From a virus: a stretch of DNA of 44,850 nt. The position numbers and the translations under genes were made by a program. Numbering within the stretch: the stretch's first letter is position 1; each line of letters begins with the position of its first letter. The stretch spans positions 1 to 44,850 of IMG/VR virus record IMGVR_UViG_3300036770_003390. The stretch is one strand, 5' to 3'. The notes below the pieces were generated by a model that made no database searches, was not told where the DNA came from, and was given only the letters and a program-made list of their open reading frames with translations. Shown here piece after piece: positions 1 through 44,850 of this stretch.

Positions 1-115
1 GGATAAACCTGTGAAGCCGATACCGAAGGGTTCTTTTGTGGCGTTGGAATTAGCGGCGGCGGTGCCTACTCAGACCATTCTTCATCTGACCTTACTCTTC
101 AATAAATTGGTTTAA
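1..115 (+). CDS. 3' end of an unidentified gene upstream of terminase (partial)
   Basis: An open frame runs in from the left edge (codons in phase from base 2) and stops with TAA at 113-115, leaving the last 37 residues. The visible tail is hydrophobic at its end (TILHLTLLFNKLV). The stop lies four bases before the terminase ATG, so the two genes are probably co-transcribed. A small terminase subunit or another packaging or head gene would be expected in this position, but the fragment is too short to identify. Confidence 0.6.
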   Translation, partial: DKPVKPIPKGSFVALELAAAVPTQTILHLTLLFNKLV

Positions 116-119
116 GTAG

Positions 120-3068
120 ATGAGTATATCTAAAGGGGCTTTTGATGTAAGCGATTTCTTTGGCGGGTTTGTCTCTAATTTAGAGTCTAAGTTCGCCAGT
201 GGAGTAGAGTACTCCGACATTATCGACTGGTACGACAACGGGGGTGTCGACAAGGAGACGTTGGGTATTGAGCTTACTCCGCAGCAACGTCTTATCTTAA
301 AGACCTACTACGGTGTAGAACTCACAGACCAGGAATATTCTATCTTGGAGTACTGGAAGACCCTGGATAGGACTACCTACGATTTTGATTACGGTCCAAT
401 AAAGAGACAGAACTTAGTTTTAGAGGCGGGGCGGCGTAGTGGAAAATCCCTAATGGGGTCTCTTATCATTAATTATGAGTTTGAACTCTTGGCGCGGATG
501 GATTCTCCACAGTTGAATTATGGAATCGCGTCTTCGACTCTAATCTCGATTATCTGCGTTGCTCCTTCTGCTGAACAAGCTAGTAAGACTATTTACGGTC
601 AAGCGAAGGCGATGATGCAGAATGTCTTCTTCTTGAGGCGGCTTATCGATGCCGGTAAAATAGACGCCCAGGAAAAGATGATACGGTATGACGAGAAGCT
701 GTTGTATATATACTCCGGTAACTCTAAGTCTGAGACTCAGGTAGGGGGTAGTCCTATCCTGATTATTTTGGATGAAGGGGCGATGTTCGACGATAAGAAT
801 GGAGAATCTAACGCCCTGAACCTTTGGGATGATTTAGGCGCGGGGGGCTTACCTTTTGCGAGTGATGCTAAACGGGTTATTATCTCCTCCGCCAGGTGTG
901 AAGGGGACGCCCTTGTAAAACTGTACGAGGATTCTACTCAGAGTTCAGGTTGGATTGGCTTCCGCTTGAAGTCTTGGATGGTAAACCCAATCCATGCAAG
1001 TCGCAATAATCCAGTTGTGGATTCTATGTATATATCTAACCGCAAGAAAGCGGAGTTGTTATACGAAGGAATCCGCCAGGCAAACGAGAACGCCTTCTTA
1101 GAAGAGAGAGAGGTTAAGAGAGCATTCCGTAAGATGTCTCTCCTTAGAGTAACGGAACTACCAGTACAAGAAGACCGATTAATCCGGCTTAATGTAGAAG
1201 ATTTACCGGTATATCGCGGGTATACGGTTATGCACTTGGACCCCGCTATCACCAGGGACGCATATGCTTTAGCCTACGGACATTTAGAGAATATCGACGG
1301 TAAGGACTGCGTCATTATAGATGGGATTATGGCGTGGATACCTGTGGATGGCGCTACGGTATCTATTGTGAACGTCCAACAGTGTATTTATCAGATACAT
1401 GCTAGACAGCCCTTATCGAAGGTAACCGCGGACCAAAAGGAATCTGCGGAGACTTTGCAGCGGTTGAAGTCCAGCGGGATACCTACGGAGACTATACATT
1501 TCGCGAACAATAAACAGTTGGCGATGTATGACGCTGTACGTAAACTCCTCCACGAGGATAGATTATATCTACCGAAGAACTCCCCTTGGACGAATCTACT
1601 AAAGGATGAACTACTAAACTTAGAGTTAATCCGGAATGTGAAAATCGACCATAGGCCCGGAGGTTGTTTCACGGGGGATACACGGATTCCTTTATTAGAT
1701 GGTACTCGCCCTACTATAGCTGAGTTAGAAGGTAAAGAAGTGTGGGTTTATAGTTGTAAACCTGATGGGACGGTTGTCCCGGGTCTGGCTAGAGGGCGTA
1801 AGACTAAAGAAGTTAAAGAGTTAGTAGATGTTGTTTTGGATAATGGGGCAGTTATTCGGTGTACTCCGGATCATCCTTTCATGACCAGAACCGGTAGTTA
1901 TATAAAGGCGGCGGATATTATTCCAGGGGTTACTAGACTTATGCCTTTACATTTATCCTGGCCTATAGGCGGAGGTTACGAAAAAGTCAAAAGTATCGGA
2001 GAGTTTATTTGGACTCATCGTATGGCTCTTGGTTATCCTGAACTAGAAGATAGTGAGATAGTCCACCACAAAAATCACGTTAAGACGGATAACCGCCCGG
2101 AGAATTTAGAAGTCATACCAAGATCGCAACACACTTCTTACCATACGGCTGAGGCTCACAAAAAAGATCCTACGTATAGACATAAACTTTCCGAGGGCAC
2201 TATTGCTTTTAATAAAAAAGAATCTACAAGAAGAAAAAGATCTGAGTCTATGCGAAGCCGCTCTTCCGAGTGGTATTTAGAGAGAGCGAGGAAAACAGGT
2301 CTTTTTAGAAGAGATGTGGACACGTCGGTTTTATACGAGGCTCTTAAGGTAGGGTGCTCTAATGCGCATCAGGCCGCGACTTATTTAGATTTATCGAGGA
2401 ATTTGGTGATACGTCTTTTAAGAGATTGCGGATTTGATTCCTGGGAGAGTTTCGAGAAAGAATATTTTCATCTCAAATTTACTGCTGGGGACGCCTATAG
2501 CCTTAAGGATGACAACCAACGTAGTGTTGTGACATTTGAGGAAGTGGTACAAGCCTTTGAAAACCGTAATAAGCGGCTTATGGACGTATGCAATACTTTG
2601 AAATGCACTAAAGACGCAGTAATTCGTTGTGTAGCTTCACAAGGGTACAAAGGTTGGGAAGATTTTAGATATAGAGGAAAGGGAAATAACCATAAGGTAC
2701 GGGCTGTTATACCCGTAATATTGGAGACTGCCGTACCTGTTTACGATTTAGAAGTTGATGAATGGGATAATTTTGCCCTTAGCGCGGGAGTTTTCGTCCA
2801 TAACAGTAAGGATATCGCAGACTGCATAGCCGCGGTGACTTGGCAGTTAATAGGGAATGAACTTGCGAAGTCCAGTTCGGTTACATCAGGGCAATCCTTA
2901 ACCTTTAAGAAAGGGAAGAAGAGTCTTAGAGACGATAAGGATAGTGTTGTTGAGGGGTTCTCTGTAGATAGGAAAGAATTTGTAAGGAGTGTCCGCACGA
3001 ATTACTCTAAATCCGGTTGGGGGAACTCAGATATGGGAGTAGCGGTGCATCCCTTTGACCAATATTGA
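120..3068 (+). CDS. terL: Large terminase subunit (TerL) interrupted by an intein
   Basis: This is the ATP-driven motor and nuclease that packages phage DNA into proheads. The 982-residue precursor has the ATPase P-loop AGRRSGKS at residues 103-110 and a Walker B ILIILDE at 213-219. The C-terminal RNase H-fold nuclease shows acidic residues in MHLDPA (D374) and TADQ (D438), with a final SKDIAD motif (D898/D901) that is rejoined only after splicing. Residues 516-895 are an intein; its removal gives a protein of about 602 residues, a normal TerL size. The ATG at 120 lies just after the upstream stop, with no strong Shine-Dalgarno. The gene leads the plus-strand packaging/virion block. Family assignment is secure; the headful or cos packaging type cannot be told. 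Confidence 0.93.
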   Translation: MSISKGAFDVSDFFGGFVSNLESKFASGVEYSDIIDWYDNGGVDKETLGIELTPQQRLILKTYYGVELTDQEYSILEYWKTLDRTTYDFDYGPIKRQNLVLEAGRRSGKSLMGSLIINYEFELLARMDSPQLNYGIASSTLISIICVAPSAEQASKTIYGQAKAMMQNVFFLRRLIDAGKIDAQEKMIRYDEKLLYIYSGNSKSETQVGGSPILIILDEGAMFDDKNGESNALNLWDDLGAGGLPFASDAKRVIISSARCEGDALVKLYEDSTQSSGWIGFRLKSWMVNPIHASRNNPVVDSMYISNRKKAELLYEGIRQANENAFLEEREVKRAFRKMSLLRVTELPVQEDRLIRLNVEDLPVYRGYTVMHLDPAITRDAYALAYGHLENIDGKDCVIIDGIMAWIPVDGATVSIVNVQQCIYQIHARQPLSKVTADQKESAETLQRLKSSGIPTETIHFANNKQLAMYDAVRKLLHEDRLYLPKNSPWTNLLKDELLNLELIRNVKIDHRPGGCFTGDTRIPLLDGTRPTIAELEGKEVWVYSCKPDGTVVPGLARGRKTKEVKELVDVVLDNGAVIRCTPDHPFMTRTGSYIKAADIIPGVTRLMPLHLSWPIGGGYEKVKSIGEFIWTHRMALGYPELEDSEIVHHKNHVKTDNRPENLEVIPRSQHTSYHTAEAHKKDPTYRHKLSEGTIAFNKKESTRRKRSESMRSRSSEWYLERARKTGLFRRDVDTSVLYEALKVGCSNAHQAATYLDLSRNLVIRLLRDCGFDSWESFEKEYFHLKFTAGDAYSLKDDNQRSVVTFEEVVQAFENRNKRLMDVCNTLKCTKDAVIRCVASQGYKGWEDFRYRGKGNNHKVRAVIPVILETAVPVYDLEVDEWDNFALSAGVFVHNSKDIADCIAAVTWQLIGNELAKSSSVTSGQSLTFKKGKKSLRDDKDSVVEGFSVDRKEFVRSVRTNYSKSGWGNSDMGVAVHPFDQY
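1665..2804 (+). mobile_element. Intein with HNH homing endonuclease in TerL
   Basis: This is a 380-residue in-frame protein intron (TerL residues 516-895). It starts with Cys in the block A motif CFTGDTRI, has block B as TPDHPFMT, and ends VFVHN followed by a Ser as the +1 extein residue. The joined exteins read DHRPGG-SKDIAD, a continuous nuclease motif. The core carries an HNH endonuclease (HHKNHVKTDNRPENLEV, about residues 648-664). It is followed by two similar helix-turn-helix segments, each ending in a Gly-aromatic-x-x-Trp-Glu-x-Phe motif (GFDSWESF and GYKGWEDF), probably DNA-recognition repeats. All residues needed for splicing appear present, so the element is probably active in splicing; whether it still homes is unknown. 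Confidence 0.92.
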
Positions 3069-3120
3069 AGGAGCGCGAGAGTAAGCTGGAGATAGAGGTT
3101 TTATACTCCTATTTCCGGCG

Positions 3121-3747
3121 ATGACTTATTACTTAGACCCCTTTTATTCTGGTTATACTTTAGGCGCGAATACTTTAATGCAGAAGTATACGCCGGTAGC
3201 CATTGATTTTCGTAGTGCTTTAAGGGATTCAGAAGAGCAGGATGTAAATCATAAGAGAAGAGGGCAGTATAAACCAAAGTACTTTATGCGGATTACGCCG
3301 CCGCGGAGCAGTCAACGGGGTCTACAACAACACCTCTCGGACTCGGTCACCATTAAATTACCGGAGAACGGAGTCTTCCGTTATCAGTTAGTACCCTCGG
3401 ATTTATACTATCCGAAGGGGAGGTATATTGTGGAGTACTTCCGCCAAGGGAGTCAGATCCCTATTGATACCCAACATTGGTTAGTCCCCCCTATCCCTAA
3501 GATTCTTAACTATACGTTTGTAGTGGAAGAGGAGCAGCAGTATTTAACGCTCCCGATATTTGTATGGCAGGTAAATAATGTCTCGCCCGCCAGTGATTTT
3601 ATCTCGGAGTGGAATAGAGTAACGTGGCTCAGTACCCCCGCGGTAGGGACAACGATAAGTGTGAATTATCAACCCGCCGCAACCTTAGACCGTTTGGTGG
3701 AGTATAAGTTAGATAACTTAGAGGGCGTAACTCGTATCCGGTATTAG
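3121..3747 (+). CDS. Hypothetical 208-aa protein, probable virion component
   Basis: No family was recognised. The product is soluble, rich in Tyr and Pro, and looks beta-rich, with no membrane segment. Its position between TerL and the giant virion protein on the same strand suggests a head-tail connector, tail or chaperone-like structural role, but this is context only. ATG at 3121 is the only reasonable start: an in-frame stop lies at 3082 and no other start codon falls between. No good Shine-Dalgarno precedes it. Its stop codon (3745-3747) sits inside the ribosome-binding region of the next gene. Confidence 0.75.
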   Translation: MTYYLDPFYSGYTLGANTLMQKYTPVAIDFRSALRDSEEQDVNHKRRGQYKPKYFMRITPPRSSQRGLQQHLSDSVTIKLPENGVFRYQLVPSDLYYPKGRYIVEYFRQGSQIPIDTQHWLVPPIPKILNYTFVVEEEQQYLTLPIFVWQVNNVSPASDFISEWNRVTWLSTPAVGTTISVNYQPAATLDRLVEYKLDNLEGVTRIRY

Positions 3748-3761
3748 AGGGGTGACAGTAT

Positions 3762-6700
3762 ATGGTTTTGGGCACCAAGGTAAACAGAACTGAAGAAGGT
3801 ATTACCTACTCCGGATTGTCGGAGGTAACTCTCTATTCTGGTTCTAAGACTGAAGAGGGTTATTCTTCTTTCTTAGATAAAGTGCATAACAAGAAAGACC
3901 GCTTAATCGGTTCGTACTATAGTATGTCGACGCAGAGTCGACGTCTTGAGGATAGACTTTACCGTAGATTAAACTCCTTGGCTGAAGACCCTTCTCCCGA
4001 AAATATAAAGAGCGGCAACTTTATGTCGGTTAGTTTGGGCGCTAATATAGAGGACTACGGCCTAAAAGGTAAACTCAACGTCTACTCGGATGTTACTCCC
4101 CTTAATGATAATTATGTCCCTACTGTTTTAGCGGCTGCAGGCGGTGCTGTAGTTGGGTATAACTTAGGTAAAAATAGAGTAGCTCGGGCAGCGGGTCTAC
4201 TAGCGGGAGCCGCTGCTGCCACTGCGGCGTCTTTAGCAATTATGGATACCCCTACTTTAGGTCGGATGCTTAGCGGTAGGATAACCGAACGGTCTAATAT
4301 AAGGGGTGTATACGCGGGAAAAACTTATGAGAGTAGAACTCAGGGTGACAATACTCACGGACACGCTAAAGCGGCGGCTACCTCTCGTTCTGATGAAGTC
4401 GCCTTAATATCCACTGCTAACTTAGGTGAAGCCCAGGAAACAAAAAGTAATACGACGAAACAGTTGAACTTCTCCGCTGTTATAGAAGATAATGCAGTCG
4501 TTAAGCAGATAAAGCAGGCTATACAGTATATAAACAAATCGGCTCAAGACCCTAAGGAGACTCCGCCGAATCTTCCTAATGTAATTATTGGCGGTAAAGG
4601 TGGAGAATCGCAGCAGAGACATAAAGAGCTAGTGCAGTCTGCCAAAGGTAACTTATATATGACTCTATTCGCGGCTACCGATAAAGAGTTATTTAAAGAG
4701 GTGGTTGCTAAGAGTAAAGACCCGGATATAAATAAGATAGTAATTGTGTCTAATAATCCAGCGGGGAAAACCGCCGCTACTAGTCCAGAGATACAATCGG
4801 ACTTACTAATGTCTTTGGTGAACTCAAGTCCGAAGATAGAAGTGAGGTTAACCGATGAGCAGGCTAACGTCATGCTTCACGCTAAATCTATATTTAGCGA
4901 TGTCTGGTCCTATATCACTTCCCACAACTTCAGTAAAAGTAGTAATAACTTTGTGACCGAGATTGGGGTGGTTATACGCGACCCTAATATCTCGAAAGCT
5001 GGTATTAAAGAAATTGAGAGGTGGCAAGCGCAAGGTATAACTAAGACCTTATTGCCTACGGATACTCCTGACCCTGATTTAAATACTAAGAATAAGGAAC
5101 TTAACGAGAGGAACTTCCCACTGTTCTCTGGGCGACAACTATCCTCAAAAACCACTGCGTATGATAGAGGACTGTTCTCCACATTATTTAGGCCTAAGTA
5201 TACCGATAAATCCGATATGGGGGACACAATATCAAGAGAGACCACCGGGACGATTTATCTTCCTACATCTATAGACGATAGGTTCTTCTCGATGTTTAAA
5301 GGAGAACGCCCCACTCCATACCAAGATTATATATATAGCCTTACCGGTAAAACTAAAGATGATGTCACTGAGCCTGGGGATAAATTCCGCTATGCCCTTT
5401 ATGCTTCTCTAGATAGACAACTTAGCCCGGGTACTCTACGAGGATGGGGCGCACTTATAAACGAGAAATTCCCCGAGGCTTACGAGAAAGACCGCGGCTT
5501 GGTGGGTACAGGTCTAACTCTCTTTGGGCGTACCTTAGATTATTTGACAGGGTATTACACGATGAAGCAGCTTTACGCTGCGGAAAAAGGTAAAGCTTTG
5601 GAGGACGACCCTCAAGGATTACATAAATCTCAATACGAGAGTAAAGAGAAGAGGGGATTCTTCGAGACTCTCATATCGTCCTCCTACTCTACGGCTAGTG
5701 CTACTACTAACGCCTTACTCTTCTACTTTGGATTTAGTCACTCTCTCTCAATCTTTAAAGCGGAGTTAGAGACTGCCGGTATGGAGAGAGTTATGTCCTC
5801 GTCCACTAACAAGGGTTTCTTTGGTTGGGCTAGAGCAAGACAACTCCCGATGCAACACCGCGATTTGTTCTACTCTCTTAATGCTGTTGCAGATAAATTT
5901 ACGGCCAAGGGTTTAATCGGGTCTAACGTAATTGACGCTATGCTCGAATACTCCATCCTCGGTAAGATGAATGATGCCGGGGCAGTTAAGGAGTTTATCG
6001 ATGCCTCGGATAATAAAACTGCGTTGCAGTTTGTAAAGAATTTAATGGAATCTGGAGACCCCGCCGATGAGGGTGTGGAGACTTTCCGGAGGGAAATAGA
6101 TCGTATAGGGAACTATGCCGTCAAGAAAGGAGAGTTAGATGTTGCGACGACGGAGATAGCAGAAGAAGTCCACCGCATTAAAAAACAGACCTTTGGGGTT
6201 ACTGACGGGGTTATGGACTTAGAGTCTGGTTTATATAGAGACCCCGCTCCGAATCAATACGGTTCTTTAAACGTAGTAAATAGACTACGTCTACTCGACG
6301 ACAGTAACTTTGAGAATGTTATTGAACCGATCTTACGGTCTATATCGATTGTAGGGGATGTAGAGACCCAACTTAGTTTTGAGAACTCTGTAAAAGGCCT
6401 CCGAGAAGTCTTGTCTCAACCTATATATATCAGGTATAAGTCGGAGACCTTCTCCTCTATTGAACCCATGAACTTCGGGAAACAACGTTTAGAGGATATC
6501 GCGCGGCACTTGGATGATATCTCGAGATATATCGCGTTCAATCCTATATATTATCTTCCGGGAGTAAGAAAAGCTAGAGGGATTACGGGAACGTGGACAC
6601 CGGACTTAGTGGAAGCGAATCAAGGTCCTCTACCCAATCAGGTACTCTCCTTAAAGGGGGCGTTGGGCCCGGGTTTCCAAGGACTAATCGAGTTATCGTC

Positions 6701-9700
6701 GAATATAACGTTGACCGCCCGCCGGATGTACGAGCACGGTTTAGTTAAAACCCTCAAAGAGTCTGGCGAAATACTCCACTTAGGGAAACAGTTAAGACAT
6801 CAAGAACCGGCTATCGCCGCGATAATGAGTAATAGTGATCTATTATCTCAACTAGCCGACGATACCGCGAGTAGTCCTGCTTTGAATAGAATACAGCAGG
6901 TATTGACTGAGTACGACGATCTATTCTCAAGACACCAACAACTCTCCGCTTATCGACATAAGGGTCTTAGTAACACCATCAAATCAGTACATGCCGCGGC
7001 TATCGGAAGAAAAGCTTTAGCTTCCGTGGGTGCTGTATTAGCGGTAGACCGTGTGTTAGATAAATACCTAATGCAGAACCGGGGTCAAGATTTGATATCC
7101 CAAATGCTATACGGTATAAATGCGAAGGACACCGTTAAAGACGGCAGTGCTGATTTTTCGCAAGTGCAGTACACCGGGGTAGTCCCAGATTGGCTAAAAG
7201 TACCCACAGTGTTAGGTGCTGGTGTAGCCTCGGGTAAGATGTTCTATTCTTTACGGATAGACGACAGGCTATCTACCTTTGCTCGTAGTGACGCTGAGTT
7301 TAAGAAGTTATTTAATGATGAATCGAATAAAGCTGTAGTGCAGCAGTTAGAGAGTATAAACACTCGCTTTACGAAGGGGCGCAATGTTACTCGCTTTAGC
7401 TTTGGTATGGCCACCGTGGGAGCTATTGCTTCCTTGTTTGTCCTTCAAGGTGGTTTTAATACCGCCGCGGCTCTTGCTAATGTGTTCAAGAAAGACTACG
7501 GGGATGACGGAGGATTGAAGACCGATGAGGATATTGTATTCTCCACCACTATGTCCTCTTCTATCCGCCGCACTGTGGATAAATATAAAAAATTAGCTAA
7601 AGAGCGTACGGGGGAAGACGTTGAAGACCAAGATATTCTCAATACTCGTTATATACCTAAGAGTGGTTTAGCTAATATTGCGCTGTTAGGGCTGTTGGCG
7701 GACCGGGCGTTACAGGCGGATAAAGGTAAAGAACGTGTTGGGTATACCTGGGCCCATCAACAACCTAACCCAATCTTTCAAATAACCCTGGTGAGTAAAA
7801 CAGACCCTCAGGGGAATAAATACGCTTTCAGCGCCGGCTTCCAGTTCCTACCTATTTTAGGGATGGGTTCTATTCCTAGTTATCCTCTATCTTTACGAAT
7901 TAATTCTGTAACTACTCGAGCGGAACAGGTGGCGGAGAAACGGTATCAGAGACTCTATCCCGGGGGTATAGAGGATACTAGAGATACTAAGGAGTTAGCC
8001 CGCGAGTCTAGAGAGTCATATCTACAAGGTAATCTATTTGATAGTTTTACCCCGGTCTTTGATAAAGACTCGTACTTCACTCGTTCTCTAGTCTTTGTTG
8101 GAGCAGCCGGAGTAGCCGGGAATATATGGCAGGGTGTACAGCAAAGTGGTGCTTGGGCACATTTAAGTAGTATTCCTTCGGTTAAGAAGGAACTAGAAGG
8201 CGCAAGAAGCGCACTAGGTTACCTCCAATTAGGAGTTGAGCAGTACGAGAAACTAGCGCGGTGGTCTCAAGTTCCTCAAACTGTTATGCCGAATCTATTG
8301 ATGCGCTCTATTGGGACATCAACTCGATTCTACGACGTTAAGGACGCTCGGTTCTTAGGACCTAGTTTCCGCAAAATGACTCCACTACTACTCGCAGCGG
8401 CTATAGGGTTTGGGGCTGTCGGTAAAGGTTCAGAATACAGTTCTTTAGGTTCTTATTACGAAGCGGCGGGGTTGAGTAATGTCGGCTCTACGGCGAATCC
8501 CTACGAGGCTTTACGTCAAGCGAATGAGTATAGAATCGGTGCGGCGGTAGGTTTGACTACCGTTATCTCTACTGCTCTTTACTCAGGCCGGGTCTTTGAT
8601 TCCGCTAAATCTTTTGTAGATACACCCCCTTCATACGGAATAAGTCCCTTTAGTTTAAGAGGGACACAGCGTCAAATGTACGCTACTTATCAGGATGAAG
8701 CTCTAAATCTACTGGCGAAGGCGGCACATGGAGACTCAGTACTCAGAGACTTAGATGCGGAGAAATGGCCTGAGTTGGTAAATAGATATGCCCGCGGGAC
8801 TTTTAATGAAGTTGAAGCCGGTAAAATACTACCCGGGAAAGGTAAGGAGTTATTCCAACAGGTAGACGATGTTTTGAGATATGCGGAACCTAAACTAGTC
8901 CGCTCTAACGCTATAAGAATGCGTTTGGCAGGGATGTCTATAGTGAGAGCTGGGGCTCTAGTTGGTCTAGCCGGACTCGTTTATAACACCATGTTCTCCG
9001 ACAGTAGAGCAGAAGGAGAAGGGAATAGATTCGTAAGAGGATTCTTTGAGGGACCTCTTAAAGTCTTTAGTGGTACTGAAAGTTCTTCAGACTTCAAACG
9101 AATGAGTGCGGCTAGAAGAGCTCTAGGGTACTCTAGTCCATTCGCACCCGCGAATAAAGAGAACTTTATCCCTAATCTTCTTAATTTATTTACCTTGGGG
9201 TTGTTCGGCGATATTCGGAAGATGACGGGGATGTATAAAGACAACCCTAATCCTTTTGCGAATATCTTCGGTGCTTGGGGTATGTCGGAAGGAACTGAGA
9301 CCTGGCGTGCGTATCTACAGGCTCAATCTCCGGGGGCGGATATATCCCAGTCCAAGGTATACATGAACATGGAGTCCATCTCCGCTGATGACGCTAAAGT
9401 CCTTTCTGCTATCCTCTCTACTAAAGGAGAATACTCCGATAAAGCGGTGGCAAAGATTCGAGGAGCTACTCCTAAGAAAACTCCATCTCGTTTATACGGT
9501 AAAACTACCGCTAGCGAAGTCCAAGCTTTAGGTGGCTCTAGTAGAGAATTAGCCATGGCGGCAGAGGTTAGAGAATTCTACGCCCAACATGCCGCTAGAC
9601 AGCGGGGTTCTGAACTGTTTATAGACTACTTCTTAGAGATGGCGCGCTCGGGGCGTATCGAAAACCTTAAGGTGGGGGATGTTCTCGTCGAAGGTCTGAA

Positions 9701-12700
9701 GAGTGTGGATTGGACTAAGTACGACCTGGATGGAATATTTCAATATGTACCCGGCGCGGAATCTCAACAACCTGGAGTACTGGATTTATTTCTTAACACC
9801 TTTAATGTGGGGGGAAGGTTCTTAACCACAGGGAGTTTTGAGAAACCTACGATGGACTTCGCAGGTCTTATGGAATCTCGTAAACAAGCCCAACGGGGAA
9901 ATATCTTCAGTTATTTCATTGAGCCCTTAAAGATGGCTTACTTCCCCAAACTGAGGGAGTATAGTTCGACAAACTCTAAGGGGGAAGTAGAACAGAAGAC
10001 GGTGCCTTTTGTAGGGTCTACGGTAATTATGACCTTGACCACCGCTTTGACATTTACTGCGGTTACCGCCGCGACGACATTCTCATTGATGACAACGGTG
10101 TCCGCGTTTGCCGCTTTTGGGGAAGGTGGAACGATTCGAGGTATGGAGGAGAAAGTCGCTGAACGGATTGCGAGTATACAAAACTCTAACTTTACTATTG
10201 TAAGTTCTGGGGATAACTTCCAAGTTCAGGGTCGGCAACGCCAAACTAAAGGTGCGCGTAGATTGCGGTTAGGTAGCGAAACTTTAACGGTTAGTACTCA
10301 AAACGCTCGTAAGATACAAGATCAGTTTGTAGATTTAAACAGTAGGTTGTCCTCTTATGTCGAGGACCTCCCTGATAGAGAGAGTGAGTTTGTAAAACAG
10401 ATAGATACTCTCGTCGAGAGTAAGAAAAAACCGGGAGTCGATATTGGAAAAGAGGTTGAAGACCTCACCGGTAGGATTAAGCGGGAGCTACGAGATATAC
10501 TCCTGGATGCTTCTATCGACGTTAACGACGGTTCTACGAAACGCCTCCTAGAATTCTTTATTGACAGTTCGTCTGCTACAGGTATAGATGCAGCAGTGGA
10601 CGATCTTATTGAGGATAAGTTTGGGAAACTTAGCTCTCTTATTACTGACGAGATAAACTCCACGCATGTTACGCCGCAGAATAAGTACAACATTATTCAG
10701 AATATTGCAGAGCGGATTCTGGATATACAGGATGCTATCCTAAATTCCGCGATACAAGACGAGGGGGCGTCTCATGTACCTCAACGTCTTCCCCGTAAGA
10801 AAATATCCCCGAGGGAACAACGGGAAATTGCACGGCGGCTTTTAAATAATCGGAATGCTTCTCTATTTAGTATGAGTACTACAGATAGAGTCGCTAGAGT
10901 AGGGTATCTCGGTAGTCTTCGAGAAGCCGCTACCGGAGCCTTTGGACTCCTGGGTAAAGCGATGGAGGTCGCTACGTTCTACCCAGTCTACAGTATGGTT
11001 ACTCAGGCCGCGTCGGAGAAATCTCCGATGGAGAGAATGAGGGCGTCGGAAGCCGCGGCGAATATGATAATTGAGACCGGTATAGGTATGACATTACTCT
11101 CCTTCGCCGCGAAGAGTATGTTTACCCCTGCTGGTTGGGTAGCAACGGGGGCTATCCTCGGTGGTTATTTCCTTGACCAGAAGTTTAATGAAGGAAGAAT
11201 CACAGATAGTATTACTAAGGGCGTTCGGCATTTAGACCGACATATATTTAAACCTCTCGCCAACCGTGTCCTGGCTCCGATTATTAATACTTTAGTCGGA
11301 GTCCCGGTGTTGAATGAGACGTTGCAAGTCTTAGGATTACCTGCTAGAGCGCTAGACCCTACTATTACCTCTTTGTACCGTAAGTTTGAGGGGACTCCTC
11401 TTGCCTATATAACGAACGCTGTACTTCCTGAGACCAGCGAAGCTTGGTGGAATAGAGACACGAAGTATAGTAAAGGGTTGATAACCTTCCAAGGTCCCGT
11501 ACCTTGGGAGACGAATGAGAGAGACATCAGCGATTATATCGCCGAGAAGAATAGAGAACGTTATGCCCGCGCAGCTTCTACACAAGCGGGCCTCGACGAT
11601 GAACTAGTTAATCCATTCCTACAGGGGAGGATTAATGGCTTTGGCGAATACACAACCTACCAGCGTTATTTCGATACAAAAGGATATGCATTCCGGGTCT
11701 TAGCTCCTTTTGGACCTAAGCCGTATATGTCTCAACTGTTAACCTTAGCCGCATTGAGACGGAATCAATTAGGAGATATGTTGCATGGTAGACCCTACCG
11801 ACAACGTATAAACGAAACTCCGTTTGGCTCTATAGGGACGGCGGTGGTTGGTTCGTATGTAACTAATAAAATACCGCAGGAGAGTGTAGGTTCTACATCC
11901 TATACTCTAGCGAAGGTGGCGGATAACACGGCTTACGCTATTCGAGAGACTCCTAATGTTCTTAGAGACACAGCGTCCACTATATACGGTAATATTACTG
12001 CCCCCTTTAAAGGGGCATCTATAGACACCTCTGGCATTATGCGAATGGGTGGGGCTATTGTATCCACCGGCGAAAGAATTGGAGATGCCTTTAAAGGAGT
12101 GCTGTCGGGCATTGGGAATAATAGAGTATCCCGGGGAGCCCTAACCGGACTGATTACTTACGGGGTTCTCACCGCTATATTTAGTAACTCTCTATCGGAT
12201 AGGGAGAGACGTAAGTATCGACAGATTGACCCCTTTATTTGGGGAATGTCTGGGGCGGCTAGTTTTGCCAATTCGTTTATGGGTCCGTTAACCAGACAGA
12301 TTAAGTCTGGGTTAGATGTAGTAGACACTTATTTCGCTAACCAAAACATTAAGAAGTTTGAGGAACTTAGTGGATTGACTGCGGAAGAGTTGGTCAATAT
12401 AAATAATGCTCAGTTAAATGACATGCTGAAATATAAAGGGATAGGCAGATCTGCTCTTCCTTTTGTATTTGAATATTTAGGCAAAGGAGCATTAGTCGGA
12501 GGGGCTACCTTTGGCTTAATGCAGTACGGGAGGTCTTTAGTTACGTCCGCCACCGGTATGTCCGACGAGGATTATACAAAATTATCCTTGGGGGTTTCGG
12601 GTGCTACATCGGTGACGTATATGGGCATCAAGGGCGGTATTCGCCGCGGGTATGAAAGAAGAATGATGAACTATGCCCGAGAGGCTGCTAAGGCCAGAGA

Positions 12701-15700
12701 GGCTGGGCGCACATTTAAAGACTTAGCCCCGGAGCGTGTTCGTATTGGTAGAGCGTCCTCTCGTATGGCGTTGGGTGCGGGTACGGGTTTTCTGAAAGGG
12801 TATTTCTTAACAGGATTCTTATATAATTTCCTACATAAAGACGAAGACCAAACCACTGAAGAGTATAGAGACGAAAGAAGAAAGTGGCAGTTTATCGGTG
12901 GAGGAGCTTATGGAGCCACCGACGCTATACGGTATGGTTTTAAATTCTCCTTTAGGGGAATTGTACAAGACGCTCGGAATATCCTTAATCCGAATTATGT
13001 TCCGGTTCGGCAGAACAATATTATCTTCCGTGAAGTGGAAGACTTATTCGATCCTTTTGGACTCCGGACTGTGGGCTTACCAATACTGAAGGGTATTAGT
13101 AAAGGAATCGGCGGTCTTGTAAGTTCTCTTGCGAACTTTACATTTAGAAGAGGTTCTGCGCCTAATATTCCACCAACCTCCCCGACTACACCGTTACCCC
13201 CTCGGCCACAACAATCTCTATTCCATAAAATATGGGGAGGGGTACACGAATTCTTATTCGGGAGTCAACCTTTTAGGAATGGACTTACAACCTTCTTATC
13301 CGAGTCGCTACCAATGGCGGCTAAGAAAGCGTATGACAGTTCTGCTTTTAGACCTCTTAGGAGTTTAGGTAGAGGAACTATAAATGCATTGATGTCCACA
13401 GGGGTAGACACCGCTCTAATGTCTTTTTCTATGTGGAGACTTAATAGTCTGGGCGGCTATAGTGATATTCAAGAATATAGAGCCGCGAGTAGAGATGTAG
13501 CGGGCGCCGCTATAGGTGCATCTGTAAACCTAGGTAGTCTGATTCTCAGTGGAGTCACCCGAGGTAAGATAAACCTTAGTTGGGCTAAACAGATCTCCAC
13601 AACGATGATTCTCCAAAATAGTGTTGGGGAATTCGTAGGGAATTGGTTGGGGGATAGAATGTATTCCGAGCGGGGTACCCGACGTCGGTCTTTAATAGGT
13701 AAAACTATATCTGCTTTACCGGGTATAGGGGATATGCTGATGCCCCCCTCAGCCTATGCGGATGAAGGAACGGCGGATGAGTCCCAAGTTACAACTAGAG
13801 ACGTTGTGGAGTTTGGAGTCTTCGGGTTAGCTGTCGCGGGTATAGGTTACGGTGTAACTACCGGGGCGGTCTCTGGTTGGAGATATCTTAACGAAGTGAA
13901 TAAGACCAGAGACTTATTTATGCGGTCTCCTTTCTTAAAGGGAGATTCTTTAAGGTTTAGTCCGGCGTCGGCAAAAACATCAAGACTACCCAGGCTTTAC
14001 GCTTCAAGAGTTAGTCCCTCCCGTTTAAAAGGTACTCGGTACTCTTCTCTTTATAGAGGTGTAGCTAGCGCTGGAGACGATTTAGTCGAAGAGGGCGTAA
14101 AATCCTCGGTACGAAGTACTCAGGCGCGGGTGTATAGAGAAGCCGCGAGACTTACCGCAGAGAGAATGGCGCGCGGTGGGGGTAGACAAGCTTTTTCAAA
14201 GGCAGCACGGAATAGAATGTTCCAGAAGGAACTGTACCGAGCGGCGAGTAGGGAAGCTACTAAAGAAGTAGCGGGGCGTTCCTTAAGCGGACAGATATTC
14301 AGAATTGTAACGAGTAGAGCTTTTGACGCCGCGATTGCGGTTGTAGCCGCTCCATTTACTCTGCACAGTAATTCTCAAGCCGCGGAAAACCTTCGACATT
14401 ACAAAACCAGTCCCCGCCAAGAAATTGTAGACATCAACAAACGTAACGTCACGGGGATATTTACAGGGTTAAGTGTGGTACCCCGTATAGGTACCGCGCT
14501 AAACATAATTGGTTCCTTTGCGTCTGAAGTATCTGGTGGGTTTGGTCAAGGACAGAGATATTGGCAGCGATTACAGCGCGCTAATATCACTTCGCAGGCG
14601 GAGTACGTCAAATACGCTGACTCCGCTAGTAAAGGTGGTTTAACCGGTGCGCTTGTGGGCGCGGGTGTGGGGGCGGTCATTGGAGGATTACTTGGAGGAT
14701 TTCCGGGAGCGATAGTCGGCGGTATTATCGGCGGGTATATCGGTAACTATTTAGGTTCTGTTATCTCGCAGGAAGCTTACTTATTTAATAAAGAGAAGAA
14801 TCATGATGAGTTATACGCCACCATTGGGGGACACGCTCTTCTGGCGGGTGGACTTTACGGTGCGTATAAGTTAGGGCGGTCGCTCTGGAATAGGAAGTTA
14901 GAGAGAGACCTAAAGCAAACTCAGGAGAAAGCTAAGACAAATATTAAGGAAGAGATGGGCGCTACACCTCAATCTCCTGAAGAAACGAAGACCCCGGTTG
15001 AAACAGCGGAACCGGTAGAGCCAGCTAAACCTACACCTAAACCCACACCTAAACCACAACCCCCGGAGACTTCTGCAGAGAATACCCAAAAGTTAAACGA
15101 GGAAGCGGCGGAAGAACGAGTAGAAACCGCTAAAACGATTTTGGGGGAACCCCCTAAACCTACCCCTAAACCTACCCCTAAACCTACCCCTGCCCCTACT
15201 CCTAAACCTACTCCTAAACCTACTCCGAAGCCTACCCCTAAACCTCAGACTACGTCGTCTAAACCGTCATTTGCGCCGGCGGTATTACAATACCGTTCGG
15301 ACCAAATAGATAAGTATACAAGTGGGCAATATAGTTACGAGCAACTTACTCTTATAGAGCAAGACTTAACTTTAAGGTTGTCTAAAGACAAGAGGACGGG
15401 GCGAACTTTAAGCAAGAACGAGCGTTTAGGTATAGTAGCTGAACGCGCGGCGGTTATAGCGGCGAAGGAGCAGATTATTCCTCCAGAGCTAAAACAAATA
15501 GAAGATGAAGCTAAAGCTAAGAAGAGACAGCTTCAAAATGAGACGCAACAACAGAGAGAAGCCGTTGAAGCCGAAGCCGCTCGCAAACGAGCAGAATTAG
15601 AATCTAAACCTCCGACTCCTCTTACTCCTCCTACTCCTCCTACTCCTCCTACTCCGGCATTATCTGAAGAGGAGATGATTGAGGCGAAATATAGAGAGAA

Positions 15701-18700
15701 GCAGAAGAGTTCTCACGATAAATTTAAAGATCGGGAAGAGGAGATTGCGCGTAAGGAAGCGGAGCTTGCGGCAAAACATAAAGAACTTGAAGACTTACGC
15801 TCCGGTAAGTCCCCAACTCCGACTACACCGACAGCCGAGAGTCCCGGACCCGTATCTAAACCCACGGTGGAATCATCTAAACCAACACCTCCACCTCTAC
15901 CTCCAACTAAACCAACACCAACACCTCCGCCCTTACCCCCAACTAAACCAACGCCGCAATCTAAGCCGGATGCAGAGACTTCTAAACCTCCCTCTGAATC
16001 TTTACGCCCTATAGACCACAATTTAGTCTATGCGGGTAAAGCTGGGATGCTCCAAGACTTACGCGCGGGGGCTGATGCATCCCGCAGCGCCAGAATATTT
16101 ATTGAGTCTGTAGATGACGACCTTCTTTGGGAAGATGGTTTTGATTCTCTGAGAGAACGTGAGGCTAAATTAAGACAGAGCGCCAACGAGACCTTAAATA
16201 CAGATTTAGTGCCTAACACAGGAGAAGTTGAAGCTAAAGTTGCGAGAGAGTTAGCTCAAGCGGATTATATCAATGAGAGGCTAAACGCGTTACAAAAATC
16301 TAACGATATTCAAAACTTGAAAGGGGAGGCCGCCACTCAAAGAGTAGATTTAAGCAATGCCGGGGTTAGAAAACAAAAAGTTGGGTTGTGGGATAGGTTA
16401 TGGAATGGACCCTCGTTCTATTTTGAGGAAAGGCCAGATATGGTTTTCCGCGGAGATTCCTTTATGCAGGAGGAGGAGATAAGATTCGCAAACGAACAGA
16501 TTGAGCGGATGTTCCCCCATGAGAAGGCTCCAACTTTAGAGATTGTACGCGACCCTAAATCTACATATAAAGGGTACTATGACCCACGAAGACATGTAGT
16601 TAGTGTTAATCTCGCGCGTGGTGATACTTCGTTGGATATTCTAGACACGCTTGTGCATGAACAGGCTCACGCGTATAACACTAGGTATACCTCTAAAACA
16701 GATTTCTTTGATAGCGCTAAAGAGTATGTAAGTTTTCTAAAAGAGACGCTTCTTACAAATAAGTTGCGTAGTGATTTTATTGAAGTAAGTCTAGAGAGTA
16801 AACAGCGCCGGCAATACGTATATAGAGGCGCTCTATCTTCTTCCCACCACTATGCGGTTGGGGTTCTAGGCGTACAAACGGTAGAGGGAACTAATTACAC
16901 TAGACCTAATCAGGATGTAGTCTCCCAAATAAATAAATTAGCGGAGAGAGCCGAGACTGGGCAATTAAGTATTGAAGATGACCGGCTGTTCCGTAAACTT
17001 ACAGGCGGCTTTATAGATGAACTTAGCGCGTATAACGCGGCGGCTGAGGTTTATGAAGAGTTCCCTGTTAATAGTGTGGGTAAAGGACTTCATACACATG
17101 AAGCTCCGGATAAAGGTTTTGAAGCTGCATATAACCGCATGATGAAAGCCGCGGGCTTCGACGTACAAGTAGAAATGGGCTTTAAACCCCCACAAAGAAA
17201 GAAAGCTCCGGGGGGATTTGTACGGGTACAAAAACAATCTAAAGCAGCGGGGCGTAGAGAGCGGTGGAGTAACGTTCGTAGAGGTACCGCGCAGGGTATA
17301 GATATCCAGGGTCTTATCTTAGACACCATTATCGATAAGACTAAAGGCGCGGCGGATAAAGCTGTTAGTGGAGTAAAGACGGTTGCTAGTAATTTAGGGA
17401 GAGGAGTATGGGAAGGTAGCGGTAAGTTAGAGACTTGGGGTTCCAAGCTGGATACGCGGTTTGGGAATGTAGGTGTTGGAGGCCAAGCTGGATTCTTCGG
17501 ACGATTTGGGCAAGGACTACGCGCTGAGTTTAGTATGCGCGGTATTGTCGAAGGGACGTTTGGAGTAGGTAAGACTGACACCGGGAAGTTTGGCCTTAAA
17601 GGTAAAGGCGGCGCTATGGCTCTTCTCGGTACCGGTTTACAGTTAGCGGACGATATATTAAGTGGGAAGTCCGCAGGAGAAACAGCGACGAACTTTGGTA
17701 TGAGTATTCTCGGAGGCTTAGCCTTTGGGGCTGCCATGGCGGGGTTAGGCGCTATGGCCGCTTCAAGCGCCGCGGCTATAGCTACCTTAGGGACTTTAGG
17801 TAGTGTGGCTTTGATGGCTTATGGAATCTATAGTCTTACTAATCAAGCCTTGGATGTTGGGGGTAAGGCGTATGAGAAGTGGTGGTTAAAGAGGAAACGG
17901 ACGGCGGAGGAACAGAAAGACTGGGAAGAGCAGAAGCAAATGCTCTCGATGGGTTTCGGTGTGGGCACCGCGATGTATGTAGGTTCTCTGGCTGTCCTTC
18001 GTAGTACTGAAGCTGAAAAGAGAAACTCGTTTACTTCTCGTAAGGTTGTAGAACAGTCTGGACTACGGGTACAGACCCAACGCGGTAGAACTCTTAGTTC
18101 GGTGGGTGGAGGAGTTAGTGGAGTAGGAAGCGGAGTTACTTCTGGTGCGCTGGGGGATAAGACTATTTATACTCCGGCGAACGACCCCGCGCTGCAATTA
18201 TTATCTGGGGTGTTGTCTAAAGAGACCTCATTACAGAAAGAGACTAAGGTAAAACTTCCTAGTAAGGTCAACAAGTTGGAGAAGGAGGAGAAGAGTAGTA
18301 AGGATAAAGAGAAGGTAAATAAAGCGGCTCAAGACGCGAAGAAGCAGAAGTCTACATTTGCGGAGGAGTATAAGTTATATGAGGACAAACTGAAAGGAGA
18401 GAAAGGGCCGTGGCGGAGTATTCTCGACTTCTTCGGATTAGCGTGGAAAGCGGTAACAGGAGCAAGTAGATTTATTTACGAAGCGAAGACCAAACTCTTT
18501 AAGGGGGTAGCGGATCGGATTGCGGGCGGAATGCAAGCGGCTTTCCGAGCAGGTAATGACTTCATGGGTCTTATCCAAGGGGATGTCCGGGGTACGTTTG
18601 CAGACATCTTGAATATGATTTCGGCGGGAGAGGGAGACTGGGGTTCCTTTAACCGAGGCAAAGCCGGAGACTCTATGAATAGTAGTTGGGAGTCTGTCTT

Positions 18701-21700
18701 CGGTAAGAGGGTACAAGAGACCACTTTAGCGGAGATAATGGAGGCGCAGAGTAAAGGAAAAGTATTCGCGGTAGGGCGGTATCAATTTATTCCGTCTACT
18801 TTAGCCGGGGCGGTTAAGAATACGGGTATAGACCCGAATACTCCGTTTAATGAAGACACTCAAATGCGGTTGGCGGTATCTTTACTCCAATGGAAACGCC
18901 CCGCTATCTGGAAGTATATAACGGGACAGAGTGATGATATCGTTGCGGCACAGAAAGCTTTAGCTTTAGAGTGGGCCTCGATTGAATACGGTAAATCCGG
19001 ACGGGGCGCTTACGACAGTGTTGGAGGAAATAGACATAGTACCTCCTATGAGAAGTCTATCGAGGCTTTAATCGCGACTCGACAGCGGTATGCCGAGAGT
19101 GGCGGGAATTTTGTGTTTGATAAAGGGGGTATGTGGAGTGAAGCTTCTCCCGACGGAGTACAAGTAAAAGGAGCTACCCAGGTTAAAGCTTCAGATATTA
19201 ATTCGGGGTATGGGATGCGGGTTCATCCTATATCCGGTAAGCGGAAGATGCACCGCGGGGTAGATGTTGCTTCAGTTGGCGGGAAAGGCGTCGATGGGAT
19301 GTTTATCTCCTTCACGAAAGATACGGTTGTCACTAAAGTAGGGTATCAAGAGGGCGGCGCTGGGTATTGGGCTGAATTAGATGCGGGTAATGGCATGAAG
19401 TTTAGAGTCATGCATATGCGAGGCCAAGCTTTCTTAAAAGTAGGGTCTACCTTGAAGGCAGGCTCTGCTATAGGTCAAGTTGGATCTACGGGTGGTTCTA
19501 CCGGACCGCACCTTCACTTCGAGACTATTATTAATGGTGCTCACACCGACTCTAGACCTTACGTGGGTTTTGTTCTTCTAGGAGGTAAGCCCAACGTAGA
19601 GGTTAAACAACCTCAAACTCCGCCCCCTGCTCCTAAGAACACTGCTAAAGGTGGTTCTCAATCTCAGCGTATGGCGGAACAGACTTCGGTCAGTACTTCT
19701 AGAGGAGCAGTTGGTGGTTTAGTAAGTAATGGCTCCGCGTATAAAACTCCAATGAAGACTATACACGGGGGCGGAGGTGACCCTTATCATATTGACTTTA
19801 AGATTTATGGTGGGGTGTCTGATGAACAGAGAGTCGCGTTAATGGACGCGGTTGCCCGAGGTTATGAAGCGGAAGGGAGAAGAATAGAATTTTCTAATAG
19901 GGCTGTAGGAGGTGTGGTCTACCGCTCTACCGATAGTTTTAAAGAGAAATTAAGGAAAATACGCGCGGCGCAGGTTGCACATAGGGGACATAGTTCTCGT
20001 TTTGCGATGGACTTTTATGTCCCTATTAAAGGTAAAGCTAGGTATACCGGTAAGGCTAAAACATCCAGTACAGATGGGGGTGCCAACGTTAACTACATTA
20101 TTCCGGTTATTCCCGGAGGATATTTCACTGTAGGTAAACAAGGTCGTTCGGGACAACAAATTATTGGATATAACGCAAAAGGGGAAGCGGTATACGAATT
20201 TTTCCATGGTGCTGGTATGCAACCTGGAACCTATAGATTCCAAGATGCCGCTCCAGCGTCTCAACAGAGTAGACCTAAAGAAGCTTTTGCTCCTAACATT
20301 CCAGTAACCCCAATTCCTTCACCCCCGGGTAAGAGTACACCGCCTCAAAGTCAACCTAAACAGCAGAAGTCTTCCGGCCCTGCTTGGATAAAGACTGATA
20401 AGAGAGCAAGCTACTACGGTAGAGGAGACGGCTTCGCTGGTAAAGGCACAGCCACAGGTGAGAAGATGGATCCCACCGCTATGACTGTTGCGGCTAAATT
20501 GGTAAACGGTCGTCCGATGTTCCCCTACGGAACGATGATAGAAATCCGTAATGACGATAACGGAAAGAGTGTTGTCGTACGGGTTAACGATAACGGTCCG
20601 CTTACTCCGCGTAGAATGTTTGACTTATCTGCAGGGGCTTTTGAGAAGATAGCTCCTATCGAACAGGGTGAGATAAGAAATATGTCTTACCGCGTTTTAA
20701 GTACCCCTCAATCTAAGAAACAGAAGCAACAACGATCTAAACCTCAACAACCTAAGCAGCAGCAGAGAACAAATTCACGACAGACATCTCAAACGCAGAC
20801 AAGACGATACGACCAGAGGTTGGACTTAGACACGAAGTTGTTCCCAAGTTTGGTGACTTTAGTACCCACCAATAGAAAGACGCAACATGGGTCTCCTATT
20901 TACTCTCTTCAGATGTGGAAGAATGGTAAGTTGGTAGGTGCTGTAGACGCAGTTAGTGGGCGTCCAGAGCATCAGAGAGGAAATCGTGATGTCGCTGGGA
21001 GTCATCGTCCTCTTCCCGATGGCTCCTACACCCTAGCTAGAACTCCTTTCCGTAGTAATGAAAAGGATGTAGGTGGATTATTTTTACCGATCACTCCTAA
21101 TTTCCCTACTAGTAGAAGTGCGTTGGGTATTCATTGGGATGACGGTAAACCTGGCACCGAAGGTTGTATTGGCATTGTGGAGAGAGCCAATCGGGATAAG
21201 GTCTACAAATTTATAAAGGATAATAAGGTTCCTGTTATTATTGTAGACCTAGAGAAAAATACCTCTTCAAAACAGTCTACACTTCCAGAAGAAAAAAGAG
21301 ATAACAAGTACGTTAATGCGCCCAGTCCTGAACCGAAAGCGTTAGCCCGCGCTCAAACTGATGGAGGAGTACTCGTAGCGTCTGCCGGTGTATCCGATAT
21401 GGGGATGCCGATTCTTATAGCGGATGCTAGAACCCCTAAAACGAAAAAACAAAAACAGGTTCCTATTCCCTTCTTACGACAGGTGACGGGGGCTGCTTTA
21501 GAAGAGCTTGTATTCTCTCGAGAGGGTGTAAGCAGTAAGTCTTTGGACAAGTTGGAGAAGAGACTTAACAAACTTTATAACACTCCGGGTCTAGAGCTTA
21601 AATATGAGCTAATTAATAGTGCAGGGACTTACAGTTCTTACTACAACGAAATTGTTATCAATCCGAGAGTGAACCATACTGCTGACATCCCGGAGACCAT

Positions 21701-24700
21701 CAATACGGTGGTGCATGAGTATACACACGCCCAGAACTACCAACGTAGTAAGAAACTCACTAAAATCCAAGACCCTCGTAAATACGCTGAAGCAGTAGCA
21801 AAAGAATATAACGTCAAGACTTTGATGGATGTTCTCACTGATCCAGAGAGACAGAACGCGGTGAGTAGTGCTATCTTGTCCACGCTTAGTTCTGTTCAAG
21901 GTATGTACGGTAAGGAGAGTATACCGGAAGCCACTAAATTTATAGAGATGTTGGCGGACATCCGCGTTAAGGATCACCTTAAGACTAAAGCATTGATGGA
22001 CTTCTCGGCGGAATCGAGTCGGTATGTGTTTGAACGTTTCTTAGACGAAGTGTCCGCTTCCGCTATGGGTACTCATGCGTCTAAGACAGTTGGGGGTAAG
22101 CCCGAGAATTATGGTTTAACTGAGGATGAGCGTAAATTTACATTCGCGGTATTTAGATTGTTCCGGGAGTACGACTACGACGTTGTTCATAAACTCTTTA
22201 AAGGTCAAGAACCTCGAGTACGAGAGTCTTCCGACCGCGGCGTCTTAAGACGGATTGCGGAAAATATTCCTGGGTTAGATATATTCTTTCCTCCACCTGC
22301 TTTAGGTGCTGAATTTTCGCCTCAAGAAGTTGAGAGAGAATTGGGTAAAGCTAAACGAACTTTTGACCGAAATAAATCTAGGAAAGACAATGTCGTACGT
22401 AAGGTCACTTCGACTACTGAAATTCCTGAAGCGGTCTACAACGGCGAAACTCTCCTCGCCTCCAATAAACTTGAGAATCTTATCTATACACAGGGCAGAG
22501 ATGCTTATGCACGCGATAGACAACAAAAAAGACAAAGAGATGAGAGTACGAAGAGGAAGCACCGTCGGGTTAGTCCTGTAGACTTCGATGCACTTTTAAA
22601 CCGGAGTAGTTATGAAAATCTCTTAATGCAGGGCGAGATACTGTTCCGAGAGATAGGGGAAGGTTTAGTCAGACCTAAAGCTTTTCAGAATAAAGTACCT
22701 CCTAAAAACCAAACGGGCTTCCTACGATTAGTGCGTACTGGGGACCAAATTCGTGAAGGTAAATACGCGGGTTTTTATCCTTTAGCCTTGGAGATGTGGG
22801 AAGGAGATAAACTCGTGGGATCTGTACCGGCAGTTAGTGGAGTGGTAGGTACTCAAACAGATACCACAAAGCAACGTCATGTCGCCGGTAAACTTGCTCC
22901 TTTACCCGACGGTAATTATATTGTTGGGCAATCCTTTATGTCCACTGACCCCGTTGTGATGGGTATATTTATCCCTATCCTCTTTAAAGGTAATACTCAA
23001 CGGTCTGCTTTAGGTATACATACTGATGAAGGTAGAGGTGCCGGTACCGCTGGTTGTATAGGTGTTATAGAGAAAGCTCATACTAAACTTGTAGATGAGT
23101 TCATTAAGAAGAATAAGATTACTAAACTTGAAGTACAGATCTTACAAGAGAAACCTAAACGTAATCAAAAGAGTAAATTAAAAGCCGAAGAGAGGGGTGA
23201 ATATCTTATGGCCTCTGCAGGGGTATCGGATATGCCGGTACAAATGGTGCCTAACTCTCAAGAGTTGTCTGCGGTCATGTCCACCCCTAAACCTCGTATC
23301 GTAGCGCAGTGGGATCCTCAAGATATCTATACAGACTCTACCGCTATACCTGATCCTAACTCTGTATACAACACTAAACTACCGGTACAACTAGACCCTA
23401 GATACAAAATTAAGACACCGGTATGGGGTCAACCTGGACATAGACCTGAAATAGGAAGTGGTCCACCTCAAGGACCCGTATGGGGACAAGCAGGTAGTCG
23501 TCCCGAACAGAAGAGTGGACCCGTATGGGGACAAGCAGGGAGTAGACCTCCCAATAAAGAGGGTGGATGGACAGGTAAACCCCCCGCGGATTGGAAATCG
23601 CCTGGGGGGTACACAGGTAAACCCCCCGCGGATTGGAAATCCCCCGGAGGATATACAGGTAAGCCTCCTGCAGATTGGAAATCCCCCGGAGGATATACAG
23701 GTAAACCTCCTGAGGGGTGGAAGTCCCCTGGGGGGTATACCGGTAAAGCTCCTGCAGATTGGAAGTCCCCAGGGGGGTACACGGGTCAAACTCCTGATGG
23801 TTGGATTCATACAGGGCCGGATGATCCAGTTAGGGGTGTACCTAATGCTATTGAGCCTTCTGATGGACCTAAACCCCGCGTTGAAGATTTCTCTATTCTC
23901 GAAACGGATAGAGATAATCCTTCAACGACTCAATGGGGTATTCATACGCCTGGCTCCTCCTCTAAGGAGAAACCTAATAATGTCAATAAACCTGTTGAGC
24001 CTTTATGGAGGGACCGGGATACCAATACCCCGCGTAACGTTAATAACCGCACTCCTCTATGGGGAGAAGGTAACCCCGTAAAAGAACGGAAGGAAAAATC
24101 TCCTACATATACTAAACCTCCTTTATGGCAGAGCGGTACTACTTCTCGTTCTAGATCTCCTATTGTTAATGAACTAGTAGGTGTATTAACTGATGTTTTA
24201 TGGGGTAGTAAGGAGAAGAGTGGGTATGAAGTCAAGCCTAAGGACTATGAGGGTATAGATATACAGAGAGAGGCTGAGAAGGTCAAAACTGAGATTGAGA
24301 GACGTATCCGTATTATTGTGACGGAGGCGAAGTTACCCGCGGAGTATGTAAAGGTTATTCTAAACGCGCAACAGTTTGTGGATAAGGTTAAGAAGAATAT
24401 CCAAAAGCGGGTGGAGGAGTCTAAAGGACCTAAGGGTAAATTAACGGTGCCGCCGCCGTCTGATGCGGGTAATGCTTCTAACTATCCTTCGGCTGACCCG
24501 AACAATATTCCTTATGTCCAAACCGAGTATAAGAGAACCGCGGATGTTATTACAGATAAGGATGAGAGCGGAGTTGAACAGACGAGTATTCGTATAAATA
24601 GAGTGGATGATGAAGCGGCGGCGCTTTACCAAAAGGCTCAGGGAGGTTTTGCTCCTATTATGTGGGAGATGGGAGTTATGGAAACCTCGATGTCTTCTGC

Positions 24701-24761
24701 GGATGCTTCAACTTCCCACAATAAAGACCAATGGGGTCGTTTCCAACCCCAAGAGTTCTAA
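3762..24761 (+). CDS. Giant 6,999-aa multi-domain virion protein (tape-measure or ejection protein)
   Basis: One continuous frame of 7,000 codons, preceded by a GAGGGGTGA ribosome-binding-like site nine or so bases before ATG. Domains in order: a Gly/Ala-rich hydrophobic segment (about residues 124-162); a phospholipase-D-like domain with two HxK motifs (H201, H373); about 3,200 residues with many hydrophobic segments and charged linkers; a glycine zipper (about 3625-3668); Pro-rich linkers and coiled coils (about 3750-4070); metallopeptidase 1 (H4299/H4303); a second Gly/Ala hydrophobic segment (about 4645-4695); lysozyme-like (E4957); M23 peptidase (H5164, H5250/H5252); an unassigned His/Asp-rich module; an RlpA-like barrel; L,D-transpeptidase-like 1 (H5791, C5802); metallopeptidase 2 (H5985/H5989); L,D-transpeptidase-like 2 (H6420, C6432); and C-terminal repeats. 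Siphophage tape measures often carry lysozyme and M23 domains plus membrane segments, and podophage ejection proteins do likewise. I infer a role in crossing the cell envelope. No frameshift or RNA polymerase motif was seen. Confidence 0.9.
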   Translation: MVLGTKVNRTEEGITYSGLSEVTLYSGSKTEEGYSSFLDKVHNKKDRLIGSYYSMSTQSRRLEDRLYRRLNSLAEDPSPENIKSGNFMSVSLGANIEDYGLKGKLNVYSDVTPLNDNYVPTVLAAAGGAVVGYNLGKNRVARAAGLLAGAAAATAASLAIMDTPTLGRMLSGRITERSNIRGVYAGKTYESRTQGDNTHGHAKAAATSRSDEVALISTANLGEAQETKSNTTKQLNFSAVIEDNAVVKQIKQAIQYINKSAQDPKETPPNLPNVIIGGKGGESQQRHKELVQSAKGNLYMTLFAATDKELFKEVVAKSKDPDINKIVIVSNNPAGKTAATSPEIQSDLLMSLVNSSPKIEVRLTDEQANVMLHAKSIFSDVWSYITSHNFSKSSNNFVTEIGVVIRDPNISKAGIKEIERWQAQGITKTLLPTDTPDPDLNTKNKELNERNFPLFSGRQLSSKTTAYDRGLFSTLFRPKYTDKSDMGDTISRETTGTIYLPTSIDDRFFSMFKGERPTPYQDYIYSLTGKTKDDVTEPGDKFRYALYASLDRQLSPGTLRGWGALINEKFPEAYEKDRGLVGTGLTLFGRTLDYLTGYYTMKQLYAAEKGKALEDDPQGLHKSQYESKEKRGFFETLISSSYSTASATTNALLFYFGFSHSLSIFKAELETAGMERVMSSSTNKGFFGWARARQLPMQHRDLFYSLNAVADKFTAKGLIGSNVIDAMLEYSILGKMNDAGAVKEFIDASDNKTALQFVKNLMESGDPADEGVETFRREIDRIGNYAVKKGELDVATTEIAEEVHRIKKQTFGVTDGVMDLESGLYRDPAPNQYGSLNVVNRLRLLDDSNFENVIEPILRSISIVGDVETQLSFENSVKGLREVLSQPIYIRYKSETFSSIEPMNFGKQRLEDIARHLDDISRYIAFNPIYYLPGVRKARGITGTWTPDLVEANQGPLPNQVLSLKGALGPGFQGLIELSSNITLTARRMYEHGLVKTLKESGEILHLGKQLRHQEPAIAAIMSNSDLLSQLADDTASSPALNRIQQVLTEYDDLFSRHQQLSAYRHKGLSNTIKSVHAAAIGRKALASVGAVLAVDRVLDKYLMQNRGQDLISQMLYGINAKDTVKDGSADFSQVQYTGVVPDWLKVPTVLGAGVASGKMFYSLRIDDRLSTFARSDAEFKKLFNDESNKAVVQQLESINTRFTKGRNVTRFSFGMATVGAIASLFVLQGGFNTAAALANVFKKDYGDDGGLKTDEDIVFSTTMSSSIRRTVDKYKKLAKERTGEDVEDQDILNTRYIPKSGLANIALLGLLADRALQADKGKERVGYTWAHQQPNPIFQITLVSKTDPQGNKYAFSAGFQFLPILGMGSIPSYPLSLRINSVTTRAEQVAEKRYQRLYPGGIEDTRDTKELARESRESYLQGNLFDSFTPVFDKDSYFTRSLVFVGAAGVAGNIWQGVQQSGAWAHLSSIPSVKKELEGARSALGYLQLGVEQYEKLARWSQVPQTVMPNLLMRSIGTSTRFYDVKDARFLGPSFRKMTPLLLAAAIGFGAVGKGSEYSSLGSYYEAAGLSNVGSTANPYEALRQANEYRIGAAVGLTTVISTALYSGRVFDSAKSFVDTPPSYGISPFSLRGTQRQMYATYQDEALNLLAKAAHGDSVLRDLDAEKWPELVNRYARGTFNEVEAGKILPGKGKELFQQVDDVLRYAEPKLVRSNAIRMRLAGMSIVRAGALVGLAGLVYNTMFSDSRAEGEGNRFVRGFFEGPLKVFSGTESSSDFKRMSAARRALGYSSPFAPANKENFIPNLLNLFTLGLFGDIRKMTGMYKDNPNPFANIFGAWGMSEGTETWRAYLQAQSPGADISQSKVYMNMESISADDAKVLSAILSTKGEYSDKAVAKIRGATPKKTPSRLYGKTTASEVQALGGSSRELAMAAEVREFYAQHAARQRGSELFIDYFLEMARSGRIENLKVGDVLVEGLKSVDWTKYDLDGIFQYVPGAESQQPGVLDLFLNTFNVGGRFLTTGSFEKPTMDFAGLMESRKQAQRGNIFSYFIEPLKMAYFPKLREYSSTNSKGEVEQKTVPFVGSTVIMTLTTALTFTAVTAATTFSLMTTVSAFAAFGEGGTIRGMEEKVAERIASIQNSNFTIVSSGDNFQVQGRQRQTKGARRLRLGSETLTVSTQNARKIQDQFVDLNSRLSSYVEDLPDRESEFVKQIDTLVESKKKPGVDIGKEVEDLTGRIKRELRDILLDASIDVNDGSTKRLLEFFIDSSSATGIDAAVDDLIEDKFGKLSSLITDEINSTHVTPQNKYNIIQNIAERILDIQDAILNSAIQDEGASHVPQRLPRKKISPREQREIARRLLNNRNASLFSMSTTDRVARVGYLGSLREAATGAFGLLGKAMEVATFYPVYSMVTQAASEKSPMERMRASEAAANMIIETGIGMTLLSFAAKSMFTPAGWVATGAILGGYFLDQKFNEGRITDSITKGVRHLDRHIFKPLANRVLAPIINTLVGVPVLNETLQVLGLPARALDPTITSLYRKFEGTPLAYITNAVLPETSEAWWNRDTKYSKGLITFQGPVPWETNERDISDYIAEKNRERYARAASTQAGLDDELVNPFLQGRINGFGEYTTYQRYFDTKGYAFRVLAPFGPKPYMSQLLTLAALRRNQLGDMLHGRPYRQRINETPFGSIGTAVVGSYVTNKIPQESVGSTSYTLAKVADNTAYAIRETPNVLRDTASTIYGNITAPFKGASIDTSGIMRMGGAIVSTGERIGDAFKGVLSGIGNNRVSRGALTGLITYGVLTAIFSNSLSDRERRKYRQIDPFIWGMSGAASFANSFMGPLTRQIKSGLDVVDTYFANQNIKKFEELSGLTAEELVNINNAQLNDMLKYKGIGRSALPFVFEYLGKGALVGGATFGLMQYGRSLVTSATGMSDEDYTKLSLGVSGATSVTYMGIKGGIRRGYERRMMNYAREAAKAREAGRTFKDLAPERVRIGRASSRMALGAGTGFLKGYFLTGFLYNFLHKDEDQTTEEYRDERRKWQFIGGGAYGATDAIRYGFKFSFRGIVQDARNILNPNYVPVRQNNIIFREVEDLFDPFGLRTVGLPILKGISKGIGGLVSSLANFTFRRGSAPNIPPTSPTTPLPPRPQQSLFHKIWGGVHEFLFGSQPFRNGLTTFLSESLPMAAKKAYDSSAFRPLRSLGRGTINALMSTGVDTALMSFSMWRLNSLGGYSDIQEYRAASRDVAGAAIGASVNLGSLILSGVTRGKINLSWAKQISTTMILQNSVGEFVGNWLGDRMYSERGTRRRSLIGKTISALPGIGDMLMPPSAYADEGTADESQVTTRDVVEFGVFGLAVAGIGYGVTTGAVSGWRYLNEVNKTRDLFMRSPFLKGDSLRFSPASAKTSRLPRLYASRVSPSRLKGTRYSSLYRGVASAGDDLVEEGVKSSVRSTQARVYREAARLTAERMARGGGRQAFSKAARNRMFQKELYRAASREATKEVAGRSLSGQIFRIVTSRAFDAAIAVVAAPFTLHSNSQAAENLRHYKTSPRQEIVDINKRNVTGIFTGLSVVPRIGTALNIIGSFASEVSGGFGQGQRYWQRLQRANITSQAEYVKYADSASKGGLTGALVGAGVGAVIGGLLGGFPGAIVGGIIGGYIGNYLGSVISQEAYLFNKEKNHDELYATIGGHALLAGGLYGAYKLGRSLWNRKLERDLKQTQEKAKTNIKEEMGATPQSPEETKTPVETAEPVEPAKPTPKPTPKPQPPETSAENTQKLNEEAAEERVETAKTILGEPPKPTPKPTPKPTPAPTPKPTPKPTPKPTPKPQTTSSKPSFAPAVLQYRSDQIDKYTSGQYSYEQLTLIEQDLTLRLSKDKRTGRTLSKNERLGIVAERAAVIAAKEQIIPPELKQIEDEAKAKKRQLQNETQQQREAVEAEAARKRAELESKPPTPLTPPTPPTPPTPALSEEEMIEAKYREKQKSSHDKFKDREEEIARKEAELAAKHKELEDLRSGKSPTPTTPTAESPGPVSKPTVESSKPTPPPLPPTKPTPTPPPLPPTKPTPQSKPDAETSKPPSESLRPIDHNLVYAGKAGMLQDLRAGADASRSARIFIESVDDDLLWEDGFDSLREREAKLRQSANETLNTDLVPNTGEVEAKVARELAQADYINERLNALQKSNDIQNLKGEAATQRVDLSNAGVRKQKVGLWDRLWNGPSFYFEERPDMVFRGDSFMQEEEIRFANEQIERMFPHEKAPTLEIVRDPKSTYKGYYDPRRHVVSVNLARGDTSLDILDTLVHEQAHAYNTRYTSKTDFFDSAKEYVSFLKETLLTNKLRSDFIEVSLESKQRRQYVYRGALSSSHHYAVGVLGVQTVEGTNYTRPNQDVVSQINKLAERAETGQLSIEDDRLFRKLTGGFIDELSAYNAAAEVYEEFPVNSVGKGLHTHEAPDKGFEAAYNRMMKAAGFDVQVEMGFKPPQRKKAPGGFVRVQKQSKAAGRRERWSNVRRGTAQGIDIQGLILDTIIDKTKGAADKAVSGVKTVASNLGRGVWEGSGKLETWGSKLDTRFGNVGVGGQAGFFGRFGQGLRAEFSMRGIVEGTFGVGKTDTGKFGLKGKGGAMALLGTGLQLADDILSGKSAGETATNFGMSILGGLAFGAAMAGLGAMAASSAAAIATLGTLGSVALMAYGIYSLTNQALDVGGKAYEKWWLKRKRTAEEQKDWEEQKQMLSMGFGVGTAMYVGSLAVLRSTEAEKRNSFTSRKVVEQSGLRVQTQRGRTLSSVGGGVSGVGSGVTSGALGDKTIYTPANDPALQLLSGVLSKETSLQKETKVKLPSKVNKLEKEEKSSKDKEKVNKAAQDAKKQKSTFAEEYKLYEDKLKGEKGPWRSILDFFGLAWKAVTGASRFIYEAKTKLFKGVADRIAGGMQAAFRAGNDFMGLIQGDVRGTFADILNMISAGEGDWGSFNRGKAGDSMNSSWESVFGKRVQETTLAEIMEAQSKGKVFAVGRYQFIPSTLAGAVKNTGIDPNTPFNEDTQMRLAVSLLQWKRPAIWKYITGQSDDIVAAQKALALEWASIEYGKSGRGAYDSVGGNRHSTSYEKSIEALIATRQRYAESGGNFVFDKGGMWSEASPDGVQVKGATQVKASDINSGYGMRVHPISGKRKMHRGVDVASVGGKGVDGMFISFTKDTVVTKVGYQEGGAGYWAELDAGNGMKFRVMHMRGQAFLKVGSTLKAGSAIGQVGSTGGSTGPHLHFETIINGAHTDSRPYVGFVLLGGKPNVEVKQPQTPPPAPKNTAKGGSQSQRMAEQTSVSTSRGAVGGLVSNGSAYKTPMKTIHGGGGDPYHIDFKIYGGVSDEQRVALMDAVARGYEAEGRRIEFSNRAVGGVVYRSTDSFKEKLRKIRAAQVAHRGHSSRFAMDFYVPIKGKARYTGKAKTSSTDGGANVNYIIPVIPGGYFTVGKQGRSGQQIIGYNAKGEAVYEFFHGAGMQPGTYRFQDAAPASQQSRPKEAFAPNIPVTPIPSPPGKSTPPQSQPKQQKSSGPAWIKTDKRASYYGRGDGFAGKGTATGEKMDPTAMTVAAKLVNGRPMFPYGTMIEIRNDDNGKSVVVRVNDNGPLTPRRMFDLSAGAFEKIAPIEQGEIRNMSYRVLSTPQSKKQKQQRSKPQQPKQQQRTNSRQTSQTQTRRYDQRLDLDTKLFPSLVTLVPTNRKTQHGSPIYSLQMWKNGKLVGAVDAVSGRPEHQRGNRDVAGSHRPLPDGSYTLARTPFRSNEKDVGGLFLPITPNFPTSRSALGIHWDDGKPGTEGCIGIVERANRDKVYKFIKDNKVPVIIVDLEKNTSSKQSTLPEEKRDNKYVNAPSPEPKALARAQTDGGVLVASAGVSDMGMPILIADARTPKTKKQKQVPIPFLRQVTGAALEELVFSREGVSSKSLDKLEKRLNKLYNTPGLELKYELINSAGTYSSYYNEIVINPRVNHTADIPETINTVVHEYTHAQNYQRSKKLTKIQDPRKYAEAVAKEYNVKTLMDVLTDPERQNAVSSAILSTLSSVQGMYGKESIPEATKFIEMLADIRVKDHLKTKALMDFSAESSRYVFERFLDEVSASAMGTHASKTVGGKPENYGLTEDERKFTFAVFRLFREYDYDVVHKLFKGQEPRVRESSDRGVLRRIAENIPGLDIFFPPPALGAEFSPQEVERELGKAKRTFDRNKSRKDNVVRKVTSTTEIPEAVYNGETLLASNKLENLIYTQGRDAYARDRQQKRQRDESTKRKHRRVSPVDFDALLNRSSYENLLMQGEILFREIGEGLVRPKAFQNKVPPKNQTGFLRLVRTGDQIREGKYAGFYPLALEMWEGDKLVGSVPAVSGVVGTQTDTTKQRHVAGKLAPLPDGNYIVGQSFMSTDPVVMGIFIPILFKGNTQRSALGIHTDEGRGAGTAGCIGVIEKAHTKLVDEFIKKNKITKLEVQILQEKPKRNQKSKLKAEERGEYLMASAGVSDMPVQMVPNSQELSAVMSTPKPRIVAQWDPQDIYTDSTAIPDPNSVYNTKLPVQLDPRYKIKTPVWGQPGHRPEIGSGPPQGPVWGQAGSRPEQKSGPVWGQAGSRPPNKEGGWTGKPPADWKSPGGYTGKPPADWKSPGGYTGKPPADWKSPGGYTGKPPEGWKSPGGYTGKAPADWKSPGGYTGQTPDGWIHTGPDDPVRGVPNAIEPSDGPKPRVEDFSILETDRDNPSTTQWGIHTPGSSSKEKPNNVNKPVEPLWRDRDTNTPRNVNNRTPLWGEGNPVKERKEKSPTYTKPPLWQSGTTSRSRSPIVNELVGVLTDVLWGSKEKSGYEVKPKDYEGIDIQREAEKVKTEIERRIRIIVTEAKLPAEYVKVILNAQQFVDKVKKNIQKRVEESKGPKGKLTVPPPSDAGNASNYPSADPNNIPYVQTEYKRTADVITDKDESGVEQTSIRINRVDDEAAALYQKAQGGFAPIMWEMGVMETSMSSADASTSHNKDQWGRFQPQEF
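4340..5020 (+). other. Domain: phospholipase D-like (two HKD-type motifs) in giant protein
   Basis: Residues about 193-420 of the giant protein. The first motif is HAKAAATSRSDEVALISTANLG with H201 and K203; the second is LHAKSIFSD followed by YITSHNFS, with H373, K375 and D380. Each histidine motif is followed by the I-S/T-x-N-hydrophobic segment typical of PLD folds, and by a strand with Glu or Val-Ile-Glu (FSAVIED, VTEIGVVI). The family includes phospholipases and nucleases of the Nuc type. Which substrate applies here is unknown; membrane lipid or host DNA are both possible. Confidence 0.65.
14634..14763 (+). other. Domain: glycine-zipper hydrophobic segment in giant protein
   Basis: Residues about 3625-3668 show GxxxG-type spacing over a long hydrophobic stretch (GALVGAGVGAVIGGLLGG and GAIVGGIIGGYIG). 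Such segments form membrane helical hairpins and are common in phage tape-measure and ejection proteins and in other membrane-inserting proteins. A second Gly/Ala-rich hydrophobic segment lies at about 17694-17845. These are candidates for the parts that enter the host membrane. Confidence 0.7.
15018..15970 (+). repeat. Low-complexity Thr-Pro-Lys-Pro linkers in giant protein
   Basis: Four proline-rich tracts at about 15018-15070, 15155-15247, 15608-15660 and 15879-15968 encode repeats of KPTP and PPTP, separated by a charged Glu/Lys/Arg/Ala-rich predicted coiled coil (about 15480-15605 and 15660-15800). At the DNA level these are imperfect CCTAAACCTACC-type repeats. They look like flexible or extended spacers separating the hydrophobic middle of the protein from the enzymatic C-terminal third. 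Confidence 0.8.
16415..17160 (+). other. Domain: zinc metallopeptidase 1 (HExxH) in giant protein
   Basis: Residues about 4219-4467. The motif TLVHEQAHAYN gives zinc ligands H4299 and H4303 with catalytic E4300. A later DELSAYNAA segment (E4420) matches the DExSA segment of metallopeptidase 2 and is the likely third ligand. The upstream strand region (YYDPRRHVVSVN) also corresponds to the second copy, so the two are probably paralogous. The substrate could be virion proteins, host envelope proteins or peptidoglycan cross-links; this is not determinable here. Confidence 0.7.
18588..19020 (+). other. Domain: lysozyme-like glycosidase in giant protein
   Basis: Residues about 4943-5087. The segment MISAGEGDWGSFNRG, with Glu4957 in the catalytic position, followed by FAVGRYQFIPSTL (from about residue 5002), is the signature layout of phage lysozymes and lytic transglycosylases related to GH104/SLT enzymes. 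The domain would cut the glycan strands of peptidoglycan. It sits directly before the M23 endopeptidase, a pairing frequent in tape-measure proteins. Confidence 0.8.
19190..19600 (+). other. Domain: M23 (LytM-like) endopeptidase in giant protein
   Basis: Residues about 5144-5280. The zinc-binding motifs are clear: HRGVD (H5164, D5168) and GPHLHFE (H5250, H5252), with the usual YGMRVHPISGK lead-in. M23 enzymes cut peptide cross-bridges in peptidoglycan. All expected ligands are present, so activity is likely. Confidence 0.92.
19740..20235 (+). other. Domain: unassigned His/Asp-rich module between M23 and RlpA in giant protein
   Basis: Residues about 5327-5490. The module contains DPYHIDFKIYGG (H5343), a helical GRRIEFSNRAVGG region, AHRGHSSRFAMDFYVP (H5407, D5417) and EFFHG. 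The spacing of His, Asp and His is reminiscent of M15-type D,D-/L,D-carboxypeptidases but does not match their standard motif, so no function is assigned. Its position among four other peptidoglycan-active modules suggests a similar target. Confidence 0.45.
20385..20703 (+). other. Domain: RlpA-like double-psi beta barrel in giant protein
   Basis: Residues about 5542-5648. The family features are all visible: RASYYGRG, GTATGEKMDP, FPYGTMIEIRN, GKSVVVRVNDNGP and FDLSAGAFEKI. Bacterial RlpA binds and, in some species, cleaves peptidoglycan denuded of stem peptides. The acidic pair is kept (E5567, D5570), but the conserved His of active RlpA (in a TAAH context) is replaced, with AAK at this place, so the barrel may bind rather than cut. 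Confidence 0.85.
20835..21255 (+). other. Domain: L,D-transpeptidase-like 1 in giant protein
   Basis: Residues about 5692-5832. The motif SALGIHWDDGKPGTEGCIGI, with H5791 and C5802, follows an LPDGSYTL strand. This is the His...Gly-Cys layout of YkuD-fold L,D-transpeptidases and related phage/toxin domains (for example DUF2778-like); the usual Ser/Thr-x-Gly-Cys-Arg is varied. It could modify or cleave peptidoglycan peptides. A close second copy lies 629 residues downstream, and both are followed by a short ASAGVSDM tag. Confidence 0.7.
21570..22105 (+). other. Domain: zinc metallopeptidase 2 (HExxH) in giant protein
   Basis: Residues about 5937-6115. TVVHEYTHAQNY supplies H5985, E5986 and H5989; RFLDEVSASAMG supplies E6096 as probable third ligand. 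The preceding TYSSYYNEIVINPR resembles the same position in metallopeptidase 1, and the distance from motif to third ligand is similar (about 107 versus 117 residues). It lies between the two L,D-transpeptidase-like copies. Confidence 0.7.
22710..23145 (+). other. Domain: L,D-transpeptidase-like 2 in giant protein
   Basis: Residues about 6317-6462. SALGIHTDEGRGAGTAGCIGV, with H6420 and C6432, after LPDGNYIVG. It has the same order of elements as copy 1, including a MWEGDKLVG strand matching MWKNGKLVG and the downstream ASAGVSDM tag, so a duplicated module is likely. Catalytic residues are conserved in both copies. Confidence 0.7.
23418..23813 (+). repeat. In-frame tandem repeats near the C terminus of the giant protein
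   Basis: Two repeat families follow each other. First come three copies of PVWGQ(A/P)G(S/H)RP (23418-23561). Then come six 42-bp units (23562-23813) encoding GGYTGKPPADWKSP, the first with Trp for Tyr and the last diverged to GGYTGQTPDGWIHT. Unit length is exactly 14 codons, so expansion or contraction would keep the frame. The Gly/Trp/Pro-rich composition suggests an extended or carbohydrate-contacting segment; no function is proven. Confidence 0.95.
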
Positions 24762-25255
24762 TGCTTCCGTCGCCATATCCACGGTGCTATAGCTTTTCTA
24801 GCACTCCATATCCCTAACTTTTTCTTTTGTGCATCCGCCTGCCCTTTTCTTAACGCTTCCTTCTCCTTTTTGCAGGGTTCTAGATACGACTCGTATACCC
24901 AGGCGTATCCTGCCTGTACTAAGTCTAGGTTAACTAACTTTCCACCTATATAGACTTTTGCGATGGCTCTGCCGTATATATCTGAGTCGTAAATATGTAA
25001 TTTTATTTTCTTTTTCAATACTCTTTGTTCTAAATATTTTTTGGCCTCTAGCCCTTTCGGTTGTTTTATTTCCGCCGCGTCTATGCAGGCTAACCTAACC
25101 TTTAACTCATTCGTTTTTTTGTTTTGTTTTTCGTAGTTAACCACTATGGTGTCTCCATCTATTACCCTCGTCACTAACGCTTCTGTTTTTATCGGCATGG
25201 CGACTCCTAAAGTAAGAGATATTGTACTTAACAGAACTAGTGCATTTACTGACAT
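24758..25255 (-). CDS. Secreted staphylococcal-nuclease-like thermonuclease
   Basis: A calcium-dependent nuclease homologue of 165 residues. The hydrophobic N terminus (about residues 4-20) is a likely signal peptide or anchor, although it lacks the usual basic start. Catalytic residues are visible: R54 and E62 in VRLACIDAAE (normally IDAPE), D34 in VIDGDT and R96 in DIYGRA; the C-terminal LVQAGYAWVY motif is also typical. The start at 25255 is forced by an in-frame stop five codons upstream. The stop codon overlaps the stop of the giant gene on the other strand. A role in degrading host or competitor DNA outside the cytoplasm, or in nucleotide scavenging, is inference. Confidence 0.9.
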   Translation of the reverse strand: MSVNALVLLSTISLTLGVAMPIKTEALVTRVIDGDTIVVNYEKQNKKTNELKVRLACIDAAEIKQPKGLEAKKYLEQRVLKKKIKLHIYDSDIYGRAIAKVYIGGKLVNLDLVQAGYAWVYESYLEPCKKEKEALRKGQADAQKKKLGIWSARKAIAPWIWRRKH

Positions 25256-25284
25256 GTTATCAAACCACTAAGTTAGACCTTTGT

Positions 25285-25320
25285 ACTACCTATTATATAG
25301 TAGGTTAGGAATGAGTCTAA
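25285..25320 (-). promoter_or_regulatory. Candidate sigma70-type promoter with overlapping palindrome upstream of the nuclease gene
   Basis: On the minus strand a perfect TATAAT (25292-25297) lies 16 bases from TAGACT (4 of 6 to TTGACA), placing transcription start about 30 bases before the nuclease ATG. The -10 box is inside an 18-bp near-perfect palindrome, ACCTATTATATAGTAGGT, at 25288-25305 (one mismatched pair), which looks like an operator. The region may also fire toward the plus-strand small genes. Confidence 0.45.
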
Positions 25321-25335
25321 TTTTGGGTTAAGTCC

Positions 25336-25455
25336 ATGGTCGAACTTAGTGTTGGATTATTTCTAGTTTTCTTTATCTCTACGCCTGTTCTCTATACTAT
25401 TTTCGTATTAGCTTACTTGGATACGTTTGAGCCGAGAGGTAAGGATAAATTTTGA
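25336..25455 (+). CDS. Possible 39-aa single-pass membrane protein
   Basis: ATG at 25336 opens a 39-codon frame ending in TGA. The product has one strong membrane segment (about residues 6-28, GLFLVFFISTPVLYTIFVLA) and a charged tail ending RGKDKF. The size and layout resemble small membrane peptides such as holin-like or photosystem accessory subunits, but no family match can be claimed. No close ribosome-binding site is visible. It is divergent from the nuclease gene across the palindromic promoter region. Confidence 0.4.
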   Translation: MVELSVGLFLVFFISTPVLYTIFVLAYLDTFEPRGKDKF

Positions 25456-25693
25456 ATTAAGCTGGAAGTAGGTATGAGGTCGGGGGGTTCGCCATTAACT
25501 CTCGTTTAAGTTATCCAGAAGGGGAACCACGTCATGGATAATTACTCGTTAAGTACCTTGGCATAAGAGATCCTTAAATTAAGTAAAGTAGTTTTTGTGG
25601 TTTCCTACTTGTACCGTAATTTATCTTAGGATGAAAGTCTTAATGTGAATGGTGTGAGATTACGGGCTATTTTATATATACTGCGGTATATCT
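25456..25693 (+). other. Non-coding stretch with no identified gene
   Basis: Part of the 438-base gap between the nuclease and the 112-aa gene. Past the 39-aa frame I see only very short open frames. A GGTTC...GAACC pairing (about 25486-25530) and an 11-base palindrome CTTAAATTAAG are present, so a structured leader RNA is possible, but no tRNA cloverleaf or known RNA family can be drawn. Confidence 0.4.
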
Positions 25694-26032
25694 ATGGTTA
25701 CTCTCCTGATTTCCTTATTATCCTTTACTGCCCGACTCTTTTTCATGAAGGGCGCCCTGGAGCCTTTGGTTGTATATCTAAGTGGCTTGGCATACAAAAA
25801 ATATACTCCCTATATCCTGGAGCGTATCGATACCGATAACCTTGTGCTTAAGTGGCTTCGAGATTATACAGCGGCACAAGTAGAAGAAGAAGCCTCTGAC
25901 CTAATTAAAGAAGTAATTACTCAAGTAGACCCGGCAGTAGAACTATCCCCTGAACAGGTTCAAGCTCTACTCACTAATGTAGTGTCTACTTACTCGTTTA
26001 TCGTTAATGCAGATAAACTAAATAAACTGTAA
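25694..26032 (+). CDS. Hypothetical 112-aa membrane-anchored protein
   Basis: The N terminus (about residues 2-30) is hydrophobic (VTLLISLLSFTARLFF), followed by a soluble acidic region containing EEEASDLIKEVITQVDP and a C-terminal helix. No family was recognised. ATG at 25694 has no clear Shine-Dalgarno; an overlapping frame from 25645 looks like a shadow. The last 15 bases overlap the end of the convergent 66-aa gene. Confidence 0.65.
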   Translation: MVTLLISLLSFTARLFFMKGALEPLVVYLSGLAYKKYTPYILERIDTDNLVLKWLRDYTAAQVEEEASDLIKEVITQVDPAVELSPEQVQALLTNVVSTYSFIVNADKLNKL

Positions 26033-26218
26033 ACAATCCTCTGGCGCTCTTTTAATAATCGCCATAGTCTTCTTGTACTTTTCGTAGGGTAGTTCCATCC
26101 CTTTGTCCTTGTCGAAGGACAAGATCAGATAGAATCTACCGCTCTCTTTCTTTACCTTTACTAAATAATATCTAGCCCCGTATATAAATACGTAAGGTTT
26201 ATAGTAAGATTCGTTCAT
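26018..26218 (-). CDS. Hypothetical 66-aa protein
   Basis: A small, basic, Tyr-rich protein that starts MNESYYKPYVFIYGARYYLV and appears beta-rich; no family recognised. A GGAGA sequence about eight bases before the ATG supports the start. It is the last gene of the minus-strand metabolism block, downstream of the PhoH-type gene. Confidence 0.65.
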   Translation of the reverse strand: MNESYYKPYVFIYGARYYLVKVKKESGRFYLILSFDKDKGMELPYEKYKKTMAIIKRAPEDCLQFI

Positions 26219-26238
26219 GATTATGTCTCCATTACTCA

Positions 26239-26259
26239 GTTGCTGAAGTCTTCAGCGAC
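26239..26259. terminator. Hairpin between PhoH-type gene and 66-aa gene
   Basis: A nine-base-pair stem with a GTC loop (core GCTGAAGTCTTCAGC) lies just after the PhoH-type stop codon. It has no T-run on either side, so it may be an attenuator or RNA-processing site rather than a classical terminator. Confidence 0.35.
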
Positions 26260-26268
26260 TCTAGGGGT

Positions 26269-27588
26269 CTAAGGTAGTAAGTTCATCGATGGGGAAATGT
26301 GGAGACGTTTCTCAGCTTCTTCCGCCAACTCGGAGCGCACGGTCTTCGTTAAAGTTATATGTCCGTACCGTCTCCAACCTTTAAAGCGCTCTATACATTG
26401 GGATAGACCGTTGTTCTCTTGATCCAAGTATTTAATCTTAAGGTCTATCTGCTTAACGTCCCCTAAAAGAATTACTTTCGAGGGAGGAGTTCCTTTACCC
26501 GCTCTCGTTATAAGAGTCTTTAATTCATTGATATGTAAGTTCTGCGCCTCGTCGATAACAATTATACTGTTATCCCAGGTTACACCTCGTACATATTGAA
26601 TAGGGGCTGGCTTAACGATACCTCTCCCGACAAACATCTCGTGGGGTTTGAAGTCATTTTTATCCCCAGGCTTGTGCTTGCACAGTTGGTTTATACACCC
26701 GTATAGCCCTTCTAACCACGGGTCGGTCTTCTCTTGTATACCCCCGGGTAGAAAGCCTTGTTTCTCTCCGACGGCTACTTCCGCCCGCGTGATTAAGAGT
26801 TGGTGATACCCTTTGGACTCTACCTGTTGTAATGCCGCGGCGACAGAGATTAAACTCTTTCCACTCCCAGTAGAACCCGTAATCGATACCAGATGGATCT
26901 CAGGGTTTAACAATAACTCTAATGCAAACTTCTGTTCTGCGTTTAGCGGGTATATCCCGTATACCTTATTGTCGGGGTTAGTAAGTTTTTTAAGACTACC
27001 CGTTTGATAAATACAGAGAGCGGTGTGGTTAGGGTTAATCTCATCCACCAGGGTTACACAGGTGTTGGGATGTAATTTATCCTCAACATCTATAAAACCG
27101 TTGCGGTGGAGTTCGTTGATTATTCCACTTTCCGTGTGTAACTCAATGTGCCCGGTGTATACCTCTCTAACTTTATCGTAGAGATAGTCCTCGGTCTGGA
27201 CACCAAATATTTTAGCTTTTATCCGGAGATAACGATCCTTTGTTATCAATATAGGGTTGAGGTCTATGATACCAAGACAGTAGTTTAAAATCCGGTCGTC
27301 GCCTTTAGATACTCGTAACTTGGGGTCGACTAACGGCGGCGCATAATCTTCACCGATGATTATATCCCCAGTGCTGTCCGCCGGTCTGTCTGCACTACCC
27401 TCCAGTAACTTTAAGAGTACTCTACTGAACTCTCTACTATTAGCTCCAATTACACCAGGTTCGTTCTTCTTTGACTCTATCTCTTCTAACACGATGTAGG
27501 GTATATGTACCTCATGTTCCCTAAATCTATACATCGCTTCCACATCGTTTAGCAATACGTTTGTGTCCAGAACGAATCTTTTAATCAT
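26269..27588 (-). CDS. PIN-PhoH fusion ATPase (PhoH2-type)
   Basis: A 439-residue protein with an N-terminal PIN nuclease domain (about 1-150; MIKRFVLDTNVLLND with D8, and acidic residues in the KGDDRILNY and ITKDRYLR segments) fused to a PhoH-type P-loop ATPase. Walker A is GSTGSGKS at 238-245 and Walker B is SIIVIDEAQNL. PhoH2 proteins are RNA-unwinding ATPases with RNase activity. PhoH homologues are widespread in phages, though their role there is unsettled. It is transcribed in the minus-strand block, 28 bases after the phosphatase-like gene. Confidence 0.92.
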   Translation of the reverse strand: MIKRFVLDTNVLLNDVEAMYRFREHEVHIPYIVLEEIESKKNEPGVIGANSREFSRVLLKLLEGSADRPADSTGDIIIGEDYAPPLVDPKLRVSKGDDRILNYCLGIIDLNPILITKDRYLRIKAKIFGVQTEDYLYDKVREVYTGHIELHTESGIINELHRNGFIDVEDKLHPNTCVTLVDEINPNHTALCIYQTGSLKKLTNPDNKVYGIYPLNAEQKFALELLLNPEIHLVSITGSTGSGKSLISVAAALQQVESKGYHQLLITRAEVAVGEKQGFLPGGIQEKTDPWLEGLYGCINQLCKHKPGDKNDFKPHEMFVGRGIVKPAPIQYVRGVTWDNSIIVIDEAQNLHINELKTLITRAGKGTPPSKVILLGDVKQIDLKIKYLDQENNGLSQCIERFKGWRRYGHITLTKTVRSELAEEAEKRLHISPSMNLLP

Positions 27589-27616
27589 GGTATTTGCAAT
27601 TTAGGGTTTTCTAAAC

Positions 27617-28195
27617 CTAGTCTAAATCAAACCATTTACTGTGAATGACATTTCCTTTAGAGTCTATTACCATACCCGTAACGAAATAGTCATCTACTTC
27701 TTGTACAAGACGGTTGTTTAGTTTGAAGAATTCATCGAATAACATAGCGGGCCATATCTTCGTGGGTCTTACCTCCGGGCGCTCCCTTACAGTTAAGGAC
27801 AACGCTTCTCGAATGTTATGTGTATACAGGTAGTTTAGACCTAGAGCGATATTCCAAGAGCGGGAGAGGTCACCCGGGTCGGAGATAAAGATAATTCGGT
27901 AGTCATCTATGGCGTTAGCGAAGTCAACAACGCCTTCTATCTCTTCTAGACTGCATTGACTACCGATACTCGTCTTCTCTTCTATATCCTCCTCTTCTTC
28001 TATCTCTTCCCCTTTGGTACTCAAAAGATAATTTTCTTCTTCAGAAAAAAGAAGTAGAAGGATAAGCTCGGCTATACCCTTTACTTCCTCGACTTCACTT
28101 AGAGAACTGGAAATTATTATAACAGCTTCGTCGTCGCTGTACTTCCTGCTAACCAGTTCTTCATACTTACAGATCTTTATTATTGGTTTCTTCAT
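27617..28195 (-). CDS. Degenerate dual-specificity-phosphatase-like protein
   Basis: A 192-residue protein with a strongly acidic insert (EEIEEEEDIEE, about residues 62-72). The C-terminal half reads DFANAI...IIFISDPGDLSRSWNIALGLNYLY and then ERPEVRPTKIW. This follows the order seen in small phosphatase-fold proteins, where the loop would be HCxxGxSRS. Here the catalytic Cys is absent (ISDPGDLSRS), so the protein is probably inactive as a phosphatase, or this resemblance is fortuitous. It lies between nrdA and the PhoH-type gene. Confidence 0.6.
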   Translation of the reverse strand: MKKPIIKICKYEELVSRKYSDDEAVIIISSSLSEVEEVKGIAELILLLLFSEEENYLLSTKGEEIEEEEDIEEKTSIGSQCSLEEIEGVVDFANAIDDYRIIFISDPGDLSRSWNIALGLNYLYTHNIREALSLTVRERPEVRPTKIWPAMLFDEFFKLNNRLVQEVDDYFVTGMVIDSKGNVIHSKWFDLD

Positions 28196-28217
28196 AAGAA
28201 TACTAGGGGTATGAGTA

Positions 28218-28245
28218 AGGACTATACCAAGTGAGGTATAGTCCT
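28218..28245. terminator. Strong hairpin after nrdA
   Basis: Eleven paired bases, AGGACTATACC / GGTATAGTCCT, with a six-base loop, immediately downstream of the nrdA stop and before the next gene. No T-run follows on the minus strand, so it could be a weak terminator, an RNase site or a stabilising 3' structure. Confidence 0.45.
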
Positions 28246-28266
28246 GGATTACGAATAACTATAAAT

Positions 28267-31113
28267 TTAACCGTGGCAGGCTGTACATTCCGCTGGCTCG
28301 TTATTTACGACTCGTTTCATCTTTTTAAGTAGCTTTTCTGAGGAGTGTACATTGGAGGATTGTTCGTTACGACAGTAGTATAAAGTTTTTAATCCTAATG
28401 ACCAGGCACGATAATGCACTTTAGCGTAGTAAGTGGGGTCTACGTCTTTAGAGAAGAATAGATTCACGCTTTGCGCTTGACCTTGGGAGTAGCTATCCAT
28501 CAATTTTTGTCTCTCGGCAGCTTGCTCTACAATCTCCATTTGACAAATCTCCCGCGCGGTTAAGAGAATCTCTTTATCTTCCTCACTAAGGAAATCCAAG
28601 TGCTGTACGGAACCTTTCTCTTTACAGATACTATCCCATACTTCCGCTGTGTCTTGTCCATAGGAGGCTAGGATGTCCCGACAGATAGGATTGTAGAATA
28701 ACACTACACCCTTAGCGCCTCTCTTCTCGAAACAGTTCGCTGCCCAAGGTTCAATCCCGGCGGATACGTGTCCACATACCAAAGAGTTGGATACCGTTGG
28801 GGCTAATGCTGTAGTATGAGTATTGCGTACTCCCGTACCTTTACACCATTCAGGTTCGCCGTACTCTTTAGCCATGTCTTTTGAGGCTTCGTGGGTTTCT
28901 TTAGCGAGGTGTTTAAAGATCGCGCGGTTTAGTAATCTTGCCCCGTAGGACTCAAAAGGTAGTCTCTCTTTCTGGAGTAGACTGTGGTAACCCAACACGC
29001 CTAGTCCTAACATGTGAGACTTCTTAGCGAATCGTACAGCGCTAGCAAATCCCTTACGATCTTCCGCTTTTGCTATGAACTCCATCATGACTCCTTCTAA
29101 GAACCATGTGGCGTAATAGACCGCCTTTGTATCCTTCCATTCCCACCACTTCGTTAGATTCATACTCGATAGACAACACACAAAGGTGTGCTCTACATCT
29201 GTATATCCAGTGACCTCGGTACAGTTGCCTGTCATTCTTCCGTCGGTTAGAGCGAATTTGTGAGTACTAGGGACTTCGGTGCAGTAGGTAGCAACGGGCT
29301 CTACGTCTATAATCTCTACACTCTTAACAACCCCGTGCGTAGGTTTAGTCTTATACGCACCTCGTTTTGTAGGACGTTCTAGTTTAACGAGTCTTGAGAA
29401 GTGACAGATGTCCGCTAACTTATACGCACTGCTGTTAGATACCGTAAGGCGATAGCAAGCCAACGTAGGATAGTCTCCGTACCCATCGTTGAAGTTTGTT
29501 TTACCCGCTTCCCGCATACAGTTTAAAGTACTTTGTACGCCGATGCTCTTTAGGAGTAACTGCACTTGCTCTAGAAAGCCTTTATGGACACTAGCTAGTT
29601 GGTAACAACGAGCGTAACTGTTATTTACCACGGTGCCATCTCCGTCAAAGACTCCAGCTAGAAATTCTGCTTTACTGTTTAGAGTCCAGTCTAAGTATTC
29701 TTTAGGTAGTTCCTTCTTGTACTCTTTACACCAAGGCAGAAGATTATTTTTCCGCGCGGTTAGTCCTAAGACATTTACTCGATTGTCTCCAGCAGCCCTG
29801 ACGCCGGCTTCTGTTATACAACCCTCGTTGTAGGACAAGTCGGCTGGCAAAGAGTTAACGGCGGATAGAATTCTTTCCTGACACATGTACTTAGTGTCGT
29901 ACAACCATAGAATAGGTTTGTCATTGTGACTAGTCCCGTCGGCGGTTAAAAAGCCTTTAAGGTACGCTGCTTCTAACTCAACGTTTCCGCTATATTGAAT
30001 CGTGTGAGTCTCTACAGTCATACCGTGCTTAAGGTCTTTAGCTTCTACAAAGCCGAAAGCTTCCGTTGGAAAACGGTGGTTTAAGGTAGTTCTGGTTTTA
30101 CTCCCGTCTCGGAACGTCACCTCCACCAGTTGGTTTGCGTGTCCCTTATACCCAAAGGAGCTATTCTCTACCCACTTCTCTCCATCCCAGATGGTTACAG
30201 TCTTACCTACTAGCTCTTTTATTGCTTTAGGTCCTTCTGATGTGGTAACTAACTCTTCTCCCAACAGACAGATGTTACTAGTCTTAACCGTTAAGCCATG
30301 TTTGATATAACCGGGAGGGGAGTTACGGTTAACGTTGTCGGTAAAGAAGAGGAAGGGTTCGCCGGTTTCAACGCGGGTGCGGAGGATTTCTTTCCACAAC
30401 TCAAACGCTTCGGGTTCGCGGGCTACTATCCGTTCCATGTCTTCGTCGGTTAGACAAACGGCGTGATGTATATTCATACACCGTAGATTTTCATCTCCTT
30501 GTGGTCGACGGATACGAAGGAATTCTCGAATGTCGCTGTGGGAGAAGGGGAGGTATACTGCACTAGCGCCGCGTCGGACATTGGATTGACTAACCGAAGC
30601 GGTGGCGCTATCGAAGTTTTTACACCAAGGTACAACGCCGTGGGATCTCCCTCCTCCTTGGATATAGGAGCCTCTACCTCGAATATTGCCGGCGTAGATT
30701 CCTACTCCTCCTCCTTTGGAGGAAAGATGTGCGAGTTCTCCAACACTGTCAAATATACCCGAGAGGGAGTCTTCTACTTCGAGAGAGTAACAAGAGATAG
30801 GGAGTCCTCGTTCATTACCCATGTTGGCTAAGACAGGAGTAGCGCCGCCAAGCCAACCTAACCAGAATAGAGAGAAGAAGACGTCGGCTAATTCCGGTTT
30901 GTGGAGACGATGCGCCGAGGCTTTAGAGACTCGCATGTACATCTCTTTTGTGGTTTCCCCCTCATGTAGATACCCGTTTTGCAGAGTGAATAGCGCGTCG
31001 GGGGTTAACCACTCGGGATTGTCGGGGAGGAAATCGTAATCTTGAGCTACGTTGGGTATGGATTTTTGGGAGGTTGAGATAGACTCCGATAGAAAGTTCG
31101 GGCCGATAAACAT
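28267..31113 (-). CDS. nrdA: Class I ribonucleotide reductase large subunit (NrdA) with intein
   Basis: Reduces ribonucleotides to deoxyribonucleotides together with NrdB. The precursor is 948 residues; residues 282-630 are an intein, leaving about 599. Visible features are GLPISCYS (redox Cys108), SSKGGGVGI, the split SNI|CTEV motif carrying the thiyl-radical Cys, VCCLSSMNL, and a C-terminal ECTACHG redox pair. The chain starts close to the catalytic core, so the N-terminal ATP-cone used for overall activity control appears to be missing, as in many phage enzymes. A GAGGAA sequence precedes the ATG. nrdB lies 63 bases upstream, so the two are co-transcribed. Confidence 0.95.
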   Translation of the reverse strand: MFIGPNFLSESISTSQKSIPNVAQDYDFLPDNPEWLTPDALFTLQNGYLHEGETTKEMYMRVSKASAHRLHKPELADVFFSLFWLGWLGGATPVLANMGNERGLPISCYSLEVEDSLSGIFDSVGELAHLSSKGGGVGIYAGNIRGRGSYIQGGGRSHGVVPWCKNFDSATASVSQSNVRRGASAVYLPFSHSDIREFLRIRRPQGDENLRCMNIHHAVCLTDEDMERIVAREPEAFELWKEILRTRVETGEPFLFFTDNVNRNSPPGYIKHGLTVKTSNICLLGEELVTTSEGPKAIKELVGKTVTIWDGEKWVENSSFGYKGHANQLVEVTFRDGSKTRTTLNHRFPTEAFGFVEAKDLKHGMTVETHTIQYSGNVELEAAYLKGFLTADGTSHNDKPILWLYDTKYMCQERILSAVNSLPADLSYNEGCITEAGVRAAGDNRVNVLGLTARKNNLLPWCKEYKKELPKEYLDWTLNSKAEFLAGVFDGDGTVVNNSYARCYQLASVHKGFLEQVQLLLKSIGVQSTLNCMREAGKTNFNDGYGDYPTLACYRLTVSNSSAYKLADICHFSRLVKLERPTKRGAYKTKPTHGVVKSVEIIDVEPVATYCTEVPSTHKFALTDGRMTGNCTEVTGYTDVEHTFVCCLSSMNLTKWWEWKDTKAVYYATWFLEGVMMEFIAKAEDRKGFASAVRFAKKSHMLGLGVLGYHSLLQKERLPFESYGARLLNRAIFKHLAKETHEASKDMAKEYGEPEWCKGTGVRNTHTTALAPTVSNSLVCGHVSAGIEPWAANCFEKRGAKGVVLFYNPICRDILASYGQDTAEVWDSICKEKGSVQHLDFLSEEDKEILLTAREICQMEIVEQAAERQKLMDSYSQGQAQSVNLFFSKDVDPTYYAKVHYRAWSLGLKTLYYCRNEQSSNVHSSEKLLKKMKRVVNNEPAECTACHG
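29224..30270 (-). mobile_element. Intein with LAGLIDADG homing endonuclease in NrdA
   Basis: A 349-residue in-frame intein. It begins CLLGEELV, has block B near TTLNHRFPT, two LAGLIDADG-type motifs (YLKGFLTADGT and FLAGVFDGDGTV), block F at STHKFALTDG, and ends MTGN before a Cys +1 extein residue. Insertion is directly before the active-site thiyl Cys, a site known for inteins in class I and II reductases. Splicing and endonuclease residues look intact. Confidence 0.93.
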
Positions 31114-31176
31114 GGTATATTCCTCTATAGATGTCGGGTTTAAGGTTATGTATGTTGTGATTGTTTCTTTACGGGA

Positions 31177-32154
31177 TTAAGAGAAAGCGGCGTCCCAGTC
31201 TACTTTATTAGGGTCAAAAGAACCTTTGGTGTAGTTAGTCACTCTTGCCGCAAAGAAGTCTGTATGGTTCTCACTCTCCGTCATAAGGTAAAACCAATCT
31301 GATACTTCTCTTTGTAGCTTCTCGTCAATGCTGTAGATAGGGCCTATATTTAGATCCTTGAGTTGTTTGTTTACGCGGTGCTTCATAAACTCTTTGACTT
31401 GCATCGCATTGATACCCTCCATCGAATACTGTCCGAAGACCATATCGATAAAGTCAAACTCTAACTGTAGGGTTATCTTAGCCGCCTCTACAATCTTCGC
31501 TTCTAAATCCGTCTCTAGTAGATAGGGATGCTCTTCCACTAATTGTCGGTATAACCAACAGCCGGCCGTGGAATGCAACCGCTCATCCCGCACCGACCAT
31601 GTAATAATCTCCCCTACCCCTTTTAAAAGATTCCTCTTAGAGAAGGAGAGTAGGATTGCGAAAGAAGAGTATAAAGAAACTCCCTCGACTAGACCACTGT
31701 ATACAGCTAGTGAGAGAGCAATATCGTAAAGGGATTGTTCATTACGATGGATAAAGTTATTTAGTTTAGCGGCGGCGGTGGGTTCTTGGAGGAATGCATC
31801 GTGTTCTTCTAACCCTAATGTGTCGGACAAATAGTTATAGGCGACTTGGTGAATAGTCTCAGTACTAGAGAAACACAACGCCATTTCTCTAATCTCTGGT
31901 TTGGGGAACCATTTCGTAACTTTAGACCCCCAATACATCCCGACATAGACTTCTGTCTGCGTAAATCCTAAGAGTACTCCGGCTATAATCTTCTTCTCCT
32001 CTTCCGTAAGTTTATAATTCCAATCGTCTACGGACTGAGGCATAGTTAATACCTCAAAGTGCAACCAATGGTCTTGCTGCTGCAACTCCCAGAATTGATG
32101 CGCTATCTCGTACTCAAAGGGCTTATAGGCCTGTCTTTCGTCGATGATACTCAT
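31177..32154 (-). CDS. nrdB: Class I ribonucleotide reductase small subunit (NrdB)
   Basis: A 325-residue dimetal-radical subunit. By spacing against E. coli NrdB the ligands are E68 (E. coli D84), E99, H102, E157, E191 and H194; the radical-site Tyr is kept as Y106 in TIHQVAYNYL. Glu at the first ligand position is known from the Tyr-less, Mn/Fe class Ic enzymes, so Glu together with Tyr is unusual. The C-terminal tail (about 310-325) should bind NrdA. No clear Shine-Dalgarno precedes the ATG. Confidence 0.95.
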   Translation of the reverse strand: MSIIDERQAYKPFEYEIAHQFWELQQQDHWLHFEVLTMPQSVDDWNYKLTEEEKKIIAGVLLGFTQTEVYVGMYWGSKVTKWFPKPEIREMALCFSSTETIHQVAYNYLSDTLGLEEHDAFLQEPTAAAKLNNFIHRNEQSLYDIALSLAVYSGLVEGVSLYSSFAILLSFSKRNLLKGVGEIITWSVRDERLHSTAGCWLYRQLVEEHPYLLETDLEAKIVEAAKITLQLEFDFIDMVFGQYSMEGINAMQVKEFMKHRVNKQLKDLNIGPIYSIDEKLQREVSDWFYLMTESENHTDFFAARVTNYTKGSFDPNKVDWDAAFS

Positions 32155-32188
32155 ATATTACAATGCTTAATGTTTATGTACTCGGAGG

Positions 32189-32205
32189 GGTGAGAGTAAC
32201 TCACC
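32189..32205. terminator. Small hairpin between HTH gene and nrdB
   Basis: A GGTGAG / CTCACC stem with a five-base loop. It is followed by a T-rich stretch only on the plus strand, while both flanking genes are on the minus strand, so its role is uncertain. Confidence 0.3.
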
Positions 32206-32231
32206 GTGTTTTCAAGATAGACTGATTTTTT

Positions 32232-32999
32232 CTACTTGGGGTTAGCTTCTATAGTCTTAACTCTCTTAACCTCCTCTATAGACTTTGCCCCACTTGAATC
32301 TAAGAACCCGGATAATCCCAAGTTCTGAAACTCCTCGATAATTACATTCCAAAATTCCTTAGGGCAATATCTTAATAGGATTTCTTCTATAGTTAAAGCG
32401 AGACGTTCAAACTTCTTAGCGTTATTAAACTCCTGGAGTTGTTTATTCGCTAGTTGTAGTAGTTGTCGGTACTCACTCATATTCTTAGCGTTAACCTCTC
32501 CGTCTAACTCAAACCTGGCCATCGCTCTTAATAGATGAGCGTGTAGGTTCTCCATATTCTCTTGGATGTTATATATAGAATTCTTCGCTAACCTCTTCTT
32601 CTCTTGCGGCTTCGCTTCATCATACGCCTTGAAGAACGCTGATACTGTACTTGTTGAAATACCAAATCTTGTAGCTAGTTCTTTTATATTGAACCGTTGT
32701 TCTTCGCGGAGTTTAATTAATTGTTTGGCGATACCCATCCGTTGTATCTTAGAGGGAGCCAACTCAGAAAGTTTCTTCGCGTTTTCGATTACAGAAGCCG
32801 CGCCTTCGTCTCCTCCCCCGACAAGTTCATAGATGCCTTTAATACGGGCTTCATATATCTCCGCCTCCCCGCGGTACTCTACGGGTAGTCCTTTACGGAA
32901 GATTTCATAATCTTTTATCCAATTCTCTATCTGTTCTATAAAGGCGAGAGCCTGCAGGGCCTTCTCCTCAGCTTTGACATTCTCATCTGGACTATACAT
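32232..32999 (-). CDS. Helix-turn-helix protein (possible small terminase subunit or regulator)
   Basis: A 255-residue, largely helical protein. A helix-turn-helix lies at about residues 97-130 (FNIKELATRFGISTSTVSAFF). The C-terminal half is a helical region with SEYRQLLQLANKQLQEF and LTIEEILLRYCPKEFW. Small terminase subunits have this sort of N-terminal HTH followed by helical oligomerisation, but so do many regulators, and TerL is far away in this window. It is upstream of nrdB in the same direction. Function unresolved. Confidence 0.75.
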   Translation of the reverse strand: MYSPDENVKAEEKALQALAFIEQIENWIKDYEIFRKGLPVEYRGEAEIYEARIKGIYELVGGGDEGAASVIENAKKLSELAPSKIQRMGIAKQLIKLREEQRFNIKELATRFGISTSTVSAFFKAYDEAKPQEKKRLAKNSIYNIQENMENLHAHLLRAMARFELDGEVNAKNMSEYRQLLQLANKQLQEFNNAKKFERLALTIEEILLRYCPKEFWNVIIEEFQNLGLSGFLDSSGAKSIEEVKRVKTIEANPK

Positions 33000-33048
33000 C
33001 TTAAGAGACTCCTCTTTAATACAACGGGGATGACGGCTCTTTTGTATC

Positions 33049-33768
33049 TTAACCGTACAATGATTTGATATTCTCGGGTTCTAACTCCGGGAAGCAGAGC
33101 ATAAATAGTATCGCATCTAAAGCCTTCTGTAGTTGGTAGGTTAAGGTCTCATTGCTTATATCCCACCGCGCTAACCGAGCTTTACGGTCGTCTATGCAGA
33201 TCCACATTGTATAGAGAACCATATACCCATTTATGTCCATGTTCCGATAAATTAATATTTTTTCCTTAATCTGTTCCCATGGATGTACTTCCCCGGATAA
33301 GGGATGCTTCCAATCCCTCTTATACGGGAAGTCTCTCTGTAAATACGCCAGTAGATGATATGGGAGGAGATTGTACCGCGTCATTGGATAGCGGTCGAAC
33401 GTAGTATTAATCCGCTTCCAGGTAACCAGGCGTTGATTAATCTTATGTTGTTTGGTCTTCTCGTTATTGCTCTCTTCCTGTATATAGTCCAGGATCGCCA
33501 TCTCGAAATTATTCCTTTGAGTAGCGGCGATATAGTCCACCAATGTAGGCGACGGACGGAACTTAATCGTATTGCGTTGACCCCTCTTGACGATTAACTT
33601 CCCCAGTTTCGCCAACAACACTTCATTATCCTGACTCAGGCTTATCGTGATGTACTCCGCTAATGCCTGCATATACCGCCCGGCTTGCTCTACTGAAATA
33701 CCTAATCGGTCCCTCATGTACGCCGTTATGTCCGCCTTCGTTTTCTTTTCTCTATTAGGTTGTTTCAT
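33049..33768 (-). CDS. HU/IHF-like DNA-binding protein with a novel C-terminal domain
   Basis: A 239-residue protein. Residues about 10-85 follow the HU/IHF order: helical KADITAYMRDRLG and AGRYMQALAEYIT, then VLLAKLGKLIVKRGQRNTIKFRPSPTLVDYI, with the strand-then-FxPSPxL pattern of HU. Residues about 100-239 are basic and aromatic (KRINTTFDRYPMTRYNLLPYHLL) and match nothing I recognise. HU proteins alone have about 90 residues, so the extension is notable. It begins after the terminator of the nuclease gene, and probably has its own promoter. Confidence 0.7.
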   Translation of the reverse strand: MKQPNREKKTKADITAYMRDRLGISVEQAGRYMQALAEYITISLSQDNEVLLAKLGKLIVKRGQRNTIKFRPSPTLVDYIAATQRNNFEMAILDYIQEESNNEKTKQHKINQRLVTWKRINTTFDRYPMTRYNLLPYHLLAYLQRDFPYKRDWKHPLSGEVHPWEQIKEKILIYRNMDINGYMVLYTMWICIDDRKARLARWDISNETLTYQLQKALDAILFMLCFPELEPENIKSLYG

Positions 33769-33806
33769 TGTCTACACCCTTAACACCTATCTTTATACTT
33801 TGGCAT

Positions 33807-33834
33807 AAAAAATCGTGGGTAAGGGCTACCCACG
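33807..33834 (-). terminator. Rho-independent terminator after the Fe-S nuclease gene
   Basis: On the minus strand an eight-base-pair stem (CGTGGGTA / TACCCACG) with a five-base loop is followed by A and a run of six T. It lies about 55 bases after the nuclease stop codon and reads as a classical intrinsic terminator, separating the replication genes from the HU-like gene. Confidence 0.8.
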
Positions 33835-33886
33835 AAAAGAAAACCATTATCAAGAGACATATCTAGCTTACTTTACCACACTGTCT

Positions 33887-35107
33887 CTAAAGTAGAAACT
33901 CATCTAACTCACTACCTAAAGCCTCGCTGTAGAGCGGCCAGCACTTTCGGATATACGGACAGACTTGGTCTATGGCATCGAACTTCCGCCGCAAACAGGG
34001 AGACCCATACTTAGAGGGCCACTTCTTACTCCAACTGTTATCCACACCCTTCGTCTCTATGTCCCGGTCTATATCCTTTTGTATAGACTCCAGGTAATCC
34101 ATACACTCATTAAGTACCTCTACGTCAGTCTTGGCGACTAGTAAAGACCCGGAACCTAAATGGGTGATGGAGATATAGTCCGCTAGTTTGTTCTCCTGTT
34201 CACAACGCACCGCGGCATAAGAGTTTAACTGCAGGTCGAACGCTACGTCCTCCCCTCTCCTCTTATACTTCTCACTCTTATGGTCGTTGATTATCGTAGA
34301 ACCCTCATGCGTTAAATACTCGGTATCGATTACTCCGTTCCAATATATATCCTTCTTCTCACCGAACCACACCTTCGTCTCGTTTAACTTGTGCTCGATC
34401 TTCTCCACACTCTTAACTATGTCCGGCACCTCGAATATATATACGAAGGAGATCGCCTCCGCTACGATGTTCGCTAACGACATCCGCGTAAACGCCCGGT
34501 TCTGCTTCGCGGCTCTCGTATCTATCTCTAATTTCTTTAAGTGCAGTTGCTTCGCTTCGTACTCCGCTTTGAACTCCGTAGGACTATACTCCAACGGATT
34601 CTTCGGTACACTACCATCTTTATTCCGTATCTTATCCACCTTGTTGTACGATTCAGAACACCTCTGGAGCAACCGCCCGCATACTGTTCCATACTCGTAC
34701 AACTCGTCTATATTGATAATGTTACTCGCAGAGCTTACATTGTCATCGAATAGATTATCTAAATCGATGGGGTCGTAGATACTTACCTGCTTGTTCTCTT
34801 TCTGCCCCCGCGCACCACACTCTTTTTCATATTTATCTGTGTCTGAACCCTCTAGGTTACATGCACTCAATAACCACGTCCGTAACGATAAATCGATAGC
34901 ATCGTCTTTATCTAAACCCCGCAAGTAATTCTCTATACATAAGTGCGCCAACACTCCCTTGATTAACGGCTCCTGCAACGTCATACCCTCCCCTTTCTCT
35001 TTCTTTATGTATCGGAGACGATATAACTCAGGACAGTCCAAGTAAGTACTTAACTTTGTATAGCTTACTTTCTTTTCGGTTTCTTGCGGAGTTTCTAGGT
35101 TAGACAT
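33887..35107 (-). CDS. PD-(D/E)XK exonuclease of the Cas4/RecB family with Fe-S cysteines
   Basis: A 406-residue nuclease. Motifs are an N-terminal YTKLSTYLDCPELYRLRY (C25), GVLAHLCIEN (H55), the catalytic core GVIDTEY...INDHKSEK (D261, D275, K277) and a QLNSYA motif. C-terminal cysteines C371, C383 and C389 would complete a four-cysteine Fe-S cluster with C25, as in AddB and Cas4. It probably degrades or resects DNA ends in recombination. There is no CRISPR array or cas1/cas2 here, so it belongs to the phage recombination set. A region of about 100-200 is an unassigned insertion. Confidence 0.85.
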   Translation of the reverse strand: MSNLETPQETEKKVSYTKLSTYLDCPELYRLRYIKKEKGEGMTLQEPLIKGVLAHLCIENYLRGLDKDDAIDLSLRTWLLSACNLEGSDTDKYEKECGARGQKENKQVSIYDPIDLDNLFDDNVSSASNIINIDELYEYGTVCGRLLQRCSESYNKVDKIRNKDGSVPKNPLEYSPTEFKAEYEAKQLHLKKLEIDTRAAKQNRAFTRMSLANIVAEAISFVYIFEVPDIVKSVEKIEHKLNETKVWFGEKKDIYWNGVIDTEYLTHEGSTIINDHKSEKYKRRGEDVAFDLQLNSYAAVRCEQENKLADYISITHLGSGSLLVAKTDVEVLNECMDYLESIQKDIDRDIETKGVDNSWSKKWPSKYGSPCLRRKFDAIDQVCPYIRKCWPLYSEALGSELDEFLL

Positions 35108-35114
35108 TTTTAGT

Positions 35115-35600
35115 TTAGTTTATAGCTTCTTTACTATTATAAAGTATTTCTCGTTCTTTAAGGGTGTCTAAGAAGTATACAGCTATGGCGTAGGCTTGCC
35201 AACTATGACTCGATAATTTATATGTTGCGCCCGGTTGTTTCTTTGTACCTTTAGGTCCAAATCTATCCTTTAACGCTTGTATTACATTGCTATCCTTAGC
35301 TTTAGCAGTCTTACAGTGATGTACCTTGATAGGGATTCTTGGTATCAAGTGAGTTGCACATTTCTTATGCGCCTCAGCTTGTTGTATAAATCTCCCTATC
35401 CATATACAGGTATCGAAGACCGTTTGTCCAACAGTCATCCCATAGGAGCTAATTCTTTCAACGACAAGGTGTTGGAAGTCTACGTTTAACATTAACTGGA
35501 GTAGTTCTTCATTCTTTATATTCCCAGCCTCGATAATATTAAACTCGTCGCAGTATACAAAACCAGATATCTCATTACCGGGGTCTATCGCTAATATCAC
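35115..35600 (-). CDS. RuvC-like Holliday-junction resolvase/nuclease
   Basis: A 161-residue RNase H-fold protein: MILAIDPGN (D6) at the N terminus, LVVERI (E48) in the second acidic position, and SSHSWQAYAIAVYFL at the end, with D103 in AKDSNVIQAL. RuvC enzymes usually have an Asp in the final helix; here that place is Gln135 or a neighbour, so the last metal ligand is altered or supplied differently. It overlaps the preceding gene by 26 bases. A role in resolving branched DNA before packaging is the natural inference. Confidence 0.8.
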   Translation of the reverse strand: MILAIDPGNEISGFVYCDEFNIIEAGNIKNEELLQLMLNVDFQHLVVERISSYGMTVGQTVFDTCIWIGRFIQQAEAHKKCATHLIPRIPIKVHHCKTAKAKDSNVIQALKDRFGPKGTKKQPGATYKLSSHSWQAYAIAVYFLDTLKEREILYNSKEAIN

Positions 35601-35994
35601 TTAAGCTACCTCCTACCTCTTCTAACAATTTGGTAAGTCTATATCTTAGTGTAGTGTATTCTTGAATCTTATCTAAAGTCTCCCGCGGTGTTTGTACCGC
35701 GCCTCTAATATCTACTCTCTGCTCGTAACAGCATAGCTCGATTAATTGCGCGTACAATTCTTGTATCTCTCCATTGTCTTTTATATCCGCCCCCCAGAGT
35801 TTATGGTAATAAAACAATAAGACTGACCCTAATGCATAAAACCAAGTTAGGGTTGGATTTAACTCTGTATGCGCTTTTTGTAATGCTTCCCTACAGGACA
35901 ACCTATCTATCCTTACTAACTTCTTCTTCAACGTTAATCCCTTCGGTTGCATCCTTATTAATTTATAAAAGTTCATCTGGTAGTCGTGCGTCAT
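35575..35994 (-). CDS. Hypothetical 139-aa protein
   Basis: A mostly helical, basic protein with a central hydrophobic stretch (TWFYALGSVLLFYYHKLWG) and a C-terminal helical tail. No family recognised. Its 3' end overlaps the start of the RuvC-like gene by 26 bases, which suggests translational coupling in the replication operon. Confidence 0.75.
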   Translation of the reverse strand: MTHDYQMNFYKLIRMQPKGLTLKKKLVRIDRLSCREALQKAHTELNPTLTWFYALGSVLLFYYHKLWGADIKDNGEIQELYAQLIELCCYEQRVDIRGAVQTPRETLDKIQEYTTLRYRLTKLLEEVGGSLSDISDRPR

Positions 35995-36013
35995 AAAATT
36001 TATCTAGTTAGTT

Positions 36014-36853
36014 CTAAGGTATTAACCAATCCCATTCATTGGCGGTTATGTATTTAGGGTTCTGTATAGAGGGATATCGTTCCAGGAAGAATTTGAAATC
36101 ACTCCCTTTATATTCTCCCTTCACTAAGGTTCTGAGTAGTTGTTTATCCTTCTCAGATAGGTAAGCATCGAAAGGACAGTCGAATATCTTGACCCACCAC
36201 TCCGGCGGGTCGTTAAGGTAGTTCCTACCGAAGTAGAAATCCATATCGTATTTCTTTAGTACATGTAACCACACTTTAGGTATTGTCTTTAGGTACTCCC
36301 AGTAGTGGTACTTATAATTTATGCCGTATTGGAGACACGTTAGGGATTGTTGGAGGGTGGGGAGTCCTAGGTTTTCGTTCCAGTTATACTGCGGATAACT
36401 TTTATGCCAGTGGTTTAGGATTAACCATCTTCTCTTTACCACACTAATATCCCGCGCTATCCTTAACTCTACACAAGAGCTACTCCCCACCATCTCCATC
36501 TTGTAATGGAGAGACACCGGGCATTTAGAGTTACGGTATACACATACAGGCTTAATTCTAGTCTTAAGGATAAATTGAGGAATATAGATTTCGACTCTTC
36601 GTTTTAATACGGAGTCTAGACCGCGGACATTAATCTCAGCTACGTCTATCGTTTCGTGCTGATATACAATATCCTCGTCCTCCTCCAACTTCTCTAAGTA
36701 TTCCTCAATCTTTTCCCATTCTTTATTCTTTGTTGCTTCGGTGTACCTTTTCTTCTCGTCCTCTTTTAACTCTCTTCTTAGACAGATCATTGTTACCCCA
36801 TAGGGTAACGCTGCGAGGTCTGGGTCTGCGTATATATAGAAGTTAGGTATCAT
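36014..36853 (-). CDS. Divergent RNase HII-like protein, apparently lacking catalytic acids
   Basis: A 279-residue protein. The clearest signal is SYPQYNWNENLGLPTLQQSL followed by GINYKYHYWEYLKTI, which follows the RNase HII C-terminal signature (hP-x-Y-x-F...KGYPT-x-H...G...HR-x-S-F). The preceding segment VGSSS...ISVVKRRWLI occupies the place of KGDS...ILAKVTRDRLM, so the catalytic Asp reads Ser. The N-terminal ADPDLAALPYGV could stand for DEAGRGPLAGPV. A charged helix is inserted at about residues 31-56. The start codon overlaps the primase stop as ATGA, and RNase H activity would fit primer removal, but the enzyme may be dead. Assignment is by eye and moderate only. Confidence 0.65.
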   Translation of the reverse strand: MIPNFYIYADPDLAALPYGVTMICLRRELKEDEKKRYTEATKNKEWEKIEEYLEKLEEDEDIVYQHETIDVAEINVRGLDSVLKRRVEIYIPQFILKTRIKPVCVYRNSKCPVSLHYKMEMVGSSSCVELRIARDISVVKRRWLILNHWHKSYPQYNWNENLGLPTLQQSLTCLQYGINYKYHYWEYLKTIPKVWLHVLKKYDMDFYFGRNYLNDPPEWWVKIFDCPFDAYLSEKDKQLLRTLVKGEYKGSDFKFFLERYPSIQNPKYITANEWDWLIP

Positions 36854-38076
36854 CGAGATTGGTTGTGGTCATTACTGAAGAGCTTCGTCATATAGTTACG
36901 CCAGTCTCCATACTGGTCGAATATAAGCTTCTGTAGTCTAGCTGAGGTAGTTGGGTCGGGCATTACCGACAAACTCTTCCAAATCTCCCCGTGCTTCTCT
37001 ATCTTCTGCTTGTACATCTTATACGCCAAACTCGGTAGCGGCTTAGAGTTCTTAATACCATACTCTAGATACTCATCTAGGTCATAGTCTATTTGGACTA
37101 ACCAATCGTTGATGTCTTTAATACCGGGAATATCTGGAGCCATAAGGTAGTAGATAGGAGTATTGGTAAGACTCATAAGGTTGATAAGGCGGGGCATCAT
37201 CTGAGTCCAGGAGATATACTCCCCTCCTCTTACATCCCCCAAAGCATATTTATCCCGGTCGAATACCGCCACAATATACTCAAACTTACTGAAGTCTTCA
37301 GCGAAGTACCCAAGTTCTACGTTGATACCGAACTGTCCTATCGTGGGTATATTCAACTGCTTTAGGGATAAACAATCTGATACCCCTTCGCAGAGCACAA
37401 TATACTTCGAGTTAGGTTCGTATAAGTCTTTCGCGTTATAGAAGTAATTCGTGATCGCGGGGTCTCCTTTAGTGGATTTCCATCTTACCTTACGGTTGTC
37501 GAGGGCTCTGGCACTAAAGTGTTTGATATTACCCATACGGTCATAGACCGGAAATACTATATGATTGTCATAGTACTCTATGTACTTACCGCTATCGTCG
37601 ATATAGCTTATGAGGTCATTAGCTTCGAGTTCTTCTTTATCTATTCCGGCGGATTGCAGGACATTATTGCCGGTGCAGAGTCCGACCTTATCTATGTTAA
37701 GCCAACCTCTACTGCTTAAGTAATCTTTTACCGTCCCCTCTTTATCGGAGGACATAGCTTCGCAGTATATATCGAAGACTCTGCGGAGTAGTTTACTTCG
37801 AGTGGAGGAGGGATTATGGAAGTCTAGATGGAAGTCTTGTCGAAGTAGGTATACGGCTTGAGCCGCTGTTTTACAAATACCGCTTAGAATCAATAGGTCT
37901 ATTACCGACCCGCTAGCGTCGCAACGGAAGCATCTGAAGTGCTTGTTGTTCTTAACGCTTAGGGAGGACTTCCCCTGGCAGAACGGACAGGGACTATTTC
38001 CATGGGTCTCTATCTTTATACGGTACTTCTCCGCTGCCTCTTTTATCCCTACTTTGTCTTTTATATCTGTATACAT
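36850..38076 (-). CDS. DnaG-like DNA primase
   Basis: A 408-residue primase that makes RNA primers for replication. A zinc ribbon uses C30, C33, C49 and C52 (CPFC and CFRC). The catalytic core shows FPVYDRMGNIKHFSARAL, and the Toprim motifs are YIVLCEGVSD (E230) and VAVFDRDK (D273, D275). It lacks a helicase domain and is shorter than bacterial DnaG. A GGGGGA sequence about eight bases before the ATG supports the start. It is the first gene of the minus-strand replication block, next to the divergent intergenic region at 38.1-38.35 kb. Confidence 0.93.
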   Translation of the reverse strand: MYTDIKDKVGIKEAAEKYRIKIETHGNSPCPFCQGKSSLSVKNNKHFRCFRCDASGSVIDLLILSGICKTAAQAVYLLRQDFHLDFHNPSSTRSKLLRRVFDIYCEAMSSDKEGTVKDYLSSRGWLNIDKVGLCTGNNVLQSAGIDKEELEANDLISYIDDSGKYIEYYDNHIVFPVYDRMGNIKHFSARALDNRKVRWKSTKGDPAITNYFYNAKDLYEPNSKYIVLCEGVSDCLSLKQLNIPTIGQFGINVELGYFAEDFSKFEYIVAVFDRDKYALGDVRGGEYISWTQMMPRLINLMSLTNTPIYYLMAPDIPGIKDINDWLVQIDYDLDEYLEYGIKNSKPLPSLAYKMYKQKIEKHGEIWKSLSVMPDPTTSARLQKLIFDQYGDWRNYMTKLFSNDHNQSR

Positions 38077-38349
38077 TATTGGTCCCCCTTTATCTATATA
38101 AATTTACAAACTACTCACGCCTTCTCTATCTACTTTTCGCTTTCTTTAGCCTTTGTTTTAGACTATATTGAGTTAAAGGAGCGCGCGGCTTTAAAAGAAA
38201 ATTAGGGTGTTTTGATTATTATGCACGAAGAGGGGGAGTCAGCGAGGATAGAACCGTTAAGTAATATTTTTCGTTATAGACTGGGTTTAGCGGATAGTTA
38301 ATACTAATTAGTAAATATTAGTAAAGTTTAATACGAACGTTTAATACCA
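38077..38349. promoter_or_regulatory. Divergent intergenic region with dyad and AT-rich repeats
   Basis: This 273-base gap separates the primase (minus) from the structural genes (plus), so promoters for both must lie here. It contains a 22-base near-palindrome (TTAAAG...CTTTAA, 38173-38194). Just before the plus-strand gene are two tandem ATTAGTAAA copies (38307, 38317) and three TTAATAC copies (38298, 38328, 38341). A 26-codon frame at 38221-38301 is too short to call. No canonical -35/-10 pair stands out. Confidence 0.45.
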
Positions 38350-39621
38350 ATGAGTAGAATAGTAACCCTAGCCGGCGGCTATCAAGTAGCGATAGACAGT
38401 ATAGACTTTAACTTTCCGCCTAACTTGGTGGATATGTTCTCCAGGCTTAGAGTGTCCGAACCTAAAGCTCAAGTGGTAATAAACCAGAGTGGCCCTCTAC
38501 GTAATAAGACAATAACTGAGGGAGAAGTAAGCGGTAGTGGGACTTCCTCTACTTATTCTTTAGCCAGAGCAGAGACTACTTTAACCGTAGGAACGACGGT
38601 AGGACTACGGAGACTTAGAAGTAGTATCGCCGGTCTCTATCAACCCGGTAAATCTTTACTATGCTTCTTTACTTTTAATTTAGGGGAGGGACAGACTAAT
38701 GTTACTAAGCGCGCGGGATACTTCGATGATAGCGACGGTATCTTCCTAGAGCAAAACGGCACTACGCTGTCTTGGGTTATTCGGTCGTCGGTTGGGGGGT
38801 CTGTTGTTGAGACCTCTCGGGTTACGCAGGCGAATTGGAATAAGGATAAATTTGATGGCACCAGTACGGGATATAACTTTGACCCTACAAAGTGTCACAT
38901 TGGGTTTATCACGTTGGAGTGGTTAGGAGTAGGGGATGTAGCGGTTGGGTTTGTTTATAATCAAGTTCCTGTAGTAGCCCATGTATTCCAGCACCCGAAC
39001 ATTCGGAGTGATGTGTATATGCGGACTGCTAACCTTTTCATCTCTTATGAAATACAGAGAACCTTGGCTGGAGGAACCTCCGCGAATCTAGACGCTATCT
39101 GCGGTACTCTTATATCGGAAGGGGGTCTCGATGCATTAGGTTATACTTATTCGATAGCCCGCCCGCTTAATACGCCTTATAATACATCTACTTCCTTCAA
39201 TAATAGAGTTTTAATACTGTTTCGCCTAAACCCGTCTTCTTTAACTTCTCGCGTTATTGTTAAGAACATGGAGGTGTGGGTTAGCACGAATACCAACTAC
39301 TATATCAAGTTAGTTCGTCTTCCTACTTTCTCTTCCTCTTATACACCCACTTGGACATCTCTTTCTGACTCAGCTATCCAATATGACTTTGGTGTTCCTA
39401 ATACCATAGATATAACCAATACAGATAGTAATTCCGTATGGGTCGGTGTAGGTTCTAAAGCTAACAACTATGGGACTACGACATCCTTTCAAGGCTCTAG
39501 TTTAGACTTTCTTGGGTCGTCTTTTGACGGCACTCCGGATGTGTGGGCTTTAGTGGTCGAGTGTGATGGTTCAAATATTGTAGTAGAAGCTACAACTATA
39601 CAGTTTTGGGAGCAAATCTAA
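38350..39621 (+). CDS. Probable virion structural / tail-fibre-associated protein
   Basis: A 423-residue beta-rich protein. It has features seen in a family of phage virion proteins: an N-terminal LVDMFSRLRVSEP, GEGQTNVTKRAGYFDDSDGI, a W-x-x-D-x-x-DG segment, ITLEWLGVGDVAVGF and TANLFISYEIQR. These proteins are often found among tail and fibre genes of large phages; the exact role is not established. It starts after the repeat-rich leader and is followed by an overlapping gene. Confidence 0.75.
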   Translation: MSRIVTLAGGYQVAIDSIDFNFPPNLVDMFSRLRVSEPKAQVVINQSGPLRNKTITEGEVSGSGTSSTYSLARAETTLTVGTTVGLRRLRSSIAGLYQPGKSLLCFFTFNLGEGQTNVTKRAGYFDDSDGIFLEQNGTTLSWVIRSSVGGSVVETSRVTQANWNKDKFDGTSTGYNFDPTKCHIGFITLEWLGVGDVAVGFVYNQVPVVAHVFQHPNIRSDVYMRTANLFISYEIQRTLAGGTSANLDAICGTLISEGGLDALGYTYSIARPLNTPYNTSTSFNNRVLILFRLNPSSLTSRVIVKNMEVWVSTNTNYYIKLVRLPTFSSSYTPTWTSLSDSAIQYDFGVPNTIDITNTDSNSVWVGVGSKANNYGTTTSFQGSSLDFLGSSFDGTPDVWALVVECDGSNIVVEATTIQFWEQI

Positions 39622-40157
39622 TGATTACGAGTAACGACATTGCGGTAATGGAAAGCCTTGCTTCCCACCCAACTCTATCCCAATTTATCTCCGCACAGGA
39701 CTGGACGGCAGTAGCGATGTGGTACGAGAGTGTTCCTTCCCCTACTCTCGATGCTATTATTTCCTACATGTCCCCGCTGGATAGACACAAGTACTTTCAG
39801 TACGTGGACTTTCAGGTGTGGTATTCCCAATTCAACCTAAAATTACACCAGGGCACAGCCCTTGAGGTGATGGGGTACAACTTGGCTCAAATCTCTCAGT
39901 TCTCTACGCTGCTGTTGATAGAACTTATTTCCTACAGTTTGACCTCTCAGTCCATGCAGGACTTGGTTACCTATATGTTCCGGCGGAAGGTCTTTACCGC
40001 TCTCTATTATTTCCTCGTCTGTCTTGGTAGCGATGGGGTATTTGAACCGACTACCCTACAACTTTATGCTATTGAACTCTCACCGACGCCTCGGTGGCAA
40101 ACTTTAGGTCTCTCTGAGGCACCCACCTACAGCGAGTGCTTGGACGTATATACATAA
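39621..40157 (+). CDS. Hypothetical 178-aa protein, probably virion-associated
   Basis: The ATG at 39621 overlaps the preceding stop as TAATG, implying coupled translation; an in-frame TTG at 39606 is a less likely start. The protein is helical and hydrophobic in the middle (STLLLIELISYSLTSQ and FTALYYFLVCLG). No family recognised. Operon position suggests a partner or chaperone of the structural protein. Confidence 0.7.
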   Translation: MITSNDIAVMESLASHPTLSQFISAQDWTAVAMWYESVPSPTLDAIISYMSPLDRHKYFQYVDFQVWYSQFNLKLHQGTALEVMGYNLAQISQFSTLLLIELISYSLTSQSMQDLVTYMFRRKVFTALYYFLVCLGSDGVFEPTTLQLYAIELSPTPRWQTLGLSEAPTYSECLDVYT

Positions 40158-40159
40158 AT

Positions 40160-40184
40160 AAGGGGAGTATGTCAATCTCCCCTT
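40160..40184. terminator. Bidirectional hairpin terminator between convergent structural genes
   Basis: An eight-base-pair AAGGGGAG / CTCCCCTT stem with a nine-base loop lies between the stop at 40157 and the convergent stop at 40212. On the minus strand it is followed by ATTTATG, on the plus strand by GTTCCGTC, so termination is more plausible for the minus-strand genes, but it is suitably placed for both. Confidence 0.6.
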
Positions 40185-40211
40185 GTTCCGTCATTATGAC
40201 CTACTCGTGGT

Positions 40212-40727
40212 CTACACGATGTAGATAGGATCATCGTACTCGAATTGTACGGTGGTGTCATTAATGGCTGGACCGACCACTTGATGGATGTAGCCGCTGG
40301 TTTCAGCGGGTGCAGTGGTAGATACTTCCCCGGGAGCAGTGGCAGATAGGAAATATCTAGTGCCAACAGTTAGACCGGTGAGTTGGTTGTTGGTACCGCG
40401 GGTATAGACGCTGGCGGTAGCCCCATTTAGAAAACCGGCAAGGACGAAACCGTGCGCAGGTTTATCGGTGGAGGCATCGGCAAGACGAATAGTGCGGGTA
40501 CCGCCGTTGTCGTAGATGTTAACGAAGTCACCGGCGGTGAGGTCTTCAGAGGTGACAATACTTTCTACAGCGAGTTCAACACCCGGGGGTAAGAAAGAAG
40601 GATCAATCTTACCGGTGGAGTTGGTGGCGAGAACTTTGTTGGCATCGCCAACACCTGCAGAGGAGGTGATAGCAGAAATCAGCTTCGTTAAGCCGTTTAC
40701 TTTAGTGAGAAATTTTAGAGCAGACAT
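40212..40727 (-). CDS. Phage virion/tail-fibre-type structural protein (171 aa)
   Basis: Low-Cys, Thr/Ala/Gly-rich beta protein. GDANKVLATNSTGKIDPSFLPPG is a fibre-like module; the rest, with TVGTRYFLSATAPGEVSTTAP and a C-terminal HQVVGPAINDTTVQFEYDDPIYIV, matches the pattern of phage fibre and capsid-decoration domains. AGGGG lies about ten bases before the ATG. Its C-terminal strand pattern recurs in the next upstream gene. Confidence 0.75.
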   Translation of the reverse strand: MSALKFLTKVNGLTKLISAITSSAGVGDANKVLATNSTGKIDPSFLPPGVELAVESIVTSEDLTAGDFVNIYDNGGTRTIRLADASTDKPAHGFVLAGFLNGATASVYTRGTNNQLTGLTVGTRYFLSATAPGEVSTTAPAETSGYIHQVVGPAINDTTVQFEYDDPIYIV

Positions 40728-40738
40728 GGTTTTTACCC

Positions 40739-41293
40739 CTAAGGTACGATAACAATCGGTTCTTCTAGATCAAGCAATATTGTTGTTTCACTTAAAGCTC
40801 TCCCTATTTCCATGTATACCCACTCTTCTGGTATGTCCTGGGTTAAGTCCCCTATAGACGTTAGATATACGGGGAGTTCGGGTGCCCAATTCCATGAGCC
40901 ATTGTATAGCTCTCCGTTTAGTTGCACTTGACCTCTATCTCCATTATTAACCGAGTTAACCAGTACTCCTTTTATATTCAGCAGTAATTGTTCCTCTATG
41001 TCTAGATCTACTCTATATATAAGTTCATCATTTCCTTGATATACTACACTGAACGCCGCAATACTTTCTCCCGCTATATAAAAAGAAAAGTCTGGCATTG
41101 GCATTAATGCCATATAGCGACAATCTCCGTCGATATGTATATTTATCGGCGTCTTATCGGTACTTAGATATATTGCCGGGACGATAGTCCTACTCACCAG
41201 TAGAGCCGTTTCGTTCTTTCCGACTAGTATAGAATCTTCATTCTTTGTAATCCCTATAGGGGTGGGGTAATTCGTTACATTAATGCAGGTCAT
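40739..41293 (-). CDS. Hypothetical structural protein (184 aa)
   Basis: A beta-rich, acidic protein with no recognised family. Its end (EIGRALSETTILLDLEEPIVIV) has the same layout as the end of the 171-aa protein, suggesting a shared fold, so I place it with the fibre/virion group. AAAGGGG lies about ten bases before the ATG, and eleven bases separate it from the next gene. Confidence 0.7.
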   Translation of the reverse strand: MTCINVTNYPTPIGITKNEDSILVGKNETALLVSRTIVPAIYLSTDKTPINIHIDGDCRYMALMPMPDFSFYIAGESIAAFSVVYQGNDELIYRVDLDIEEQLLLNIKGVLVNSVNNGDRGQVQLNGELYNGSWNWAPELPVYLTSIGDLTQDIPEEWVYMEIGRALSETTILLDLEEPIVIVP

Positions 41294-41298
41294 ATTAC

Positions 41299-41703
41299 TT
41301 ACCCCTTTATAACAGTAAGATCGATTAAGAAGAGAGTCTCTATAGTAGAAGTCGGTTTAAGGATACGGCAGATTCCATATATATTCTTCTTGTCCAATAG
41401 TGTCGAGGTTATACTGATAGGCACATTCAATGTAAAAGAAGCTGAGCCTGTTTCCTCAGGAGTAGCGGGCACGACTATATCGTACATAGGTATAGTGACA
41501 TCTTGGAATAGAACAGTACCTAAGCCATTCTTTGCATCCCGTAGCGTGAGTATAGCGGTCGAACCGGTATAGTCAAACCCTCTCTCACTTACCCCAATAC
41601 TCCGGATAAACGTGTCCCCCATTACGATAGGCCACCTAATTAAGGGTGGGGTTTCATATTGTACTAGATTGAGTACTCCGTTAACTAACTCCGGTGTCGC
41701 CAT
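41299..41703 (-). CDS. Hypothetical structural protein, possibly baseplate/fibre-associated (134 aa)
   Basis: Starts MATPELVNGV and carries PIVMGDTFIRSIGV...FDYTGSTAILTLRD, a pattern resembling the N-terminal domain of baseplate upper proteins (BppU-like). The match is faint. AAGGG precedes the ATG. It is first of a three-gene minus-strand structural operon with spacers of five and eleven bases. Confidence 0.65.
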   Translation of the reverse strand: MATPELVNGVLNLVQYETPPLIRWPIVMGDTFIRSIGVSERGFDYTGSTAILTLRDAKNGLGTVLFQDVTIPMYDIVVPATPEETGSASFTLNVPISITSTLLDKKNIYGICRILKPTSTIETLFLIDLTVIKG

Positions 41704-41766
41704 ACATTTACCCTTCTATACCTATTTCTACTATCCCTCTATTTTTGAACTACTTTTATCCTCTTG

Positions 41767-41814
41767 TTCTGTTTAAAGTAAAGAAACCCCAGGGAGTTTT
41801 GCTTTTAAACAGAA
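41767..41814. promoter_or_regulatory. 48-bp interrupted dyad between structural operon and serine recombinase
   Basis: An outer perfect 11-bp inverted repeat (TTCTGTTTAAA at 41767-41777 and TTTAAACAGAA at 41804-41814) encloses further imperfect pairing and a CCC/GGG core, so nearly the whole 48 bp is symmetric. It sits between divergent genes, about 50 bases before the recombinase ATG. It could be an operator, an attachment-site core region or an RNA hairpin. Confidence 0.5.
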
Positions 41815-41864
41815 GACGCAGTAATATAGGGGAGTTGTAAGAAGGAGGGGAGAGACCAGAGTGT

Positions 41865-43343
41865 ATGGGTAAGGAGGACAAGAGATTAATAGGGTATTGT
41901 AGAGTATCAACTCAGAGACAGTTTACAGAAGGACATGCCCTAGAGAGATATATACAACAACTCCGTAAGTATGGAGTGTCCGAGGAAAATATCTTTTGGG
42001 ATATTGAGTCCGGGGCTACTTCTAAAAGAGCCGGTTACCAGATTGTAATGGAGCGGTTACGCACTGGAACATCAAATGTATTGGTGGTTCCTTGTTTTGA
42101 TAGATTTACTCGTAATGTCCTGGATTGGGAACACGCAGCGGAAGAGTTACAGAAGTTAGGAGTAGAAGTAGTTTTATTAGATAAAGGGCGTATAGATATT
42201 GATACCCCTTACGGAGAATTTACCAATACTGTAATGGCCGCCGCGGCCAGTCTTACCCAAAAGATGAATAAATATAATTCTATCCAAGGAATGAAATATC
42301 GCCGCGCTCATAACAAAAGCTGCGCCACTCCCTTTGGATATCGTTTAAATCCTGAAGGTAAAGTTATCCTAGACGACTCTCTCTTTCTTGATACTAATAA
42401 GACCAAAGCTCAAGTCGCTAGAGAGCTTATAGAGCTTTATTTGGATAACTGGTCTCTCCGAAAAACATTAAGTACAATGGTCTCTAAGTACAATGTTAAG
42501 ATTCAAGGGCGCCCGAAGAAGGGCGAGGTATTCCCGCTTACAGCGGTAGGGTTTAAGTATTGGTTAAACATACCTATTTTGAGAGGAGAATTGATATATT
42601 TTTGGAAGGATAAGGACAAAAGGCAGGCCTCGGATTATAATCCTCCAGCCTTATTATCAATGGAGGAATGGTCCGAGATTAAATACTATTTATCTATAGG
42701 ATCAAAATTCCGCGGCGATACATCTAAACACCGCCCTATCCTTAATCCTCTATCTGGTTTAATTTTCTGCGGAGAGTGTGGTACGAAGATGCGCTGTTGC
42801 ACTAGCATCAATAGACGCAATAAACTCCGTTATACTTATTTATACTGCGATACCCGCTTTTATTCCCGATTAGGATTACCAGAATGTTCCCAGAGAGGTA
42901 GCCATGGTTATCATTTGGAGGACTATGTCCAGAAGACTATTGAGGCTATCATGGATCGGGCGGAAGAGTTATCTTTAGTTTGGACTCAAAAAGATGTTTC
43001 AGATAGTGAGTCCATACTTCAAGAGTCTTCAGAATATGTAGAACTCTGTACTCGTATACATAAACTAGAATCCCTACAAGACCCCGACTTGGTGGATATT
43101 ATTGAGTTGAAAAGAAAGCAGCTTACTATTCTAAAAAGTAAACTGCTTGAAGAGACTTTTGAATATAAATACGATCTATCTAAACTACAACGCATTATCA
43201 CACAACCGGGATTTTGGGAAGAGACAGATGTATCTGGACTTAAACTTATCTTTGATGCATTAGTTTCTCGAGTTACTCATCTCGACGGGGTTATTACGGT
43301 CACTCTTAAGACTTGGGATAGGCTCCAAGGTTCTGGGGTCTAG
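41865..43343 (+). CDS. Large serine recombinase (integrase/excisionase type)
   Basis: A 492-residue site-specific recombinase. The resolvase-like catalytic domain has YCRVSTQRQ with nucleophile S15 and FDRFTRN. A recombinase domain follows (TPFGYRLN), then a zinc ribbon with CGECGTKMRCC and YCDTRF and a C-terminal coiled coil. This layout is that of phage serine integrases and of cyanobacterial XisF-type excisionases. AGGAGGGG lies about 14 bases before the ATG, a little far. It may integrate the phage or move a passenger element; an attP could be near the dyad upstream. Confidence 0.92.
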   Translation: MGKEDKRLIGYCRVSTQRQFTEGHALERYIQQLRKYGVSEENIFWDIESGATSKRAGYQIVMERLRTGTSNVLVVPCFDRFTRNVLDWEHAAEELQKLGVEVVLLDKGRIDIDTPYGEFTNTVMAAAASLTQKMNKYNSIQGMKYRRAHNKSCATPFGYRLNPEGKVILDDSLFLDTNKTKAQVARELIELYLDNWSLRKTLSTMVSKYNVKIQGRPKKGEVFPLTAVGFKYWLNIPILRGELIYFWKDKDKRQASDYNPPALLSMEEWSEIKYYLSIGSKFRGDTSKHRPILNPLSGLIFCGECGTKMRCCTSINRRNKLRYTYLYCDTRFYSRLGLPECSQRGSHGYHLEDYVQKTIEAIMDRAEELSLVWTQKDVSDSESILQESSEYVELCTRIHKLESLQDPDLVDIIELKRKQLTILKSKLLEETFEYKYDLSKLQRIITQPGFWEETDVSGLKLIFDALVSRVTHLDGVITVTLKTWDRLQGSGV

Positions 43344-43406
43344 TCCTTCCTTCTCGCAATATTTCTTTAGCATCTTGTCCATCTCTTTTTTCCACAGTGC
43401 TTTCAT
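43260..43406 (-). CDS. Possible 48-aa basic protein after thyX
   Basis: An ATG two bases after the thyX stop opens a 48-codon frame (starting MKALWKKEMDKMLKKYCEKE) that runs antisense over the last 84 bases of the recombinase gene. The N-terminal half looks protein-like; the second half is constrained by the opposite gene. No strong ribosome-binding site. Listed with low confidence. Confidence 0.3.
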   Translation of the reverse strand: MKALWKKEMDKMLKKYCEKEGLDPRTLEPIPSLKSDRNNPVEMSNSRN

Positions 43407-43408
43407 AA

Positions 43409-44140
43409 TTAATACCCAAAGGCTTTTAAGCTGTACTCGAAAGGATTGCCCGGAATATCACGTACAAGTTGGAGCATTCTATACGCGATAGCTTTTATTT
43501 CAATTTGGGCGGCGGGATTCCCTCTAAGTTGTAGGAAATGTATAAAGGCTTGGAAGGACATCTGCATGTCGTAATCAAGTTGCTTGTTATACCCTAAGAA
43601 ATACCTCGAACTCTCTTTCGCTCTCTTACGCCCCAATATCTCTGTGGTCTGTTTAGCGCACTCGTGGTACAACTTATTTCCGTGTTCACTGTGCTCCATT
43701 AATACTTCCGCCCAAGTTAAGTCTTTGTACTGCGCTAACCCAGCTTCGTATAGACTCTCATTGTTGACCTTCAAGTCTAACCAATCACAAGGGATATAGT
43801 ACTTATCTACCAACTCTTTGTAGCGGGCCGACTCGCTGTTGATTTCTACACCCACCTTATGTTTAATACTATGAATGTGTGAGGCTATATCAGCCGTTAT
43901 TTGAAAATCGAGATAGCTTTTACGGAAGGGGGAGGTATGTCCGTGTTTGGCTAACATACAGAGAAGTTCTTCGGGGCCTTTCTTCTTTAGGAGGACGGTC
44001 TCTTCGTAGAGGCGGTGAACTCTTTCTAGGATATCGGCGGGGAGTTCAATACCTAACTCTACATTGGTGCTCTGCCACGCCGATAGACAATGACGCTCGT
44101 CTCCTCCGTAATACCCCAACAGGATAACTTTATTCTTCAT
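43409..44140 (-). CDS. thyX: FAD-dependent thymidylate synthase (ThyX)
   Basis: Makes dTMP from dUMP using FAD, NADPH and methylene-tetrahydrofolate. The 243-residue protein has HTSPF near residue 68 and the ThyX signature as KHKVGVEINSESARY (93-107), where the usual RHR is KHK. The C-terminal RGNPAAQIEIKAIA also fits. A nearby NrdA/NrdB system and dNMP kinase make a dNTP-supply set. It lies 12 bases downstream of the 57-aa gene. Confidence 0.92.
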   Translation of the reverse strand: MKNKVILLGYYGGDERHCLSAWQSTNVELGIELPADILERVHRLYEETVLLKKKGPEELLCMLAKHGHTSPFRKSYLDFQITADIASHIHSIKHKVGVEINSESARYKELVDKYYIPCDWLDLKVNNESLYEAGLAQYKDLTWAEVLMEHSEHGNKLYHECAKQTTEILGRKRAKESSRYFLGYNKQLDYDMQMSFQAFIHFLQLRGNPAAQIEIKAIAYRMLQLVRDIPGNPFEYSLKAFGY

Positions 44141-44152
44141 ACGTTAGCGCCC

Positions 44153-44326
44153 TCAGATTTGGTATATATATTGAGCAGGTAGGGGTTCATGTTGTTTTTT
44201 CGTTTCTGCTTTGTAATCCAGGATAGACCAGGTTACCACACAGAATAAGCTAAAGGAACACCCCAACATTAAATCTCTTATCCATCCCTCTACTTCTCTC
44301 AACCGTCTCTTCGTACGTCTGTTCAT
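44153..44326 (-). CDS. 57-aa single-pass membrane protein
   Basis: A frame not long enough for usual cut-offs but well supported. AAGGAGAA stands about seven bases before the ATG, the stop lies 12 bases before thyX, and the gene starts 13 bases after the dNMP kinase stop. The product has a very basic N terminus (MNRRTKRRLREVEG), one membrane segment (about residues 18-37) and a polar tail. Orientation should be N-in. Function unknown; a small membrane accessory or holin-like role cannot be judged. Confidence 0.65.
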   Translation of the reverse strand: MNRRTKRRLREVEGWIRDLMLGCSFSLFCVVTWSILDYKAETKKQHEPLPAQYIYQI

Positions 44327-44339
44327 TTCTAAGTTCTCC

Positions 44340-44850
44340 TTAGGTAGGTTGTTCTAGTTTTATTCCTAGCTTCTCAAAACTCTTTCTTACTTTTAGATTT
44401 AGTTCCTCTATACCCTCTCGGTTATGGATATAGCTGAAGGGGATGTTGTTGTGGAACAGGGTGTATATAGGCATAAAGGTTCGAGAGTCATTCTTAAAGG
44501 AAGCACCGGGGCGCATTACATAGAAGAAGTATAAACTGTCGGCTCCAAAGATCTTAAGCATTTCGTCCAACTCCAACTCAAAACCTAAATCGGTGATAAC
44601 GAATCTCGTCTTCCCTTTCTCGATTTGGTTTTGTATACTCTTCGCGCCTAATGTAGCAAAGATGTTCTTCCCGTGCATCGGCTTAAAGTATAACTCCGAG
44701 AGATTGATGTAGACCTCACGTGGGGTTAACCCATAAAATTCTTCTTGTGGGGAGTCTTTACCACTCTCAAAGTGGTCGTACTCTACGTTTAAACCGTATA
44801 ACGCGTGCGCCGCGTCTTTTAACACTCTCGAAAACTTGATGTTGATAAAG
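44340..44850 (-). CDS. Deoxynucleoside monophosphate kinase, 5' end outside window (partial)
   Basis: The frame is open to the right edge; a GTG at 44823-44825 is internal, since the frame continues with NIKFSRVLKDAAHALYG. TPREVYINLSELYFKP and VITDLGFELELDEM match phage dNMP kinases of the T4 gp1 type, which phosphorylate dNMPs to dNDPs. The P-loop at the N terminus is beyond the window. It is the first visible gene of the kinase - 57-aa - thyX operon. Confidence 0.75.
   Translation of the reverse strand, partial: FINIKFSRVLKDAAHALYGLNVEYDHFESGKDSPQEEFYGLTPREVYINLSELYFKPMHGKNIFATLGAKSIQNQIEKGKTRFVITDLGFELELDEMLKIFGADSLYFFYVMRPGASFKNDSRTFMPIYTLFHNNIPFSYIHNREGIEELNLKVRKSFEKLGIKLEQPT

Follow-up and report, generated by a model that had tools for sequence, protein, structure and literature searches.

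T7 gp15/gp16 and N4 vRNAP are virion proteins that are ejected through the tail, and both phages are short-tailed. Ejection of the N4 vRNAP through the tail is described in the available part of PMC12633501, and the cysteine-free vRNAP of N4-like phages has been tied to passage through the tail or the periplasm (excerpts of PMC3915230 and PMC3715699). The closest described counterparts of the protein reported here are two very long proteins of the cyanophages Ma-LMM01 (MAP_120) and My-WqHQDG (WOL31340, from a Microcoleus phage). No function is assigned in PHROGs to phrog_29513, and all ten phage records that match the Ma-LMM01 member are labelled ‘hypothetical protein’. In the literature we recognised nothing as a description of this family: no gp120 or ORF120 was found in the accessible part of PMC5780444. 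Seven cloned Ma-LMM01 proteins are described in the accessible part of PMC3426561.

We analyzed a stretch of 44,850 bases that forms an IMG/VR record of its own (the window). Its DNA is also contained in a 97,570-bp IMG/VR contig (G001), with one mismatch (at 28234) over window positions 1-33261 and 100% identity over 38000-44850. The original prediction of one unbroken 6,999-residue frame holds: 3762..24761 (+) is a single uninterrupted frame of 6,999 codons, from the ATG at 3762 to a stop that ends at 24761, and the same DNA is present in the second contig. A G-rich, Shine-Dalgarno-like stretch lies ~10 bases 5' of the ATG. The 6,999-aa product is referred to as the giant, and its features are as follows, together with the two genes that precede it.

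120..3068, +: TerL with an apparent intein carrying an HNH endonuclease (31% identity to Ma-LMM01 TerL; HNH families)
3121..3747, +: 208-aa protein between TerL and the giant (position of Ma-LMM01 MAP_119)
4344..5051, +: PLD-like domain, aa ~195-430, HxK motifs H201/K203 and H373/K375 (Pfam PLDc_2)
5526..8105, +: conserved family core, aa 589-1448 (profile match at aa 589-930; blastp)
14637..14732, +: glycine-zipper-like hydrophobic segment, aa 3626-3657 (Pfam glycine zippers, sub-threshold)
15009..16001, +: Pro/Thr/Lys-rich low-complexity region, aa ~3750-4080 (tandem repeats at 15025-15952; linker runs at aa 3753-3836)
16479..17051, +: putative HExxH domain 1, HEQAH at aa 4299 and DELSA at aa 4419 (motif; similarity to the G011 giant)
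17661..18137, +: hydrophobic region, aa 4634-4792 (family profile positions 2435-2577 of 2899, E 9e-4, weak)
18594..19091, +: lambda-type lysozyme-like domain, aa ~4945-5110 (S-CRES3 match; phrog_37890)
19248..19550, +: Peptidase_M23 domain, aa 5163-5263 (Pfam E 3e-15, over cut-off)
20403..20678, +: RlpA-like double-psi beta-barrel, aa 5548-5639 (DPBB_1 E 1e-15, over cut-off)
20910..21242, +: YkuD-like domain 1, aa 5717-5827, His5791 and Cys5802 (23.2 bits, cut-off 23.4)
21165..21167, +: Cys5802, in YkuD copy 1
21459..22151, +: putative HExxH domain 2, SprT-like, HEYTH at aa 5985 and DEVSA at aa 6095 (sub-threshold Pfam)
22692..23150, +: YkuD-like domain 2, aa 6311-6463, with Cys6432 (model; 46% identity to copy 1)
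23055..23057, +: Cys6432, in YkuD copy 2
23571..23796, +: tandem repeat with a unit of 42 bases, or 14 residues (repeat search)

Upstream of the giant, contig G001 encodes a structural module (portal, capsid, sheath, tube, baseplate J and TerL) that matches genes of Ma-LMM01 and/or My-WqHQDG gene by gene, with the order kept. The giant gene forms the end of this module, 3' of TerL and ~18 kb from the tube gene. The intervening 208-aa protein is weakly similar to its 253-aa neighbour in My-WqHQDG (E 2e-4 in a three-protein comparison). Judging from these relatives, the host is probably a cyanobacterium; a scan of bacterial genomes with the TerL alignment gave no relative. Elsewhere in the window, 28267-31113 encodes the large subunit of a ribonucleotide reductase, apparently interrupted by an intein that includes an endonuclease-like segment, and 41865-43343 a large serine recombinase-like ORF, its translation read by eye. 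Next to the portal region, upstream of the window, the opposite strand encodes a second giant ORF of 3,747 aa without cysteine (L012:396-11639 = G001:C1:85395-96638). It occupies the position of Ma-LMM01 MAP_080 (3,562 aa, 1 Cys), with weak local similarity (E 2e-6).

The giant belongs to a family encoded downstream of TerL in Ma-LMM01-like cyanophages. Ten complete relatives have giants of 2,796-5,484 aa: Ma-LMM01 2,898; My-WqHQDG 4,151; G002 4,365; G003 2,961; G004 3,209; G005 2,796; G006 4,390; G010 3,564; G011 5,484 and G012 2,918. The G007 giant is partial. Among the 12 giants compared here, that of the window is the longest; homologues over 5,000 residues had been proposed as a check, and G011 is one at 5,484 aa. 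In the G011 giant (L055:506-16960), which has no cysteine, a PLD-like domain occurs together with a GDSL lipase domain.

A scan with the TerL alignment returned 32 loci, one of which is the window virus; near-identical LMM01-type contigs among them were excluded from the family counts. A giant, or an open-ended ORF of >1,850 aa, follows TerL in 22 of the 24 loci with >7 kb of sequence there. The 2,918-aa giant of L044 (G012) lies farther downstream, behind ORFs of 511 and 683 aa, and L045, one of the weakest TerL matches, lacks a giant within 10 kb of TerL. Eight loci have less sequence: in four a large ORF is cut off by the end of the record, two end almost at TerL, and L038 and L040 have no giant in the 2.5-3.2 kb after TerL. 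L040 (G009), with the TerL closest to that of the window phage (41%), carries an opposite-strand 412-aa ORF and no giant in its 3.2 kb.

A profile of nine relatives, built with the window protein excluded, matches the giant with E 9e-21, against 0.11 at best for reversed sequences. The matches fall at aa 187-417 (E 6e-15) and 589-930 (E 5e-10), with weak in-order matches at aa 1827-1862 and 4634-4792 (E about 1e-3) and one out of order at aa 3629-3666 (E 0.05). By blastp, aa 838-1448 of the core match G002 (E 1.5e-10 in a very small comparison set). Clear homology to the family is thus confined to aa ~187-1448. A PHROG scan of the giant did not list phrog_29513 among its matches, aa 2001-4333 had no phage match, and scans of viral contigs with three slices of the giant returned only the window virus itself.

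The front of the chain varies within the family. PLDc_2 matches the window giant at aa 289-420 (E 6.5e-11, 42.6 bits, cut-off 27); the second motif reads HxKx4D and the first is not canonical. Regions homologous to this domain are present in the G006 and My-WqHQDG giants. PLDc_2 is over cut-off in six of the 12 giants (window, My-WqHQDG, G002, G006, G011 and G012), the G002 domain having been missed by the whole-protein Pfam scan and found over cut-off in a six-frame search and in an N-terminal slice. SNase is over cut-off in four others (G003, G004, G005 and G010), near the N-terminus and upstream of the core. By Pfam, the Ma-LMM01 and partial G007 giants have neither domain and none of the 12 has both. 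PLD and SNase folds both cleave phosphodiesters. Because SNase takes the place of the PLD-like domain in relatives and the two folds share this chemistry, the PLD-like domain is likelier to be a nuclease than a lipase. Its best NCBIfam match, far under cut-off, is DISARM DrmC, and the lipid-directed activity originally inferred is doubtful. The SNase domain sits inside the giant in four relatives, whereas in the window a thermonuclease-like gene adjoins it (24758-25255, other strand, 4-base overlap with the giant's end). Additional ORFs in G003 and G011, 3,722 and 4,839 aa long, match PLD below the cut-off.

Toward the C-terminus, wall-type domains accumulate. The lysozyme-like domain shares 47.5% identity with a protein of Synechococcus phage S-CRES3 (E 7e-28) and matches phrog_37890 (E 2e-28). 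M23 peptidases bind zinc through HxxxD and HxH motifs, and both are present, as HRGVD (H5164..D5168) and GPHLHF (H5250/H5252). The RlpA-like domain matches TIGR00413 rlpA with E 8e-18 (65.1 bits, under the cut-off of 82.15); the catalytic His of RlpA-type domains was not seen in it by eye.

Homologues of YkuD copy 1 occur in lysozyme/endolysin genes of Nodularia phages (E 2e-11). The fold was supported for copy 2 by its model, with mixed pLDDT over the domain (Z 11.0 to Bd1075, 10.5 to Pgp2, and 9.7 and 9.5 to B. subtilis YkuD, 4a1i and 1y7m), and for copy 1 only through homology to copy 2. Foldseek gave no match at E ≤ 0.001 for the copy 2 model, the best being an L,D-transpeptidase at 4.4e-3, and the copy 1 model, for which homologues were aligned on copy 1, matched only unrelated chains (Z ~5). 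His and Cys are invariant in five sequences. In place of the Arg that typically comes after the catalytic Cys of YkuD L,D-transpeptidases, both copies have Gly behind the Cys motif, so the type of activity is uncertain.

The HExxH pair may represent two zincin metallopeptidases, a plausible assignment from motifs and distant similarity. Domain 1 matched no curated family in Pfam or NCBIfam; in very small comparison sets it shows similarity to HExxH domain 2 (E 0.03) and to part of the G011 giant (E 2e-4). Domain 2 matches SprT-like at E 1.2e-4 (22.4 bits, under the cut-off of 25.6). Two HExxH motifs exceed chance (~0.05 expected; two reached in 3/2000 shuffles), and in both copies DE[LV]SA follows 110-120 residues beyond HExxH; the models of both are poor. 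Searches of phage proteins with the HExxH slices stayed at chance level: the best E-values were 0.04, to a tape measure of a Streptomyces phage, and 0.3.

Six domains are therefore supported by family, homology or model (PLD-like, lysozyme-like, M23, RlpA-like and two YkuD-like), their activities being predicted. Of the eight originally listed, the two HExxH domains remain sub-threshold and plausible only, and eight active enzymes would be an overstatement, given also the Gly for Arg in YkuD and the RlpA His not seen. The uncommon concentration of cell-wall-directed domains within a single very long chain, encoded in a phage structural region, is borne out by Pfam, homology and gene order. Hydrophobic segments are enriched as well (7 vs 2.85 in shuffles), while the glycine-zipper segments noted earlier match Pfam only under cut-off. 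Structure prediction, suggested as a check, gave poor models (mean pLDDT 48.5 and 40.1), with the YkuD fold recovered for copy 2. The model of aa 4151-5290 (mean pLDDT 40) was set aside: fold comparison gave mostly helical chance matches, so nothing was concluded from it on HExxH domain 1, the lysozyme-like domain or M23. PDB sequence searches with the PLD, lysozyme-like, both YkuD and HExxH 2 regions and two profiles yielded nothing useful (1t70, E 0.19, is chance).

In relatives these hydrolases are organized differently. M23 was sought in records G001-G012, many of which are fragments. A separate M23 frame of 221-1145 aa occurs in eight of the 11 relatives (G002, G003, G005-G009 and G011), and M23 was not found in G004, G010 and G012; in G001 the sole M23 match lies inside the giant, the only such case found here. 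Among the same 12 records, a lysozyme-like domain was detected in the G001 giant and, weakly, in a 379-aa frame of G003 that resembles its M23 frame. In the G002 giant a YkuD-like domain is present, and DPBB matches under cut-off. Separate hydrolase genes are annotated in Ma-LMM01 (MAP_095) and My-WqHQDG (several of WOL31302-31307). In G001, a Pfam scan of 10 of the 12 ORFs between tube and TerL showed no hydrolase. The window giant is thus the only member examined with both M23 and a lysozyme-like domain inside.

The giant contains two cysteines in 6,999 aa, Cys5802 and Cys6432, both predicted YkuD nucleophiles. Across the 12 giants (one partial; 45,772 residues) there are four, of which three are predicted YkuD nucleophiles; the third is that of G002, and the fourth cysteine lies in G010. 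In the window phage, cysteine occurs at 18.9 per 1000 residues in 23 non-structural ORFs and at 5.4 in 24 upstream structural-region ORFs, sets drawn partly from a mechanical ORF picker, and at 5.4 per 1000 the chance of ≤ 2 in the giant is 2e-14. Ejected reference proteins behave alike: T7 gp15+gp16 have 0/2,065, lambda gpH 0/853 and N4 vRNAP (gp50) 0/3,500, with one cysteine in T7 gp14, against 6.0-11.8 per 1000 in the other listed T7, lambda and N4 proteins. These references are a hand-picked set and not a sample, and the inclusion of N4 gp51/gp52 among the ejected proteins is doubtful. Length does not account for the trait by itself, as My-WqHQDG WOL31316 has 50 cysteines in 1,309 residues. 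Scarcity of cysteine is also not specific to ejection, because several structural proteins of ordinary length lack it (lambda V; T7 gp9; N4 gp56 and gp57; Ma-LMM01 MAP_087, MAP_105 and MAP_112). Family-wide avoidance is accordingly suggestive, the best evidence for ejection though a shared trait and no proof. The original prediction missed this avoidance, the family downstream of TerL and the separate M23 genes of relatives.

Taken together, the place of the gene, the hydrophobic segments, the avoidance of cysteine and the wall-directed domains argue for an ejected virion protein, and we consider the giant probably a tail-ejected protein of an Ma-LMM01-like, contractile-tailed cyanophage. Counting against this are the distance of the gene from the tube gene, behind TerL, and the lack of a giant in the 3.2 kb that follow the closest TerL, that of G009. 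The chassis common to relatives would consist of the PLD-like domain (probably a nuclease) and the conserved core with hydrophobic segments. The window giant appears to extend ~2,200 residues past the part matching the family's near-C-terminal region, and this extension would carry the lysozyme-like, M23, RlpA-like, two YkuD-like and one HExxH domain, the other HExxH lying just upstream. During infection the chain may exit via the tail and then refold in the periplasm, its domains cleaving or binding glycan and peptide in the vicinity and its hydrophobic segments aiding DNA passage across the inner membrane; it may also serve partly as a tape measure. We infer this order of action, like the enzyme activities, and the terms ‘virion protein’ and ‘complete envelope-crossing machine’ used originally are inferences of the same kind.

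That the giant is a tape measure proper, a tail-length ruler with added hydrolases that is later ejected like lambda gpH, is a possibility we regard as doubtful. The longest cysteine-free protein among 21 of the Ma-LMM01 structural region has 652 aa, against giants with 0/2,898 (MAP_120) and 1/3,562 (MAP_080), which would suit such a role, as would the matches of the giant to tape-measure PHROGs (weak for the glycine-zipper region; 23188 and 10030 for the M23 region). Lytic transglycosylases are found in tape measures, according to the available part of a survey (PMC10194240). Against a ruler stand the position of the gene 3' of TerL, far from the tube gene, and family lengths that range over 2,796-6,999 aa. 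Tape measures usually span ~0.15 nm per residue, about twice the figure for a relative. That figure comes from MaMV-DH01, which has a tail given as 230 or 260 nm in the accessible part of PMC9927357 and a giant with 98.7% identity to the Ma-LMM01 one: 2,898 aa on such a tail make ~0.08-0.09 nm per residue.

An ejected cargo aimed mainly at nucleic acid by a PLD nuclease, with accessory wall domains, seems unlikely to us. The replacement of the PLD-like domain by SNase in G003, G004, G005 and G010 and the faint DrmC match speak for this reading, but it sits poorly with five cell-wall-type domains in one chain and with the GDSL lipase domain of G011. A lysis polyprotein, with enzymes acting from within late in infection, perhaps after proteolytic release, is improbable: the domains could serve lysis, because no other M23 or lysozyme-like match was found on the 97.6-kb contig, and YkuD-like homologues occur in stand-alone lysozyme-domain phage proteins of 408 and 431 aa (L059, L060) and in the Nodularia ‘lysozyme/endolysin’ genes, but the contig is incomplete, so that an endolysin may lie outside it, the search covered only these two types, cysteine is nearly absent family-wide, and the reading is made less likely by relatives that share the core and N-terminal domain in giants showing no M23.

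Returning to the tail-ejected protein, we tentatively extend it to the family, at somewhat less than even confidence: LMM01-like giants may be tail-threaded proteins, nearly free of cysteine except at catalytic sites, built on a modular chassis with an exchangeable front nuclease (PLD/SNase) and swappable envelope enzymes, and in the window phage a single-chain envelope-digesting machine may have replaced separate tail hydrolases. This would give the giants of freshwater cyanophages, including those on bloom-forming Microcystis, a testable role as ejected proteins with a front nuclease. Cysteine nearly confined to catalytic sites could flag ejected proteins in other phages, and separate tail hydrolases versus a single fused chain offer a natural comparison.

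Among known systems, N4 vRNAP and T7 gp15/gp16 resemble the giant in being long and cysteine-free; no sequence relation to them was seen, and N4 gp50 is a polymerase, unlike the giant. Tape measures with M23 or lysozyme domains, such as PHROG 23188 (5,002 positions), likewise combine a long chain with an M23-like stretch, but differ in gene position, number of enzyme domains and length. The same YkuD-like domain occurs in L059 and in Nodularia phage vB_NspS-kac65v151, and L059 also has the same lysozyme-like domain, yet L059 and L060 are free-standing proteins of 408 and 431 aa. Closest are Ma-LMM01 MAP_120 (BAF36211, PHROG 29513) and My-WqHQDG WOL31340, which like the window giant lie after TerL, are giant and match the family profile, with no cysteine in either and, in WOL31340, PLD homology in addition. 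At 2,898 and 4,151 aa, neither has a cell-wall hydrolase by Pfam, unlike the window giant, whose parts are of known kinds and which alone among the giants examined combines M23 with the lysozyme-like domain.
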